Source of the DNA: Bacteroidales bacterium
GTDB taxonomy: Bacteria; Bacteroidota; Bacteroidia; Bacteroidales; Marinilabiliaceae
Direction of reading: 5' to 3'
NCBI GenBank assembly: GCA_024401365.1
Contig: JAKSLE010000003.1
Coordinates: 1-64,000 of the forward strand
DNA length: 64,000 nt
A model generated the notes under the pieces. The model was not told where the DNA came from and made no database searches. It was given only the letters and a program-made list of their open reading frames with translations. Both the position numbers and the translations under genes were made by a program. The stretch's first letter is position 1. Every line of letters starts with the position of its first letter. Positions 1 to 64,000 of the stretch are shown here, in pieces.

Positions 1-1394
1 GTGTAGATATCATTGAGGCCGGTTTCCCTATTTCAAGTCCCGGCGACTTCAACTCAGTAGTTGAGATTTCAAAGGCTGTTACATGGCCTACTATATGTGC
101 TTTGACCCGTGCGGTTGAGAAAGATATTGACGTAGCGGCAGAAGCTCTTAAGTATGCAAAACATAAGCGAATCCACACAGGTATAGGTACCAGTGATTCG
201 CACATTAAATATAAGTTCAACTCTACACGAGAAGAGATTATCGAGAGAGCTGTCAAGGCTGTCAAGTATGCTCGCAGGTACGTGGATGATGTTGAGTTCT
301 ACGCGGAAGATGCTGGTAGAACAGAGAATGAGTATTTGGCTAGAGTAGTTGAAGCTGTTATTGCGGCTGGAGCTACTGTAGTAAATATTCCTGATACTAC
401 AGGATACTGTTTGCCATCGGAGTTTGGTGCGAAGATTAAGTATCTCTGTGACCATGTTCAGAATATAGACAAGGCGATTATCTCTACGCACTGTCATAAT
501 GACCTTGGTATGGCTACTGCCAATACTATTTCGGGTTTGATTAACGGTGCGCGTCAGTGTGAGGTAACGATCAATGGTATTGGAGAGCGTGCAGGTAACA
601 CATCCCTTGAGGAAGTTGCCATGATATTGAAGTGTCACAGTCATTTGGACCTTCAGACGAATATCAATACACAGAAGATATACCCTACAAGTCGCATGGT
701 ATCCAGTCTGATGAATATGCCAGTTCAGCCAAATAAGGCTGTAGTTGGTAAGAATGCATTTGCGCACTCGAGTGGTATTCACCAAGATGGAGTGCTCAAG
801 AATGTTCAGACATACGAGATTATGGATCCACAAGAAGTAGGTTTGGATGTTAACTCGATTGTTTTGACAGCCCGTTCGGGTCGTGCGGCATTGAAGCACA
901 GGCTTCATGTATTAGGTGTTGACCTTGAAGGAGATGCGCTTGACAATATCTACGAGCAGTTCCTGAAGTTGGCAGACAAGAAGAAAGAGATAAATGATGA
1001 TGATTTGCTTGTATTGGCTGGAGCTGATACTACTAAAGACCATCATATTAAGCTTGACTTCATGCAAGTTACCTCGGGTGTAGGTGTTAGACCAGTTGCT
1101 TCTGTAGGATTGGATATTGCGGGAGAGAAGTTTGAGGCTGCGGCTACAGGTAATGGTCCTGTAGATGCTGCTATCAATGCTTTGAAGCAGATAATCAAGC
1201 GTCACATGGTATTGAAAGAGTTTACTATTCAGAGCATTAACAAGGGTTCTGACGATGTGGCTAAGGTGCACATGCAAGTTGAGTATGAGAACCATATATA
1301 TTATGGATTCGGTGCTGGTACAGACATAGTACAAGCTTCGGTAGATGCATATCTTGACGCGATTAATAAGTTTACAAAGAAGGCATCTCTTTAA
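1..1394 (+). CDS. leuA: 2-isopropylmalate synthase, 5' end outside the window
   Basis: LeuA condenses acetyl-CoA with 2-oxoisovalerate, the first committed step of leucine synthesis, in the cytoplasm. The reading frame is open from base 3 and begins in the middle of the HMGL-like TIM barrel ([12 protein letters not shown]), so the true start lies upstream. Visible landmarks are the metal-binding stretch [11 protein letters not shown], the [15 protein letters not shown] motif typical of the family, and [13 protein letters not shown]. The last 130 or so residues form the C-terminal LeuA regulatory domain that usually binds leucine for feedback inhibition. Homocitrate or citramalate synthase are the alternatives, but the full HMGL-like plus LeuA-dimer architecture favours leuA. 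It converges on dnaG and shares a terminator with it. Confidence 0.93.
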
Positions 1395-1416
1395 TAGAGA
1401 GACAGATAGAAAAAAG

Positions 1417-1443
1417 AAGGAGCTCGGTTAGGGCTCCTTTTTT
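1417..1443 (+). terminator. Rho-independent terminator of leuA
   Basis: A 7-bp stem (AAGGAGC pairing with GCTCCTT) with a 9-base loop is followed by a run of T. The T-run reaches the dnaG stop codon. An A-rich stretch on the left side means it may also terminate dnaG transcription from the minus strand. Confidence 0.8.
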
Positions 1444-3499
1444 AGTTTAGGCCTATTGAGTTGGAAAGCTCCTTTTTTACATTCAGCCAAGTAGTCAGAT
1501 TCTCCAATGCTTCGGCGTTGTTATCATTATTGATAAGTTCCTGGCTTAGTTCCTCGATTTTAGCCTCGACATTTTTGAGTCGTAGACGAGAGACAATTTT
1601 TGGGATGAATTCATCCAATTGGGATGTTTCGCTTTCTATTGTTCCGAATCGTTTATGGATTCTAGACAATTCGAAGGTATCGCTAGTGAGAGAAATTATG
1701 CGATCTACCTGGCCAACTAAGTCGGGGCTATCGATATAGTTTTTCAGTTCGGCTTTTGGATTTTTGTCATAGAAAGCCATAATATTATTAAACACAGGAT
1801 CTTTACTAAGATACTTGTCTTTATCCAGGCAATCCTTAATATACTGTCCTACGGTAGACGTTTGAACAGGCTCGCCGTAGGAGAAAGGGAACTGGGTATA
1901 TTTCAAGAAGAAACGGAGGAGTTCTGTTTCCTCGTGCAAGTTAGGGTTCTCTATAACAATTGTTTCGCCGGCAGCTGTTGTAGTTTCGACAATATTTGTC
2001 AACTGCTGTTCCTGGGCGGCTATATTATGAGCAGCCTGCTCCAGTTCTGACTGAGGGATTGCAGTATTTTGAGGAGACTCGGTCTGTCGGTATTTGCTGT
2101 TAGCCAATGAAGAGCGGGCATCGGACTGCTGATCTGCCAGATTGGTTTGAGCTCTACGTATGGAATTATCGTTAGCATTCCTTTGGGCATCTGCAACCAG
2201 TTTTTTGGTAAGGACAGAATATAATGTCTCCTCTCGGACATCCATCAGTTGAGCGCACTCCTTGATATAGAACTCTCGCAGGATAAGGTCTTTGACTACT
2301 GCTATAGAATCTACTATACTATTTACGGCTGCGCTTTTTTTCAGCGGGTCGTTAGCCGAATCCTGTAGAAGTATCTGAGCCTTGAACTGTATGAAATCTG
2401 TTTGGTGAGAGTTGATATACTCCACGAAATCTTCGGCGGTATGGGTACGAGCGAAAGAATCGGGGTCCTCTCCGTCGGGGAGAAGGAGGACTTTGACATA
2501 CATACCCTCCTTGAGGATCATATCTATACCGCGCAAGGAAGCCTTGATACCGGCGAAGTCGCCATCGTACAGCACAGTCATATTATTAGTAAAGCGCTGT
2601 ATGAGTTTTATCTGATTTGTTGTAAGGCTAGTTCCGCAAGAGGCGATAACATTAGTTATGCCAGACTGGTGCATAGATATCACGTCGGTATATCCCTCGA
2701 CCAGGTAACATTTATCCTGTTTGATTATCTCGTTACGGGCTTGGTATATACCATACACCACATCACTTTTGTGGTACAGTTCGTTTTCAGGGGAGTTGAG
2801 GTACTTAGCTGTTTTAGCGTTAGTCTGCATAACGCGGCCACCGAAAGCGATGACCTTACCCGACATATTATGGATAGGGAATATTACGCGGCCCCAAAAG
2901 CGGTCGGCCTGGTAATTATTCTCGCCCAAGATAGTAAGACCAGTCTCGGTAAGGTACTCCATTTTGTAGCCAGCGTTTATAGCGGCGGTAGTCAGCGCGT
3001 TACGTTGGGTCATGGAATAGCCCAGGTCGAACTCCTTGATAGTATCATCGCGGAATCCTCTATGGCGGAAATAAGGGAGGCCGATGGTCTGGCCCTCATC
3101 TGTTTCCCAGAGGTTTTTGATAAACTCGGCGCGGGCGAAATCCATTACGGCGCTCATGCTCTCGCGTTTAGTCTGGGCCTCCTTCATTTCTGGGGTCAGT
3201 TCCTTCTCCTGTACCTCTATACCGAGGCGTTTACCCAAGTGTTTTATAGCTTCGGTGAATGTAAGGTGGTCGTGATCCATTACGAATCGCAATGCGTTAC
3301 CCGCCTTGCCGCAACCGAAGCATTTGTAAATACCCTTAGAAGCAGATACGGTAAAAGAACCCGTTTTCTCGTTATGGAAGGGGCAGCAACCGATATAGTT
3401 GGCCCCTCGGCGTTTAAGAGAAACGTAATCCGAAATTATATCGACGATGCTACTATTAGCGGTCTCAATAACACTCTCTACTACTCTTTGATCGATCAT
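1442..3499 (-). CDS. dnaG: DNA primase
   Basis: DnaG makes the RNA primers for lagging-strand synthesis and binds the replicative helicase. The protein is 685 residues from the chosen ATG (MIDQRVVESVIE), which gives the usual DnaG N-terminus. An upstream in-frame start would add 37 residues lying over the neighbouring gene and unlike the family. The CHC2 zinc finger is visible as C39, H42, C60 and C63. The TOPRIM catalytic core follows with LVEGYTDVISMHQ and DGDFAG. The C-terminal part is the helicase-binding region, joined through a Gln/Ala-rich linker. The gene lies 17 bases downstream of the MBOAT gene, so the two are probably cotranscribed, an uncommon partner for a primase. Confidence 0.95.
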   Translation of the reverse strand: MIDQRVVESVIETANSSIVDIISDYVSLKRRGANYIGCCPFHNEKTGSFTVSASKGIYKCFGCGKAGNALRFVMDHDHLTFTEAIKHLGKRLGIEVQEKELTPEMKEAQTKRESMSAVMDFARAEFIKNLWETDEGQTIGLPYFRHRGFRDDTIKEFDLGYSMTQRNALTTAAINAGYKMEYLTETGLTILGENNYQADRFWGRVIFPIHNMSGKVIAFGGRVMQTNAKTAKYLNSPENELYHKSDVVYGIYQARNEIIKQDKCYLVEGYTDVISMHQSGITNVIASCGTSLTTNQIKLIQRFTNNMTVLYDGDFAGIKASLRGIDMILKEGMYVKVLLLPDGEDPDSFARTHTAEDFVEYINSHQTDFIQFKAQILLQDSANDPLKKSAAVNSIVDSIAVVKDLILREFYIKECAQLMDVREETLYSVLTKKLVADAQRNANDNSIRRAQTNLADQQSDARSSLANSKYRQTESPQNTAIPQSELEQAAHNIAAQEQQLTNIVETTTAAGETIVIENPNLHEETELLRFFLKYTQFPFSYGEPVQTSTVGQYIKDCLDKDKYLSKDPVFNNIMAFYDKNPKAELKNYIDSPDLVGQVDRIISLTSDTFELSRIHKRFGTIESETSQLDEFIPKIVSRLRLKNVEAKIEELSQELINNDNNAEALENLTTWLNVKKELSNSIGLN

Positions 3500-3516
3500 A
3501 ATGACAAAACTCCCTC

Positions 3517-5304
3517 TTAGAATTGGAAATAAATAAACTTCTGCATATCGGTAGTCACGAACTGGTAGAGAGTCATGACGATAAAGATAGTTGCTATAGC
3601 CATAAGCCACAAAGGCATGCTAGCGAAGATGATACGGTAGCGGCGTTTAGTTCGGTCGCCTATCCAATGTATAATCATACCCATTATAATAAGGTATACG
3701 ATACCTATATGTTGGGCGAGTATTTCAGGTATTAGTTGAGGTTGCCAGTGGGCGCCTATCTGTTCGATCATGCTAGTTGCGGTATTCCAAGCCTGTTCGT
3801 TAGCCTCCTCGGGGTTGAGATTAGAGCCAGCTCGGAAGAATAGGCGAGTGAAGGTAATGAAGACGAAAGTCTGGGTTATCTGCCATGCCTGGTACAGCCA
3901 ATTGATTTCTTTGGCGCCAGCGGACCTCCATATAGAGCTAATGGCGGTACCCAGAGCTGTGATACCCAGCCAGATGGCAGCTATATTCCACAAAGCGTGA
4001 GGAATAGCCACAGAGGCATAGTAAGAGAGAGCTGTCAGTAAAGAGATGACCAACACTCTAGTCCAGCGAGACATAGGGTGCCATAATTTGTATATTATCA
4101 TACCTATGCCGTTCAAGCCGCCCCAGATGACGAAATTCCAGCTAGCTCCGTGCCACAAACCACCCAAGAGCATGGTATTTGTAGCGTTGATGTTGGTTGT
4201 TATTGCTTTTTTCCACTCCGGTTTGAGGAGCATACATATAGCGCATATTGCGGCTATGAGCATAATGATGATAGCCACCCATACGTTGCGAGTCAGCATC
4301 ATAGCTATGACACCCATGACAATGATGACTGCGTAAGAGGCGAAAGTTGCGTTACGATTACCACCCATTGGGATATACAAGTAATCCTGCAACCAACGAG
4401 AAAGAGATATATGCCAGCGCTTCCAGAATTGTGGGGCGTTGATAGCTTTATAAGGAGCGTTGAAGTTTTTAGGGAGGTAGAATCCCATCATGAGAGCTAC
4501 GCCTATAGCTATATCTGTATATCCCGAGAAATCGGCGTAGACCTGGAGGGAGTATCCGAACAAAGCCAAGAGGTTCTCGAAGCCGTCGTACAAGGTAGGG
4601 TTAGCGAAAACTCGGTCGATGAAATTGACAGCTATATAATCAGAGAGGATTATTTTTTTAGTCAATCCGTTGAGAATCCAGAATACGGCTATACCGAACC
4701 ATCGGCGAGACAAAGCGAAAGGTTGGTGTAGTTGGTATACGAAATCCGAAGCTCGGACGATAGGGCCTGCGACCAACTGAGGGAAGAAACTGACATAGAA
4801 CCCGAAATCCAAGATACTACTAACATAATGTATGCGTCCTCTATAGATATCCATTAAGTAGCTGATACACTGGAATGTATAGAAAGATATTCCGACGGGG
4901 AGCAATATTTGTTCGACGATAGAGAAAGTATTACCCGACAATTGAGTAAATACGTCGGCGAAGAAATAGGCATATTTAAAGTAGCACAGCAGAGACAAAG
5001 AATACACGATACCCAAAGTCAGCCATAATTTTTGCCATCCCTTATTGTTGGCCTTTTCTATAGCTATGCCGATGAAATAACTTACGACGATAGCCGACAA
5101 GAGAGCCAAGGTAAAAATACCGCTAGTCTTATAGTAGAAGAAGATACTCATGCCGAAGAGGAAGGCATTCCTCATGGCTATACGGCTATGAATCAGGGAG
5201 AATATGCACATGACCACCAGCAAGAAGAGCCAAAACTCCCCTTGGGTAAACAGAAGTGGGTGTGCTTCGTTGAAATATAATATATCAGTTATTCTCTCCC
5301 ACAT
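3517..5304 (-). CDS. MBOAT-family O-acyltransferase, AlgI-like
   Basis: This is a multi-spanning inner-membrane acyltransferase of the MBOAT family (595 residues, about 12 hydrophobic segments). Members such as AlgI and DltB pass an acetyl or alanyl group across the membrane to a periplasmic partner. The family signature WKRWHISLSRWLQDYLYIPMG is present with the conserved His near residue 298. The catalytic His is near residue 385 in GGLWHGASWNFVIWGG. Its start overlaps the end of the SGNH hydrolase gene by 20 bases. In AlgI/AlgJ/AlgX-like systems such a pair acetylates a polysaccharide; the acceptor here cannot be read from the sequence. Peptidoglycan or an exopolysaccharide are possible. 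Confidence 0.88.
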   Translation of the reverse strand: MWERITDILYFNEAHPLLFTQGEFWLFLLVVMCIFSLIHSRIAMRNAFLFGMSIFFYYKTSGIFTLALLSAIVVSYFIGIAIEKANNKGWQKLWLTLGIVYSLSLLCYFKYAYFFADVFTQLSGNTFSIVEQILLPVGISFYTFQCISYLMDIYRGRIHYVSSILDFGFYVSFFPQLVAGPIVRASDFVYQLHQPFALSRRWFGIAVFWILNGLTKKIILSDYIAVNFIDRVFANPTLYDGFENLLALFGYSLQVYADFSGYTDIAIGVALMMGFYLPKNFNAPYKAINAPQFWKRWHISLSRWLQDYLYIPMGGNRNATFASYAVIIVMGVIAMMLTRNVWVAIIIMLIAAICAICMLLKPEWKKAITTNINATNTMLLGGLWHGASWNFVIWGGLNGIGMIIYKLWHPMSRWTRVLVISLLTALSYYASVAIPHALWNIAAIWLGITALGTAISSIWRSAGAKEINWLYQAWQITQTFVFITFTRLFFRAGSNLNPEEANEQAWNTATSMIEQIGAHWQPQLIPEILAQHIGIVYLIIMGMIIHWIGDRTKRRYRIIFASMPLWLMAIATIFIVMTLYQFVTTDMQKFIYFQF

Positions 5305-6721
5305 TAGACGTCAAGTTCCAATAATCCCTATAAATCATTAAAGAACGCCAAAGGAGGTCGGCAATCTGGTCGGCACCTCGGCGAGTAAAATGTATATAAT
5401 CAGCTGCTGCCCAAGCCGGCTGATGGTCGGCCCAAACCTTCATAGAATTTTTGCCACCCATAGCTCGGTACATATCCCAATATATAGCACCCGACTCCAA
5501 GGTAACGCGTTGCATCTCCTCTATGAGCGGTTCGAGGTGGGGATTAGTCTGAAGTTCTCCGTTGACCTTTATATCGGTATCGGCGGGACCTACGACCAAT
5601 ATAACGGCATCCTTGCAAGCTGCCTGTAGGTGTTTGATTTGTCGTGCGAGGCCCTTGCCATACTTTTCGATACGTGTACTATCCTTCATAAGAGGGAGGG
5701 CGTTGCCTCCGAATTCCAGTATTATGAGGCGAGTATTAAGTTCGTTGAGCATGTAGCTCATTTCGGCGCGTTGGATACGGGTGAAGAAAGTCCCATCGCT
5801 ACCTCGCATAGGGATATTAGTAACAGTAACGCCCGTGTCGGCATCGATATATATACCCAAGATATCGGAGGTACCCGACAAATCCATTTGGACGCGCTTG
5901 GTTGTTCGTTTGAGGCGCCAAGAGAGCGTTTGGATATTATCGTTTTTAGGCAGGCACTGCTCGTTGCCATTCATTCGGGCGCTAAGGATATCGATATTAG
6001 AAGCAAATAATTTTACATGTTTGAAGCCATCTACTCGGTGGGCGTTGATGACGAGGGAGATAGGGTCGCTGGTAGTATTGATGTGAGCGAACTGAGCCAT
6101 AGCTCCATACCCCTTATGGCTAGCGCGTTGGCCAAGCATGCCGCCAGCGGTAAAAGAAGTAAGGGTATCGCTAAGCGACTGAGATACAGACAAGGCGCCT
6201 ACATTCTGGACGAGAGGCAAGAGGCCTGGGCCGCCTCCGCCGTACTCCTTTTGGAGGAGGGCGCGTAGGTATCCTGAGATACGGTCACCCTCTATCTGTG
6301 AGTCGCCGTAGTGTATTATGTGTACCCTTTGAGGGTAGTTGTTGCTCGCAGTTTTTAGATTTTCCAAGCTTTCGAAGAGAGGGTTCAAGATAGCGGTACA
6401 AGTATCGCCGCCAGGGAAATGCAGACGCGCGTTATTCTCGCGCATAAAAGAGAAGTAGAAGTCGAGCGTATCCGAGAGGTTAGCCTTATCCACGTTGACA
6501 GAATCCGTCAGTGAAGCAGAGAGATCCATATCCTTAGCGGATTCATTGAGGAGTTCCTCGGCGGAAATATTTTTTTCTTCAGAGTGTTCGAAGAGAGACA
6601 GGGAAGGTATACGCAGTTCTACTATGCCCATAGAAACTGTCTGTCCGCCCCATAAAAAGCAGATAACACCCAAAGAAAAGAGGATGCCAGCGAGGAATAA
6701 GAGTATTCTATTAGGTCTCAT
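5285..6721 (-). CDS. SGNH/GDSL-family hydrolase, probable O-acetyltransferase partner of the MBOAT protein
   Basis: 478 residues from the second ATG (MRPNRILLFLAG). The first ATG at 6733 overlaps a possible -7 box, so the shorter start is preferred. An N-terminal membrane anchor (about residues 5-26) places the rest in the periplasm. SGNH blocks are visible: block I HYGDSQ at about 138-142 with the nucleophilic Ser, the GGN block in FGGNA, and DYIHFT near the end carrying the Asp-His pair. Such enzymes hydrolyse or transfer acetyl groups, and the overlap with the MBOAT gene suggests the two work together. Residues about 120-130 are encoded by an antisense copy of the dispersed TTGCTCGCA repeat described separately. 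Confidence 0.82.
   Translation of the reverse strand: MRPNRILLFLAGILFSLGVICFLWGGQTVSMGIVELRIPSLSLFEHSEEKNISAEELLNESAKDMDLSASLTDSVNVDKANLSDTLDFYFSFMRENNARLHFPGGDTCTAILNPLFESLENLKTASNNYPQRVHIIHYGDSQIEGDRISGYLRALLQKEYGGGGPGLLPLVQNVGALSVSQSLSDTLTSFTAGGMLGQRASHKGYGAMAQFAHINTTSDPISLVINAHRVDGFKHVKLFASNIDILSARMNGNEQCLPKNDNIQTLSWRLKRTTKRVQMDLSGTSDILGIYIDADTGVTVTNIPMRGSDGTFFTRIQRAEMSYMLNELNTRLIILEFGGNALPLMKDSTRIEKYGKGLARQIKHLQAACKDAVILVVGPADTDIKVNGELQTNPHLEPLIEEMQRVTLESGAIYWDMYRAMGGKNSMKVWADHQPAWAAADYIHFTRRGADQIADLLWRSLMIYRDYWNLTSNVGENN
6333..6363 (+). repeat. TTGCTCGCA dispersed repeat, copy inside the SGNH hydrolase gene
   Basis: 31 bases match the intergenic copy at 13265-13295 at 28 positions. The repeat reads on the plus strand, antisense to the gene, and is translated in frame as part of residues 120-130, directly before the GDS catalytic block. 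Confidence 0.8.
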
Positions 6722-6803
6722 ATCAGAGTGCAAATATACTACAACGGATGAGATTTTGCTAAATTCTTAGGTGGATAGATACAATATAATAAATAATTAT
6801 TCT

Positions 6804-6811
6804 TACTTTTG
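6804..6811 (+). promoter_or_regulatory. Possible -7 box (TACTTTTG) for the Ig-repeat surface protein
   Basis: Matches the Bacteroides TAnnTTTG consensus 27 bases before the ATG. No convincing -33 TTTG lies at the right distance. On the opposite strand CAAATATA at 6731-6738 could be the -7 box of the divergent SGNH gene. Confidence 0.45.
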
Positions 6812-6838
6812 TCCCTTACTATTGAAACTTAGAAGGTT

Positions 6839-9457
6839 ATGAAGAATAGAAATATATTTGTTTTGCTATTGAGTCTAATAGCAATTGTAGGGGCTAAGGC
6901 ACAAGATTTAGCGGTCAATGAGACCAATTTTTCCAAGGCATTGTGTGATGCTTTGAAGGACTATGCTACAGGAGGAGTCATTGTGTCTGACAATGTAAAA
7001 TATGTCAACGAGTTGGAGATAGTTGGTTCGGGTCCAACAAGTGAGATTTCGATGAAAGGAGCTGAGTTGCTTCCATATCTACAGAAGATTACCCTGAAGA
7101 ATTTGAAGTACTATGGTGATCTTTCTATGATAGAGTCGTTGATTTCGTTGGAACTAGACAATGCTAAGTTGGGCAATATTGTAGTAGGCGGATATTTCAG
7201 AGACTTTACAGCTAGGAACAATTCCACATTTACAGATATTATTGTTGATGAATCCAATGGTCCTTGTGGAGAATTGGGAAAGATTACCTTGATGAATTTG
7301 GGTAGTGATTTCACAAGATATGCTCCTACACTTCTAGGACTACAGGAAAGTGGCGACAGATATGTTGATTTGGAGATTGTTTCTTGTAGCGGTTTGACAT
7401 ACGTAGATGCAAGTAAGGCGCATACTGTCATGTTTGAAGATGTTCCAAAGTTGGAGAGAATCAAGTGGGATTACGGATGGGGTCTTGATGCTTTTAAAGC
7501 TTCTTCACTCAGTCGCTTTCTTGGTATTCCATGCGAAAATGATGGCAGCGAAAAGCCAGTGATAGGAACCGAAATGTTGCCAGTGTATGGTTCTGACAGC
7601 GGCCCTGTTACCTCTGAGGTTAATTTTGCTGTGCCAGACAAGAGCACTCCGATAGATTTGGCAAGTTATGGTCTGGAAGGAAGCAAGGTAATGCTTGATG
7701 GCTCATGTACAAGTTACGCGTCGGTATCAGGCAATAATATAGTCATTGACTGGGGCAGCAAGACGGCGGTAGATGTAACATATAAGTATTACTGTTTCAG
7801 TGGTGCTTTGACATATATGACAGTTGTGCTCCACGTGAACATTGGTGACACGAAGAATAATCCAAAGCCATTCTTTGCTAGCAGCCCTGAACCTGTGGAC
7901 ACTGAGGCTCCAGTAATTAAGGTAGGAGACAAGGTGTTGGGTGCTACTGCTAAATTTGACAAGAATGTGACACTGTCGATCACTGACAACGAGGGAGTTG
8001 CGTCTGTTACAATCAACAGTGTAGAGATGCAGGCGCCTTATGAGATTACGAAAGAAGGAACATTCACCGTTGTAGTTAAGGATGCTGCTGGCAATAAGAC
8101 AGAGACCAAGATTACAATTAAGTATCCAGATACAGTTGCTCCAGTTGTCAAGGTGGGAGACAAGACGGTGGGAGCTACGGCGACATTTGATGCTGACGTT
8201 ACATTGAGCATTATAGACAATGTTAAAGTTACATCAGTTACAGTCAACGGAAAGGCGAAGTCGGAGCCATACACACTCTCTGGAGAGGGTACATATACGG
8301 TAGTAGCAGAAGATGCTGCTGGCAACAAGACAGAGACCAAGATTACTATCAAGTATCCAGATACAGTTGCGCCTACTATCAAGCTTGACGGCAAGGATGT
8401 AGCTGCTAAGTACGAGAAGGGTGGCTTTAACTTGACTATTACTGATAATATTAAGGTAACATCAGTGAATTTGAATGGAAAAGAATTCAAATCGCCATAC
8501 ACTATACCTGATGTTAACGGTACGTACTATGTAGTAGCTATGGATGCTGCTGGCAACAAGGCTGAAGTTGAGTTTATTATAGAGCATCCAGTAGACAAAG
8601 AGAAGCCAGAGATTAAGTTGCCTGGTGGTGTTTCGACAGCAACATACGGTAATGGCGGATTCAATTTGACCATTACAGACAATGAGGGTATTGCATCTGT
8701 AACTATTAATGGTAAGCCATTTAATCCTCCATACACTATTCCTGACGAGGATGGTTCGTACGAGATTATTGTAAAGGATGAGGCAGGTAATCAAGCCAGT
8801 GTTACAGTTGTGGTTGACCACAGTCTAGTAGAGCCAGAACCAGAGCCAGATACTGAGAAGCCAGTTATCAAGATCGGCGATTTAGTATTAGGTACTACAC
8901 ACGACCTTGAAGGTGGTGCGGTATTGACTATTGTGGACAATGTAGGTGTAGCATCTGTTACGATTAATGGCAGTGCGGTTTCTGCACCTTACACTATAGA
9001 AGACGAGAACGGTGTGTATACTGTAGTAGCTAAGGATGCTGCAGGCAATACGACGCAGGTAGTGATTACGGTTAAGAAACCAGAGGTTGAGCCTGTGGAT
9101 CCGGTAGACCCAGTAGATCCAGTAGACCCGGTAGATCCTGTTGACCCGGTAGATCCTGTTGATCCTATAGACCCAGTAGACCCAGTTGATCCTATACTTC
9201 CTCCTGTTAAGCCTAGCATTGATCCTACCAGTGTTCAGACCAAGGTGTTCAGAAGAGTTGTTACTGACGAGTTTGTTGGCATTGAGTACATTGCTGATGG
9301 AGACTGTGAGGTAGTAGTTAGAGACCTGAAGGGTGCGGTAGTAGGAACTAAGAGTGAGAAGGTTGACGACGTGGTATATAGAGTTGCGCTTCCAAAGGGA
9401 GATTACAAGATTGACTTTGGCTCTAAGTTCAAGGCTATACCAGTTACCATAGAATAA
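6839..9457 (+). CDS. Secreted surface protein with leucine-rich-like N-terminus, five Ig-like repeats and a PVD linker
   Basis: I do not recognise a specific function. The 872-residue protein begins with a signal peptide (MKNRNIFVLLLSLIAIVGAKAQ). Residues about 40-230 look like a degenerate leucine-rich or beta-helical region. From about 353 to 747 come five tandem Ig-like (bacterial HYR/Ig type) repeats of about 75-80 residues. Each starts like DTEAPVIKVGDKVLG and carries TITDNEGVASVTING and KDAAGNKTE-like strands. They are followed by eleven Pro-(Val/Ile)-Asp units and an approximately 80-residue C-terminal beta domain that resembles a sorting or anchoring domain. Adhesion or matrix function is an inference from this build. 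Thioredoxin starts 22 bases downstream. Confidence 0.8.
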   Translation: MKNRNIFVLLLSLIAIVGAKAQDLAVNETNFSKALCDALKDYATGGVIVSDNVKYVNELEIVGSGPTSEISMKGAELLPYLQKITLKNLKYYGDLSMIESLISLELDNAKLGNIVVGGYFRDFTARNNSTFTDIIVDESNGPCGELGKITLMNLGSDFTRYAPTLLGLQESGDRYVDLEIVSCSGLTYVDASKAHTVMFEDVPKLERIKWDYGWGLDAFKASSLSRFLGIPCENDGSEKPVIGTEMLPVYGSDSGPVTSEVNFAVPDKSTPIDLASYGLEGSKVMLDGSCTSYASVSGNNIVIDWGSKTAVDVTYKYYCFSGALTYMTVVLHVNIGDTKNNPKPFFASSPEPVDTEAPVIKVGDKVLGATAKFDKNVTLSITDNEGVASVTINSVEMQAPYEITKEGTFTVVVKDAAGNKTETKITIKYPDTVAPVVKVGDKTVGATATFDADVTLSIIDNVKVTSVTVNGKAKSEPYTLSGEGTYTVVAEDAAGNKTETKITIKYPDTVAPTIKLDGKDVAAKYEKGGFNLTITDNIKVTSVNLNGKEFKSPYTIPDVNGTYYVVAMDAAGNKAEVEFIIEHPVDKEKPEIKLPGGVSTATYGNGGFNLTITDNEGIASVTINGKPFNPPYTIPDEDGSYEIIVKDEAGNQASVTVVVDHSLVEPEPEPDTEKPVIKIGDLVLGTTHDLEGGAVLTIVDNVGVASVTINGSAVSAPYTIEDENGVYTVVAKDAAGNTTQVVITVKKPEVEPVDPVDPVDPVDPVDPVDPVDPVDPIDPVDPVDPILPPVKPSIDPTSVQTKVFRRVVTDEFVGIEYIADGDCEVVVRDLKGAVVGTKSEKVDDVVYRVALPKGDYKIDFGSKFKAIPVTIE
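9092..9193 (+). repeat. Tandem 9-base coding repeat (PVD linker)
   Basis: Eleven consecutive units encode Pro-Val-Asp, the ninth being Pro-Ile-Asp. Codons vary between units (ccg/cca/cct, gta/gtt, gac/gat), so the array is not a recent exact slippage product. It forms a stiff acidic linker between the Ig-like repeats and the C-terminal domain. Confidence 0.9.
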
Positions 9458-9479
9458 CAACCTAATACCATAATATAAT

Positions 9480-9794
9480 ATGTTAGAGATAACAGATCAG
9501 AATTTTCAGGCAGAAGTATTAGATGCCAAGGGAGTAGTGCTAGTAGACTTTTGGGCTGTCTGGTGTGGACCTTGCAGGGCTTTGGCTCCATACGTAGAGC
9601 AGATAGCAGAGGAGTATGCCGGCAAGGTGAAAGTTGGCAAGCTTGACACAGAAGCCAATCCTGACACTGCTGCTCAGATGGGAGTCATGGCTATACCAAC
9701 GTTACTATTCTTCAAGAATGGACAGGTTAGGCAGAAGATGACAGGTATGGTATCGAAGTCGAAGATAGCGCAGACGTTGGACACGTTATTATAG
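9480..9794 (+). CDS. trxA: Thioredoxin
   Basis: Small cytoplasmic dithiol-disulfide oxidoreductase of 104 residues, the normal length. The active site WCGPC holds Cys29 and Cys32. The cis-proline loop is seen in MAIPTLLFFKNG. No signal peptide is present, which separates it from the periplasmic thioredoxin-like proteins common in Bacteroidales. It begins 22 bases after the surface protein gene and may be read through from it. A hairpin with a T-run follows. Confidence 0.93.
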   Translation: MLEITDQNFQAEVLDAKGVVLVDFWAVWCGPCRALAPYVEQIAEEYAGKVKVGKLDTEANPDTAAQMGVMAIPTLLFFKNGQVRQKMTGMVSKSKIAQTLDTLL

Positions 9795-9821
9795 GCGGAG
9801 ACGACATATAGACGAAATAAG

Positions 9822-9849
9822 GGGGGAGGCGAAAGTCTTCCCTTTTTTT
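9822..9849 (+). terminator. Terminator after trxA
   Basis: An imperfect G-rich/C-rich hairpin (GGGAGGC against GTCTTCCC with a GAAA loop) is followed by seven T. Confidence 0.7.
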
Positions 9850-9902
9850 GTTGAGCTATAAGCAGTTGCGCGGAGGACTTTTATGATTTTTTAATAGGAT
9901 AA

Positions 9903-9934
9903 TTTGGTTTTGGATGATAAAACCACTATCTTTG
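9903..9934 (+). promoter_or_regulatory. Promoter of the rplM-rpsI-rpsB-tsf block
   Basis: TTTG at 9903-9906, a 20-base spacer, then TATCTTTG at 9927-9934. This is a full match to the Bacteroides -33/-7 consensus. Transcription should start near 9941. Confidence 0.8.
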
Positions 9935-9940
9935 CGCTCG

Positions 9941-10172
9941 ATTATTATCCGTTCTTGTGGACAAATGCTTGAGATATAGCGTTTTGTGGGGTTGATGGCG
10001 ATATGGTCATAAGGCACGAAGCCCTACGAACGATGCACTATATAGCAGGTGTGAGTTCACACAATTTGTGAGAAGGGTGAGAGCTGAGATTTGAGGCGTG
10101 CTTTCCAATTTGGCTGAGAGTCGCAGTAATTATCCGAAATAATTAATTAAAGTTGGTCTAAAATAAAAGACT
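9941..10172 (+). promoter_or_regulatory. Long 5' leader of rplM
   Basis: About 230 bases lie between the predicted transcription start and the rplM start codon without any gene. Several short self-complementary stretches are present, for example GTGTGAGTTCACAC around 10050. Ribosomal protein operons often autoregulate through such leaders. Whether this one does is inference, and I could not fold it. Confidence 0.4.
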
Positions 10173-10628
10173 GTGAATACATTAAGTTACAAAACAGTAT
10201 CCGCTAACAAGGAGACCGTAAAGAAGGAATGGGTCCTTGTTGACGCTCAGGATGTAGTTTTGGGTCGTCTTGCTTCAGCAGTGGCTAAGATCCTCCGTGG
10301 CAAGAACAAGCCTAACTTCACTCCTCATGTAGATTGTGGTGATAATGTTATCATTATCAACGCTGACAAGGTTAAGTTGACAGGTGATAAGCTCAACAGC
10401 CGAGTACTTTTCACTTATTCTGGCTACCCAGGTGGTCGTCATGATAAGACAGTTGCAGAGTTGCTTGCAAAGAATCCAGCACGTATGGTAGAGCGTACAA
10501 TTAAGGGTATGCTTCCAAAGAATCGTCTTGGTGCGCAGCTTTTCCGCAATTTGAAGGTATATGCTGGTGCAGAGCATAATCAGGAGGCTCAACAGCCTAA
10601 GAAGTTGGATATCAACGCTATAATCTAA
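10173..10628 (+). CDS. rplM: 50S ribosomal protein L13
   Basis: L13 binds 23S rRNA early in assembly of the large subunit. 151 residues. The start is GTG at 10173, which yields the usual Bacteroidales N-terminus (NTLSYKTVSANKETV). The first in-frame ATG is far inside the conserved domain. Family landmarks are WVLVDAQDVVLGRLAS and YSGYPGGRHDKTVAELL. rpsI follows after 7 bases, the standard L13-S9 pair. Confidence 0.97.
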   Translation: MNTLSYKTVSANKETVKKEWVLVDAQDVVLGRLASAVAKILRGKNKPNFTPHVDCGDNVIIINADKVKLTGDKLNSRVLFTYSGYPGGRHDKTVAELLAKNPARMVERTIKGMLPKNRLGAQLFRNLKVYAGAEHNQEAQQPKKLDINAII

Positions 10629-10635
10629 TTAGAAG

Positions 10636-11022
10636 ATGGAAGTTACAAACGCAATCGGACGTCGCAAGGCAGCAGTTGCTCGCGTATACGTCAGCGCTGG
10701 TAAGGGTCAGATCGTAATCAACAAGCGCGACCTCGCTACTTATTTCCCAGACGCTATTCTCCAATTTATTGTAAAGCAGCCATTGGCTACACTTGGCGTT
10801 GCAGAGAACTATGATATCAAGGTAAACCTCAATGGTGGTGGTATCAAGGGTCAGGCAGAGGCACTTCGCCTTGCTATTTCTCGTGCGCTCGTGAAGATCG
10901 ATGCTGAGAACAAGCCAGCTTTGAAGGCGCAGGGCTTCATGACACGCGATTCACGTGTTGTAGAGCGTAAGAAGCCAGGACGTCCAAAGGCACGCAAGAG
11001 ATTCCAGTTCAGCAAGCGTTAA
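10636..11022 (+). CDS. rpsI: 30S ribosomal protein S9
   Basis: 128 residues. S9 sits in the head of the small subunit and its basic tail reaches the P-site tRNA. The family pattern AIGRRKAAVARVYV opens the protein, and it ends with the basic tail GRPKARKRFQFSKR whose final Lys-Arg is characteristic. It is cotranscribed with rplM. Confidence 0.97.
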   Translation: MEVTNAIGRRKAAVARVYVSAGKGQIVINKRDLATYFPDAILQFIVKQPLATLGVAENYDIKVNLNGGGIKGQAEALRLAISRALVKIDAENKPALKAQGFMTRDSRVVERKKPGRPKARKRFQFSKR

Positions 11023-11063
11023 TCTTTTGCATTATTATTTATTCAAATTAAGTTTAGTATCTA

Positions 11064-11098
11064 AACCGACAAGATGCCAAAAGACCTACTTGTTGGTT
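11064..11098 (+). promoter_or_regulatory. Hairpin in the rpsB leader
   Basis: AACCGACAAG (11064-11073) pairs with CTTGTTGGTT (11089-11098), ten positions with one G-T pair and a 15-base loop. It ends 22 bases before the rpsB ATG with no T-run, so a translational control element or processing site is more likely than a terminator. Confidence 0.5.
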
Positions 11099-11120
11099 GC
11101 TTAAAACAGAACGTAAACAA

Positions 11121-11912
11121 ATGTCTAGAACAAATTTTGACGAACTCTTGGAGGCAGGTTGCCATTTTGGTCACCTTACACGTAAGTGGAATCCAGCTAT
11201 GAAGCCATATATCTTCATGGAGAAGAATGGCATCCACATTATTGACCTCCACAAGACAGTGGCTAAGATCGACGAGGCTGCAGAGGCACTTAAGCAAATT
11301 GTAAAGAGCGGACGTAAGGTGCTTTTCGTAGCGACTAAGAAGCAGGCACGTGATATCATCGCTGAGAAGGTAGGCGCTGTAAACATGCCATTCGTAGTAG
11401 AGCGTTGGCCAGGTGGTATGTTGACCAACTTCCCTACCATCCGTAAGGCTGTCAAGAAGATGGGTTCATTGGACAAGTTGATCAATGATCCTGTATATAT
11501 GAGTCTTTCAAAGCGCGAGCGTCTTCAGATCACACGTCAGCGTGAGAAGCTCAACAAGACATTAGGTTCAATTGCGGACCTTACACGTCTTCCAGCAGCT
11601 ATGTTTGTATTTGACACATGCAAGGAGCACATTGCGATTAAGGAGGCACAGCGCCTTAATATTCCTGTATTTGGTGTAGTAGATACAAACGCTAACCCTA
11701 ACGACGTAGACTACGTTATCCCAGCTAACGATGACGCTTCAAAGTCGATCGAGATTATCACAAGCATTATGTGCCAGGCAATCCGTGAGGGTTGGGACGA
11801 GCGCAAGGCAGAGAAGCTCGACGAGCCAGAAGCTAAGGAGGCAAAGGAGGAGAAGAAAGCTCCACGTGCTAAGAAGGGCGAGGCTAAGGCTGAGAAGGCA
11901 ACAGAAGAGTAA
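11121..11912 (+). CDS. rpsB: 30S ribosomal protein S2
   Basis: 263 residues from the ATG giving SRTNFDELLEAGCHFGHLTR, the conserved S2 opening. An in-frame start 24 bases earlier would add eight residues that overlap the leader hairpin and is rejected. Landmarks include RKWNPAMKPYIF, VERWPGGMLTNF and the VDTNANPNDVDYVIPANDDA block. The last 35 or so residues are a Lys/Glu/Ala-rich tail (EAKEAKEEKKAPRAKKG), a lineage extension. The rpsB-tsf order is near universal in bacteria. Confidence 0.97.
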   Translation: MSRTNFDELLEAGCHFGHLTRKWNPAMKPYIFMEKNGIHIIDLHKTVAKIDEAAEALKQIVKSGRKVLFVATKKQARDIIAEKVGAVNMPFVVERWPGGMLTNFPTIRKAVKKMGSLDKLINDPVYMSLSKRERLQITRQREKLNKTLGSIADLTRLPAAMFVFDTCKEHIAIKEAQRLNIPVFGVVDTNANPNDVDYVIPANDDASKSIEIITSIMCQAIREGWDERKAEKLDEPEAKEAKEEKKAPRAKKGEAKAEKATEE

Positions 11913-11936
11913 TATTCTTCTTTGACAAAGAAACGA

Positions 11937-11990
11937 CAATGAGGAGTTTTTCTGTTTGCGAAGACAGCAGAGAACTTCTCATTGCTTTTT
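11937..11990 (+). terminator. Internal hairpin or attenuator between rpsB and tsf
   Basis: CAATGAGGAGTT near 11937 pairs with AACTTCTCATTG ending at 11984, with further pairing inward, and is followed by CTTTTT. A leaky terminator here would lower EF-Ts relative to S2, as is known in other bacteria. Confidence 0.65.
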
Positions 11991-12023
11991 AATTAGAAAG
12001 TAACAGTAAAAAGATATAATACT

Positions 12024-13019
12024 ATGGCTATTACAGCACAAGACGTAAATAAATTGCGCCAGATGACAGGTGCAGGTATGATGGACTGCAAGAAGGCCTT
12101 GACAGAGGCTGAGGGTGATTTTGACAAGGCAGTAGACCTTCTCCGCAAGCGTGGTCAGCAGATTGCTAGCAAGCGTGCAGATCGTGAGGCTAAGGAAGGT
12201 GTAGCGCTTTCGAAGGCATCTGCAGACAACAAGTTTGCTGCAGCTATCATTGTAAACTGTGAGACAGACTTCGTAGCAAAGAACGAGAGTTTTGTTGCAT
12301 TTGCGCAGTCGGTACTTGACCTTGCGGTTGAGAAGCAGCCAGCTTCACTTGAGGCACTCCTTGCACTTCCAATGGCAGGTGCTACAGTAGCAGAGGAAGC
12401 TACACGCAACTCAGGTGTTATTGGTGAGAAGGTAGAGGTTTCTGCATACAACTTCATCAAGGCAGATTCGGTAGCAACATACATTCACTTTGACAAGCGA
12501 TTGGCTACAGTAGTAGGTTTCAACCAGGCAGGTGTTGATGCGCAGGTTGGCAAGGATTGTGCTATGCAGGTAGCTGCTATGTCGCCAGTTGCTGTTGACC
12601 GTGAGAGCATTCCACAAGCTACTATTGACCATGAGAAGGAAGTAGCTATAGAGAAGACAAAAGAGGATCAGGTTAAGAGTGCAGTTGAGGCTGCATTGAA
12701 GAAGGCTGGTTTCAATCTCTACATTGCTGAGAATGAGGAGCACATCAACGAGGGTATCATGAAGGGCAACATCACTGAGGCACAGGCACAGGAGATTCGT
12801 GATCTCAAGGCTAAGGTAGCTGCTGAGAAGGCTGCAAACTTGCCAGCAGACATGGTAGAGAAGATTGCTATGGGCCGTCTCAACAAGTTCTTCAAGGAGG
12901 CTACTCTTATGGAGCAGGAGTCGGTTAAGGAGCCAAAGAAGTCGATTGCACAAGTTCTCGAGGCTGCAAGCAAGGGCTTGAAGGCTACAGCGCTTATCCG
13001 TTTGAGCTTGAACGCTTAA
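12024..13019 (+). CDS. tsf: Translation elongation factor Ts
   Basis: EF-Ts recycles EF-Tu by exchanging GDP for GTP. 331 residues, longer than the 283 of E. coli, as expected for Bacteroidales. The N-terminal UBA-like domain has the signature LRQMTGAGMMDCKKALTEA. The core has the ETDFVAKNESFVAFA motif whose Asp-Phe contacts EF-Tu. It ends just before a strong terminator. Confidence 0.96.
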   Translation: MAITAQDVNKLRQMTGAGMMDCKKALTEAEGDFDKAVDLLRKRGQQIASKRADREAKEGVALSKASADNKFAAAIIVNCETDFVAKNESFVAFAQSVLDLAVEKQPASLEALLALPMAGATVAEEATRNSGVIGEKVEVSAYNFIKADSVATYIHFDKRLATVVGFNQAGVDAQVGKDCAMQVAAMSPVAVDRESIPQATIDHEKEVAIEKTKEDQVKSAVEAALKKAGFNLYIAENEEHINEGIMKGNITEAQAQEIRDLKAKVAAEKAANLPADMVEKIAMGRLNKFFKEATLMEQESVKEPKKSIAQVLEAASKGLKATALIRLSLNA

Positions 13020-13089
13020 TAAATTCTGATTATTGGGGCTTGAAACCTGTTGTAGGATTTGGGTTCTGATTCAGGGTTAAGATAATATA

Positions 13090-13122
13090 GGACTCGGTGG
13101 TTATGCCACTGAGTCCTTTTTT
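13090..13122 (+). terminator. Terminator of the rplM-tsf block
   Basis: An 11-position stem (GGACTCGGTGG against CCACTGAGTCC, one G-T pair) with a TTATG loop is followed by six T. Confidence 0.93.
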
Positions 13123-13262
13123 GTTTATAGGGCAATTATTGTATAGGGGGCGAGGGGTAAGACGGTAAGAGTTTTGGGTATTGGTATAGATATAGTGAGA
13201 GTTGAAAGGAAGATAGTTGAACGTAGGTTGAGAATAGTCGGAAGTTAGTTTGTGGGTAGTTA

Positions 13263-13295
13263 GAGAGTAGTTGTTGCTCGCAGTTTTTTTATTTT
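13263..13295 (+). repeat. TTGCTCGCA dispersed repeat, intergenic copy A
   Basis: Starts GAGAGTAGTTG, has the core TTGCTCGCAG followed by a T-run, and ends ATTTT. It is almost identical over 32 bases to copy B at 13318, 22 bases further on. The 120 bases before it are G-rich with very little C on this strand (fragments such as GGGTAGT and GAGAGT). Together with that stretch it fills the spacer between tsf and the cobalamin riboswitch. Confidence 0.85.
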
Positions 13296-13317
13296 GTGGG
13301 TAGTATCTGATAAGCGC

Positions 13318-13349
13318 GAGAGTAGTTGTTGCTCGCAATTTTTTTATTT
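13318..13349 (+). repeat. TTGCTCGCA dispersed repeat, intergenic copy B
   Basis: Same orientation as copy A. It differs from A inside the shared part only at the base after TTGCTCGCA (A in place of G). About 120 bases without recognisable features follow before the riboswitch promoter. Confidence 0.85.
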
Positions 13350-13471
13350 GTGTTATTGTTCAAGAAGATATAGAAAGGACCTATTTATAGTCAGGTTCAA
13401 TAGCGTGTGGTAAATATTGGAAGATATATAGGAGAATGGAGGGTATGTAGGCATAAAAAGATGTTAATGCC

Positions 13472-13502
13472 TTGGCAAGAATCAAAATATTGCTGAAATT
13501 TG
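13472..13502 (+). promoter_or_regulatory. Probable promoter of the cobalamin uptake operon
   Basis: TTGG at 13472-13475, a 19-base spacer and GAAATTTG at 13495-13502 resemble the -33/-7 consensus with one deviation in each box. The implied start of transcription (about 13509) coincides with the first pairing strand of the riboswitch, which supports it. Confidence 0.55.
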
Positions 13503-13509
13503 CGATGGC

Positions 13510-13694
13510 ATACAGTTCTCTATGGGGGAAACTTATAGGGATTAAAAGGGAATCAGGTGCAAGACCTGGACAGTACCCGCTGCTGTGAGTTCTTTCATCC
13601 TTTGAAGAAGGGGATGGTCTTATGTGCAATAAGTCACTGGCTGAAAAGTTGGGAAGACGCGCATAGGTAGGACGAGTCAGAAGACCTGCTGTAT
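13510..13694 (+). promoter_or_regulatory. Cobalamin riboswitch
   Basis: The outer stem P1 is ATACAG (13510-13515) with CTGTAT (13689-13694). Inside are the conserved blocks of the adenosylcobalamin aptamer: GGGAATCAGGTGCAAG-like and CAGTACCCGCTGCTGTGA segments, then the B12 box region (AGTCACTGG, then GGGAAGACG) and GACGAGTCAGAAGACCTGC. Binding of cobalamin is expected to shut down expression of the downstream BtuB-like receptor gene, here probably by blocking translation. I see only a weak hairpin (CCGTG/CACGG near 13770) before the start codon. Confidence 0.92.
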
Positions 13695-13857
13695 CGACAT
13701 AATGTTTTACTTGCGGGAATACGAGTAGTAGCAATAGAATGCTCAATATTGAAAGGTTGAGATTTTGCCGTGTGTCTATGTGGCACGGTAAGGTAGTTGA
13801 TTGTGTCATATCCCGTTAGTAAATATTATTGTATTTGCTGACGTTTTTTTGTGCTTG

Positions 13858-15789
13858 ATGATACGATTAGAGACATATAATACACGTGCTTCATTGGAGA
13901 GAATTCGATGGAAGAGTCTCTTTGTATTATTGACTATTATTGTTTGTAGTTGTATTCGACCCATTTCTGCGCAAACGATATTTAGGGACAGTGTAGACCT
14001 AAGTGAGGTTGTTGTAAAAGCTCAGCGCAGTTATAATCCCCATCATACAATATCCAGGAAGATGATAATAGCCCTGCCGTCAAATAATGTAGCAGATGCG
14101 CTAAAATATATGGCTGGGGTACAGATTAAGGATTATGGAGGATTAGGAGGGCAGAAGACCATCAATGTACGTTCGTTAGGATCGCAACATGTGGGGGTAT
14201 ATATTGATGGGGTACGAGTGACCAATGTTCAGAATGGTACGGTAGACTTAGGCAAGTACTCGTTATCGACCCTTGAAGCCGTATCGTTATATAATGCCAA
14301 CAAGAATGAGTCATTGATGACAGCCTCTGAATATGCCTCGGCGTCGACGGTATACCTTACTACTAAGCGTCCAGACTCAACCTCGGTAGTACTACAAGCA
14401 TCAGTAGGGTCGTTTGGAACATATAAAGCTGCGACTACGGTATCATATAAGAATTATGGTTTTGTGGATGTTGCATTTGCATCCTCGAAAGGTAATTATC
14501 CCTTTGAGTATCATACCCAGTATGAAGACACGACGGGCAGGCGGCGCAACTCAGACATACGTACTATACGAGTAGAAGGATGTGGCTTTTACAAAGGAGT
14601 ACAAATACATTTATACCACTTCGATTCCGAGAGAGGATTACCTGGAGGGGTTATACGGCGTTTATCCGACACATATACAGACGTTGGGCGAGAATGGGAT
14701 AAGAATACTTTTGTTCAGATATCATGGAAAGAGGTAAAAGAAAATGTAGGGTTGAGAGCCATTTTGAAGTATGCCAATGACTATCTGCACTACAGGTCGG
14801 ACTATAAAGAAAACATCTCTGTGCATGCGAACAACAAGTATCATCAGCAGGATATTTATGGTGCGATATCCGGAGCTGTAGGGCTAGGCGATTGGAATTT
14901 TTCGGCATCGACAGACTACAGGTGGTCGGACCTCACGACAGACGTTCGCAATTACAAATATGTATATAGGTTAGACAGCAAGAGCTCCCTTTCGGCGTTT
15001 TATTCATGCAACAACTTCAGTGCCAGTGTAAGCGGGCTATATACCAGGGTAGCAGACCATACCAAGGGGGAAGCAAAGCCGCTCTCGCGATTCACCTATA
15101 ATGCTTTAGCGTCGTATGTTTTGGGAGACTGGACATTGAGAGGATTTTACAAATCGGTATTCAGGGCACCTACACTCAATGATTTATACTACACGTTGGT
15201 GGGCAATAGGAATTTAAAGCCAGAGTACACCAAACAAGTAGATTTAGGATTTACCTACAAGAACAAGTGGGTTGATTTTCAGACAGATGTATACTACAAC
15301 AAAGTAGAAGACCGCATAGTATGTCTACCGTTGAAGGGGTCGTACCAGTGGACTATGCTAAACTACGGATATACTCGCTGTTTGGGAGTCAATACAGCTG
15401 CCAATGTACGTTATGGGAGTCATGCCGTTATGATTTCAGGCACCTTTCAAGACGACAGGAACAAGACAGACAAGTCGGAAGAGAGTTACAATGACTACAT
15501 AGCCTATTCGCCAAAGTGGTCTATGACAGCAATTTATTCCTTTGAGAGGAGAGGGGTGTCGGCATCTATATCCCATATGTTTGTTGACAAGCGCTATTGG
15601 ACGGCAGAAAATGCGATAGAAGAGCCACTTGAGGCATATAACTGCACCGACATAAAAGTGGGTTATAAATATAAGAATATGACAGCCGAGTCAGAATGTC
15701 AGAATTTGTTGGATGAGCGTTATGAGATTATTCAACGTTGGCCTATGCCTGGCAGACGTTATACATTAACCTTGAGATATGAGATATGA
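13858..15789 (+). CDS. btuB: TonB-dependent outer-membrane cobalamin receptor, BtuB-like
   Basis: 644 residues from the ATG at 13858. An earlier TTG in frame would place 19 extra residues before the signal sequence. The signal peptide ends around SAQ. The plug domain follows with VDLSEVVVKAQ, VADALKYMAGVQIKDYGG, INVRSLGSQHVGVYIDGVRV and a 22-strand type barrel that ends in an aromatic C-terminus (YTLTLRYEI). The cobalamin riboswitch upstream and the BtuG-like gene that overlaps its stop by four bases point to vitamin B12 or related corrinoids as substrate. Uptake is powered by TonB-ExbBD, whose genes are not in this window. Confidence 0.9.
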   Translation: MIRLETYNTRASLERIRWKSLFVLLTIIVCSCIRPISAQTIFRDSVDLSEVVVKAQRSYNPHHTISRKMIIALPSNNVADALKYMAGVQIKDYGGLGGQKTINVRSLGSQHVGVYIDGVRVTNVQNGTVDLGKYSLSTLEAVSLYNANKNESLMTASEYASASTVYLTTKRPDSTSVVLQASVGSFGTYKAATTVSYKNYGFVDVAFASSKGNYPFEYHTQYEDTTGRRRNSDIRTIRVEGCGFYKGVQIHLYHFDSERGLPGGVIRRLSDTYTDVGREWDKNTFVQISWKEVKENVGLRAILKYANDYLHYRSDYKENISVHANNKYHQQDIYGAISGAVGLGDWNFSASTDYRWSDLTTDVRNYKYVYRLDSKSSLSAFYSCNNFSASVSGLYTRVADHTKGEAKPLSRFTYNALASYVLGDWTLRGFYKSVFRAPTLNDLYYTLVGNRNLKPEYTKQVDLGFTYKNKWVDFQTDVYYNKVEDRIVCLPLKGSYQWTMLNYGYTRCLGVNTAANVRYGSHAVMISGTFQDDRNKTDKSEESYNDYIAYSPKWSMTAIYSFERRGVSASISHMFVDKRYWTAENAIEEPLEAYNCTDIKVGYKYKNMTAESECQNLLDERYEIIQRWPMPGRRYTLTLRYEI

Positions 15790-16934
15790 AGAATTTGCTA
15801 TATATACTATTGGTAATGTTTCTTGTGGTGACCTCGTGTGACCATGACGAGCCTACGTTGAAGCCATCCGGAGGAGAGGAGGTCGGCAAGGAACACGAGC
15901 AAGAAGTCGTAGTTGACAATCTGATAATCTGCAATGAAGGGAACTGGCAATCGGACAATGGGCAGCTATCCTATTTTGACAGTCAGACGTTGACTATGAC
16001 CAACAAATGGTTCAGGCAAGTCAACGGCAAGAAATTGGGAGACACCCCCAATGACATTATACAGATAAATGACACGTTGATAGCCATAGCCGTCAACTGG
16101 TCGAACATAATACAATACATACATCCAGACGGTACAGAGTGTGGAGCGACTGAGAATGTGCCAAACAACAGGAAGATGTGTACAGATGGGGAATATCTGT
16201 ATGTCACTTCGTATGCCCATGTATGTGGGGATAAGACCTTTGAAAAAGGGTATGTAGCCAAGATAGACGTCAAGACGCTGCAAGTAGTAGCCACCTGTGA
16301 AGTAGGCTGGGAGCCAGAAGGGGTACGTTTGTACAAAGGCAATCTATATATTGCCAACAGTGGAGGGTATTCTTTTTCCGAATTCGGACATGACTATGAG
16401 AGTACTATCTGTGTAGTGGATGCTAAGACGTTGCTCGCAAAAAAAGTTATAGATACAGGTTGTAAGAATTTGTATGGCGAGGTATCGCAAGCAGGGAAAT
16501 ATCTATGTATAAATGCCAGTGGAGACTATTATGATATTGGTCCCCATACCGTTATACTAGACTGTGAGACGGAGAAGGTAACTGTGTTTGACTTTCCATC
16601 CTCGTACAATACCACAGATGGGAAGAAGTTTTATACGGTAGGTTCCGAGTATTCATATTACACGGGAGAGTACAAGTATCATATTCACACGATAGACCCG
16701 GTAACGAAGGATGTTGCCGATACCATATACACTGCGGCTGTAACAGAGAAGATAAAATCGCTTACTTCGCCCTACGAGCTATATATATCGCCCTATACGG
16801 GCAGTATATATTTTACGGATGCGAAGAGTTTTGCTACGGCGGGATATCTGTATGGGTACAGCAAAGAAGGAGAAGAGTTGTTTGAGGGGCAGAAGGTGTA
16901 TGTGAATCCGGGGCATATTTTGGCGGTGGAATAA
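15786..16934 (+). CDS. btuG: Surface lipoprotein, BtuG-like cobalamin-binding beta-propeller
   Basis: 382 residues. A lipoprotein signal ends LVVTSC, with the lipid-bearing Cys followed by an acidic stretch (DHDE), typical of surface-exposed Bacteroidales lipoproteins. The body is a YncE/DUF5074-type seven-bladed propeller: NLIICNEGNW, WEPEGVRLYKGNLYIANSGG, TICVVDAKTL and the C-terminal block FTDAKSFATAGYLYGYSKE then VYVNPGHILAVE, which is characteristic of the BtuG family. BtuG proteins cap BtuB on the cell surface and hand over B12 with very high affinity. ATGA overlap with btuB implies translational coupling. Confidence 0.87.
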   Translation: MKNLLYILLVMFLVVTSCDHDEPTLKPSGGEEVGKEHEQEVVVDNLIICNEGNWQSDNGQLSYFDSQTLTMTNKWFRQVNGKKLGDTPNDIIQINDTLIAIAVNWSNIIQYIHPDGTECGATENVPNNRKMCTDGEYLYVTSYAHVCGDKTFEKGYVAKIDVKTLQVVATCEVGWEPEGVRLYKGNLYIANSGGYSFSEFGHDYESTICVVDAKTLLAKKVIDTGCKNLYGEVSQAGKYLCINASGDYYDIGPHTVILDCETEKVTVFDFPSSYNTTDGKKFYTVGSEYSYYTGEYKYHIHTIDPVTKDVADTIYTAAVTEKIKSLTSPYELYISPYTGSIYFTDAKSFATAGYLYGYSKEGEELFEGQKVYVNPGHILAVE

Positions 16935-16959
16935 TAATTTACAATTTACTAATAATACA

Positions 16960-19848
16960 ATGCAAAAGAGATCGTTTTATTTAATTTTATTGACACTTCT
17001 TTTTGCTGTTCAATCGTGGGCAGAAAAAGTATCAGTGTCAATTACAATGAATGCTACCAGTCGCACTATGACCCTTGTACCTCTTGAGGGAGGAGAGAAT
17101 GTTGAGATTGGTACTCCTGTGTCATATAAATATACCTTTGATGCAGAACCAGGAAAATATACACTCACTGGCTACAATAGTAATGGTGTAAATAATGGCA
17201 GTATAGTAATAGATATAGCTGAGGGAACAGAGCTTACAATCTATACATGTACAGCCAAAGCTACCAATAAGGAATGGACGATAAATACTGACTATACGGT
17301 TGAGTCGGAAGTTTATACCAAAGACATGACGAAGAGTGATATAGTTTTGGGTGCAGATGCGCAACCACAAAAGGCTGTAACATTCCTTGTTCCTGCCGGA
17401 TATACGTATAATACGACACTTGTACCAAGTGAGACGCATAAGGCCGAAGGGTATATGGCCTATAATTCATCATCGCCAGTAACGAAGAATACGAATATAT
17501 CATCTGCTATACCGATGGGTTATGAGATGACATTTACAGCGCCTAAAGATGCACAAGTATTTGTCGGTACAAAATCGGTAAACTTTGTTGCTTTCAAGGA
17601 AGTTGCACCTAAAAAGACAGAAGAGTCTGGTGACAATAAAATATATACATACGATCTAGCAGGGAAAGGTGTATATAATTACAGAGTGTCGCAATCAGGA
17701 AAGTTGACCAATGCAGACAAATTTACCATGACAGAAGGAGCGATGTCGATGGAGGTAAAGGCAGAAGACCTGAATGGTGATTCGAAGCAAATAGATAAGG
17801 ACGTAGCGAGCAACAACAAATACAATGTGGCAGATATATTCATGAATGTTGATGCTGCAGGTTGTGTCAACCTTAACAAAGGAGAGACATTCCAATTGGA
17901 ATATTTCCGTACATGGCAGATTGTTGACAATATTACAAATAACTACTTCATAGAGCCTGATTATCATTTTGAAGTAGTAGACGAACAAGGACAACCATCT
18001 ACAGACGTCATTGAGATTTCAGGAGAGGGAGTAATTACAGCCAAGAAAGATGGTGTTGCTTTTGTGTTAGTGACATATGATGCGATAAGAACGCCAAATC
18101 AGCTAGGCGGTCCTTTGTATGGGGCTATATGGCCAGAAAATACGGGACTTGCTGTTGTGAGAGTTGGCGCTACAGATGCAGGTATTGCTACGAATATGAA
18201 TATCAATAATGATAAAAATACAGCAGGAAGTAATAAACAAGCAGGTGATAATATAGATGCGGAGTTGGATGTTCTATATTTTGTTGATGGTGGAGCAAGC
18301 TATACATTCAAGCCAGAAGGTGAGAATAAGGTTGAGATAGCATATCCTACCATAGGGGAAAATTCGGCATCATATACTGGTTTTACTACAAAAGGAGTGA
18401 CAAAGAACGCGGATGGCAGTTATACTATTATAGTAAAAGAAGGACGTAACATTGTAAAACTTTCATCTGCTACAGGAGCTGTATATCAAGTTGTCAGAGG
18501 TAAAAAGTGTGAGGTTGCTGTTACTAATACGACAAATCCTGGTCAGGTATTAAAGCCTGGGGATAATGCGACTATTCTTTTGTCGGGGTTGTATCACCCA
18601 GCTCATAAGATGGCTGGAGTATACAATATGGCAGCGGCGATGACATATCGAGATGAAAATGATGTTGAGTATTTATGTATACAGAAGGCAGGTTCAGGGG
18701 CAGGTAGTCAGTATAACTTCTCATCGACAGACAAGGCGAGGACTATATCTGTAACAATTCCAACCGATTGGGATGAGACAAAAGACTATTCATTAAAGAA
18801 TGGTTCTATATATTGCAAGGGTTATGGAGATCCCTATGGCGGTCATCGTGATATTACACGTACGTCTGGTAAGAACCCAAATTTCACTGCTACACAGAAT
18901 ATAGCATATTTCGGAATGCTACCTGATGTTTGTCTATATAAAGGCATTGTTCCGACCTATGAGCTACGAGTTCTCACTTTTGAAGATGAGGATTACAAAG
19001 GCGATGGCAATGTGTTGGGCAATAAAGACTGGTCGTCACTTATTGATAATGCTGAATATAACGGAGATTTGCTATATGGCGAAGATGCAAGTATATACTG
19101 TGTCATGGATGATAAAAACACAGAACTATACAGTGAGTTGAATGCTGCTTATGGTAGTAAGGCCTTCTGGAGCGGTGGATGTGCGGTTTCCAATTATTAC
19201 ATGACATCATTTGATGGAGCTGGATATGTGCAACAGCTTTCTGCTTATAGTCCACAAGGAACATATGCAGGCAATAAAGGTTCGAAGAACTTTGCTGTAT
19301 GTTATGGATACGATGATGGTTCTACAAGTGCCATAGACACACGTCCTGTATTTACGTTTATGGATGGAAAGAAGCACGTAATAGACCATTTGTATGTAAA
19401 CAACAGTAGTTATGCTCTGAATGTCATAGCGAATGGGAATGACCTGTCGTCCAAGCTAGGAAAAAATGACTATTTCCGTGTAGTGTTCCAGAATTATGAT
19501 GGAGATGATTTGGTAAAAGAGGTAAGTCAAGACCTTGTAGTAAACGGTGTTGCTATAACAGAATGGACAAAAGTGGATCTTTCGGCGCTTGGAGAAGTTG
19601 AGACCTTGAAGATAAACATAGTCTCTTCCGTAGAGAATAATGCCGGTATGTCTCTACCAGCGTATGTGCTTTTGGATGATATTGCTGTCCGTTTTGAAAA
19701 AGACGAGACTCCAACACGTATTTGTCCAGTTGTTGCCAAGCCAGACAATCAGCGTACAGGAGAAGTCTATAATATTTATGGACAAAGAGTACCAGCTCAT
19801 TACAGAGGTATAGTAATAAAAGCAGGAAAGAAGTACATTCAGAAATAA
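16960..19848 (+). CDS. Large secreted protein with C-terminal DUF4465 domain in the B12 operon
   Basis: 962 residues with a cleavable signal peptide (ending QSWA) and no lipobox. The first 650 residues are beta-rich with no family I can name; several segments look like Ig or fibronectin-like modules. Residues about 668-925 match DUF4465: it opens LTFEDEDYKG, has WSGGCAVSNYYM in the middle, then LYVNNSSYALNVI, ITEWTKVDLSALGEVETL and PAYVLLDDIAV. To my knowledge the cobalamin-binding BtuH surface proteins of Bacteroides carry this type of domain, which fits the locus. The C-terminus (VYNIYGQRVPAHYRGIVIK) is a short sorting-like tail. It starts 25 bases after the BtuG-like gene. A corrinoid-capture role is inference. 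Confidence 0.72.
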   Translation: MQKRSFYLILLTLLFAVQSWAEKVSVSITMNATSRTMTLVPLEGGENVEIGTPVSYKYTFDAEPGKYTLTGYNSNGVNNGSIVIDIAEGTELTIYTCTAKATNKEWTINTDYTVESEVYTKDMTKSDIVLGADAQPQKAVTFLVPAGYTYNTTLVPSETHKAEGYMAYNSSSPVTKNTNISSAIPMGYEMTFTAPKDAQVFVGTKSVNFVAFKEVAPKKTEESGDNKIYTYDLAGKGVYNYRVSQSGKLTNADKFTMTEGAMSMEVKAEDLNGDSKQIDKDVASNNKYNVADIFMNVDAAGCVNLNKGETFQLEYFRTWQIVDNITNNYFIEPDYHFEVVDEQGQPSTDVIEISGEGVITAKKDGVAFVLVTYDAIRTPNQLGGPLYGAIWPENTGLAVVRVGATDAGIATNMNINNDKNTAGSNKQAGDNIDAELDVLYFVDGGASYTFKPEGENKVEIAYPTIGENSASYTGFTTKGVTKNADGSYTIIVKEGRNIVKLSSATGAVYQVVRGKKCEVAVTNTTNPGQVLKPGDNATILLSGLYHPAHKMAGVYNMAAAMTYRDENDVEYLCIQKAGSGAGSQYNFSSTDKARTISVTIPTDWDETKDYSLKNGSIYCKGYGDPYGGHRDITRTSGKNPNFTATQNIAYFGMLPDVCLYKGIVPTYELRVLTFEDEDYKGDGNVLGNKDWSSLIDNAEYNGDLLYGEDASIYCVMDDKNTELYSELNAAYGSKAFWSGGCAVSNYYMTSFDGAGYVQQLSAYSPQGTYAGNKGSKNFAVCYGYDDGSTSAIDTRPVFTFMDGKKHVIDHLYVNNSSYALNVIANGNDLSSKLGKNDYFRVVFQNYDGDDLVKEVSQDLVVNGVAITEWTKVDLSALGEVETLKINIVSSVENNAGMSLPAYVLLDDIAVRFEKDETPTRICPVVAKPDNQRTGEVYNIYGQRVPAHYRGIVIKAGKKYIQK

Positions 19849-19865
19849 TAGCTGATTAATATTAG

Positions 19866-19910
19866 TGACGGGTGTGAAATAATTATTTTTGCATCCGTCA
19901 TTTATTTATT
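19866..19910 (+). terminator. Hairpin between the DUF4465 gene and the next surface protein
   Basis: TGACGGGTG pairs with CATCCGTCA (one G-T pair) and is followed by a T-rich stretch. It ends only a few bases before the next start codon, so it could reduce expression of the last gene. A TATTTTTG box inside the loop could instead be a promoter element. Confidence 0.5.
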
Positions 19911-19914
19911 TCAA

Positions 19915-21018
19915 ATGAAAAGGGCAGTTGTTTGGGTAATAGCATTGATAGTTGCAGAAGTAAGTTTTGCGCAGACGCAGGAGGTAGAGGTATTGGAGTA
20001 TCATCCGGCGCCGGGGCAGTATGTTAATACGTTGCCAGAGGCAGAAGAGGGAGATAGTCACGAAGATATGTGTGCCAAGTGTGCGGAAAGTCTCAATGAT
20101 GGAGAGCTGGTGCATTTAGGTACTTATGGGGGGTATATTACGGTAAAGTTTGACCATGCGGTGAAGAATAAGTTGGGTTCGGATATAAGGATAAAAGGCA
20201 ATGGTTTTTATTCGGCATCCGATCCCAAATATGGGAAAGAGACTATCGGTGGGTCGTTTGAGCCAGGGATAGTATATGTGGGAGTTGGAAATAGTGTTGA
20301 GTCGGCCCAGTGGTATGAATTAGCCGGGTCCGAATACTACACGGGAGAGATACATGACTTTTCGATAACATATCACAAGCCCAATGCAGAAAGTGGGGAC
20401 CACAGTCAGAATTTTTCTTCGTATGACAACTATATTTATTGGGAGTCGACGTGGACAGAGAATGGAAAGAAGAAGTCGGACTCCGGATACCATATTAAGA
20501 ACACATTCCATGGTCAAAGCTACTGGCCGATGTGGGAAGAAGGAGAGACTCTGACATTTACGGGAGGGAAGTTGCCTGACAATGCAGTAGATTACTCCGG
20601 CAAAGGTACGAACTGGGTACTATACAGGTATGCCAAGGACTCGTACGGGTATGTAGATGCCTCGTTGAATACAGACGTCTATTCGACCTTTGATATTTCG
20701 TGGGCAGTAGATAAAGATGGGAAGCATGTAGAGTTGGAAGAAGTAAACTATATCAGGGTAGTCAGTGCGATGTTTCAGTATTGTGGGTGGCTTGGGGAGA
20801 CCAGTACAGAAGTATCCGGCTTTGAGGATTTGCATTTAGAAGAAGGGTATGATGAGCATCCGATAATTATTACGCCTCGAAGTGCGACACCTATATCTGT
20901 TGTAAATCGAGACGACAAAGTCAAGGATCCTTACTACTATAATCTGATGGGGGTGAAGACGTTGGTGCCTACGAAAGGACTTTATATACATGAGGGGAAG
21001 TTGGTCGTAGTAAAGTAG
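19915..21018 (+). CDS. Secreted protein of a Bacteroidales family found with B12 uptake genes
   Basis: 367 residues with signal peptide (ends SFAQ). I recognise the family by its blocks, not by a proven function: VLEYHPAPGQYVNTLPE near the start, LGTYGGYITVKFDHAV, EPGIVYVGVG, WYELAGSEYYTG, FHGQSYWPMW, and STEVSGFEDLHLEEGY near the end. Such cell-surface proteins recur in Bacteroides cobalamin loci, and several appear to be all-beta binding domains. The extreme C-terminus (YYNLMGVKTLVPTKGLYIHE) is the same kind of tail as in the preceding gene. No lipobox is present. Its place at the end of the riboswitch operon suggests a part in corrinoid capture. Confidence 0.68.
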   Translation: MKRAVVWVIALIVAEVSFAQTQEVEVLEYHPAPGQYVNTLPEAEEGDSHEDMCAKCAESLNDGELVHLGTYGGYITVKFDHAVKNKLGSDIRIKGNGFYSASDPKYGKETIGGSFEPGIVYVGVGNSVESAQWYELAGSEYYTGEIHDFSITYHKPNAESGDHSQNFSSYDNYIYWESTWTENGKKKSDSGYHIKNTFHGQSYWPMWEEGETLTFTGGKLPDNAVDYSGKGTNWVLYRYAKDSYGYVDASLNTDVYSTFDISWAVDKDGKHVELEEVNYIRVVSAMFQYCGWLGETSTEVSGFEDLHLEEGYDEHPIIITPRSATPISVVNRDDKVKDPYYYNLMGVKTLVPTKGLYIHEGKLVVVK

Positions 21019-21062
21019 ATTTATAAATTTTGCTAATTATCAACCATTTAGGAAGGCTGTGA

Positions 21063-21094
21063 TTAGGAAATAAAGAAAATAATATCTACTTTTG
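21063..21094 (+). promoter_or_regulatory. Promoter of rpsP
   Basis: TTAG at 21063-21066, a 20-base spacer and TACTTTTG at 21087-21094 give a good -33/-7 pair. The leader to the ATG is about 85 bases. Confidence 0.65.
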
Positions 21095-21184
21095 TCCCTG
21101 CAAAACAGGCGTACTGGGTTTCGTACCTAGAAGGCTTTGAGCACTAAAGTAATTATTTTATAAACAATTTAAAAACTTACAGTA

Positions 21185-21733
21185 ATGTCAGTTAGAATTC
21201 GTTTGGCTCGTCATGGTCGTAAGGGTTATGCCTTCTACCACATTGTCGTAGCTAACAGCAAGGCACCACGTGATGGTAAATTTATTGCTAAGATCGGTTC
21301 TTACAACCCTAACACCAATCCTGCAACAGTAGTATTGGATTCTGAGCTCGCTCTCAAGTGGCTTCAGAATGGTGCTCAGCCAACAGATACAGTACGCAAC
21401 ATCCTCAGCCATGAGGGCGTTCTTTTGAAGAAGCACCTCCTCGAGGGCGTTAAGAAGGGCGCATTTGACGAGGCTAAGGCAGAGGCTAAGTTCCAGGCTT
21501 GGAAGGATGAGAAAGCAAAGAAGGCAGAGGCTAAGAAGTCGGCTGCAAAGGACGCTAAGGCTACAGCAGCTAAGGCTCGTCTTGAGGCAGAGGCTAAGGT
21601 TAATGCAGATCGTGCTGAGGCTATCGCAAAGAAGAAGGCAGAGGCAGCAGCTGCAGCAGCAGAGGCAGAAGCAGCAGCTAACGCAGAGGCTCCAGCAGAG
21701 GAGGCAACTGCAGAGGCTCCAGCAGAGGCTTAA
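21185..21733 (+). CDS. rpsP: 30S ribosomal protein S16 with long low-complexity tail
   Basis: The first 80 or so residues are canonical S16 ([36 protein letters not shown]), a 5'-domain 16S rRNA binder. The protein continues to 182 residues with an Ala/Lys/Glu-rich, probably helical tail ending [15 protein letters not shown]16 in E. coli is 82 residues; long tails like this are a Bacteroidota trait. The tail uses a narrow codon set (gca, gag, aag). A strong terminator follows. Confidence 0.95.
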
Positions 21734-21763
21734 TTCGCAGAAATCGATTAAGACGAAAATAAG

Positions 21764-21797
21764 AACGTCGCGGTGGGTAACCATCGCGACGTTTTTT
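21764..21797 (+). terminator. Terminator of rpsP
   Basis: AACGTCGCGGTGG pairs with CCATCGCGACGTT across a four-base loop and is followed by four more T. The convergent polA gene ends 32 bases further. Confidence 0.93.
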
Positions 21798-21828
21798 ATT
21801 GTATGTATTGAAAATCGTGGGGGGGTGT

Positions 21829-24624
21829 TTAGTGAGCATCCACCCAGTTTTGTCCGTAGTCTACCTCGGCTATTAGGGGGACTGAGAGCTTATCGGTGGC
21901 GTGCTCCATGCAGTCGCGTACTATAGCCGTCAGAATATCCTGTTCCGATTTCAAGGCATCGAAGACAAGTTCGTCATGTACTTGGAGGATCATTTTTGAC
22001 TTTAGGCCTTCCGCTTTCATGCGTGCAGCGATATTGACCATTGCTATCTTGATGATATCGGCTGCTGTACCCTGGATAGGGGCATTGATAGCGTTACGTT
22101 CAGCTACGCCGCGTACTACACCATTACGAGAATTTATGTCGTCCAGTTGGCGGCGACGGCCGAAGAGAGTCTCGGAGTAGCCCAATTCGCGAGCCTTAGC
22201 TATAGACTTATCCATGTAAGCCTTTACGGCCGGGAACGATTCGAAGTAGCCATCGATAAGAGACTTAGCCTCCTGGCGCGAAGTCTGCAGTTGGTCTGCG
22301 AGGCCTACAGCAGATATACCATATATGATACCGAAGTTGGCCGTCTTAGCCTTACGACGCATATCCTTAGTTACATCCTTCAGATCCACCTTGAAGATAC
22401 GAGCTGCGGTAGCTGCGTGAACATCCTCGCCACGCTGGAAGGCAGCGCAGAGGTGCTCGTCCTGAGAAAAATGAGCCATGAGACGCAGTTCCACCTGAGA
22501 ATAATCCGCTGCCAAGATAATATGTTCGTCATCAGAAGCCACGAAAGCCTTACGTATCTCGCGACCGCTCTCGTCGCGGATAGGGATATTCTGGAGGTTA
22601 GGATTATTACTACTCAGTCGGCCCGTTACAACCACTGTCTGGTTGAACGAAGTATGGATACGCCCTGTGCGAGGATTGATAAGCTTAGGGAGAGCCTCGG
22701 CGTAGGTGTTCAGTAATTTAAGGAGACCTCGGTAATTGAGAATCTCAGAAACTATAGGGCTTTTTGAAGCCAGTTTTTGTAGGACATCCTCGGCAGTAGA
22801 ATAATTACCCTGCTTATTACGCTTTGCAGAAGGGTCGATTTTCATTTTCTCGAAGAGGATATCGCCCACCTGTTTAGGGCTAGATATATTGAACTTTTCG
22901 CCGGCAAGAGAATAGATATTCTCCTCAGCAGAGATTAGCTGTTCGCGCAGATGGGCAGCGAAGACAGCCAACGCCTCGTCATCGATTTTCACACCATTCA
23001 TCTCCATCATGGCCAATACAGGCATCAGCGGCATCTCCATATCGGTAAAGAGGCGCTGTTGGATTTCGTTATTAGCGAGTTGCTCCTTAAGGTTGAGATA
23101 CAACTGGTAAGTTATGTCTGCGTCCTCGGCCGCGTACTCCTTTATGGCAGAGAGAGGGACCTGATCCATAGTGATCTGTTTAGCCCCCTTACCTATAAGC
23201 TCCTCGATATGGATAGGGGTATAGCCCAAGAGCACCTCAGACATAGAATCCATATTATGAGGTTGGGCAGGAGCGAGCAAGAAGTGGGCTATCATAGTAT
23301 CGAACATAGGACCTTCGACTACGATGCCATATTGAGAAAGGACAAGAATGTCGTATTTCAGGTTCTGTCCGATTTTCAGTTTGCCAGACGAGAAAACCTC
23401 GGCGAAGAAATTAAGTCTTCTTGTTGCCTCGCTCTTATTGCCCTTTTGGAAAGGGACGTAGTAAGCCTTGTGAGCCTCGGTAGCGAAAGATATACCCACT
23501 ATATCGCAGTAGAGCGAGTTGAGGGACGTAGTTTCAGTATCGAAACAGAACTCAGGGGCTGCGGTAAGGATATTAGCCAAGTCGGTCAGCTCGTCGTCCG
23601 TCTGGCAAACTATATACTCGTGAGGAGTATCCTTTGCGGTGTGGAATACAGTAGGCTCAGGTGCGACCTCATTAGAGACAGACTGAGAAGCAGTCTCTGC
23701 AGGGGCATCGCCGAAGAGAGACAGTTGGACCGGAACAGGCTCCTCGCCCATAAAGATACGCTCTATGCGAGGGAGGACATTTCGGAACTCAAGCTCTGTG
23801 AAAAGTTTAGTGAGGGCAGGAGTATCAGGTTTTCTGAACTCGATATCAGACAAAGATACGCCCAGAGGGCAATCGGTCACGATAGTTGCTAGTACCTTAG
23901 AGAGTCTTACTTGCTCGCAGTTTTTTTCCAAGTTCTCCTTGAGCTTACCCTTCAGTTTGTCGATATTCTCATATATCCCATCTATAGAACCGAACTCAGC
24001 GAGGAGTTCCTTAGCGCGCTTTTCTCCCACGCCAGGACAACCAGGGATATTATCCGCCGAGTCGCCCCATAAGCCAAGGATATCAATTACCTGCTTAGGG
24101 TCGGATATAGAGAAATGCTCATTTACGCCAGCTATATCCCAGTATTCACCGGCAGAAGCGCCATTGCCAGGACGCATCTGGTGGATTTTATCCGTTACCA
24201 GTTGGGCATAATCCTTATCAGGAGTAAAAAGTATGACCCTATCCACCTGAGGAGCGAACTGAGTAGCCACGCTACCAGCCACGTCATCCGCCTCGAAGCC
24301 CGGGCACTCGATGATAGCAATATTCATTGCGCGAAGGAAATCCTTGATAAGAGGGACGTTGGACGTAATATCCTCTGGCTGTGCATCGCGGTTAGCCTTA
24401 TAATCAGGGAACATATCGTGGCGGAATGTATGACCAGAAGGGTCGAACGCCACGCATACGTGAGTAGGTTTTTCCTTAGAGAGAGCATCCACTACGGTAT
24501 TGACGAATCCGAATACGGCAGACGTATTAAGGCCCTTGCTATTGATGCGAGGGGCGCGGATGAAGGCGTAGTAAGCGCGGTATATCAATGCGTAAGCATC
24601 TATGATGAAAAGTTTTGTGCTCAT
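21829..24624 (-). CDS. polA: DNA polymerase I
   Basis: 931 residues from the ATG giving STKLFIIDAYALIYRAYYAF. An upstream frame extension of 28 residues lacks family similarity. Three domains are visible: the 5' nuclease (to about 290), a 3'-5' exonuclease with the active-site DTET in FCFDTETTSLNSL (so proofreading is probably intact), and the polymerase with motif A ADYSQVELRLMAHFS, motif B RRKAKTANFGIIYGIS and motif C LQVHDELVFDA. It fills gaps and removes RNA primers. Residues about 233-238 are encoded by a stretch identical to the core of the dispersed repeat (23911-23927), but the local protein sequence looks ordinary. Confidence 0.96.
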   Translation of the reverse strand: MSTKLFIIDAYALIYRAYYAFIRAPRINSKGLNTSAVFGFVNTVVDALSKEKPTHVCVAFDPSGHTFRHDMFPDYKANRDAQPEDITSNVPLIKDFLRAMNIAIIECPGFEADDVAGSVATQFAPQVDRVILFTPDKDYAQLVTDKIHQMRPGNGASAGEYWDIAGVNEHFSISDPKQVIDILGLWGDSADNIPGCPGVGEKRAKELLAEFGSIDGIYENIDKLKGKLKENLEKNCEQVRLSKVLATIVTDCPLGVSLSDIEFRKPDTPALTKLFTELEFRNVLPRIERIFMGEEPVPVQLSLFGDAPAETASQSVSNEVAPEPTVFHTAKDTPHEYIVCQTDDELTDLANILTAAPEFCFDTETTSLNSLYCDIVGISFATEAHKAYYVPFQKGNKSEATRRLNFFAEVFSSGKLKIGQNLKYDILVLSQYGIVVEGPMFDTMIAHFLLAPAQPHNMDSMSEVLLGYTPIHIEELIGKGAKQITMDQVPLSAIKEYAAEDADITYQLYLNLKEQLANNEIQQRLFTDMEMPLMPVLAMMEMNGVKIDDEALAVFAAHLREQLISAEENIYSLAGEKFNISSPKQVGDILFEKMKIDPSAKRNKQGNYSTAEDVLQKLASKSPIVSEILNYRGLLKLLNTYAEALPKLINPRTGRIHTSFNQTVVVTGRLSSNNPNLQNIPIRDESGREIRKAFVASDDEHIILAADYSQVELRLMAHFSQDEHLCAAFQRGEDVHAATAARIFKVDLKDVTKDMRRKAKTANFGIIYGISAVGLADQLQTSRQEAKSLIDGYFESFPAVKAYMDKSIAKARELGYSETLFGRRRQLDDINSRNGVVRGVAERNAINAPIQGTAADIIKIAMVNIAARMKAEGLKSKMILQVHDELVFDALKSEQDILTAIVRDCMEHATDKLSVPLIAEVDYGQNWVDAH
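23911..23927 (+). repeat. TTGCTCGCA repeat core inside polA
   Basis: 17 bases (TTGCTCGCAGTTTTTTT) identical to the core of intergenic copy A, on the plus strand and antisense to polA. It encodes KNCEQ in a conserved part of the 5' nuclease domain. Flanks do not match, so chance or codon constraint is possible. Confidence 0.4.
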
Positions 24625-24716
24625 TCCTATATTGCTTTTCAGCAAAGATAATTCATTTATTTGGGAATACACCATACGGGGAGCACTTGAAGAGAGACCT
24701 TTCTGCATAGAGAGAA

Positions 24717-24746
24717 GGTAGTTGTTGCTCGCAATTTTTTACTTTT
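24717..24746 (+). repeat. TTGCTCGCA dispersed repeat, copy upstream of polA
   Basis: Has the 5' part GGTAGTTG, the core TTGCTCGCAATTTTTT and the end ACTTTT. It lies about 90 bases before the polA start codon, between polA and metK. Confidence 0.8.
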
Positions 24747-24778
24747 CGGCCAAGTGCGAAGTAAGTTGGCAGGTATAT

Positions 24779-24823
24779 GCTGATATAAGAGAGATATAAG
24801 GTTGCTCGCAATTTTTTTATTTA
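24779..24823 (+). repeat. 45-base long form of the TTGCTCGCA repeat
   Basis: Identical over 45 bases to 37450-37494. Both copies begin GCTGATATAAGAG, run through AGATATAAGG and end in the core TTGCTCGCAATTTTTTT with ATTTA. The preceding bases GTATATG and GTATAGG also nearly match. Confidence 0.9.
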
Positions 24824-24828
24824 ATAGC

Positions 24829-24869
24829 ACAAAAGAAAAGAGGATGACTCCCTATAGGAGGCATCCTCT
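24829..24869 (-). terminator. Terminator of metK
   Basis: AGAGGATGACTCC and GGAGGCATCCTCT form a 13-position stem with one mismatch. Read on the minus strand it is followed by a T-rich tract. Confidence 0.85.
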
Positions 24870-24892
24870 AAGGTATAGGATTAATGCTATGA

Positions 24893-26143
24893 TCAGAGAG
24901 CAAATTCCTTTTTGATAGCATCTACGTAGTCGAGTTTCTCCCAAGCGAAGAATTCGACCTCCTTTTCAGACTCGACGCCATTGATATTGAACTTTACCTT
25001 CTGGGTATATGGCTTACGTCCCACGTGGCCGTAGGAAGCAGTAGGTTCGAAGATAGGGTTCTTGAGGCCGAAGCGTTTGATGATGCTAGCAGGGCGCATA
25101 TCGAAAAGTTTAGTTGCGCGCTGAGCAATCTCGCCGTCGGACATTTTTACGTGAGAAGTACCATAAGTATTAACGTAGAGGCCCACTGGCTGAGCCACGC
25201 CGATAGCGTAAGCCACTTGCACAAGCACCTCGTCTGCCACGCCGGCAGCCACGAGATTCTTAGCTATATGGCGAGTAGCGTAAGCTGCCGAGCGGTCGAC
25301 CTTAGAAGCATCCTTACCCGAGAAGGCTCCGCCGCCGTGAGCGCCCTTACCGCCGTAAGTATCAACGATGATTTTACGGCCTGTGAGGCCTGTGTCGCCA
25401 TGAGGGCCACCGATAACGAACTTACCTGTTGGGTTGACGAACAACTTGAAATCGGCCTTAAACAAGTTCTTGATATTCTGAGGCATATCAGCTATTGTAC
25501 GAGGGATGAGGATTTCGGCCACATCCTTACGTATTTGAGCCAACATTTTCTCGTCCTCGTCGAACTCATCGTGCTGAGTAGAGATTACGATAGTATCGAT
25601 ACGTTGAGGCACGTTATCGTCGGAATATTCGATAGTAACCTGACTTTTAGAATCTGGGCGGAGGTAAGTCATCACTTTACCCTCGCGGCGGATTACTGCC
25701 AATTCGAGAAGGAGTTGGTGAGCCAGATAGATAGGTAGAGGCATATAATCCTCTGTATCGCGGCAAGCGTAACCGAACATCATACCCTGGTCGCCTGCGC
25801 CCTGTTCCTCAGCCACGGTACGTTCAACGCCCTGGTTGATATCGGCGGACTGTTCGTGGATAGCTGAGAGGACACCGCAAGAACCTGCGTCGAACTTATA
25901 TTCAGCCTTATTGTAGCCTATTTTATCGATGACACGGCGAGCCACGTCCTGAACTGGGACGAAGCCATTGGTTTTCACCTCGCCAGCTACGACTGTAAGG
26001 CCGGTAGTAACGAGAGTCTCGCAAGCCACCTTAGACTCAGGGTCCTGAGCGAGGAGGCAGTCGAGCACTGCGTCTGAGATCTGGTCGGCCACTTTATCAG
26101 GATGGCCTTCAGATACTGATTCTGATGTAAAGAAATAACCCAT
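24893..26143 (-). CDS. metK: S-adenosylmethionine synthase
   Basis: MetK makes SAM from methionine and ATP. 416 residues. The signature motifs are [16 protein letters not shown] with the catalytic His and Asp, [12 protein letters not shown] (ATP-binding hexapeptide region) and [18 protein letters not shown] (the second signature with the P-loop-like GGGAFSGKD). It is slightly longer than the E. coli enzyme (384 residues). It stands alone, with its own -7 box upstream and a terminator downstream, and is divergent from efp. Confidence 0.97.
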
Positions 26144-26286
26144 CTTGGAGAAATTTAATCTGTTATTTAACTGAAAAAATAGATGGGAAAAGAGAATGAT
26201 AGGGACTCAACGTGATGCGTTTTAGCACTTTTTTATAGTGGTTGCAATTAGCAAATCCTTCCACTCTTTTCTCCTCTTTGTGGGTG

Positions 26287-26294
26287 CAAAGGTA
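26287..26294 (-). promoter_or_regulatory. Likely -7 box of metK
   Basis: Read on the minus strand it is TACCTTTG, a match to TAnnTTTG. This would give a leader of about 135 bases. I see no known SAM riboswitch fold in that leader. Confidence 0.5.
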
Positions 26295-26370
26295 AGTAAT
26301 ACTTTGGAAATGAAAAGCAAAAAAATGCAAATAATGGGCGTCGGAATAGGTTGTTTGTCAAAAATAATAG

Positions 26371-26378
26371 TAATTTTG
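26371..26378 (+). promoter_or_regulatory. Likely -7 box of efp
   Basis: TAATTTTG matches TAnnTTTG and lies 28 bases before the ATG. TTG/TTTG upstream is closer than the usual 19-21 bases. Confidence 0.5.
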
Positions 26379-26406
26379 CCAGTCGAATATAAACAGATTA
26401 TTTTTT

Positions 26407-26970
26407 ATGATAAATTCACAGGATATCAAGAATGGTGTTTGTATCCGTTTGGATGGCAAGCTCTATTTTGTAGTTGAGTTTTTGCACGTTAAGCCAGGTA
26501 AGGGCAACACAATCATGCGTGTAAAGATGAAGAGTGTAACTGATGGACGTGTATTGGAGCGTCGTTTCAACATTGGTGAGAAGCTTGAGGATGTACGTGT
26601 AGAGCGTCGTCCAAACCAGTATCTCTACTCAGACGGTGAGGGTGAGGTATTCATGAATCAGGAGACATTTGAGCAGATCACAATCAAGAAGGATCTTGTT
26701 ACAGGTGGTGAGTTTATGAAGGAAGGTGACATTGTAGAGGTTGTAACAGACGCATCTAACGAGGAGGTACTCTTTGCTGAGATGCCAGTTAAGACACAGC
26801 TCAAGGTTACATATACAGAGCCAGGCTTGAAGGGTGATACAGCTACAAACACATTGAAGCCAGCTACAGTTGAGACAGGTGCAGAGGTACGAGTTCCATT
26901 GTTCATTGAGACAGGTGAGACTATCGTTATTGACACACGTGACGGTTCATACTTGGAGCGTGTTCGATAA
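26407..26970 (+). CDS. efp: Translation elongation factor P
   Basis: EF-P relieves ribosome stalling at polyproline stretches. 187 residues in the three-domain beta-barrel arrangement. Domain I carries the loop HVKPGKGN with Lys32 at the position that is modified in many bacteria. The C-terminal signature [19 protein letters not shown] is present. A strong terminator follows. The proline-rich surface linker at 9.1 kb has single prolines separated by Val-Asp and is not an obvious EF-P client. Confidence 0.97.
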
Positions 26971-26999
26971 TTAAGATACTACGGCATAAGTCGTTATGA

Positions 27000-27027
27000 G
27001 GCTACACTAAGGGGTGTAGCCTTTTTT
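27000..27027 (+). terminator. Terminator of efp
   Basis: GGCTACAC pairs with GTGTAGCC around a six-base loop and is followed by six T. Confidence 0.93.
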
Positions 27028-27119
27028 GTTTTAGTCAAAAAAATATAAACAAAATGCAATTATTTGCGTAGACTATTGATGCAAGACGAATAAAGATTTA
27101 AATTTGCATAAAAAGAGAG

Positions 27120-28697
27120 ATGAAGAGTAAAACAGTCATAGTGTGGCTTTGTGTGGTAATGTCCGTGGCGTTCATAGGACTTATCTACATGCAGACACGA
27201 TGGCTGATGCAAGCCACCGAGTTGAGGGAAAAGCACTTCAACCAGTTGGTTTGGCAAGGGATAGATGCGGTAATACAGAGGTTAGAGACGGATGAGTTGT
27301 CGCACTTAAAGATGCAAGACAGGTTGAATTTGGCAGATTGGCCAATGTTTGTCCGCAATCAGATGAGGCATAAGATGCAGACTAGCAGGCGTCAAGGTAC
27401 GGATGCGACGGCGGTGGACTATGGTTTTTCGTTTGATATGGATGCTCAGGGACGTTTTAACCTCAGTACGTACAAAGAAGACAGTCTTGTGACGAGTGTC
27501 AACGGACAAGCAGAGGTGGCGCGAGTGGGGCATTTTGATCCTGTTACCAATGCGATGTTGATAATTCAGAATGAGTTAAGCAAGCGCATAGACGACAAGA
27601 CGCAGCAGTTGTTGCATTCATTATTTGAGAATGCGCCTATTGGGGAGCGAATAAACCAGACCCAATTGGATGTGATGCTGATGGAGAATTTCAAGGCAAG
27701 GGGAATAAGTGAGCGGAATGACGATTATGTTTTTGCGGTATTAAATTCGAAGGGGGACATAGTATTCTGTTCGCCGGAATATAAGAAAGATGTAGAAGGG
27801 ATACAGAAGTTCAGCAGGCGACTATTTCCAAACGACATGCATCCTAGGATGCACACGTTGGAGGTATATTTTCCGTACAGGCAGTCGAGTTTTTCGGAAT
27901 TATTGGGGTTAGTTATACCTACCACGCTCTTCACGTTGTTGATATTGTCGATATCGATATACACGATTATCATTATTTTCCATCAGAGAAAGCTTGATAT
28001 AGTGAAGAATGACTTTATTAACAACATGACTCACGAGTTCAAGACGCCGATATCGACCATATCATTAGCGGCGCAGTTGATGAGGGAAGCTTCGGACGTG
28101 TTGACGCCGGAAAAGATAAAGAAATACTCCAACAATATCTGCAATGAGTCGGCCCGACTCACCAAGCAGGTAGAGAAGATATTGCAGATGGCCGCCTTTG
28201 AGAAAGGCAAAGCATCTCTGAAGTTGGAAGAGATGGACGTCAACGAGATAATATCTGGGGTAGCTGATGATTTCAGGCTCAAGGTAGAGAAGGACAACGG
28301 TTCTTTGGATTTGAGGCTTGATGCTACGGAAGCGTTGGCGATGGTAGACAAGGTACATTTCACGAATGTTATCTTCAATCTACTAGACAATGCTGTAAAG
28401 TACAAGAAGGCGGAAGGTGCGCCGATGTTGTATATTAAGACAGTAAACAGGAATAAGGGCATAATTATCTCGATAAAAGATAATGGCTTAGGCATATCGA
28501 GGGACAATTTGGAGAGGATATTTGAGAAATTTTACAGGGTACACACGGGCAATGTGCACAATGTAAAGGGCTTTGGACTAGGATTGGCGTATGTGAAGAA
28601 GATAGTAGAAGATCACGGAGGTCAGATTACGGTAGAGAGTGAGTTGAATGTGGGCACGAAGTTCGATATCTTTATACCATTAGTAAAACAAAAATAA
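27120..28697 (+). CDS. Sensor histidine kinase, RprX-like
   Basis: 525 residues in the inner membrane. Two transmembrane segments (about 6-26 and 261-287) flank a periplasmic sensor of about 230 residues. Cytoplasmic part: HisKA with the phosphorylated His at 305 in NNMTHEFKTPIS, then HATPase_c with N box FNLLDNAVKY, G1 KDNGLGIS, F box FEKFYR and G2 GFGLGLAYVKK. The layout and the partner resemble RprX of Bacteroides. The response regulator starts 24 bases downstream. The signal is unknown. Confidence 0.87.
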   Translation: MKSKTVIVWLCVVMSVAFIGLIYMQTRWLMQATELREKHFNQLVWQGIDAVIQRLETDELSHLKMQDRLNLADWPMFVRNQMRHKMQTSRRQGTDATAVDYGFSFDMDAQGRFNLSTYKEDSLVTSVNGQAEVARVGHFDPVTNAMLIIQNELSKRIDDKTQQLLHSLFENAPIGERINQTQLDVMLMENFKARGISERNDDYVFAVLNSKGDIVFCSPEYKKDVEGIQKFSRRLFPNDMHPRMHTLEVYFPYRQSSFSELLGLVIPTTLFTLLILSISIYTIIIIFHQRKLDIVKNDFINNMTHEFKTPISTISLAAQLMREASDVLTPEKIKKYSNNICNESARLTKQVEKILQMAAFEKGKASLKLEEMDVNEIISGVADDFRLKVEKDNGSLDLRLDATEALAMVDKVHFTNVIFNLLDNAVKYKKAEGAPMLYIKTVNRNKGIIISIKDNGLGISRDNLERIFEKFYRVHTGNVHNVKGFGLGLAYVKKIVEDHGGQITVESELNVGTKFDIFIPLVKQK

Positions 28698-28721
28698 AAA
28701 CACCATAAAAATAAGACTCGT

Positions 28722-29408
28722 ATGGAAAACATAGAGCACAAGATTCTTTTAGCAGAAGACGAGGAAAACCTTGGTTTGATGCTTAGCGAGTACCTTGAGT
28801 TGAAGGGGTATTCGGTTGATTTGACAGGAGATGGTGAGGAGGCATACAATGCGTTCGTCTCTGGCAAGTATGATATTTGTATATTTGATGTCATGATGCC
28901 AAAGAAGGATGGATATACTCTAGCCAAGGAGATCCGTATGATCAATGCTGATGTGCCAATCATTTTCTTGACAGCTCGAAACAGCAAGGATGATATTCTT
29001 CAAGGCTTCAAGAGTGGAGCTGATGACTACTTGTCGAAGCCATTCAGCATGGAGGAGTTGATTCTCCGTATAGAGGCTATATTGCGCAGAACAAGTGGAA
29101 ACAATACTGTACAAGATGTATATGTATTGGGCAAGTATAAGTTTGACACCCAGAAGCAGCAGTTGATTTTGGGAGAGAATGTTATCAAGTTGACCACCAA
29201 GGAGAGTGAGTTGTTGAAGCTTCTCTGTACAAATGCCAACAAGGTACTTGAGCGCAACATTGCGTTGAAGACCATTTGGGTAGATGACAACTACTTCAAT
29301 GCTCGTTCGATGGACGTATACATTACGAAATTGCGTAAGCACTTGAAGGAAGATCCTTCGGTAGAGATTATCAATGTTCATGGCAAGGGCTATAAGTTGG
29401 TAGTATAA
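28722..29408 (+). CDS. OmpR-family response regulator, RprY-like
   Basis: 228 residues. Receiver domain with phospho-acceptor Asp56 in IFDVMMPKKDG, the Thr of FLTARN and the Lys of LSKPFSMEEL. The C-terminal winged helix (KLTTKESELLKLL, then DVYITKLRKHLKEDPSVEIINVHGKGYKL, quoted in two parts) binds DNA. It pairs with the kinase just upstream and is separated from the Ehr-type operon by a terminator. Regulation of that operon by this pair is possible but not shown. Confidence 0.9.
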   Translation: MENIEHKILLAEDEENLGLMLSEYLELKGYSVDLTGDGEEAYNAFVSGKYDICIFDVMMPKKDGYTLAKEIRMINADVPIIFLTARNSKDDILQGFKSGADDYLSKPFSMEELILRIEAILRRTSGNNTVQDVYVLGKYKFDTQKQQLILGENVIKLTTKESELLKLLCTNANKVLERNIALKTIWVDDNYFNARSMDVYITKLRKHLKEDPSVEIINVHGKGYKLVV

Positions 29409-29431
29409 TATTGGCTATAATATAGAAAGAG

Positions 29432-29461
29432 AGCGACTTGGGGTACCTGAGTCGCTTTTTC
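29432..29461 (+). terminator. Terminator of the two-component pair
   Basis: AGCGACT pairs with AGTCGCT and is followed by five T. Confidence 0.85.
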
Positions 29462-29526
29462 TATCTCTATATGTTAAGATTATGTTAAAGGTTGGTTTAG
29501 AATAGTATTGGTTCATTGGTTGTATC

Positions 29527-29534
29527 TAAATTTG
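29527..29534 (+). promoter_or_regulatory. Likely -7 box of the Ehr-type operon
   Basis: TAAATTTG, 34 bases before the first ATG. An ATTG at 29507-29510 is the nearest -33 candidate, with a spacer shorter than usual. Confidence 0.5.
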
Positions 29535-29568
29535 TGCTCGTATAGAGAAAAAGTTTATTTACAAACAG

Positions 29569-31401
29569 ATGGAGATTATCTCGGAATATGTTAGTCAGAT
29601 TACGAACCTAGGATGGTTCTTCATATCTCTGACGACGTTAATTTTTATCCTATCCGTTATATATGGCGTTGGTTATTTGCGTCATTATAAGACTACGAAG
29701 AGAGAGTTGACCCTGCATTGGGGGATGTTTGCCCTTTGTTATGTAGGCATGATGGGGTTGTACAGTACCCAATCGATGTTATGGTTTCTTGTAGGATGGG
29801 AGTTGATGGCCTTAGGGTCGTTCCTATGTGTTATTTTTGAGGCTGAGAAGCCTGTAGTATTGAAAGCCGGCATGAACTATTTTGTTCAGAGTCACATTGG
29901 TGTATTACTTATCACGGCGGCTTTTGTTTGGGCATACTCTGTAACGGGGAGGATGGAATTCAACACCATTCCGTTGTTTATCAGCACATTATCCGAGACA
30001 CAGCAAGTAGTATGGATGATGATGCTAGTTGGCGGTTTTGGTTTCAAGGCAGGATTGATACCATTCCACTCATGGTTGCCTCATGCGCACCCAGCGGCAC
30101 CGAGTCACATTTCGGCGGCCATGTCGGGCGTTATTGTCAAGGCGGGCGTCTATGGTGTGGTAAGATTTGGCAGTTACATGACAGAAGGGCAGACCACGCT
30201 AGGCGTTATAGTATTGATACTTGCGGTACTAAGTGCGTTATATGGCATTGTAAATGCTGCTGACGGAAGAGACTTCAAGCGAGTACTAGCGTACTGTACG
30301 ATAGAGAATGTAGGTATTATATTTGCCGGCATTGGAGTAGCCTTTATAGCTATGGGCTTGGGAATGACCGAATTAGCATATATAGGAATGATAGCAGCAT
30401 TGTTGCACACCCTGAACCATGCCATATTCAAGGTAATGCTCTTCTTTGCTGCGGGCAATGTATATGTAGCTACGCATACCAGGGATATTGAGAGATTGGG
30501 AGGCATGTTGAAGATTATGCCACAATCAGGCATACTGTTCCTTATAGCAGCCATAGGTATAGGAGGTCTTCCACCATTTGGCGGTTTTATTTCAGAGATG
30601 ATGCTATACGGAAGCTTTTTGAAAGGTATGACTTTTGAATCGCTCCCGCTATCGATACTTATGGTATTAAGTGGTGCTGCGCTAGCGGTTGTAGGAGGAG
30701 CATCGATGCTCTGCTTTACCAAGACATTTGGTGTTATATTCCTTGGAGTAAAGCGAGACGATGAGGTTAAGCCCCACCTTATAGCAGACAGATATGCAGA
30801 GCAGAACGATATGACATATCCAATATGGATGTTGCTGCCGGTAGTTGTATCGGTTGTAGTTTTCCCAGCGATAGTATGTTCGTTGTTGCAAGAATGTGTA
30901 GGTGAGATATACACCATAGAGATGACGGCAGATGTAGCGTACGGCATTTCGACAAGTCTGGATATGCTACAATCCATATCATTAGGCATAGCGATTCTAG
31001 TTGGCGTATGTGCGGTATTGGCAGTTATCAGGTTTATGCTGATGAAGCGCAGACCTATAGCAGAAGGTCCAACTTGGGGATGTGGATATATGAAGCCTAT
31101 ACAAGGTATCCAGTACACGGGGCAGTCGTTCTCGGGCACATTGGCAGAGATATTCAAGTATATGTTGCCCAAAACTAGACATTTTGAGCCTATACAAAGA
31201 GAAGAGGTATTTCCTAAGCACAGGACGATGCTCAATGTTTCGCAGGATGCCATAGAGAGAGGAACTATCATGCCATTAGCGGATGGGGTAGTACATTTTC
31301 TACAGAAGTTCCAGTGGTTGATGAACGGTCAGCTACAGAGGTACATTATTTACGGATTTATTTCGGTATTGCTACTTGTGTTAGCGGCGATCATATTTTA
31401 A
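29569..31401 (+). CDS. Ehr-type complex, antiporter-like membrane subunit (HyfB/HycC/NuoL family)
   Basis: 610 residues with about 14 hydrophobic helices. It carries the charged residues of proton-translocating subunits: Glu in VGWELMALGS (TM5), Lys in GFKAGLIPFHSWLPHAHPA (TM7), Lys in SGVIVKAGVYG (TM8) and Lys in LNHAIFKVMLFF. The C-terminal segment PTWGCGYMKPIQGIQYTGQS is the HyfB/HycC-type extension, which sets it apart from NuoL. It is the first gene of a six-gene run. It should form part of the ion-pumping arm, and the lysines and glutamate suggest it is still active. Confidence 0.88.
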   Translation: MEIISEYVSQITNLGWFFISLTTLIFILSVIYGVGYLRHYKTTKRELTLHWGMFALCYVGMMGLYSTQSMLWFLVGWELMALGSFLCVIFEAEKPVVLKAGMNYFVQSHIGVLLITAAFVWAYSVTGRMEFNTIPLFISTLSETQQVVWMMMLVGGFGFKAGLIPFHSWLPHAHPAAPSHISAAMSGVIVKAGVYGVVRFGSYMTEGQTTLGVIVLILAVLSALYGIVNAADGRDFKRVLAYCTIENVGIIFAGIGVAFIAMGLGMTELAYIGMIAALLHTLNHAIFKVMLFFAAGNVYVATHTRDIERLGGMLKIMPQSGILFLIAAIGIGGLPPFGGFISEMMLYGSFLKGMTFESLPLSILMVLSGAALAVVGGASMLCFTKTFGVIFLGVKRDDEVKPHLIADRYAEQNDMTYPIWMLLPVVVSVVVFPAIVCSLLQECVGEIYTIEMTADVAYGISTSLDMLQSISLGIAILVGVCAVLAVIRFMLMKRRPIAEGPTWGCGYMKPIQGIQYTGQSFSGTLAEIFKYMLPKTRHFEPIQREEVFPKHRTMLNVSQDAIERGTIMPLADGVVHFLQKFQWLMNGQLQRYIIYGFISVLLLVLAAIIF

Positions 31402-31424
31402 CGTAGACTAAACAGATATACGAT

Positions 31425-32309
31425 ATGTCTTTTTTACTAATACTATTGGCGAGCTTTATTTTTACGGGTATCGTCATTAGAACAAAGAGTATAGCTCAGG
31501 GGCGCAAGGGTCCTTCGGTATGGCAGCCGATGTATGATATTTGGAAGCTATTGCGCAAAGGTTCGGTCTATTCCACTGCATCGAGCTGGATATTCAAGGT
31601 AGCTCCAACATTCTACTTTGCGTCTGTAGTGGTAGCCTGCATGGTGGTACCTGTAGGTGATTTAGGCAGTACTATAGGTTTTGCGGGAGACTTTATCTTT
31701 TTTGCCTATGTACTAGGCTTTGGTAAATTCTTCACTATTATAGGAGCCCTTGACACGGCAAGTTCGTTTGAAGGTATGGGTTCTGCCAGAGAGGCGTTGT
31801 TCTCGATGTTGGTTGAGCCAGCGTTTTTTATTCTGATAGGTTCGTTAGGGCTTTTGACGGGGTACACATCATTCAGCGATATATTTGCGCAGTTCCATTT
31901 TGAGGGAGAGATTTCGTATGCCATTGCGGCCATTGCGGCATTTGTTCTTCTGATGATATGTATGATAGAGAACTCGCGTATGCCAGTAGACGACCCTAAG
32001 ACACACTTAGAGCTTACGATGATACACGAGGTAATGGTACTTGACAACTCGGGAGTAGATATGGCTATGATACATCAAGCTACCAATATGAAGTTTGCCC
32101 TGTATTCGGCGCTGATAGTCAACCTATTTATAGGTGCGGTAGCGGAGACATGGGTACAGGTAGCGCTATTTTTAGGCATTGAGTTGCTATGTGCTGTAAT
32201 AGTTGGCATTATTGAATCATTTATGGCTCGATACAGGATGACGCACAATGCGCAGTTTATTCTTGTATTGACATCTCTAGCGTTGTTGTTGTATTTTGGA
32301 GTAAAGTAA
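31425..32309 (+). CDS. Ehr-type complex, NuoH/HyfC-like membrane subunit
   Basis: 294 residues, about eight membrane helices. Conserved loops of the NuoH family that contact the hydrophilic arm are seen: RKGPSVWQPMYDIWKLLRKG near residue 30, SSFEGMGSAREALFS, and ENSRMPVDDPKTHLELTMIH, which is the acid-rich loop near the quinone or ferredoxin cavity. This subunit links the peripheral arm to the antiporter-like proteins. It begins 23 bases after the first gene. Confidence 0.88.
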   Translation: MSFLLILLASFIFTGIVIRTKSIAQGRKGPSVWQPMYDIWKLLRKGSVYSTASSWIFKVAPTFYFASVVVACMVVPVGDLGSTIGFAGDFIFFAYVLGFGKFFTIIGALDTASSFEGMGSAREALFSMLVEPAFFILIGSLGLLTGYTSFSDIFAQFHFEGEISYAIAAIAAFVLLMICMIENSRMPVDDPKTHLELTMIHEVMVLDNSGVDMAMIHQATNMKFALYSALIVNLFIGAVAETWVQVALFLGIELLCAVIVGIIESFMARYRMTHNAQFILVLTSLALLLYFGVK

Positions 32310-32319
32310 GGAGGGCAAG

Positions 32320-32952
32320 ATGAATACTATATTACTGATAGCATTTATGATTACGCTACTTTACTTTGCGGTAGCGAACAGAATGATGACCTGTGTATCG
32401 ATATTGGTAATGCAAGGTCTATTGATATGTGGGGTAGCGATACTCTCGCTCCACGAGATGAACTGGCTCAATTTAGGAGTCATTTTACTTGAGACCCTGA
32501 TAGTGAAGGCGACGTTGATGCCATTTTTCATACGTAGGGTTATTATAAAGAACAAGATAACCAGGGAGACAGAGCCATCGGTTGCGAACAGTGTATCGTT
32601 GGCGGTTGTTTCGGCCATTGTTGTATTGACCTATTTAGCAAGTCACTTTATGCCACAGTCAGAGACGTTGAACATAACATATTTTGTAACGGCGTTATCG
32701 GCTATACTCAGTGGTTTGTACTTTGTGGCTACGCGACGCAAGGTTATCACTCACGTTATCTGCTATGTGATAGTTGAGAATGGAGCCTTTATTCTTTCGC
32801 TAGCTGGAGGAGGAGAGATGCCTGCGATGGTAAACTTAGGAGTATTGCTTGATGTACTAGTCAGTGTGTTCCTCTTGGCAATCTTTATCAACAAGGTAGG
32901 AGACGTTACGGGAGATGGTGACGTAAGTGGTTTGACGACATTGAAAGATTAA
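32320..32952 (+). CDS. Ehr-type complex, HyfE-like (NuoK-type) membrane subunit
   Basis: 210 residues with six or so hydrophobic helices. Glutamates embedded in the membrane (LETLIVKATLMPFF and YVIVENGAFILSLAGG) correspond to those needed for ion movement in HyfE/NuoK proteins. It ends with a short hydrophilic tail. Ten bases separate it from the preceding gene. Confidence 0.82.
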   Translation: MNTILLIAFMITLLYFAVANRMMTCVSILVMQGLLICGVAILSLHEMNWLNLGVILLETLIVKATLMPFFIRRVIIKNKITRETEPSVANSVSLAVVSAIVVLTYLASHFMPQSETLNITYFVTALSAILSGLYFVATRRKVITHVICYVIVENGAFILSLAGGGEMPAMVNLGVLLDVLVSVFLLAIFINKVGDVTGDGDVSGLTTLKD

Positions 32953-32985
32953 GGCTATTAATGATAACAGAATAAGAAAAAGATT

Positions 32986-34401
32986 ATGATACTGATATAT
33001 TTGATAGCTGCATTGATAATAGGTACTATACAATTTGTGATACGCAACAGGCGTATGACGCATATAGTAGCTACAATGACGATAGCGCTTCAGTGGATGT
33101 TGACGGCGTATGCTACATTTAATAGAGACGAGATAGACCTGACCTTCTTCAAGTATGATGGGTTGGCCATATTGATGTTATGGGCGCTGACCATTATCTC
33201 GACGGTAGTGATGCTACACTCTACGCGATATATAGAGACGCCATTGCACCTAGACCTCAACAGGATGACGGCGCAATATTACGGTGCTATGCAATTTCTC
33301 ATCATGGCTCTATCGGCGGCATGTCTGTCGAACCACATAGCCATGACCTGGATATTTGTTGAGATTACCACGCTCTCGGCGTCGGCGCTTATATTTTACA
33401 GGCGAGGCAAGGGAGAGATTGAGGCCACCTGGAAATATGTTTTTGCGTGTTCAATAAGCCTTGTATTTGTGTATGTAGGCATATTGTTCCTGACGATAGC
33501 CATGCAGCCTGGCATGCAAGAGTCGCTTGATTTTGCATCACTAGAGAAGAATGCATCGGCGATGGACCAGTTCTGGCTCAAGATGGCGATGATCTTTATT
33601 TTTGTAGGTTACTCAGCCAAGATGTCGCTTGTACCTATGTTTACGGCAGGTATAGATGCCAAGGACGAGGCGCCTACTCCAGCTGCGGCGATGTTGTCGA
33701 GCGTACTGATGAACACCGGTTTTGTAGCATTTTACAGATTTTACAGAGTCATACTCTGTTCCGGTGCGTATGAATGGGGAAGAGGAGTTGTATTGGCGGT
33801 AGCGCTTATAAGTCTCTTTGTAGCTGCAGTATACCTTATAAGAGTACACAATGTAAAGCGACTCTTTGCATACTCCAGTGTTGAGCATATGGCGGTAGCC
33901 ATGTTAGGTTTAGCTGCCGGTGGTGTAGGCGTTGTGTACTGCATACTACATGTAGTAATACATTCATTTGTAAAATCATCCATTTTCCTCCATATAAGCA
34001 ATCTATACAGGGTATACGGCACCAAGCAGTTGAGCAATATTGGCAGATACATGCGATATTCGTGGACGGGAACGATAATAGTGATATTAGCTACGATATC
34101 CATTACGGCTATGCCGCCATCGGGCTTATTCTTCACGGAATTGATGATATTCAAGTCGATGATAGATGTACACTGGTGGGTATGGATGGTACTAGCTATG
34201 TTGTTGCTCACAGTTATAGTCTGGGCGATAAGCAGAGATATGTTTGCGTTGATATTCCAGAAAGAAGAAGAGCCTGCGGCTACGGCGCCTAAGAAGATAC
34301 ACATGCCTGCGCTTGAGATGGCGGGGCAGTTGTTATTGCTCTTCATTGCTATATGGTTGGGTATTCATACGCCATCCTATGTGTTGGACCTATTATCCTG
34401 A
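32986..34401 (+). CDS. Ehr-type complex, second antiporter-like subunit (HyfF/NuoN-like)
   Basis: 471 residues, about 13-14 helices. The family residues are Glu in MTWIFVEITTLSASAL, Lys in GYSAKMSLVPMFTAG followed by KDEAPTPAAAMLSS, and Lys in HVVIHSFVKSSIFLHISN. With the first subunit this gives two antiporter-like modules, as in hydrogenase 4 of E. coli, against one in hydrogenase 3. It lies 33 bases after the HyfE-like gene and 7 bases before the large subunit gene. Confidence 0.87.
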   Translation: MILIYLIAALIIGTIQFVIRNRRMTHIVATMTIALQWMLTAYATFNRDEIDLTFFKYDGLAILMLWALTIISTVVMLHSTRYIETPLHLDLNRMTAQYYGAMQFLIMALSAACLSNHIAMTWIFVEITTLSASALIFYRRGKGEIEATWKYVFACSISLVFVYVGILFLTIAMQPGMQESLDFASLEKNASAMDQFWLKMAMIFIFVGYSAKMSLVPMFTAGIDAKDEAPTPAAAMLSSVLMNTGFVAFYRFYRVILCSGAYEWGRGVVLAVALISLFVAAVYLIRVHNVKRLFAYSSVEHMAVAMLGLAAGGVGVVYCILHVVIHSFVKSSIFLHISNLYRVYGTKQLSNIGRYMRYSWTGTIIVILATISITAMPPSGLFFTELMIFKSMIDVHWWVWMVLAMLLLTVIVWAISRDMFALIFQKEEEPAATAPKKIHMPALEMAGQLLLLFIAIWLGIHTPSYVLDLLS

Positions 34402-34408
34402 TAAAGAC

Positions 34409-35911
34409 ATGAAGATAACGAACAATCAGGTAGTTGCTCTTGCAGATATAGAGCGCTTGACATACAACGAGTTTTTCGTCAAGGTTAGCGAAGCATTAGA
34501 CAATGAGGCGGCGCACTGTGTAAGCTATTTTGCGTTGCCAGAAGGTGGGGATGAGTATTCGCTCATCTGCTATGTAGCCAATGATGATACCCACGATGTA
34601 GAATTATTGTCTGCCAAGGTAAAGAAAGACGACGAGTTACAGAGTCTGACAGCGCAGAACCTTGCCCTTCATCCATTTGAGCGAGAGATGCATGAGCAAT
34701 ATGCGTTGAACTTTACGGGTCACCCATGGCTCAAGCCGCTGAGGTATTCACACGACAGACAAGCAGGTGGGGATATATACGACTATCCATTCTATCAGAT
34801 AGACAGTCCTGAGTTGCACCGAGTAGGAGTAGGACCTATTCATGCCGGTATTATTGAGCCAGGCCATTTCAGGTTTATCTGTGAAGGCGAGAAGATACAT
34901 CACCTAGAGATACAGTTAGGCTGGCAGCACAGAGGCATAGAAAATCTCTTTGTAGAGAAGAAGAAGTTGCTTCAAAGAGCCACACTCTCGGAGAACATAG
35001 CAGGCGACACGGTTGTAGGACATGCCACAGCCTTTACCAATGCGACAGAAGCCCTAGCGGGGTGGAATGCTCCAGAGTGGTTACAGATAGAGCGTGCCAT
35101 AGCGTTGGAGCAAGAGCGCATAGCTGTTCATACAGGAGACCTCAGTGCTATTTGTACAGACGTAGCCTATCAGTTGGGCAACGCAGTATTCGGTCGTTTA
35201 AGGACGCCGATGATTAACTATCTGCAGAAATGGTGTGGAAGTCGATTTGCCAAGAGTCTGATACGTCCATTCAAGACCAACTTCATGTACACAGAAGAGT
35301 TGGCCAAGGACTGGGAAGAGACGATAGCCAAATATTTGCCACACTTCACAGAGATGGCGGAGCAGATGTTTGATTTACCTAGTGTACTTTCGAGAATAGA
35401 GCGTACGGGAGTTGTTTCCACACAATTGGCACGTACGATAGGTCTTGTAGGTATGGCAGGTAAGGCCAGTGGATTGAGCAGGGATGTCAGAGCCAGTCAT
35501 CCTTGGGGAGCATACAAGTCGATGAACTATGAGCCGGTAGTTATGAAGAGCGGAGACGTGTATGCCCGTGCGCAGATGCGATACAAAGAGATAATGAAAT
35601 CCATTCAGATAATAAGAGATCTGATAGAGAAGAGGCGAGCGCTAGGCAAGCAGCAGAAGATAGAGAATCCGCAGACGAAGTGGGAAGCAAAATCGGACAG
35701 CATAGTACTCTCGATGACAGAAGGATGGCGAGGCATGATATGTCACGTTGCAGTAACTGGGGCAGATGGTGATTTGAGGGCCTATAAGATAGTAGACCCA
35801 TCGGTACACAACTGGTTGGGCTTAGCTCTAGCAGTACGAGAAAATGGCATCAGTGATTTCCCTATCTGCAATAAGAGTTTTGACCTTTCGTATTGTGGAC
35901 ATGATTTGTAG
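34409..35911 (+). CDS. Ehr-type complex, catalytic-like large subunit lacking the nickel ligands (HyfG/NuoCD-like)
   Basis: 500 residues from the ATG at 34409. A longer frame would overlap the previous gene. The N-terminal 130 residues are the NuoC/30-kDa module (HPFEREMHEQYAL), fused to a NuoD/HycE-like large subunit (GHFRFICEGEKIHHLEIQL, GWQHRGIENL). In [NiFe] hydrogenases the L1 motif here reads CGIC; this protein has ENIAGDTVVGHATAF (about 196-209) with no Cys. At the C-terminus, where hydrogenases have DPCxxC, it has FDLSYCGHDL with a single Cys496. Nickel cannot be bound in the normal way, so hydrogen chemistry is not expected. The electron donor and acceptor are unknown. Confidence 0.85.
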   Translation: MKITNNQVVALADIERLTYNEFFVKVSEALDNEAAHCVSYFALPEGGDEYSLICYVANDDTHDVELLSAKVKKDDELQSLTAQNLALHPFEREMHEQYALNFTGHPWLKPLRYSHDRQAGGDIYDYPFYQIDSPELHRVGVGPIHAGIIEPGHFRFICEGEKIHHLEIQLGWQHRGIENLFVEKKKLLQRATLSENIAGDTVVGHATAFTNATEALAGWNAPEWLQIERAIALEQERIAVHTGDLSAICTDVAYQLGNAVFGRLRTPMINYLQKWCGSRFAKSLIRPFKTNFMYTEELAKDWEETIAKYLPHFTEMAEQMFDLPSVLSRIERTGVVSTQLARTIGLVGMAGKASGLSRDVRASHPWGAYKSMNYEPVVMKSGDVYARAQMRYKEIMKSIQIIRDLIEKRRALGKQQKIENPQTKWEAKSDSIVLSMTEGWRGMICHVAVTGADGDLRAYKIVDPSVHNWLGLALAVRENGISDFPICNKSFDLSYCGHDL

Positions 35912-35939
35912 AACCTTATCTAACGACAAAAAATAGAAT

Positions 35940-36704
35940 ATGCAGATGTTAGAGACATTAAAGATATGGTGGCATCAAGGAAAGCAGTGGATTCCCAATG
36001 TGGAGACTACTGAGGTGCCAGGGGTATTCAGAGGCCGTCCTATCATTAAGGCAGGGGTATCGGTAGATGAGGCTATGTTATTGGACCTCTGTCCGATGGA
36101 TGCCATACAGACCAATCCTTTGGCGATAGACTTAGGCAAATGTTCGTTCTGTGGAGAGTGTGCATTAGCCTGTCCAGAGAAGATACAATTTACGAAAGAC
36201 TTCAAGCTTTCGCACAATTTGCGAGAAGGGTTGATAATCAAGGAAGGTGTAGATGCTCCTATCAGGGTAGATGCTGACAAAGTCAGGAAAGAGATACGCC
36301 GTCTCTTTGGACGTTCGCTCAAGTTGCGTCAAGTATCTGCGGGTGGAGATGGCAGTTGTGAGATGGAGCTCAATGCCACAGGGAATGTGAACTTTGACGT
36401 AGGGCGTTTTGGTATTGACTTTGTGGCATCGCCAAGGCATGCTGACGGTATAGTATTGACGGGGCCTATCAGTGAGAATATGGCGGACTCGTTTCTTGAC
36501 GCGTACAATGCTGTTCCAGATCCTAAGGTACTTATTCTAGCCGGCACAGACGCTATAAGTGGAGGTTTGTTTGCTGATTCGCCGGCAGTTAAGCGCTCGG
36601 TATTGAGTGATTTGCACGTTGACCTCTATGTACCAGGCAATCCTGTTCACCCATTGACATTTGTGAATGGAGTTTTAGGGTTATTAGGCAAGATGAAGCA
36701 CTAA
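35940..36704 (+). CDS. Ehr-type complex, ferredoxin/small-subunit fusion with depleted cluster ligands (HyfH-HyfI/NuoI-NuoB-like)
   Basis: 254 residues. The N-terminal part keeps a ferredoxin motif CSFCGECALACP (Cys68, 71, 74, 78) and an isolated CP at Cys51, enough for one [4Fe-4S] cluster but not two. The rest is a NuoB/HyfI-type small subunit with the recognisable GIDFVASPRHADGIVLTGP block. Of the four cysteines that normally hold the proximal cluster, only Cys140 (GSCEMEL) remains clear. The usual GTCA Cys is Asp204 (GTDAISGG), the PGCP Cys is Asn234 (PGNPVHP), and the first Cys of CxxC is Asp. It ends the operon before a shared terminator. Confidence 0.85.
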   Translation: MQMLETLKIWWHQGKQWIPNVETTEVPGVFRGRPIIKAGVSVDEAMLLDLCPMDAIQTNPLAIDLGKCSFCGECALACPEKIQFTKDFKLSHNLREGLIIKEGVDAPIRVDADKVRKEIRRLFGRSLKLRQVSAGGDGSCEMELNATGNVNFDVGRFGIDFVASPRHADGIVLTGPISENMADSFLDAYNAVPDPKVLILAGTDAISGGLFADSPAVKRSVLSDLHVDLYVPGNPVHPLTFVNGVLGLLGKMKH

Positions 36705-36725
36705 TAGAAGAAAGTTTATATACAG

Positions 36726-36759
36726 AGACCGTTCTCCGGAGGGGGAACGGTCTTTTTTT
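36726..36759 (+). terminator. Terminator of the Ehr-type operon
   Basis: AGACCGTTC pairs with GAACGGTCT and is followed by seven T. The convergent prolyl-tRNA editing gene ends at the T-run. Confidence 0.93.
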
Positions 36760-37357
36760 ATTCCTCGTCGAGGTGTACGAAAGTAGGACGATGGTTGATA
36801 GCCGGGAGTATGACATCTATCAAATCCTTTATTTTGAGGCGGAGGCTAGAAGTATTAATGCAAGGGTGGCAGCCCACCATATTGCTTTGGAGGATATCCT
36901 CGTCGATAAGGAGTTGGACATCATTGTTATGGTCGTTCATCAATCCCAGTACGGAGACAGACCCAGGGCGGAGGTCGAGGTACTTAAGCATCAGCTCCTC
37001 GCCTGCGAAAGAAAGTCGAGCGGAATTGATCTGTTGAGACAACAATCGGGTAAGGAATTTCTTATCGCCCGGCATCATAAGGAGGTAGAATTTAGTCTGC
37101 TGTTTATTAGTGAGGAAGAGGTTCTTGCAGATTATGGGGTGGCTAGATTTGTTGGTGTTCACGTCGGCCTTAAAAGAAGCCAGAGGCATACGTTCGAAAG
37201 CTGCGTCTATTTCGGCACATATTTCCATTGTAGCTGCGGGTTCGTGATCGAGGCGGTCGTATTCGACATTCAGTCTATCCAATAAATCGTAAACGCGCAC
37301 CTCGCGAGGTTCGCGAGAAGAGCAATTCTCTGGTCGTCCGTGGAAGATAGTCAGCAT
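36758..37357 (-). CDS. YbaK/ProX-type aminoacyl-tRNA editing protein
   Basis: 199 residues, a stand-alone editing domain of the YbaK/PrdX family. These proteins hydrolyse mischarged tRNA, most often Ala-tRNA(Pro) or Cys-tRNA(Pro). Family features are VYDLLDRLNVEYDRLDHEPAA near the start, KNLFLTNKQQTKFYLLMMPG with the conserved Lys and Asn, LSFAGEELMLKYLDL, and GSVSVLGLMND. It is most like the ProXp-ala/PrdX group. The exact tRNA substrate cannot be read off. It converges on the Ehr-type operon and is divergent from the GNAT gene. Confidence 0.8.
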   Translation of the reverse strand: MLTIFHGRPENCSSREPREVRVYDLLDRLNVEYDRLDHEPAATMEICAEIDAAFERMPLASFKADVNTNKSSHPIICKNLFLTNKQQTKFYLLMMPGDKKFLTRLLSQQINSARLSFAGEELMLKYLDLRPGSVSVLGLMNDHNNDVQLLIDEDILQSNMVGCHPCINTSSLRLKIKDLIDVILPAINHRPTFVHLDEE

Positions 37358-37449
37358 AATCAGTTGTGATTCTAATAAACAAATTGGTAATGCAAAGATA
37401 CTTTATTTAGTGACTATTTGTTCATGGAGAAAGCAGTTGCTGAGTATAG

Positions 37450-37494
37450 GCTGATATAAGAGAGATATAAGGTTGCTCGCAATTTTTTTATTTA
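37450..37494 (+). repeat. 45-base long form of the TTGCTCGCA repeat, second copy
   Basis: Identical to 24779-24823. It lies in the divergent spacer between the editing protein and the GNAT gene and is followed by an AG-rich stretch. Confidence 0.9.
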
Positions 37495-37541
37495 GGGTAT
37501 AAGAGAGGCGAGGGGGGAGAATATAATATAATCATGTAGTT

Positions 37542-37572
37542 TTTGCTATATCGGATATTGTAGTTATATTTG
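37542..37572 (+). promoter_or_regulatory. Promoter of the GNAT gene
   Basis: TTTG at 37542-37545, a 19-base spacer and TATATTTG at 37565-37572: a full match to the Bacteroides consensus. The start codon follows 24 bases later. Confidence 0.75.
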
Positions 37573-37596
37573 TTGTTGTAATAATTGGTGCAGAAT

Positions 37597-38172
37597 ATGG
37601 AAGAGATGGTATCGGTGAGAGTAACACCGGATTCGTGCTATTGGGGGCGAGTTCAGGAGCTCTATGAAAAAGCCTTTCCGGCAGAAGAGAGGGTGCCATT
37701 GGAAGTACTTTACAAGCCGTGGACGCATGGAGACTTCAGGGCATTTTTAAGGGGAGATATTTTTTGTGGGTTAGCCTTTTTGTTGCCCGATGACAAGACA
37801 TGCTATCTTTTTTATTTAGCTGTAGAAGAAGAGATGCGGGGCCTTGGGGTAGGCAGTGAGATATTGAGGCATTTAAAGAATATGTATGAAGGGAAGAAGA
37901 TAGTGTTGGAGATGGAAGTATTGGATCCTGATGCAGAAAACTATGGGCAGAGGTTGCTTCGAGACAAGTTTTACCAAAAGAACGGCTTATGTCACACGGG
38001 GGTAATAATAGAGCAATGTGGGGTGCCCTATGAGTTGATGAGTACGGATGCGCGGTATACGTTATCGGACTATAGGGAGCTATGGCTCAATGTATCGGCA
38101 GACCAAGGTAAGACGGGTCGAGATGCAGAAGAGTTTATCCATGAGATATTTGGCACTGATTTGCGAGAGTGA
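37597..38172 (+). CDS. GNAT-family N-acetyltransferase
   Basis: 191 residues from the ATG at 37597. TTG and GTG codons just upstream are less likely given the promoter position. The acetyl-CoA binding loop is seen in YLAVEEEMRGLGVGSEILRH (Q/RxxGxG/A type, here RGLGVG). Other segments are PAEERVPLEVLYKPW at the N-terminus and FYQKNGLCHTGVI near the end. Substrate unknown. The promoter of the ABC transporter gene overlaps its 3' end. Confidence 0.8.
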   Translation: MEEMVSVRVTPDSCYWGRVQELYEKAFPAEERVPLEVLYKPWTHGDFRAFLRGDIFCGLAFLLPDDKTCYLFYLAVEEEMRGLGVGSEILRHLKNMYEGKKIVLEMEVLDPDAENYGQRLLRDKFYQKNGLCHTGVIIEQCGVPYELMSTDARYTLSDYRELWLNVSADQGKTGRDAEEFIHEIFGTDLRE

Positions 38173-38192
38173 CAAAAAACTGATTATCTTTG
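38160..38192 (+). promoter_or_regulatory. Promoter of the ABC transporter gene
   Basis: TTTG at 38160-38163, a 21-base spacer and TATCTTTG at 38185-38192. The -33 box lies inside the end of the GNAT gene. Confidence 0.7.
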
Positions 38193-38226
38193 CATATAAG
38201 ATATTTTTGACTAAAACCCGAGTAAT

Positions 38227-41200
38227 ATGAGCGAAGCTCTCCTTGAAGCCCTTATGCAGTTATTTGCCTTGTTGACAGATGTTAAGCATGCTGATATCAA
38301 GGCTAGCAGGCAGAAGGTAGAGGAATTCTTAACACGACAATTCAATAAGGACTATGTTCGTTCGTTTATACAGCGATACGACTATTATATAAACCAGTTT
38401 CACCAGAACAGTCATTCTGGTGATACGACGGTACTTGCGCAGCAGGTATCTGACAACCTTGGTTTGCTCAAGGAGATATCTACACAAGTGAACAATGAGA
38501 TAGACCTTGACACCAAGATACTCTTGCTATCGACCTTTCTGAATTACATTGCGAAGCCGGACATTACTACAGATGAGGAGCACTTTGTAGACACGTTGGC
38601 AGACACGTTGAGGATTCCGCCATTGGACTATTGGAATCTGAAGACATTTGCGTTAGAGCATCCGAAGTCGATAGTAGACAAAGAGAAGTTGCTCATTATA
38701 GACGGCAATGCTCACAAGCCACACCCAGACGTAAAGCATATATACATAAGCAAGTTGGGTGTTCAGGTATGGGTACTACATGTTCAATCCACCAATACGT
38801 TTCTATTCAGGTATGAAGGAGAGAGAAATCTATATTTGAATGGGCACAAGGTAGAGATCAACAGGGTATATCCGATGGAGCCAGGTTCAGTGATTAACAC
38901 CTCGCATGTTAGAGCTGTATATTATGGTCACATAGCGGAGAAGTTTATCACCAGACAAGATACGGGACGAATACTCTATCAGGCTACGGACATAGAATAC
39001 AAGTTCTCTGAGAACAATGTAGCGATACACAGGTTCAGTTTCCTAGGCAAGTCGGGACAGTTGGTAGGCATTATGGGTGGTTCGGGCACTGGCAAGTCGA
39101 CGCTTATCAACGTGATGAACGGCAACTACAAGCTATCGCACGGCACGATAACCATTAACGGTTATGATTTGACGCGAGACAAAGAGCGTTTGGAAGGTGT
39201 GATAGGCTATGTGCCACAAGACGACATACTCAATGAAGAGCTCACTGTGTATGAGAATTTGATGTTCAATGCCAGGTTGACCTTCAGTGACAAGACGGTA
39301 GAAGAGCAGCAAGAACTCATAGAGAAGGCGCTATATGACTTTGACTTGGTAGAGGCTCGAGACCTGACTGTAGGTTCGCCTCTGAACAAGGTACTCTCGG
39401 GAGGGCAGCGTAAGCGACTCAACATAGCGTTGGAGTTGATGCGTGAGCCATCGGTGTTATTTGCGGATGAGCCGACATCTGGACTTTCAAGTATTGACTC
39501 AGAGAAAGTAATGATGCTTTTGAAGAGGCAGGTATTGAAAGGCAAGTTGGTAATTATCAATATTCACCAGCCAAACTCAGATATATACAAGCTTCTTGAC
39601 AAGCTTTTGATTATAGACCAAGGCGGTCGTATAGTATACAACGGTAATCCGATGAATGCCATTGTGTACTTCAAGAAGAAGGCGCACTATGTAAATCCAG
39701 AAGAGCGTGAGTGCTTCACCTGTGGTAATGTCAAGACGGAGCAGCCATTGCGCATTATAGAAGCCAGGATGGTAGACCCATACGGCAAGTTGATACGCAA
39801 GAGGAAAGTCAGTGCGGAAGAGTGGTACAAGCAGTACTGTGATGAGTTTGAGGCCTCGTTTGAGTGGAAATACAAAGACAAGACGACAAAAGAGAAGTTG
39901 CCGCCGAATCTCTACTCCATACCAGGCAGGTGGAGTCAGTTCAAGACATACGCCAAGAGAGATGCTCTGAAGAAGTTCAAGGATGGGCAGTATATGCTTA
40001 TAAACATACTTGAGGTACCTATATTGGCGACGATATTAGCGTTTGCTACCAAGTATCTATCGGGATTGACCCACTATGACTTCTCGGCAAATGACAATAT
40101 ACCTACGTTCCTGTTCATGTGCGTTGTGGTATCGTTGTTTGTCGGGTTGAACTCTAGTGCAGAAGAGATGATAAAAGACAGGAAGTTGCTTATGCGAGAG
40201 CAGTTCCTGAATCTCAGTCGTTCGGCCTATTTGAACAGTAAGATTATGAACCTATTGATAATTGCGGCCTTCCAGTCGTTGATGTTGACATTGATAGGTA
40301 CATCCATATTGGAGATAAAGGGTATGACGTTAGGCTATTGGGGCATATTATTTACCACATTTGCCTGGGCTATTATCTTTGGTCTCAATATCAGTGCAGG
40401 CTTTAAGTCGGCCGTAACGATATACATCTCCATTCCACTGGTACTTGTGCCACAGCTATTGTTCAGTGGTACTATGGTAAGCTTTGACAAGTTGCACCCG
40501 TCGATAGCCAACAGAGAGTACACTCCATTTATTGGAGATGTGATGGTTTCGCGATGGGCGTATGAGGCATTGGCTGTACATCAGTACAAGAACAACAAGT
40601 ATCAGAGCATATTCTTTGAGGCAGAGCAGAAGAGAAGTGAAGCTTCGTATGCCAAGTCGACCTGGATACCAGAGTTGGAGAAGCTCAATGACGAGTGTGA
40701 AGAACTTTTGAATTCAGAAGTCAGGGGACAGCTAGAGCGCAAGTCGTACTTACTCTTCACGGAGCTCAGTAAATTGGAATCTACACGGCTCAAGAAATAT
40801 CCATCATTGTTGCGCAAGTTATTATCTCCAGAGTACAATGGGGAGACGCATGCATGGGTATTGGAGCAGTTGGAGTTGATGAAGCAGAAGTATTCCGATC
40901 AATTCAATGTATACAATGCCAAGTGTGATTCGCTATCGAAAGATTTGGTAGCCAAGCTAGGAGGCACGCAAGAGGTAGTAGACATGAAGCACAAGTATAC
41001 CAATGATGCGTTGAGTGGATTTGTATTGAACAAGCATGACTTCTCGCAGATTATGGTATATCCAGACATGATGGTCAGGAAGAAGCAGCCGATATACAAT
41101 ATACCTGACAATCATTATGGCAGGGCACATTTTTATGCACCATACAAGAGGTTTGGAACCTTAAAGATGACGACGCCGCTATTTAACATTATAGTTATAT

Positions 41201-41322
41201 GGCTATCGTGCATAGGTTTCTACTTCACACTATATTTTAATGTACTTAGCAGGGTATTGTTGCGCATTGAGAAATCGAGGATGTTGCGTATGCACAAGAA
41301 ACTGCAAAAGCTCAGAAATTAG
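38227..41322 (+). CDS. ABCG-like ABC transporter with TerB-like and FHA-like N-terminal domains
   Basis: 1031 residues. Residues 1-145 are helical and resemble a TerB-like domain (VKHADIKASRQKVEEFLTRQ). Residues about 153-236 look like an FHA-type beta sandwich (NLYLNGHKVEINRVYPMEPG, SVINTSHVRAVYYG). The ABC ATPase follows with Walker A GGSGTGKST at 284-292, signature LSGGQRKRL and Walker B VLFADEPTSGL, of the ABCG type. The C-terminal half is an ABC-2 permease with about six helices interrupted by a long coiled hydrophilic segment (roughly 795-940). FHA domains usually read phosphothreonine, so activity may be gated by phosphorylation; that is inference. The substrate is unknown. tsaC starts 8 bases downstream. 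Confidence 0.82.
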   Translation: MSEALLEALMQLFALLTDVKHADIKASRQKVEEFLTRQFNKDYVRSFIQRYDYYINQFHQNSHSGDTTVLAQQVSDNLGLLKEISTQVNNEIDLDTKILLLSTFLNYIAKPDITTDEEHFVDTLADTLRIPPLDYWNLKTFALEHPKSIVDKEKLLIIDGNAHKPHPDVKHIYISKLGVQVWVLHVQSTNTFLFRYEGERNLYLNGHKVEINRVYPMEPGSVINTSHVRAVYYGHIAEKFITRQDTGRILYQATDIEYKFSENNVAIHRFSFLGKSGQLVGIMGGSGTGKSTLINVMNGNYKLSHGTITINGYDLTRDKERLEGVIGYVPQDDILNEELTVYENLMFNARLTFSDKTVEEQQELIEKALYDFDLVEARDLTVGSPLNKVLSGGQRKRLNIALELMREPSVLFADEPTSGLSSIDSEKVMMLLKRQVLKGKLVIINIHQPNSDIYKLLDKLLIIDQGGRIVYNGNPMNAIVYFKKKAHYVNPEERECFTCGNVKTEQPLRIIEARMVDPYGKLIRKRKVSAEEWYKQYCDEFEASFEWKYKDKTTKEKLPPNLYSIPGRWSQFKTYAKRDALKKFKDGQYMLINILEVPILATILAFATKYLSGLTHYDFSANDNIPTFLFMCVVVSLFVGLNSSAEEMIKDRKLLMREQFLNLSRSAYLNSKIMNLLIIAAFQSLMLTLIGTSILEIKGMTLGYWGILFTTFAWAIIFGLNISAGFKSAVTIYISIPLVLVPQLLFSGTMVSFDKLHPSIANREYTPFIGDVMVSRWAYEALAVHQYKNNKYQSIFFEAEQKRSEASYAKSTWIPELEKLNDECEELLNSEVRGQLERKSYLLFTELSKLESTRLKKYPSLLRKLLSPEYNGETHAWVLEQLELMKQKYSDQFNVYNAKCDSLSKDLVAKLGGTQEVVDMKHKYTNDALSGFVLNKHDFSQIMVYPDMMVRKKQPIYNIPDNHYGRAHFYAPYKRFGTLKMTTPLFNIIVIWLSCIGFYFTLYFNVLSRVLLRIEKSRMLRMHKKLQKLRN

Positions 41323-41330
41323 GACAATAG

Positions 41331-41900
41331 ATGACACTACAAGAAGATTTGCGTGCGGCAGTAGACGTGATGCGTCGAGGAGGCATAATACTATATCCTA
41401 CAGATACGGTGTGGGGTATAGGTTGTGATGCTACCAATGAAGAAGCTGTAAAGAAGATATTTGCGTTGAAGCAAAGGCCCGAAACGAAGTCGATGATACT
41501 ACTCTTTGACACTGTAGGCAGAGTTGAGAGGTATGTAGAAGCGTTGCCAGAAGTAGCTGGGGACATGATGGAGATGAGTGGCAAGCCGTTGACGCTGATA
41601 CTAGACGGTGCCAAGGGGGTAGCAATAAATCTTGTTCCAGAAGATGGGACTATAGCGGTCAGGGTATCATCCGAAGAGTATTCAAGTTCGCTTGTAAGGA
41701 TGATGCAGAGGCCGATAGTTTCGACTTCGGCCAATATAAGTGGGATGGTTACGCCGCAGATATTTTCTGAGATATCCGAAGAGATAATCAAAGGGGTAGA
41801 CTATGTAGCTGAGTACAGGAGAGGGGATACGCAGAAGAAGAAGCCATCGAGCATTATACGTTTGAGCAATTCGGGGTTAGTGAAAATAATCAGAGAATGA
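41331..41900 (+). CDS. tsaC: Threonylcarbamoyl-AMP synthase (Sua5/YciO/YrdC family)
   Basis: 189 residues, single YrdC domain. It makes threonylcarbamoyl-AMP from threonine, bicarbonate and ATP for the t6A modification at position 37 of ANN-reading tRNAs. Motifs: GGIILYPTDTVWGIGCDA at the start, KQRPETKSMILL with the Lys-Arg pair, IAVRVSS and PIVSTSANISG. YciO-type paralogues are hard to exclude, but tsaB lies in the same window and the motifs fit TsaC. It overlaps the thioesterase gene by ATGA. Confidence 0.87.
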   Translation: MTLQEDLRAAVDVMRRGGIILYPTDTVWGIGCDATNEEAVKKIFALKQRPETKSMILLFDTVGRVERYVEALPEVAGDMMEMSGKPLTLILDGAKGVAINLVPEDGTIAVRVSSEEYSSSLVRMMQRPIVSTSANISGMVTPQIFSEISEEIIKGVDYVAEYRRGDTQKKKPSSIIRLSNSGLVKIIRE

Positions 41901-42358
41901 GCAAGCAATTCAGCATAGATATTGATAATTACGACTTCAAGGAGTCGGTAAAGATACAAAAGAGGTTTAGTGACCTTGATCCATTTGCGCATGCCAACAA
42001 TGCTGCGCAGCAGAACTACTTTGATATAGGTAGGGCGGACTATTTAAGTAAATTAATAGAGTTCAAGCCTTTTCATTTAGCTCCGGTATCGTTGTTAGTT
42101 GTCAGTTATCAGACGGACTTTCTGCATCCTATACTTCCTCAAGATGAGGTAGAAGTCAGGACATCGGTATATCACATAGGCAACAAGAGCCTTAAGATGT
42201 TTCAGGTGATCAAGAATATAGAGACGGGGGTAGTTCATTCTGTATGTGACTCGGTGATGGTAGCTGTGAGCATATCCGATGGTGTGCCCTCCTCGGTATT
42301 GTTCCCACCAGAATGGCGAGTCAGGTTGGTGGAAATAGAAGGACGGGAGATAAATTAG
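41897..42358 (+). CDS. Acyl-CoA thioesterase, 4HBT hotdog family
   Basis: 153 residues, hotdog fold. The catalytic pattern of 4-hydroxybenzoyl-CoA-type thioesterases is present (RFSDLDPFAHANNAAQQNYF, with the Asp and the HxNN turn). The rest has the expected long strand pattern (LVVSYQTDFLHPILPQDEVE). Substrate unknown; YbgC/FadM-like acyl-CoA cleanup is plausible. Its ATG overlaps the tsaC stop, implying translational coupling. Confidence 0.83.
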   Translation: MSKQFSIDIDNYDFKESVKIQKRFSDLDPFAHANNAAQQNYFDIGRADYLSKLIEFKPFHLAPVSLLVVSYQTDFLHPILPQDEVEVRTSVYHIGNKSLKMFQVIKNIETGVVHSVCDSVMVAVSISDGVPSSVLFPPEWRVRLVEIEGREIN

Positions 42359-42397
42359 ACAGAATATGGACTGAACTCGAACAAATTATAATTAATT

Positions 42398-43936
42398 ATG
42401 CTAGTCAAAACATTTGGTTCCGCAGTGAGCGGAATAGAAGCGTACACTATTACTATAGAAGTAAGTGTAACGCAAGGAATGAAATTCTTCATGGTTGGCC
42501 TTCCAGACAATGCGGTCAAGGAGAGTCAGCAGCGCATTGAGACGGCCATTAAAGGCAATGGTTTTCATTGGCCTGGGAAGAAGATAGTAATTAACATGGC
42601 ACCTGCGGACATTCGTAAGGAAGGGTCTGCGTATGATTTACCCCTTGCATTAGGTATACTAGCAGCCTCGGAGCAGATACCTGCGGACAATCTGCATAAG
42701 TATATTATTATGGGAGAGATGTCGCTTGACGGAGGGCTCATGCCCATCAGAGGAGTATTGCCCATTGCGATAAAGGCCAAAGAAGAGGGGTATGAGGGGA
42801 TAATTATTCCCATGACCAATGCCCGAGAAGCCGCAATAGTAGAAGGTCTTAAGGTTTATGGAGCCAATAATCTAAATGAAGTTGTAGCATTTCTGCGAGA
42901 CGGGGGAGGGATAGAGCAAGTTGTAGTAGACACTGCAGAAGAATTTAAGAAAAACAATATACTCAGCGACCTTGATTTTTCCGAAGTCAAGGGGCAAGAA
43001 AGTGTAAAGAGAGCGTTAGAGATAGCTGCTGCTGGGGGGCATAATATATTATTGATAGGTGCTCCAGGTTCGGGAAAGAGTATGATGGCCAAGCGCATGA
43101 GCAGTATATTGCCGCCATTGACGCAAGAAGAGGCGTTAGAGACGACGAAGATCCACTCTGTAGCCGGCAAGGTAAATTCGGGAGGGTCGCTGATAACCAA
43201 GAGGCCCTTCAGGAGTCCGCACCACACTATATCGGACGTAGCATTAGTGGGAGGAGGTGCGTATCCCCAGCCAGGTGAGATATCGTTGGCGCACAATGGG
43301 TTGCTCTATCTTGACGAGTTGCCAGAATTTAAGCGTTCGGTATTGGAAGTTATGCGTCAGCCATTGGAAGACAGGACGATAAGTATTTCGAGGTCGAAAT
43401 TTACTGTTGACTATCCAGCAAGTTTTATGCTAGTAGCCAGTATGAATCCCTGTCCATGTGGTTATTATGGGCATCCAGAAAAAGAGTGTGTCTGTCCTCC
43501 TGGTGCTGTAAGGAAATATATGGGTAAGATATCTGGACCCTTGCTAGACAGGATAGACTTGCATGTGCAAGTTGTCCCTGTACCATTCGCCAAGTTGACC
43601 GAGCAACCCACCGGAGAGAGCAGTCAAGATATACGCAAGAGGGTAGTAGCTGCCAGGGAAGTACAGAATGAGAGGTATAAAGAATTGGAAGGAATACATT
43701 GCAATGCCCAGATGACGCCTAAACTGCTGACGCGATATGCTCAGCCAGACGAGCAAGGGAGCAAGATGCTTAAGATGGCGATGGAGAAGCTTGGGTTATC
43801 GGCCAGGGCCTATGACAGGATACTCAGGGTAGCCAGGACGATAGCTGATTTGGAGCAAGAAGAAAGCGTACTGTCGAAGCATATAGCAGAAGCTATACAA
43901 TACAGGTCGTTGGACAGGGATACCTGGGGTATATAG
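42398..43936 (+). CDS. comM: YifB/ComM-family Mg chelatase-like AAA+ ATPase
   Basis: 512 residues. The N-terminal ChlI-like S5/Lon fold (FFMVGLPDNAVKESQQRIE and INMAPADIRKEGSAYDLP) precedes a Mg-chelatase-type AAA+ core with Walker A GAPGSGKSM, the HHTISDVALVGGG loop and Walker B GLLYLDELPEF. A Cys-rich loop (NPCPCGYYGHPEKECVCPP) is typical. The C-terminal helical domain ends the protein. In naturally competent bacteria ComM is a helicase that promotes branch migration during transformation. Competence in this organism is not shown here. Confidence 0.9.
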   Translation: MLVKTFGSAVSGIEAYTITIEVSVTQGMKFFMVGLPDNAVKESQQRIETAIKGNGFHWPGKKIVINMAPADIRKEGSAYDLPLALGILAASEQIPADNLHKYIIMGEMSLDGGLMPIRGVLPIAIKAKEEGYEGIIIPMTNAREAAIVEGLKVYGANNLNEVVAFLRDGGGIEQVVVDTAEEFKKNNILSDLDFSEVKGQESVKRALEIAAAGGHNILLIGAPGSGKSMMAKRMSSILPPLTQEEALETTKIHSVAGKVNSGGSLITKRPFRSPHHTISDVALVGGGAYPQPGEISLAHNGLLYLDELPEFKRSVLEVMRQPLEDRTISISRSKFTVDYPASFMLVASMNPCPCGYYGHPEKECVCPPGAVRKYMGKISGPLLDRIDLHVQVVPVPFAKLTEQPTGESSQDIRKRVVAAREVQNERYKELEGIHCNAQMTPKLLTRYAQPDEQGSKMLKMAMEKLGLSARAYDRILRVARTIADLEQEESVLSKHIAEAIQYRSLDRDTWGI

Positions 43937-43944
43937 AAAGGAAA

Positions 43945-43975
43945 AACGGAGAAGATGCAGAAGCACTTCTCCGTT
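43945..43975. terminator. Shared terminator between comM and atpC
   Basis: AACGGAGAAG pairs perfectly with CTTCTCCGTT over an 11-base loop. An A-run on the left provides T on the minus strand, so it probably serves atpC. The plus-strand tail is weaker. Confidence 0.8.
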
Positions 43976-44000
43976 TAGCTTTATAATATCCGTTAAAGGA

Positions 44001-44246
44001 TTAGTTCAGAAGGATAGACACCTTATTGCTTGAGCATTCGAGATAGCCGCGAGAGCATTCGAACGACATCTCCTGACCATTAGGTAGCTGGACACGTATC
44101 ACGCCATTAGTGAGGGCGCTGATGATAGGAGCGTGTCCGGTCAATACGGTGAATCGTCCACGTGCGCCAGGAACCTCGACGAGAGAAATCTTATCACCGA
44201 AGAGGACCTTTTCTGGACTTACTATTTCGAGATATAAATCTTTCAT
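44001..44246 (-). CDS. atpC: F1Fo ATP synthase epsilon subunit
   Basis: 81 residues, comprising only the N-terminal beta sandwich (LYLEIVSPEKVLFGDKISLV, GRFTVLTGHAPIISAL). The C-terminal helical hairpin found in the about 135-residue E. coli protein is absent, as in other Bacteroidota. That hairpin inhibits ATP hydrolysis, so this mode of control is probably missing. It follows atpD by 32 bases. Confidence 0.92.
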   Translation of the reverse strand: MKDLYLEIVSPEKVLFGDKISLVEVPGARGRFTVLTGHAPIISALTNGVIRVQLPNGQEMSFECSRGYLECSSNKVSILLN

Positions 44247-44278
44247 GACTCTACTGTTTTACGGATGAGAGAATCAGA

Positions 44279-45802
<1,524 letters not shown>

Positions 45803-45819
45803 TTATTGTTAGGATTTAT

Positions 45820-46794
45820 TTACCGGTCGCGCTTTACAAGCATATTCACGAAGTCGGCCATAAAACGTTTGCCTTCTGCTGAGATTTCCATTGCGCTCAG
45901 CATACGCATAGATTTATTGAGCAACTCGTCGATTTTTCGTCCGGTCTTTTCTTTTACGCCAATTTTGTTATATAGGTTCGTTACAGCGGCAATTTTTTCA
46001 CTTCTATCTGCATTTGTTTTTTCGAGCCACTGAACTAATTCCTTTTTCTGAGCTGAAGGGGCATCCTGGAGAGCTGTAATCAGGAGGAATGTTTTTTTGT
46101 TTTCGATGATGTCGCCACCAATAGGTTTACCGAACACCTTTTCGTCTCCGTAGACATCCAGGTAATCGTCTTGGAGTTGGAAAGCCAATCCGATGTTGAT
46201 GCCGAAATCGTATAGGGCGTTGATTTCGTTGACATTAGCGCCACCGATAAGGGCACCGATTTTGATACTAGCTGCCAAGAGGACTGCGGTTTTGAGTCGG
46301 ATCATCTCCAGGTATTGATCGACGGTGACGTTATCCTGAGACTCGAAGTCCATATCGTACTGTTGCCCCTCGCAAACCTCGGTAGCTGTCTGGCTGAAGG
46401 TGTCGAGGATGAGAGCTGCGGCTGGGCTATCGACGTCGGCTATCAGTTTATAAGCCTCGATGAGCATCTGGTCGCCGCTCAAGATTGCTGTATTAGCGTT
46501 CCACTTAGCATGTACGGTAGGTTGTCCTCGGCGTAGCATTGAGTTGTCCATCACGTCATCGTGCAAGAGGGTGAAGTTGTGGAACATCTCGAGAGCGAGG
46601 GCTGCGTTCTTGGCAGGCGAGTAGTCGTCCTTGAACAATGCGCAAGTAGCCACGCACATCAGAGGGCGCAAGCGTTTGCCGCCCAGAGAGAGGGAATATG
46701 TGATAGGAGTATATAGGTTACGAGGCTCCCTTTTCAGGTCGAGTTCTTTAACCCAATTATCAACATCTGTTCTTATTGTGTCCAGAGAAAGCAT
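45820..46794 (-). CDS. Polyprenyl diphosphate synthase
   Basis: 324 residues, trans-type prenyl chain synthase. The two Asp-rich motifs are present: first LLHDDVMDNSMLRRGQPT (DDxxD with the following RR) and second FQLQDDYLDVYGD. Other landmarks are GGKRLRPLMCV near the N-terminus and GKPIGGDIIENKKTFL. The residues before the first DDxxD (EMFHNFTLLHDD) set chain length. I cannot decide between farnesyl/geranylgeranyl and longer products such as the octaprenyl tail of menaquinone. Confidence 0.9.
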   Translation of the reverse strand: MLSLDTIRTDVDNWVKELDLKREPRNLYTPITYSLSLGGKRLRPLMCVATCALFKDDYSPAKNAALALEMFHNFTLLHDDVMDNSMLRRGQPTVHAKWNANTAILSGDQMLIEAYKLIADVDSPAAALILDTFSQTATEVCEGQQYDMDFESQDNVTVDQYLEMIRLKTAVLLAASIKIGALIGGANVNEINALYDFGINIGLAFQLQDDYLDVYGDEKVFGKPIGGDIIENKKTFLLITALQDAPSAQKKELVQWLEKTNADRSEKIAAVTNLYNKIGVKEKTGRKIDELLNKSMRMLSAMEISAEGKRFMADFVNMLVKRDR

Positions 46795-46821
46795 AGTCGG
46801 TATGTTTGATATACTTAGCGA

Positions 46822-47526
46822 TTATGAATTTTTACGAGCCTCTTCCAGAACTTTGTTCTTAGAGACCACTGCTATATATTCTTTCAGGTAGAAAGGTTCG
46901 AAGTAGGCGACGTCGGCGAAATCCTTGTTGTTGAATTTCTTTATAGCCAAAGGAGTCATGAACAGTGCTTTAGCTTCGGCATCGTCGATGAAAGAGGCAT
47001 TAGGGGAAGAGATGACCGCCTTACTTTTAGGGGCTCCGCTGCCACCCAATGCGACTTGGTGAGAAGAAAGGGTATCGGCGAAAGAAGATTCGTCGAGGAT
47101 TTTAGCCTCTGTTTCAGAGATATAATTGAAATTGCGGTCGATGATAGCGCAATATACCTCCATTCGTCGGGCATCTATCATTGGCAAGGCGTACTCTGCG
47201 GTGCTTTTAGTAAATATTTCCTGTGCTATGGTCTCGAGGGTAGGGATAGAGATCAATGGCACATCATTAGCGTAGCAGATGCCCTTTGCAGTAGAGGCAC
47301 CGATACGCAAACCTGTATAAGAACCTGGGCCTGCGCTGACGGCCACTGCATCCAAAGCCGAGTATGCGATACCTGCCTCGGACATCACGTTGTTGATAGC
47401 CGAAGTAAGTAAAGAAGCATGCTCGCCGGTGGTACTGACGATAGACGACAACACCTTCTCGTCGTTATTCAACGAGAGGGCTGCAGAGCAGATATTACCA
47501 GATGATTCTATACAAAGAATAGCCAT
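46822..47526 (-). CDS. tsaB: tRNA threonylcarbamoyladenosine synthase subunit TsaB
   Basis: 234 residues, actin-like fold. N-terminal ILCIESSGNICSAALS, then EHASLLTSAINNVM and VSAGPGSYTGLRIGAST, the family signature. TsaB is the inactive relative of TsaD and dimerises with it to transfer the threonylcarbamoyl group made by TsaC. With the TsaC-like gene at 41.3 kb, two of the four t6A genes are in this window, in separate transcription units. Confidence 0.93.
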   Translation of the reverse strand: MAILCIESSGNICSAALSLNNDEKVLSSIVSTTGEHASLLTSAINNVMSEAGIAYSALDAVAVSAGPGSYTGLRIGASTAKGICYANDVPLISIPTLETIAQEIFTKSTAEYALPMIDARRMEVYCAIIDRNFNYISETEAKILDESSFADTLSSHQVALGGSGAPKSKAVISSPNASFIDDAEAKALFMTPLAIKKFNNKDFADVAYFEPFYLKEYIAVVSKNKVLEEARKNS

Positions 47527-47547
47527 ATCTTGTCTTTGATATATTAT

Positions 47548-48066
47548 TTAGTCATCCTGGTTCATCTCGATGAGGAATCGGTAGGAAGAGAAAGGCAACT
47601 TATCTCCATCCACGATTATATTAGCCTGTCTATAGAAAGGCTCTCTCTCGTTGAGCTTACCTTGGATGAACTCCAGCAACTCCTCGTCGCTTTTATTCGC
47701 TAGCAGCGGGCGATTAGCCTTAGCAGGTGCGAGGCGTTTGCGCAATATTTCAGGTTCGACGTTTATGTAGATGACGGTACCGGACTCCTTCATGATGGCG
47801 ATATTTTCGTTGTTGCAAGGAGTACCTCCGCCTGTAGACACAATAACCTTATCCATCTGAGCTATTTTGCGAAGGAGTTTGGTTTCCTCTTTACGGAAAG
47901 CTGCCTCGCCCTTCTTCTCGAAGAAAGCGCTGATGGTGCAATTATGTTCCTGCTCGAAGACATTATCCATATCCAGATATGTCCAACCCATATCGCGAGC
48001 CACATATTTGCCAATGGTAGTTTTACCTGCTCCCATAAAACCTATGAGGTAGACTCTTGATACCAT
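47548..48066 (-). CDS. aroK: Shikimate kinase
   Basis: 172 residues. P-loop IGFMGAGKTTIGK near the start, then DMDNVFEQEHNCTISAFF (the shikimate-binding DxD region), VVSTGGGTPC-like motif (IVSTGGGTPCNNENI) and the LID with RPLLANKSDEELLEF. It phosphorylates shikimate on the way to aromatic amino acids. 21 bases separate it from tsaB downstream. Confidence 0.95.
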   Translation of the reverse strand: MVSRVYLIGFMGAGKTTIGKYVARDMGWTYLDMDNVFEQEHNCTISAFFEKKGEAAFRKEETKLLRKIAQMDKVIVSTGGGTPCNNENIAIMKESGTVIYINVEPEILRKRLAPAKANRPLLANKSDEELLEFIQGKLNEREPFYRQANIIVDGDKLPFSSYRFLIEMNQDD

Positions 48067-48099
48067 TACTAAAAGATTATTCTGTTGAGATTACCGTTA

Positions 48100-48354
48100 T
48101 TACTTGCTCTGTTCGGCTATAGCCTCGAGAGCTCTAGCCAATTGATCTGGGCAACTTGTGCCCTTCATGCCGCACTGGATTCCCTTCAATCGGCTGATGA
48201 CCTCTTGAGGGGTCATATCCTTTACCAATCGTCCGATACCCTGGAGGTTGCCGTTGCAACCTCCAAAGAACTGAGCACCTTTGACAACTCCATCTTCAAT
48301 ATCGATGAGAATTTCCTTGCTGCAAGTGCCCTCTGTCTGATATCTGTATTGCAT
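48100..48354 (-). CDS. TSCPD-domain (TIGR03905) small protein
   Basis: 84 residues. The full-length match is the TSCPD domain: YQTEGTCSKEILIDIEDGVV, FFGGCNGNLQGIGRLVKD, and the eponymous KGTSCPDQLARALE at the end. Three to four cysteines suggest metal or cluster binding. The same domain occurs fused to some vitamin B12-dependent ribonucleotide reductases, but the function of the stand-alone form is not established. Confidence 0.87.
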   Translation of the reverse strand: MQYRYQTEGTCSKEILIDIEDGVVKGAQFFGGCNGNLQGIGRLVKDMTPQEVISRLKGIQCGMKGTSCPDQLARALEAIAEQSK

Positions 48355-48373
48355 AATGTAATCTTCTTAAAAT

Positions 48374-49024
48374 TTATATTGATAAGCCTTTTTGCTGGGC
48401 TGCTTTAATAATCTCCTCTGTCAGGTAGTCGACGCCCTCCATTCTATCGTGCAGAAGCACTATACTATTAGGTTTGAGGCGTTTGACGACTCTTTTCAGT
48501 ACCTCTTCGCGGGGTTTGTCCATTGTGTCGAACGAGCGAACCGACCATCCCCACACCTTGTATTTCATTCTTGTGCAAGCGCTAGCCACGGTAGGGGTTG
48601 TGATGCCTAGAGGTGGGCGGAAGTCGGCAACAGGTATTCCAAGGTTTTCCACGGCTGCGTGGGCACGTTTCAGTTCGTCCATATACTTGCGGTGGATATA
48701 GAAATTGTGCCATGGGTTGTGGAAATAGGTATGGTTGCCTATTGTATGTCCGCGGCGGTGGACCTCCTTGACGATTTCTGGGTACTTGTCGACCTTTTCG
48801 CCGATCATGAAGAAAGTTGCTTTGACATTGTGCTTATCCAACACATCCAAAAGTTTAGGGGTATGGACAGGGTCGGGACCGTCGTCGTATGTAAGCAGTA
48901 TCTTATTGGAATCGGTGTTAGAGCATTTAGCCTCCAAGAACATTCCAGAATGTATATTACTACTTCCGTATGCTACTATTGCTAGAGCGAGAAGGGATAT
49001 TGCCAGTATAATTGTTATAGCCAT
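48374..49024 (-). CDS. Membrane-anchored polysaccharide deacetylase (NodB homology domain)
   Basis: 216 residues. One N-terminal membrane helix (about 2-20), then a carbohydrate esterase 4 domain. Motif 1 LTYDDGPDP carries the catalytic Asp and metal Asp, motif 2 GHTIGNHTYFH has the metal-binding histidines, and motif 3 FRPPLGITT and the later VLLHDRM (with the catalytic His) follow. Members remove N-acetyl groups from peptidoglycan or other polysaccharides. It is the first gene of a seven-gene minus-strand run with spacings of 19-38 bases. Confidence 0.88.
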   Translation of the reverse strand: MAITIILAISLLALAIVAYGSSNIHSGMFLEAKCSNTDSNKILLTYDDGPDPVHTPKLLDVLDKHNVKATFFMIGEKVDKYPEIVKEVHRRGHTIGNHTYFHNPWHNFYIHRKYMDELKRAHAAVENLGIPVADFRPPLGITTPTVASACTRMKYKVWGWSVRSFDTMDKPREEVLKRVVKRLKPNSIVLLHDRMEGVDYLTEEIIKAAQQKGLSI

Positions 49025-49173
49025 AATATAATGTTACAAAGCTATGTGAAATATAGAAACGCGTCTTGCCTTGTTAATCTTCAAAGATACATCTTTTATA
49101 TATAATGTAGTCATTTGTTGTTGATTTTTTTGTAACAAAAGATGATATGTTTTTTATGGGAAGAGGAGAGTTG

Positions 49174-49210
49174 GAGGGTAGCGAGAGGGTAGTGTGAGGG
49201 TAGTGTGAGG
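49174..49210 (+). repeat. G-rich 11-base tandem repeat
   Basis: Two exact units of GAGGGTAGTGT (49185-49195, 49196-49206), a preceding variant GAGGGTAGCGA and a trailing partial unit. It lies about 27 bases upstream of the TTGCTCGCA copy at 49237. Confidence 0.75.
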
Positions 49211-49236
49211 TATAAGGCTGGTTTAAGGGAGGTACC

Positions 49237-49261
49237 TTGTTGCTCGCAATTTTTTTATTTT
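49237..49261 (+). repeat. TTGCTCGCA dispersed repeat, copy upstream of the deacetylase gene
   Basis: Core TTGCTCGCAATTTTTTT preceded by TTG and followed by ATTTT. Plus-strand orientation as in all other copies. Confidence 0.85.
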
Positions 49262-49376
49262 GGATATACTGCTTGTTTGGCGGAGAAAGTATGGAAAGTG
49301 CTGAGTATGAACGACAAAGCCGACCGGATGGAGGGAACCACCGGTCGGCCTTGAAAATGTGTTATATCAAAAAATA

Positions 49377-50105
49377 TCAGGTGTAGAGAGCACCGTTTAT
49401 TGATATTACTTCGCCATTGATATATCCAGCCTTATCAGAAGCCAAGAAAGCGACCAAGTCGGCAACCTCGCGAGTTTCGCCGAAGCGGCCTGCAGGGATT
49501 TGCTTTTTGAGTTCCTTCTCATCCAAGTCGGCGGTCATATCAGAACGTATGAAGCCAGGAGCTACGGCATTGACGGTAACGCCCTTACGAGCGACCTCCT
49601 GGGCCAGAGCTTTAGTAGCGGCGATCAATCCACCCTTAGAGCAAGAGTAGTTGGTCTGACCTGGGAGACCCTTAAGGCCGGAGAGAGAGACCATATTGAT
49701 GACGCGGCCGAACTTCTTGACGCACATATTCTTCAAGAGAGGTTGTGTCACGTTGAAGAATCCGTTGAGAGTAATGTTCAAGACAGAAGACCAGTCCTCG
49801 GCGCCCATGAAGAGCATGAGGTTGTCCTTGCGGATGCCGGCATTATTGACAACGCAAGCGATGTACTCGCCCTCGTGTTCGTTGTGCCATTTTTCGATAG
49901 CGGCAGCTGTCTGTTCAGCGTTAGCAACATCGAAAGGGAGGAATTCGCCGTCGGAACCTGCCTCGCGTACGAGGCGGAGGGTCTCCTCAGCTTCCTTTTC
50001 GTTGCTGCGGTAATTGATAATGATGGTGTAGCCCTGTTCTGCCAATGCGACACTGACTGCACGACCGATACCGCGGCTACCACCAGTTACTAATGCGTAT
50101 TTCAT
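49377..50105 (-). CDS. fabG: 3-oxoacyl-ACP reductase-type short-chain dehydrogenase
   Basis: 242 residues. The SDR features are the cofactor motif VTGGSRGIGRAV (NADPH), the NNAG motif VVNNAGIRKDNL and the catalytic Ser-Tyr-Lys in MVSLSGLKGLPGQ and NYSCSKGG. The C-terminal NGEVISINGALYT resembles FabG. The overall wording (RKDNLMLFMG, SLSGLKGLPGQTNYS) is close to the FabG type that I associate with aryl polyene clusters in Bacteroides. No other such genes are in the window, so a role in ordinary fatty acid synthesis or in pigment synthesis cannot be separated. It follows adk after a hairpin. Confidence 0.85.
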   Translation of the reverse strand: MKYALVTGGSRGIGRAVSVALAEQGYTIIINYRSNEKEAEETLRLVREAGSDGEFLPFDVANAEQTAAAIEKWHNEHEGEYIACVVNNAGIRKDNLMLFMGAEDWSSVLNITLNGFFNVTQPLLKNMCVKKFGRVINMVSLSGLKGLPGQTNYSCSKGGLIAATKALAQEVARKGVTVNAVAPGFIRSDMTADLDEKELKKQIPAGRFGETREVADLVAFLASDKAGYINGEVISINGALYT

Positions 50106-50120
50106 AAGTAATAAACTAAA

Positions 50121-50166
50121 TCAGTTGCCGATAGTTGGCTATGGTGTACCAACGATTGGCAACTGA
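50121..50166 (-). terminator. Long imperfect hairpin between adk and fabG
   Basis: 18-base arms (TCAGTTGCCGATAGTTGG and CCAACGATTGGCAACTGA) pair with two mismatched positions around a 10-base loop. There is little T after it on the minus strand, so it may be a partial terminator or an mRNA-processing element. Confidence 0.6.
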
Positions 50167-50188
50167 CATTATTTCGTAAATATTAGAT

Positions 50189-50761
50189 TTACTTAACTGC
50201 GTCTACAGCCTTCTTGATATCAGCGAAGATAGCATCGATAGTACCGACACCCTTGATGTCGACAGCTACGCCCTGCTTCTTGTAGAAGTCGAGAACTGGC
50301 TTAGTCTGGTTGTTGTAAGTCTGGAGGCGAGTCTTGATAGTCTCCAAGTTGTCGTCTGAACGGCCAGAAGTCTTACCGCGCTCGATGAGGCGAGTAATGA
50401 GCTCCTCGTCAGGAACGTTGAGGTTAAGAGTAACGTTAACGTCAGTCTTGTAAGTCTTCAAGAGCTCCTGGAGAGCCTCTGCCTGAGCTACAGTACGTGG
50501 GAAACCGTCGAAGATAACGCCGTTAGCGTTTTTCATCTTGTCGAGGAAAGAGTCGATCATGCCGATGATTACGTCATCAGGAACGAGCTCACCCTTGTCC
50601 ATATGACCCTTTGCGAGTGCGCCAAGCTGAGTGTTTGTACTAATCTCTTTACGGAGAAGATCACCTGTCGAGATGTGCTCGAGGTTGTATGTCTTGATAA
50701 GGTTCTCGCTCTGTGTTCCCTTACCTGAACCCGGAGGGCCAAAGATCACAATATTAAGCAT
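50189..50761 (-). CDS. adk: Adenylate kinase
   Basis: 190 residues. P-loop IFGPPGSGKGTQSE, AMP-binding GDLLRKEI and FDGFPRTVAQAEAL. The LID is the short kind (RGKTSGRSDDN) without the zinc-binding insert, so the protein is shorter than the E. coli enzyme (214 residues). It interconverts AMP, ADP and ATP. It lies 41 bases after hpt, which salvages purines to IMP and GMP, and the two are probably cotranscribed. Confidence 0.96.
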   Translation of the reverse strand: MLNIVIFGPPGSGKGTQSENLIKTYNLEHISTGDLLRKEISTNTQLGALAKGHMDKGELVPDDVIIGMIDSFLDKMKNANGVIFDGFPRTVAQAEALQELLKTYKTDVNVTLNLNVPDEELITRLIERGKTSGRSDDNLETIKTRLQTYNNQTKPVLDFYKKQGVAVDIKGVGTIDAIFADIKKAVDAVK

Positions 50762-50802
50762 TGCTGTACTGTTGTTTTATTGATTTGTTTTCTAATCAGA
50801 AA

Positions 50803-51339
50803 TTATTTCACGATTGTGTATATGTCCTTGAGGTTTCTGCCGTATCCGTCGTAGTCGAGGCCATAACCTACGATAAAATCGTTAGGGATACTCATGCCTA
50901 CGTATTCGGGGTTGACATCCTTTATGCACGACTCTGGTTTGTACAAGAGGGTAGCTATTCGGCACTCTTTAGCGCCCAGGTCGAGGACTTGCTGTCGGAG
51001 TCCCTTGATTGTGATACCTGTATCGACAATATCCTCAATTAGAACCACTGTACGGTCTTTGATATCCTCATTCAAGCCTATGAGCTGTTTAACTTTACCA
51101 GTTGTAGCTGTTCCGCTGTAAGAGGCTACTTTCACGAATGAAATCTGACAAGGGATGGTAACGCGCTTCATGAGGTCGGCCGCGAACATGAAAGCACCAT
51201 TTAAAACGCAGATAAACAATGGATTCTTGCCATCAAGTTCCCCGTTGATTTTCTTTGCCACTTGTGCGATGTTCTCAAGTATAGCCTCTTCTGGAATAGA
51301 GGTCTCGAACTCCTTGTCTAGTATTTTTACTCGAGCCAT
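50803..51339 (-). CDS. hpt: Hypoxanthine phosphoribosyltransferase
   Basis: 178 residues. The PRPP-binding motif is VVLIEDIVDTGITI. Other segments are FICVLNGAFMFAADLM, the flexible loop VASYSGTATTG and VGYGLDYDGYGRNL near the C-terminus, which sets purine specificity in Hpt/HPRT proteins. It converts hypoxanthine and guanine to nucleotides. It is divergent from recJ. Confidence 0.93.
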   Translation of the reverse strand: MARVKILDKEFETSIPEEAILENIAQVAKKINGELDGKNPLFICVLNGAFMFAADLMKRVTIPCQISFVKVASYSGTATTGKVKQLIGLNEDIKDRTVVLIEDIVDTGITIKGLRQQVLDLGAKECRIATLLYKPESCIKDVNPEYVGMSIPNDFIVGYGLDYDGYGRNLKDIYTIVK

Positions 51340-51389
51340 ATTAGTGTTTCTAAACAGCTAAATTCTACGATACAAAATAAAGTTGGTTG

Positions 51390-51397
51390 CAAAGCTA
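51390..51397 (-). promoter_or_regulatory. Likely -7 box of hpt-adk-fabG
   Basis: Reads TAGCTTTG on the minus strand, matching TAnnTTTG, about 50 bases before the hpt start codon. No clear -33 box. Confidence 0.45.
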
Positions 51398-51448
51398 TGA
51401 AAAAATGCGGAAAATAACTAATATTGCATTCAGAAGAGAGAATATATT

Positions 51449-53182
51449 ATGGATAAAAAATGGAAGCTTAAAGAGCAACCAGATAATACACAAGTAGTTG
51501 AGTTTGCCAAACAGTTAGGAATACACGAAAAATTGTCAATGCTCCTAATACAGCGTGGCATTGACACGAAAGAGAAAGCAGAGAGTTTCTTCAACCCTGA
51601 CTTAAATGATCTTCATGATCCATTCCTTATGAAGGATATGGACAAGGCCGTTGTGCGCATTGAGAAAGCTATATCCAATGGGGAAAAGGTATTGGTATAT
51701 GGCGATTATGATGTTGATGGCACTACGGCTGTAGCGATTGTATATTCTCATCTTCAAAAATATATTCCTCAAGAGCGTTTAGGTTATTATGTTCCAGAAC
51801 GTTACACGGAAGGTTATGGCATATCTGAAAAAGGAGTCAACTATGCTGCTGAGGAAGGGTTCACGCTTGTAATTGCTTTAGATTGTGGTATTAAGGCTGT
51901 AGAGCGAATGCAATATGCCAAGAGCAAGGGAGTTGATTTTATTATTTGTGACCACCATACGCCTGGCGACGAGATGCCAGAAGCTATAGCGGTTATAGAC
52001 AGCAAGCGTCCCGACTGTTCATATCCTGACAAGAATCTTTCGGGTTGTGGTGTAGGCTTCAAGCTTATGCAGGCGCTGAACAAGCATCAGGGTCGCTCTC
52101 CAGAAGAATTATACAACTATCTTGATATTCTGGCAGTCAGTATTGCCTCTGATATTGTTCCTATGACAGGTGAGAACCGTATTCTTGCTTTCCATGGACT
52201 GAAGAAGATAAATCAAGATCCTTCGGTAGGCTTGCGTTCGATACTTCGAGTAGCCGACTTGGAAAAGAAGAGGACTACGGAGCACAGTTCGATTACTATC
52301 AGCGATATAGTATTCAAGATAGGTCCACGTATCAATGCGGCAGGTCGTATGTCCTCGGGCAAAGAGGCGGTAAGGCTACTTGTTAGTACCAGTGATGCTG
52401 ATGTGCTGTCGGTAAGTGAAGATATAGATAAGTCCAACAAGGATCGTATGGAGCTTGACCGTCAGACGACAGAAGAGGCCAAGCGAATGATTCAGAACGA
52501 CCCTGAGTACAAGCATAAGAACACCACGGTACTATATAATCCAGAATGGATGAAGGGTATAGTGGGTATTGTTGCGTCGCGACTTACTGAAGAATTCTAC
52601 CGTCCGACGATAGTTCTCACGCAGTCGCAAGGTTTGGTATCTGGCAGCGCTCGCTCCGTTGAAGGATTCGATCTCTATGGCGCCATAGATGCTTGTTCTG
52701 ATTTGCTCAAGAATTTTGGAGGCCATATGTATGCGGCAGGGCTTACGCTTGAGGAGAAGAATGTTGAGGAGTTTAAGCGTAGATTTGAAGAGATAGTCTC
52801 AAGATCTATCACTCCTGAGCAGAAAGAACCACAAGTAGAAATAGACTGTTCTCTCGATTTAGGTGATATCACACCTGGATTTTACAATATGTTGAAGCGT
52901 TTTGAGCCATTTGGACCAGGCAATCCTATGCCTACATTCCAGACGATGAATGTTTATGATCGTGGAGGCTCACGCAGAATGGGTAAAGATATGTCGCACC
53001 TGCGTCTTGAGGTTATTGACACAAAATCCAATAACACCATGTTGGGTGTTGCATTTGGCAAGGGAGAGATGTTTGACCAACTTCTGCGTCGTCCTTTCCA
53101 CCTCTGCTACAATATAGACGAGAATTTCTGGGCAGGCAAGACCTCTTTGCAACTTATGGTTAAGGATATCAAGATTGATTAA
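51449..53182 (+). CDS. recJ: Single-stranded-DNA-specific exonuclease RecJ
   Basis: 577 residues. DHH-family motifs: VYGDYDVDGTTAVAIVYSHL (motif I), ALDCGIK (II), FIICDHHTPGDEMP (III, DHH), and GCGVGFKLMQAL. The DHHA1 domain has GRMSSGKEAV and the GGHMYAAGLTL block, followed by an OB-fold at the C-terminus. It degrades single strands 5'-3' in recombination and mismatch repair. It overlaps the convergent glycosyltransferase gene by 4 bases. Confidence 0.95.
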   Translation: MDKKWKLKEQPDNTQVVEFAKQLGIHEKLSMLLIQRGIDTKEKAESFFNPDLNDLHDPFLMKDMDKAVVRIEKAISNGEKVLVYGDYDVDGTTAVAIVYSHLQKYIPQERLGYYVPERYTEGYGISEKGVNYAAEEGFTLVIALDCGIKAVERMQYAKSKGVDFIICDHHTPGDEMPEAIAVIDSKRPDCSYPDKNLSGCGVGFKLMQALNKHQGRSPEELYNYLDILAVSIASDIVPMTGENRILAFHGLKKINQDPSVGLRSILRVADLEKKRTTEHSSITISDIVFKIGPRINAAGRMSSGKEAVRLLVSTSDADVLSVSEDIDKSNKDRMELDRQTTEEAKRMIQNDPEYKHKNTTVLYNPEWMKGIVGIVASRLTEEFYRPTIVLTQSQGLVSGSARSVEGFDLYGAIDACSDLLKNFGGHMYAAGLTLEEKNVEEFKRRFEEIVSRSITPEQKEPQVEIDCSLDLGDITPGFYNMLKRFEPFGPGNPMPTFQTMNVYDRGGSRRMGKDMSHLRLEVIDTKSNNTMLGVAFGKGEMFDQLLRRPFHLCYNIDENFWAGKTSLQLMVKDIKID

Positions 53183-54201
53183 CCTATTCTGCTTACAATT
53201 ACTTCTGGTTTAATATCCATGCAGGCGAAATCACCCCTGCTGCAAGGCTTGTTGCCAAAAATTGAGCATGGTCGGCATTTCATATCCTCTCTTTGTACCA
53301 CATCCTCGATTTTCTGGCCGTAACCCAAGAAGCCTGCGTATGGGTGTGTAGCTCCCCAGATGCTTACAGTGCGCACTCCGAACAAGGATGCCATGTGCAT
53401 AGCAGAGGAATCCATTGAAACCATCACATCCAGATTTGATATCAAGGCAAGTTCCTCCTTGAGTTTCATTATGCCTATGGCGTTATGAACATTGCCACCT
53501 ATGGCTGTCCACTCCTTAGCGATGCTTTTTTCCTTTTCGCCACCTCCAAAAATGAACAACTCGGTACTGTCGTTTTGTGCAAGAAGTCTTACTACCTCCT
53601 GCATTTTGGAGAGAGGATAAACCTTGCCCTGGTGCTGGGCGAAAGGTGCAATTCCTATCCAGCGTTTACCGTTTTTGCCTGAAGGGATGCCCTCTGCTTG
53701 AGGAATAGGCATGATGTTGCGCTTGGATTTAGTCTCGTTGATAGGCTTATTGGCTTTGCGTAGTGTTTCGATATACCTATCAGTCATAGGCTTCAGCTGT
53801 TTTTTCCCCTTTTCGGGATTTACGAGCTCTCGTTTTTCAGCTCTGCCTTTATCTATATATGTGATTTTTGTCTTATAGCCCGATCGTAATTGAAGGAATG
53901 AGCGTAGCAACTTGGTTCTTAGCACATCGTGCAAGTCGATAACTGCCTTGAAATGATATTGTTTGTTAAGTATGCCGGCCAATGCCCAAAGTTTAGTAGG
54001 GTTGCTATATTGTTTTTTTACATTTATGTCCAATATTTCTAAGTTTGGCAACTCAGGGTAGAATGCAGAAAACAATGGAGTGGTGAGCAAGACGAAATGT
54101 TCGTCGGGGTATTGGTTACATAAATCCGTAATGATAGGTGCAGTCATGGCTACATCTCCCATGGCAGTGAGTCTTATCAATAAGGTATTTTTTCTCTGCA
54201 T
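53179..54201 (-). CDS. Glycosyltransferase family 9 (heptosyltransferase-like)
   Basis: 340 residues. GT9 features are LLIRLTAMGDVAMTAPIITD at the N-terminus (heptosyltransferase-type opening), WIGIAPFAQHQGKVYPL in the C-terminal Rossmann domain, ELFIFGGGEKE, and the sugar-nucleotide motif DSSAMHMASLFGVRTVSIWG. Members add heptose or related sugars to the lipopolysaccharide core. The exact sugar is unknown, and no other LPS gene lies beside it. Confidence 0.87.
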   Translation of the reverse strand: MQRKNTLLIRLTAMGDVAMTAPIITDLCNQYPDEHFVLLTTPLFSAFYPELPNLEILDINVKKQYSNPTKLWALAGILNKQYHFKAVIDLHDVLRTKLLRSFLQLRSGYKTKITYIDKGRAEKRELVNPEKGKKQLKPMTDRYIETLRKANKPINETKSKRNIMPIPQAEGIPSGKNGKRWIGIAPFAQHQGKVYPLSKMQEVVRLLAQNDSTELFIFGGGEKEKSIAKEWTAIGGNVHNAIGIMKLKEELALISNLDVMVSMDSSAMHMASLFGVRTVSIWGATHPYAGFLGYGQKIEDVVQREDMKCRPCSIFGNKPCSRGDFACMDIKPEVIVSRIG

Positions 54202-54223
54202 CTGTTGTTTGTTTTAATCGGCG

Positions 54224-54231
54224 CAAAGATA
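54224..54231 (-). promoter_or_regulatory. Likely -7 box of the glycosyltransferase gene
   Basis: TATCTTTG on the minus strand, 22 bases before the start codon and directly next to the terminator of the upstream lipoprotein gene. Confidence 0.5.
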
Positions 54232-54232
54232 T

Positions 54233-54268
54233 AAAAAACTCCGCTATCACATTGCGCGATAGCGGAGT
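54233..54268 (-). terminator. Terminator of the OmpA-like lipoprotein gene
   Basis: ACTCCGCTATC pairs perfectly with GATAGCGGAGT. On the minus strand six T follow. Confidence 0.93.
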
Positions 54269-54291
54269 AATATTAATTGTAAGGTTTAATC

Positions 54292-55005
54292 TTACTGGAG
54301 TGTGCCGTTGTTAGCAGCATCAATCATCTCCTTGTCAGCTGTGATGTAGATCTCTACACGACGGTTCTGTGCACGACCCTCAGCTGTTGAGTTGTCTGCG
54401 ATAGGATCCTGATAGTCGAGACCTGCGCTTGAGATACGAGAAGCGTCGATACCACGTGACTGGAGGTAGTCAGCAACTGCCTTAGCACGAGCTGTAGAGT
54501 ACTTCTGGTTAACCTCGAGAGAACCAGTGTTGTCTGTATGGCCGTAAACCTGGATGTTTGTAGATGTCATATCAGCCATTGTAGAAGCGAACTCGTTGAG
54601 AGCTGTCTTAGCAGCAGCGTTAAGAGCAGAGCTGTTTGTTGTGAACTTGATACCATTCTCACCGAATGTTACCTTGATAGCCTCGAGGCCATTGTTATCC
54701 TCTACTGTCTCAACCTGTGCATTCTTAAGTGCCTCAAGCTCCTTCTTCTTCTTATCCATCTTGCGACCGATAAGAGCACCTGTTGTACCACCTACTACAG
54801 CACCAGCAGCAGCACCGATAACGGCACCCTTCTTCTTGCTCTTGCCTGCGATAGCAGCAACACCAACACCTGCACCTGCACCTACTGCAGCACCAGCACC
54901 AGTACCGATAAGAGCACCCTTAGTTGTAGAATTCATTGATGAGCAACCACTGAATACGAGTGATGCGCTCATTGCGAGAGCGAAAAATAGTTTTGTAACT
55001 TTCAT
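54292..55005 (-). CDS. OmpA-family lipoprotein with glycine zipper
   Basis: 237 residues. The lipobox VFSGC puts the lipid on Cys21. A glycine-zipper segment follows (GALIGTGAGAAVGAGAGVGV, then GAAAGAVVGGTTGALIGRKM). The C-terminal OmpA domain has the peptidoglycan-binding pattern VYGHTDNTGSLEVNQKYSTA and AQNRRVEIYI. It probably tethers the outer membrane to peptidoglycan, similar to YiaD. Its codon choice (gca, gct, cgt, ctc) resembles that of the ribosomal genes, which suggests high expression. Confidence 0.9.
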   Translation of the reverse strand: MKVTKLFFALAMSASLVFSGCSSMNSTTKGALIGTGAGAAVGAGAGVGVAAIAGKSKKKGAVIGAAAGAVVGGTTGALIGRKMDKKKKELEALKNAQVETVEDNNGLEAIKVTFGENGIKFTTNSSALNAAAKTALNEFASTMADMTSTNIQVYGHTDNTGSLEVNQKYSTARAKAVADYLQSRGIDASRISSAGLDYQDPIADNSTAEGRAQNRRVEIYITADKEMIDAANNGTLQ

Positions 55006-55110
55006 CTTTCTGTCTTTTGTATACGTTAGTAATGTTTATTCCTTATTCCTCAGTGAAATAATTTTTTGTACTTAAACGGAAAAATAAGAAATAGGTTTCG
55101 CTATGAGGCA

Positions 55111-55713
55111 TTATTTTTTGTAGAGAACTGGATTTAGTGTCTCGTCATTGTACATTTTCATCTGCTTGTAGACCTTCATGTACTTGCGACCAGCCTCAAT
55201 ATCCTCTATCAATTCCTCTATTGCTGTCGACAAATCTTTGTGCTGTTCCAAAAGGACGTTCAACTTTGCCTGACATTTTTCAATATGTGATGCATCTACA
55301 TCTTTTCGCTCTGTTTCCTGCTTCATATGGAAGACTTTGAGAGCCAAAATGCTCAAGCGGTCGATAGCCCATGCAGGACTCTCTGTATTGATCTTTGCGT
55401 TAGGCTGAACCTTTACGTCGGCATACTTCTGCAAGAAATATGAGTCGATGTACTCTACCATATCAGTACGGTCCTGGTTTGACTTGTCAATACGACGTTT
55501 CAAAACGAGAGCCTCTTTAGGGTCAATATTCGGATCGCGGATAATATCCTCAAAGTGCCATTGGACAGTGTCTATCCAATTCTTATGGTATAGCAAATGC
55601 TCGAGGTCCTTCTTGTCGTATGGATTAGCAATTGGCTGATCAACATTGTCATGAACGTGATAGTCAGCAATTGATTGATTGAAGACCTTCCAGCATAGTT
55701 CTGTAAATTTCAT
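55111..55713 (-). CDS. DUF4254 protein
   Basis: 200 residues, no signal peptide or membrane segment. Highly charged and helical, with recognisable DUF4254 parts: LLYHKNWIDTVQWHFEDIIR, VLKRRIDKSNQDRTDMVEYI and SPAWAIDRLSILALKVFHM. It has been found beside LPS or heptosyltransferase genes in Bacteroidota; here the GT9 gene is two genes further on. Function unknown. It lies 33 bases after the DUF4097 gene. Confidence 0.8.
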   Translation of the reverse strand: MKFTELCWKVFNQSIADYHVHDNVDQPIANPYDKKDLEHLLYHKNWIDTVQWHFEDIIRDPNIDPKEALVLKRRIDKSNQDRTDMVEYIDSYFLQKYADVKVQPNAKINTESPAWAIDRLSILALKVFHMKQETERKDVDASHIEKCQAKLNVLLEQHKDLSTAIEELIEDIEAGRKYMKVYKQMKMYNDETLNPVLYKK

Positions 55714-55746
55714 AGTTTTACGTGTATAATTTGCGATAATATATTC

Positions 55747-56820
55747 TTATGAGAAGACTTGATCTCCTCTATTCGAATGCGAAGTTACAATAATATTGCC
55801 ATTCCCCATCTGTAATTTCTTTTTCTTTGATGTTCCTTTGACAAGTATTGCACTCTCTTTTGACTCTGAGGTCACATCAAATGCCAATTCTTCTTTCTTG
55901 TTGGCGAACTTAAGCTTGATTCTGCCGGTATCTGATGAGAAATTCGAAGAGCCTGTCAATACTATGGCTTGAGCACCTCCGATAGTTCCCGAACCTGTCG
56001 AGATGTCGAGCGCAGCCTTGATGCTATTGCCAAAAGTAATGTCTCCTCGCAGAGTCTCCGCCTTTATCAGTTCTGCTGTGATATATGTAAGGCGTATTGA
56101 GCCACTTTTCGATTTCAACTCAAACTTACCATCTGAGTGGTCGATAGTCTGCTTACCTCCGTAGGAGTTGGTCGCGAGTTCACCCTTGAAATTGTTTACC
56201 GTCAGAGCACCCTCGCCAGAGTCAAGTACAAACTTACCTTCGCAAGAGTTGGCTGTTACAGCAGCGTTCTTGGATTCTGCACTGATAGTACCACTGACAT
56301 TCTCGAGCGTAATGATACCACCAATAGTCTTTATGTCAAATCTGCCGCTACTTTTTTCAACGTTGACTTTGCCCTTTTCCGATGTAACAGAAATATTGAC
56401 GTCAGACATGTTTTTTACCTTGGTGTTACCATTGGTAGCCATAATATTAAGGTCTAGCCCCTTGCGCAAATATACTGTTACCTCACCAGCGTATGCCGTC
56501 TGTGGGTTCTCTGGGAGAATAAACTTTACGTTCATCGTTGGTTTGGCATCGTCACATTCAATCTTGAACCCATCCTCTGGGTCCATAACTTCCAACTTGG
56601 CAACAATCATGCTAGTAGCCAATGAGTCTGGACAAGGGAGAATCTCAACCTTGCAGAAATTCGAAGTCACATTAAGTGTCTTTACTCCCTCAAGGACTTT
56701 ATTGAGTTCTGCAGCTACCTGCATCTCTCTGATTTTGATCAATGACGTTACAGGAGCATCCTGTGCCATGGCAACAGTTGCCATAACAAACATAAATGCT
56801 AATGCAAAGAGTTGTTTCAT
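55747..56820 (-). CDS. Secreted DUF4097-type beta-helix protein
   Basis: 357 residues with a signal peptide (ends MAQ). The body is a run of short repeated beta strands (NISVTSEKGKVNVEKSSGRF, ITLENVSGTISAESKNAAV, GEGALTVNNFKGELATNSYG), typical of the DUF4097/DUF2807 adhesin-like fold. It is probably exported to the periplasm or outer surface. No catalytic motif is seen. It follows the sigma-54 activator gene by 23 bases, so the two may be cotranscribed. Confidence 0.78.
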   Translation of the reverse strand: MKQLFALAFMFVMATVAMAQDAPVTSLIKIREMQVAAELNKVLEGVKTLNVTSNFCKVEILPCPDSLATSMIVAKLEVMDPEDGFKIECDDAKPTMNVKFILPENPQTAYAGEVTVYLRKGLDLNIMATNGNTKVKNMSDVNISVTSEKGKVNVEKSSGRFDIKTIGGIITLENVSGTISAESKNAAVTANSCEGKFVLDSGEGALTVNNFKGELATNSYGGKQTIDHSDGKFELKSKSGSIRLTYITAELIKAETLRGDITFGNSIKAALDISTGSGTIGGAQAIVLTGSSNFSSDTGRIKLKFANKKEELAFDVTSESKESAILVKGTSKKKKLQMGNGNIIVTSHSNRGDQVFS

Positions 56821-56843
56821 AATTGTGAGAATTAATATTTAAT

Positions 56844-58013
56844 TTATTTGCCTAATGGTCGGGCATATGCCTCTATATCTTTTGCCGTTATGGTATCTCC
56901 CGAGCAGAGAATAGTAAGTCTCTCCATTACATTGCGGAACTCACGAATGTTTCCTGTCCAGTTGATAGCCTGTAGCGCCTTTATCGCGCCTTCATCAATG
57001 CTCTTCTTAGCCACATTCATCTCCTGACAAGCCATGTCGAGGAAATACTCTGCTAAGGCTGGTATGTCATCTTTTCTGTCGTTCAGCGAAGGAACATTGA
57101 TAATGATTACAGAGAGTCTGTGATATAGGTCTTCTCTGAAGTTGCCTTTCACTATCTCGTCAGCAAGATTCTTATTAGTAGCCGCCAATACTCGTACGTC
57201 AACCTTGATGTCCTTGTCTGAGCCAACTCTTGTGATGGTGTTTTCTTGTAGTGCGCGTAGTACCTTGGCTTGTGCCGAGAGCGACATATCACCTATCTCG
57301 TCCAGAAATAGTGTGCCGCCATTGGCTTGCTCAAACTTACCTATTCTTTGCTTGATGGCCGAGGTAAAAGCTCCCTTCTCATGGCCAAATAGCTCACTCT
57401 CAATGAGTTCACTAGGTATGGCAGCACAGTTTACCTCCACAAATGGAGCAGCCACTCTCTTGCTGCCTTCGTGCATAGCTCTGGCTACCAACTCTTTACC
57501 TGTGCCATTAGGGCCTAAAATCAAAACACGGGCATCCGTAGGGGCTACCTTGTCTATCATGTCGCGCATCTGTCGCATAGGCTCAGAGTCGCCTATCATG
57601 TCGTATGTCCTGTTGACTTTCTTCTTTAAGGCCTTGGTCTCAACTACCAAGTCATTTTTTTCTATAGCATTCTTTACCGTAATAAGAAGACGGTTAAGGT
57701 CTATAGGCTTCTCAATAAAGTCGTACGCTCCCTTCTTGATAGCCTCTACGGCAGTGTCTATATTGCCATGACCCGAAATCATGATGATAGGCATACTTGG
57801 AGCTAGCTCTACAGCTTTGTCCAGTACTTCCATGCCATCCATCTCGGGCATCTTGATGTCGGTCAATAAAACGTCGAATTTTGACTTGGACAATATATCT
57901 ACTCCCTCTTTGCCGTTCTCAGCTAGGGTTACCTCATGTCCTTCTAGCTCAAGTATCTCCTTGAGCGTCGAACGTATGCTTTTTTGATCGTCTATAACTA
58001 GAATGCTCGACAT
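56844..58013 (-). CDS. Sigma-54 activator response regulator without a DNA-binding domain
   Basis: 389 residues. Receiver with phospho-acceptor Asp52 (LLTDIKMPEMDG) and a central AAA+ domain with Walker A LGPNGTGKE, the GAFTSA loop that contacts sigma-54 (EKGAFTSAIKQ), Walker B GTLFLDEIGDM and the arginine-finger region NFREDLYHRL. The protein stops right after the AAA+ lid (DTITAKDIEAYARPLGK), so the C-terminal Fis-type helix-turn-helix of NtrC is missing. Activators of this type, such as FlgR, can work from solution. No sensor kinase gene lies next to it. Confidence 0.9.
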   Translation of the reverse strand: MSSILVIDDQKSIRSTLKEILELEGHEVTLAENGKEGVDILSKSKFDVLLTDIKMPEMDGMEVLDKAVELAPSMPIIMISGHGNIDTAVEAIKKGAYDFIEKPIDLNRLLITVKNAIEKNDLVVETKALKKKVNRTYDMIGDSEPMRQMRDMIDKVAPTDARVLILGPNGTGKELVARAMHEGSKRVAAPFVEVNCAAIPSELIESELFGHEKGAFTSAIKQRIGKFEQANGGTLFLDEIGDMSLSAQAKVLRALQENTITRVGSDKDIKVDVRVLAATNKNLADEIVKGNFREDLYHRLSVIIINVPSLNDRKDDIPALAEYFLDMACQEMNVAKKSIDEGAIKALQAINWTGNIREFRNVMERLTILCSGDTITAKDIEAYARPLGK

Positions 58014-58025
58014 TATGATGGTCTT

Positions 58026-58976
58026 TTATTGAAGTTTAGCTTTTATCTCTTTTTCAATGAACTGATATACAGCTCCTTGCTTGAGAGCATATGAACACTG
58101 GAATACCCTCTCCATGCGCATCTCTCGAATCACAAAGTTGATGAATATAGTGCCTACTATCACTAAGTCAATGCGGCTCTTGTCCATCTTTGGCATAGCT
58201 CTGCGCTGCTCTGCAGTCGATTGTAATAGATGATTATGTATCTCAACAAAGTTTGATACCCCCATCTCATACGATGTCGACAACTTGATATTCAACGAAG
58301 GATGCTTCTTGGCAGCTATCAAGGCGGCTATAGTATCGAACGAGCCCGATGTGCCTACAAGTGTCGTTGTAGGATAATTGTGCAATGCCTCATACAGCAG
58401 ACTCATCTCCGAACGCAAATAAGCCTCTATCTGCTTGACCTCTGCTGGAGTAATAGGGTCCGATGGGTGGAACTTGTCAAGTAACCTCGACATACCAAGC
58501 TCAAAACTGTGCTCCCATATCACACCGTCTTTATTGGTAATGATGAATTCACACGATCCACCACCAATATCCAATATCAGTTGCCTGTCAGGACCTATTG
58601 GCATCACTTGCTTTACACCATCGTATATCAATTGAGCCTCTTGGTCTCCAGAAACAATATCTATGTCAATGCCAAATTGCGATTTTACCTTCTGGGCAAA
58701 CTCACCTGCATTGTCTACACACCTCATGACACTGGTACCTATGGCAATAGTCTTGTCAACATCAAAAGATTTGATAGTCTTGGTGTGTTTCGCTATGGCA
58801 TCAAGGCCTCTTTGCATGGCTTCAGGTGTCATATGGCCGTCGTTGATGCCATCTTTACCCAACCTCGCAGCCTCTTTGCCACTGTATATTATCTGGTACG
58901 AATTGCCTTTGTCACTTATCGTGGCAATGGCAAGGTTAATGGTGTTTGTACCTATATCAATAATCGCTAGTCGCAC
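58026..58976 (-). CDS. Ppx/GppA phosphatase family protein
   Basis: 316 residues, actin-like ATPase fold. LAIIDIGTNTINLAIATI holds the phosphate-1 loop. LILDIGGGSCEFIIT is phosphate 2, followed by the family segment SFELGMSRLLDKFH. It lacks the C-terminal HD-like domain of E. coli Ppx, giving a two-domain protein as usual in Bacteroidota. Exopolyphosphatase or guanosine pentaphosphate hydrolase activity cannot be separated by sequence. It is 12 bases upstream of the sigma-54 activator. Confidence 0.88.
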   Translation of the reverse strand: MRLAIIDIGTNTINLAIATISDKGNSYQIIYSGKEAARLGKDGINDGHMTPEAMQRGLDAIAKHTKTIKSFDVDKTIAIGTSVMRCVDNAGEFAQKVKSQFGIDIDIVSGDQEAQLIYDGVKQVMPIGPDRQLILDIGGGSCEFIITNKDGVIWEHSFELGMSRLLDKFHPSDPITPAEVKQIEAYLRSEMSLLYEALHNYPTTTLVGTSGSFDTIAALIAAKKHPSLNIKLSTSYEMGVSNFVEIHNHLLQSTAEQRRAMPKMDKSRIDLVIVGTIFINFVIREMRMERVFQCSYALKQGAVYQFIEKEIKAKLQ

Positions 58977-59045
58977 TGCTAAATATTTTGCACGTTGTTT
59001 GTTCTGTACCCAATAGTCTACGCCAGGATAGATTTATTGTTACAC

Positions 59046-61604
59046 CTATTTTTTTACTACGTCTATACGCAACTCTCCCTCAGCTAAATCTATGCTGATA
59101 TCTGAAGCTCCTTGTAGTCTGGCCTCTAGAATCATCTCTGCCAGAGGATCTTCAATGCTCTTCTGTATAGTGCGCTTAAGCGGACGTGCACCAAACTTAG
59201 CATCGTAACTCTTGTCTGCCAAGTGACTCTTTGCAGCTTCACTGATGCAGACTTGATAGCCCATCTCAGCAACTCTGCCTGTCAGTTTCTTTAGTTCTAT
59301 GTCTATAATACGCAGAATATCTTCTTTCTTCAACTCATTGAATATGATGACGTCATCAATTCTGTTGAGGAACTCTGGCGAGAATGCCTTCGAGAGGGCC
59401 TTCTGCATCACACTGTTAGCATACTGGTCATCATCACGACTGCTCTGCGCAAAGCCAACTCCCTTGCCAAAGTCTTTGAGCTCCCTCGAACCAAGGTTGG
59501 ATGTCATAATGATAATCGTATTGCGGAAGTCAACATGTCTGCCTAGACTGTCCGTAAGCCTGCCTTCGTCCATTATCTGTAGCAGAAGGTTGAATACATC
59601 TGGATGAGCTTTTTCTATCTCGTCAAGAAGTACAACACTGTATGGGTGCTTCCTTACATTCTCACTCAACTGTCCGCCTTCATTGTATCCAACATAACCG
59701 GGAGGCGCTCCTACTAGGCGCGTCATGGCAAATTTCTCCATGTACTCGCTCATGTCTACTCTCACTAGCGCATCTGCATTGTCAAATAGTTCCTTGGCAA
59801 TGGTCTTGGCTAAGTGGGTCTTGCCTACTCCCGTAGGACCAAGGAAAATAAATGTTCCTATAGGCCTGTTCGGATCTTTTAGACCGGCTCTGTTTCTTTG
59901 TATTGATCTTACTATCTTGGATATAGCATCGTCTTGTCCTATGACGGTCGATTTCAATACTTCTCCCATCTTGAGCAACTTCTGGCTCTCACCCTCTGTA
60001 ATGCGACTGATAGGTATACCAGTCATCATAGATAGAACGTCTGCTACTTGTGGCTCGTCAACAAGCGCCTTGTTCTCTTTCTGACGTGTCGTCCAGTCTG
60101 CCTTGGCAGCTTCAAGTTGCTCGTTGAGGTCTTTCTCTTTGTCTCGGAAACTTGCTGCCAATTCAAAGTTCTGCTCTTTTACAGCACGTATCTTTTGCTC
60201 TTTGAGATTGGAAATCTGATTGCTGATATCTTCTATTATCTTAGGCATAGTGGTGCTGCCCACATGTGCCCTGGCTCCAGCCTCGTCCAAAGCATCAATG
60301 GCTTTGTCTGGCAGGTGCCTGTCTGTCTGATATCTTTCCGAAAGTGTGACGCACGCCTCCAACGCAGCATCCGTATAAGTCACGTTGTGGTGAGCTTCAT
60401 ACTTGTCTTTTATATTGTGTAGTATCTGAAGCGTCTCTTGCGGACTGGTAGGCTCTACTACTATCTTCTGGAATCTGCGCTCTAGCGCACCGTCTTTTTC
60501 TATGTGCTGGCGGAATTCATCAATCGTGGTCGCACCTACACACTGAATCTGCCCTCGCGCTAGCGCTGGCTTGAGTATGTTGGCGGCGTCCATCGAACCT
60601 TGAGTTCCTCCCGCACCTATCATATTGTGTATCTCGTCTATGAAGAGTATTATCTCTTTGTGCTGTATCAACTCATTGATAATGGCCTTGATACGCTCTT
60701 CAAACTGACCTCTGTATTTTGTGCCGGCTACCAATGAAGCTAAGTCAAGCGTTACTACTCGCTTGTCAAATAGTACCGGTGATACGTTTTTCTGTATAAT
60801 TCTTACGGCTAGACCTTCTACAATGGCCGACTTGCCCACTCCTGGCTCTCCTATAAGTATAGGATTGTTCTTCTTCCTGCGCGATAGTATCTGTACCATG
60901 CGCTCTATCTCTTTTTCTCGACCAATAACAGGGTCCAACTCGCCATCTTCTGCCGCCTTCGTCAGGTCGGTACCGAAATTGTCAAGTACTGGCGTCTTGC
61001 TGCTTCCGCTCGCAGCTGGCATCTTGGCTGCATTGTGGATCTCTGATGAGTTGTTCGACTTAGATTCTCTGTTGAATGGGTCGTCTTCGTCATCATCATC
61101 ATCTCCGCCAAAGAGATTGGAGTTCTTTGCTAGTTCTTCTTTGAGTTTTTCGTAATTAATACCCATTTCGTGTAAATATTCTCCAGCTGTCGTGGATTGT
61201 GAGTAGTGAGCCATAGCTAATAAAATATGTATTGTATTTCGTTCTGATTTCTTTTGCTCTAAAGCCTCTACTTCTGCAAGAATCATAATGTTCTTCGCCG
61301 CCGGAAGCATCTCTACCTCTTGAGGGGTTATCTTCGCTACACTGGCCTCTTGGTCAAAGCCGAGCTCTCGCCTCAACTTCGTGGCTATATCGTCAATGCA
61401 CGCAGCAGATGTCAGCGATAGTAACATCTTGTGCGCCGAATATGTGTGATTCCTTCTGACTATCGCATATAGCAGATGCTCAGGTGATATGCATGTATAC
61501 CCAAGCTTTGCAGCCTCTTGCTTTACCTCTTCTATCATCAGAGTGAGCAGTTTGGCATCTTTTTCTATCAGAAGCGACGATAGTGTATATTTTTCTTTCC
61601 CCAT
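59046..61604 (-). CDS. clpC: Clp protease ATP-binding subunit ClpC
   Basis: 852 residues. Two N-terminal Clp_N repeats (about 1-155), a short acidic linker (GGDDDDDEDDPFN), the first AAA+ domain with Walker A IGEPGVGKSA near 252, a UVR/coiled middle segment (QNFELAASFRDKEKDLNEQ) and a second AAA+ domain with GPTGVGKTHLA and the arginine finger region. The middle segment is the short ClpC type, not the long ClpB type. It unfolds proteins for ClpP. Confidence 0.93.
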   Translation of the reverse strand: MGKEKYTLSSLLIEKDAKLLTLMIEEVKQEAAKLGYTCISPEHLLYAIVRRNHTYSAHKMLLSLTSAACIDDIATKLRRELGFDQEASVAKITPQEVEMLPAAKNIMILAEVEALEQKKSERNTIHILLAMAHYSQSTTAGEYLHEMGINYEKLKEELAKNSNLFGGDDDDDEDDPFNRESKSNNSSEIHNAAKMPAASGSSKTPVLDNFGTDLTKAAEDGELDPVIGREKEIERMVQILSRRKKNNPILIGEPGVGKSAIVEGLAVRIIQKNVSPVLFDKRVVTLDLASLVAGTKYRGQFEERIKAIINELIQHKEIILFIDEIHNMIGAGGTQGSMDAANILKPALARGQIQCVGATTIDEFRQHIEKDGALERRFQKIVVEPTSPQETLQILHNIKDKYEAHHNVTYTDAALEACVTLSERYQTDRHLPDKAIDALDEAGARAHVGSTTMPKIIEDISNQISNLKEQKIRAVKEQNFELAASFRDKEKDLNEQLEAAKADWTTRQKENKALVDEPQVADVLSMMTGIPISRITEGESQKLLKMGEVLKSTVIGQDDAISKIVRSIQRNRAGLKDPNRPIGTFIFLGPTGVGKTHLAKTIAKELFDNADALVRVDMSEYMEKFAMTRLVGAPPGYVGYNEGGQLSENVRKHPYSVVLLDEIEKAHPDVFNLLLQIMDEGRLTDSLGRHVDFRNTIIIMTSNLGSRELKDFGKGVGFAQSSRDDDQYANSVMQKALSKAFSPEFLNRIDDVIIFNELKKEDILRIIDIELKKLTGRVAEMGYQVCISEAAKSHLADKSYDAKFGARPLKRTIQKSIEDPLAEMILEARLQGASDISIDLAEGELRIDVVKK

Positions 61605-61623
61605 CTAGAGTCGTTGTCCGGTT

Positions 61624-61655
61624 AAATAAGAGCGCATACCATTATTGATATGCGC
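61624..61655 (-). terminator. Terminator of pgi
   Basis: GCGCATA pairs with TATGCGC. On the minus strand a T-rich stretch follows before the clpC start. Confidence 0.7.
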
Positions 61656-61686
61656 CCTGTCTATTCCTGGTTTTGGAAATTTCAGA

Positions 61687-63033
61687 TTACTTCAAACGAG
61701 CCTTGATAGCTTTTGTAGCCTCCTCATAACCTGGCTTCTCCAAGAGTGCAAACATATTTTTCTTGTATGCCTCTACACCTGGCTGGTTGAATGGATTAAC
61801 ACCAAGGGTGTAACCGCTTATGCCACAGGCTTTCTCAAAGAAGTAAATGAGCTGGCCAAGGTTGTACTCGTCTAATGTTGGAACCTCTACGTGAATGTTT
61901 GGTACCCCACCGTCTGTATGTGCCAATGCTGTGCCAAGCTCTGCCATCTTGTTTACATGGTCAACATTCTTGCCTGCCAAGAAGTTGAGCGCATCAAGGT
62001 TGTCCTTGTCTTCTGGTATGAGCTGTGTCTTGTTAGGCTTTGTAATACATACTACAGTCTCGAAAATAGTACGCTCGCCTTCCTGAATCCACTGACCCAT
62101 CGAGTGAAGGTCTGTAGAGAAGTCTACACCTGCAGGGAATATACCCTTCAAGTCCTTGCCTTCGCTCTCGCCGTACAACTGCTTCCACCACTCGGTGAAG
62201 TAGTGCAACTTTGGCTGATAGTTAACCAAAATCTCAATGCCTTTCTGCTTCCTGTAAAGTGCATTACGTGTAGCAGCATATATCATAGATGGATTCTGCG
62301 CAAATGGCACTTTCTCGTCTGTCGCAGCTTCCATATCTGCAGCACCCTTTACAAGCGCACGAATGTCAAAGCCTGCAATGGCAATAGGTACAAGACCTAC
62401 TGGTGTCAAAACAGAGAAACGACCGCCTACATTGTCTGGAATGACAAATGTCTTGTAGCCTTCATTGTTCGAGAGCGTCTTTAGTGCACCCTTCGCCTTG
62501 TCTGTTACAGCTATTATTCTGTGCTTAGCCTCTTCCTTGCCTGCTGTGCGCTCTACAAGTTCTTTCAAGAGACGGAATGCAATGGCTGTCTCTGTAGTTG
62601 TACCTGATTTTGAGATAACAACAACACCAAATTTCTTGTCTTTCAAGAAGTCAAGAAGCTCAGCTAGGTAGTCTTCTCCAATATTGTGTCCTGCATAGAG
62701 CATAACTGGATTCTTACGCTCCTTGAGGAGATAGTCAAATGAGTTCGATAGACCGTCAATTACAGCTCGCGCTCCAAGGTAGCTGCCTCCAATGCCTGCA
62801 ACTACAACATAGTCAACTCTACTGCGCATGTCTGCAGCTGCAGCCTCAATCTCCTTGAAATCTGCATCTGTAATCGACGATGGAAGGTGAAGCCAACCGA
62901 GAAAGTCGTTGCCAGCACCAGTGCCCGCGTGAAGTAACTTGGTAGCAGCCTCAACCTCAGGTTGGATTGCTTTAATATCAGCCTCGCTTACAAATGAAGC
63001 AACGCGTGATGTGTCAAGTTTTAGGTTTAGCAT
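61687..63033 (-). CDS. pgi: Glucose-6-phosphate isomerase
   Basis: 448 residues, the shorter bacterial type. [19 protein letters not shown] is the first sugar-phosphate segment, [16 protein letters not shown] binds phosphate, and [15 protein letters not shown] and [19 protein letters not shown] hold active-site residues. It converts glucose 6-phosphate and fructose 6-phosphate in glycolysis. It lies 31 bases after gpsA on the same strand. Confidence 0.96.
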
Positions 63034-63064
63034 AGATTTATTAGTTTGTCTTATGTCTGATATA

Positions 63065-64000
63065 CTAGTGTAATTGTTCTGTGAGTAACCTCGCCTCTAC
63101 CTTGGGTAGCCCTCCCGCATAGATAATGTTGTATACCATCTCTGTAATAGGTATGTGTACCTGATAGTACTGATTTATCTCATGCATACTCTTTACAGCA
63201 TAGTATCCTTCTGCTATCATCATCATCTCCGCTTGAGCAGCTTTCACGGAATAACCCTTGCCTAGCATAGTGCCAAAGGTCCTGTTTCGCGAAAATTGCG
63301 AGTAACTGGTCACTAATAGGTCTCCAAGATATGCCGACGACTTGATGTCTCGCGCTATAGGATGTACAGTGTCCACAAATCGCTTTATCTCTTGAATCGC
63401 ATTCGATACCAACACAGCCTGGAAATTGTCTCCGTAGCCTAATCCATGGAATATCCCCGCCGCAATGGCCATAATATTCTTCAGTACCGCCGAATACTCA
63501 GTACCGTAAATATCATCACTTATCGTAGTCTTGATAAAGTCTCCCGCCAGTAGTCGGGCATACTCTCTGGCTAAATGCGTGTCCTGACAGGCTATGGTAA
63601 GGTACGAAAGCCTCTCCAACGCCACCTCTTCAGCATGACACGGACCCGATACCACACCTATACGGTCTACCTGAACATCAAATTTCTGCGTGAGCCATTC
63701 TCCCACAATCATATTCTCGTCAGGTATCAATCCCTTGATGGCCGATATCACAAACTTGTCCTTAAGCGATACCTTGAGCCCCGAAAGCGTAGGCTTGATA
63801 AATGCCGATGGCACCGCCAAAAAGATAACATCCGAATTCTCAACTATCTCGTTTATGTCCGATGTAAAGTTGATCTTGGACGTGTCAAACTGAACCGATG
63901 TCAAATAGCTGGGGTTGCGACCAGATATCCTGAACTGATCAATGTTCTTCTGATTCCTCAGATACCAGTTCAACGATTGCAGGTTGCTTAGCAGCATCTT
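63065..64000 (-). CDS. gpsA: Glycerol-3-phosphate dehydrogenase [NAD(P)+], 5' end outside the window
   Basis: About 311 residues are present. The protein opens just after the expected N-terminal GxGxxG nucleotide motif, which must lie upstream of the right edge. Visible features: [31 protein letters not shown] (GpsA-type GPSHA motif with Cys for Ser), [19 protein letters not shown] with the catalytic Lys, and the R in [10 protein letters not shown] that contacts substrate. It makes sn-glycerol 3-phosphate for phospholipid synthesis. It is followed by pgi. Confidence 0.94.

What the first reader, a model, noticed from the sequence alone, without database searches (positions are those of the whole stretch)
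6333..49261. Dispersed short repeat family with core TTGCTCGCAATTTTTTT, all copies on one strand
At least seven convincing copies (6333, 13263, 13318, 24717, 24779, 37450, 49237) share TTGCTCGCA(A/G) plus a T-run. Five of the seven carry an upstream GTTG-type extension before the core, and most end in ATTT. All read on the plus strand whatever the direction of nearby genes. No terminal inverted repeats, target-site duplications or coding capacity are visible, so this is not a normal MITE or REP. Possible roles are a polar replication-linked motif, a small nonautonomous element inserting into one strand of the fork, or a protein-binding site.
Basis: partly seen in the sequence, partly recalled or inferred. 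Interest (0 to 1): 0.75.

Follow-up and report, generated by a model that had tools for sequence, protein, structure and literature searches.

The report
One-strand DNA repeat with orphan gene
A Bacteroidales genome carries about 150 copies of a short repeat made of 11-base units, typically ~10 kb apart and nearly always on the locally G-rich strand, and among 15 related genomes the four rich in this repeat are the only ones with a multi-copy gene of unknown family that sits downstream of it; repeat and gene are likely a small mobile DNA system inserted in one orientation relative to DNA replication, whose protein is predicted to bind the repeat.

Summary
The window has 8 copies, all on +; the genome has 147 exact copies (38+109; reversed-pattern control 0). 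Each is an array of 11-bp words ([CG][AT][AG]+8 nt) followed by TTGCTCGCA[A/G] and a T-run. Strand is not fixed: it follows local GC skew (52 of 55 site clusters; 53 of 65 in a second species) and ignores gene direction (27 of 55). Spacing is over-regular, peaking at 6-14 kb. New: a ~170-aa basic protein family without a Pfam, NCBIfam or PHROG hit is encoded just downstream of such a site in 24 of 30 gene copies or fragments examined. Among 15 congeners it occurs in exactly the four genomes rich in sites. Gene plus site has moved between unrelated flanks. All window copies are solo sites. Best reading: a fork-oriented mobile system of unknown kind, some of whose sites are now under selection. 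Main rival: a chromosome-organising polar binding site. REP/RAYT, terminator and viral origin were tested and not supported.

The parts
6287..6363 (+). solo site, core at 6342, antisense inside called gene 5285-6721 (-)
   Evidence: 27.8 bits
13219..13295 (+). solo site, first of a tandem pair 55 bp apart, core at 13274
   Evidence: 51.5 bits
13296..13350 (+). solo site, second of the tandem pair, core at 13329
   Evidence: 45.2 bits
   Evidence: (26.8 bits)
24670..24746 (+). solo site, core at 24725, pair with the next 77 bp on
   Evidence: 39.3 bits
24747..24823 (+). solo site, core at 24802
   Evidence: 63.2 bits
37418..37494 (+). solo site, core at 37473, between divergent called genes
   Evidence: 63.9 bits
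49185..49261 (+). solo site, core at 49240, between two minus-strand called genes
   Evidence: 60.1 bits

Best explanation
The repeat is the dispersed, strand-polar site of a clade-specific orphan gene family, likely a small mobile element system whose ~170-aa basic protein is predicted to bind the 11-bp word array and whose copies would be inserted in one orientation relative to the replication fork. Shown here: the site is made of 11-bp words, a core and a T-run; its strand follows GC skew and not gene direction; spacing is over-regular; the gene lies downstream of a site in 24 of 30 copies or fragments examined and, among 15 congeners, occurs only in the four site-rich genomes; gene-plus-site units of about 0.7 kb sit between unrelated flanks; and a lone ~126-bp site copy sits in a fifth congener with mostly different flanks. 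Inferred: that the G-rich strand is the leading strand; that the protein binds the array and helps to mobilise gene-bearing and solo forms; that insertion is fork-directed, as known for Tn7/TnsE and IS200/IS605; and that the spacing comes from an immunity-like exclusion or from selection. Retention of the core inside orthologous genes suggests that at least some sites have since gained a selected role.
For: Strand versus gene-corrected skew 52 of 55 and 53 of 65; 25 of 27 neighbours closer than 9 kb co-oriented. Gaps of 6-14 kb 29 of 53 versus 16 expected and 30 of 57 versus 18. Orphan gene in G000, G013, G008, G010 (20, 26, 16, 10 matches) and in 0 of the other 11 congeners, the same four that are rich in sites. 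Site upstream on the same strand in 24 of 30. Non-orthologous near-identical units L281/L284 and L288/L292 share words (0.95, 0.77; random pairs 0.44, 95th percentile 0.61) but not flanks (0.39-0.43). Lone site copy in G001. Low dN/dS, about 0.06-0.18 in 10 pairs. Fork-directed insertion gives such polarity in Tn7 and IS200/IS605 (PMC5371812, passages).
Against: No known transposase or catalytic signature and no clear fold match. No terminal repeats or target duplications seen by eye in the compared units, no caught insertion, and no empty site found. Solo sites keep no part of the gene or of its 3' end, unlike ordinary internal-deletion derivatives, and their 5' edge is gradual. Core and phase are retained in two diverged in-gene orthologues, which neutral debris of a mobile element would not do. 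The four genomes may simply be one clade, so co-distribution is weaker than its p-value.
Confidence: 0.45

Rival explanations
1. A chromosome-organising system: the orphan protein is a nucleoid protein that would nucleate on the core and wrap or polymerise one way along the 11-bp words, marking replication direction about every 10 kb; the gene copies would be autoregulated paralogues.
For: Helical phasing and near-invariant core; over-regular spacing; skew polarity; retained cores in two diverged in-gene orthologues and a 33-nt, three-word, in-frame expansion; fixed distance from core to a promoter-like box in 16 of 18 gene-bearing copies.
Against: Present in 4 of 15 congeners only; 10-26 gene matches per genome and moved gene-plus-site units are odd for a housekeeping system; only 4 of the 10 syntenic spacers that have a site have it in both species.
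Confidence: 0.33
2. Strong gyrase sites: the core would be the cleavage site and the phased words the arm that wraps around gyrase, placed about once per supercoil domain.
For: One-sided ~11-bp phasing recalls the periodic flanks of the E. coli gyrase motif and BIME-2 as gyrase sites (PMC6379681, passages); spacing near 10 kb.
Against: A 9-bp invariant core, a dedicated co-distributed orphan gene and absence from 11 of 15 congeners are not expected, because gyrase is universal; no tie to transcription direction.
Confidence: 0.07
3. Transcription terminators or promoters.
For: T-run after the core; in 5 of 18 gene-bearing copies a TAnnTTTG box lies 23-24 nt after the core start, so the core could serve as a -33 box there.
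Against: Intergenic copies split ++36, -+31, --28, +-22 and regional gene direction agrees in 27 of 55; no consistent hairpin, 2 of 10 sites with z below -2.
Confidence: 0.04

Closest known systems
REP/REPIN elements with RAYT (TnpA-REP) genes
   Same: Many short dispersed, mostly intergenic sites, and a gene flanked by such a site.
   Different: Sites are not palindromic, are strand-polar and built of 11-bp words; the gene is multi-copy and unrelated to Y1 transposases; no Y1 hit in three of the four genomes.
Fork-directed transposons (Tn7 with TnsE; IS200/IS605)
   Same: Orientation follows replication direction (for these, PMC5371812 passages).
   Different: No recognisable transposase, no Tn7 or IS200 ends, far smaller solo form.
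AIMS, KOPS and Chi polar octamers
   Same: Strand-biased relative to replication.
   Different: Those are 8-bp motifs (AIMS: abstract start of PMC5993296; KOPS and Chi recalled); this one has a 9-bp core plus at least three phased words and a linked gene.
Strong gyrase sites (Mu SGS, BIME-2)
   Same: Helically phased flanking sequence (PMC6379681, passages).
   Different: Invariant core, one-sided array, clade restriction, linked orphan gene.
ParR/parC-type partition sites
   Same: Tandem ~11-bp units next to the gene of a possible binding protein (parC repeats recalled; one search gave listings only).
   Different: Dispersed over the chromosome by the hundred; no ParM or ParR relation found.
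Haemophilus DNA uptake sequences (recalled)
   Same: 9-bp core with phased AT-rich flank.
   Different: Much rarer, strand-biased, gene-linked; uptake not tested.

Membership tests
REP/RAYT | Y1 (HUH) transposase gene of RAYT type in the genome | tested here: not met
   PF01797 over cut-off in G000, G002, G003, G012; no match in G013, G008, G010, which are rich in sites.
REP/RAYT | Hairpin with GTAG/GTGG foot | tested here: not met
   2 of 10 sites fold better than shuffles at z below -2.
REP/RAYT | Dispersed multi-copy intergenic sites beside a cognate gene | tested here: met
   117 of 132 copies intergenic; 24 of 30 gene copies or fragments beside a site.
MITE | Both ends of an autonomous element retained, middle deleted | tested here: not met
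   Downstream of solo sites 1 of 126 short hits to gene-bearing units, control 4 of 126.
MITE | Terminal inverted repeats and target-site duplications | tested here: inconclusive
   None seen by eye in compared units; no empty site obtained.
IS200/IS605 | Y1 transposase | tested here: not met
   No match in three of the four site-rich genomes.
Fork-directed transposon (Tn7/TnsE type) | Orientation follows replication direction | tested here: inconclusive
   Strand follows GC skew, but no replication origin was mapped.
Fork-directed transposon (Tn7/TnsE type) | TnsA/B/C/E proteins and Tn7 ends | not tested
   No search run; the linked protein has no Pfam hit.
AIMS/KOPS/Chi | Motif is a simple octamer | tested here: not met
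   Conserved positions reach at least 33 bp upstream of a 9-bp core.
Intrinsic terminator | Stable hairpin before the T-run and orientation with the upstream gene | tested here: not met
Strong gyrase site | Gyrase binding and cleavage | not testable with these tools
   Needs EMSA or cleavage mapping.
ParR/parC | Ribbon-helix-helix ParR-like protein | tested here: inconclusive
   No Pfam hit and no clear fold match; a weak or missing match does not exclude a fold.
DNA uptake sequence | Promotes DNA uptake | not testable with these tools
   Needs a transformation assay.

The most novel reading that the evidence does not exclude
A sequence-written direction code on a bacterial chromosome: an orphan protein loads at an invariant core and extends one way along helically phased 11-bp words, so that every ~10 kb the DNA itself states which way the replication fork travels. 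The code spreads as mobile gene-plus-site units and is rewritten word by word, even inside genes in frame.
Probability: 0.3. Interest if true: 0.92.

Novelty: categorically new. Interest (0 to 1): 0.78.

Why it matters
Known polar chromosomal motifs are short octamers, and known fork-directed elements have recognisable transposases. This family joins a long, helically phased, degenerate array with strand polarity and ~10-kb spacing to an orphan gene with no relative in the libraries searched. It offers a concrete protein-site pair for testing either a new mode of fork-oriented mobility or a sequence-encoded chromosome landmark.

Tried and rejected

Papers. TTGCTCGCA: 120 papers, 10 listed, all of the listed ones on unrelated topics. 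Searches for Bacteroidales dispersed repeats with leading strand or GC skew (5 papers, none on this) and for Bacteroidales with RAYT, leading strand or orphan protein (0 papers). ParR/parC and target-immunity searches were seen as listings only. Passages only were read of PMC6379681, PMC6006769 and PMC5371812. These searches cover one open library; no wider claim of absence from print is made.

Full report
OBSERVATION. The 17-base core occurs 8 times in the window with up to 3 mismatches, all on +, against 0.28 expected. In the 3.05-Mb own genome there are 38 A-type and 109 G-type exact copies, with zero for the reversed pattern. A position-weight scan of four contigs (762 kb) gave 64 sites against 0 in the reversed sequence at thresholds 12-16, and 63 and 61 against 0 at 18 and 20.

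ANATOMY. Of the 147 exact copies, 138 were listed with places, 136 distinct ones were fetched and 132 had full flanks. Their anchored alignment shows that the site is more than the core. Upstream the sequence runs in 11-bp words that start with [CG][AT][AG]: 98% of copies at -11, 97% at -22, 80% at -33, 44% at -44, 34% at -55 and 30% at -66, against 13% far upstream. The commonest triplets are CTG at -22 and GAG at -11; the other 8 nt come from a loose vocabulary (ATATAAGG, GGTAGTGT, GTACCTTG and others). Then come TTGCTCGCA, A or G, five or more T, and usually ATTT. Tandem copies are mostly spaced by multiples of 11 (44, 55, 66, 77, 88); exceptions of 67, 89 and 93 bp occur. There is no consistent hairpin. 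Core variants TTCATCG[C/T]A and TTGGTCGTA occur with similar upstream words.

PLACEMENT. With a home-made gene caller, 117 of 132 copies are intergenic and 15 lie in genes (11 antisense, 4 sense); the intergenic ones fall in all four gene-orientation classes. Neighbouring sites are co-oriented in 60 of 83 pairs, and in 25 of 27 closer than 9 kb. Orientation follows GC skew: on contigs C1, C3, C23 and C34, 52 of 55 clusters lie on the G-rich strand by gene-corrected third-position skew within 2 kb (p=1.5e-12); at 5 and 10 kb it is 50 of 55; intergenic skew agrees in 47, 51 and 50 of 55; gene direction in 27, 29 and 33 of 55. Uncorrected skew agrees in 48 or 49 of 67. The oriented skew profile is flat for 12 kb on both sides, so sites follow the regional skew. 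Skew flips several times per contig; inversions carrying skew and sites together would explain this (inference). That the G-rich strand is the leading strand is the usual convention, not shown here.

SPACING. In G000, 29 of 53 gaps are 6-14 kb (16 expected from random intergenic placement, 0 of 2000 simulations as high) and 4 are under 4 kb (13.6 expected, 0 of 2000 as low). The coefficient of variation is less striking (P 0.03; 0.10 against uniform placement). In G013, 30 of 57 gaps are 6-14 kb against 18 expected (P 0.001) and 5 are under 4 kb against 17.

PHYLOGENY AND LINKED GENE. In 61 genomes the strict core pattern is frequent only in G000, G013, G008 and G010 (133, 93, 46, 34), with single hits in G003 and G020 that lack words by eye. 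The profile model, which scores a capped number of candidates per genome, adds one site in G001 and a weak hit in G051 without a core. The G001 site is a 126-bp stretch 92% identical to the G000 site in L075; beyond it the flanks differ. L075 and L135 share 662 bp at 79%, including an ORF. This ORF family has 20 matches in G000, 26 in G013, 16 in G008, 10 in G010 and none in the other 11 congeners; Fisher p=0.0007 ignoring shared ancestry. In a sample of 393 genomes of the order only the own genome matched; the other three site-rich genomes did not ring there and so were presumably not drawn. Of 30 gene copies or fragments inspected, 24 have a same-strand site 220-336 bp before the reference residue 1, which lies 56 residues after the likely start; one has a core 45 nt before it, inside its own reading frame; one has the site on the other strand; four have none within 900 bp. 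The full protein is ~167-188 aa. Of 18 gene-bearing copies, 11 have a TAnnTTTG box (Bacteroidetes -7 box, recalled) at +50/+51 of the core, 5 at +23/+24, one at +95 and one none. dN/dS is about 0.06-0.18 in the ten pairs tested. There is no Pfam, NCBIfam or PHROG hit; the PDB sequence search gave E 0.7 or worse; of 55 database homologues those with a name are called hypothetical protein. The AlphaFold model (pLDDT 82, pTM 0.70) has a helix, a beta-hairpin and a run of helices, without a clear fold match.

MOBILITY. The near-identical units L280, L281, L284 (L281/L284 homologous over ~717 bp, from about 94 bp before the core to 4 bp past the stop) and L285, L288, L292 share words above random pairs. 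In L281/L284 and L288/L292, both within G013, the flanks on both sides are unrelated. L285/L288 share the upstream flank and L280/L284 part of the downstream flank, so these look orthologous. In most of the more distant gene pairs the words are no more alike than in random sites, with exceptions (L296 pairs 0.64-0.75, L283/L297 0.82 with a shared upstream flank). Six of 132 copies with the intact core were scored gene-bearing; solo sites carry no trace of the gene part (1 of 126 short hits, control 4 of 126). Between G000 and G013, of 60 syntenic spacers, 4 have a site in both (3 on the same strand, 3 with a different core type), 2 only in G000 and 4 only in G013.

SELECTION. Of 15 in-gene matches, 3 had an orthologue in the fetched data and all 3 keep a core there on the same strand relative to the gene. 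One (a protein 98% identical, DNA polymerase I by recall) is uninformative. In the other two (73 and 78% protein identity) the core codons are kept, apart from the A/G position in one, while words and residues around change: 13 of 26 and 14 of 26 residues shared in the site window; same-residue codons identical 0.77 versus 0.52 and 0.79 versus 0.49 for the whole gene. One has a 33-nt, three-word, in-frame expansion. Two informative cases are few, but they argue that position, core and phase are maintained.

MECHANISM. The most economical reading is a mobile system of gene-bearing units and far more numerous solo sites, with a protein that would recognise the word array and copies placed in one orientation relative to the fork. 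Tn7/TnsE and IS200/IS605 show that fork-directed insertion yields such polarity (PMC5371812, passages). Missing are a catalytic signature, defined ends and an observed insertion. The rival, a chromosome-organising role, explains phasing, spacing and maintenance better, and limited distribution and mobility worse. The two may combine: mobile origin, later recruitment.

NOVELTY. The general plan of dispersed sites plus cognate gene is known from REP/RAYT (PMC6006769, passages), but two defining features were tested and not met. The protein family and the 11-bp word grammar match nothing in the libraries searched, hence the rating.

Noticed in passing
window 13496-13708 (+) and 26212-26270 (-): Cobalamin and SAM-II riboswitches.
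   Followed up: no
window 16431: A ninth TTGCTCGCA, followed by A instead of T, with a weak profile score (15.7 bits, E 0.001) inside a called gene.
   Followed up: partly
G013:C3 54029 and 54097, 73351 and 73430 (positions 34029, 34097, 53351, 53430 of the piece joined from L217-L219): Divergent pairs: a TTCATCG core on - and a TTGCTCG core on + about 70-80 bp apart, sharing the words between them.
   Followed up: no
G000 contigs C1 and C23; G013 contig C1: GC skew changes sign several times per contig, independent of gene direction, as if the chromosome were much rearranged.
   Followed up: partly
G013:C1 132456-132710 and 150499-150741: Two four-copy TTCATCG arrays with 77-89 bp spacing pointing at each other, 18 kb apart, with ordinary-looking genes between.
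   Followed up: partly
L057 (G000:C2 11372): A site lying inside the reading frame of a copy of the orphan gene, on the same strand.
   Followed up: no
L201 (G008), 1550 and 1643 on -: A tandem pair 93 bp apart, one of the few not in an 11-bp multiple.
   Followed up: no
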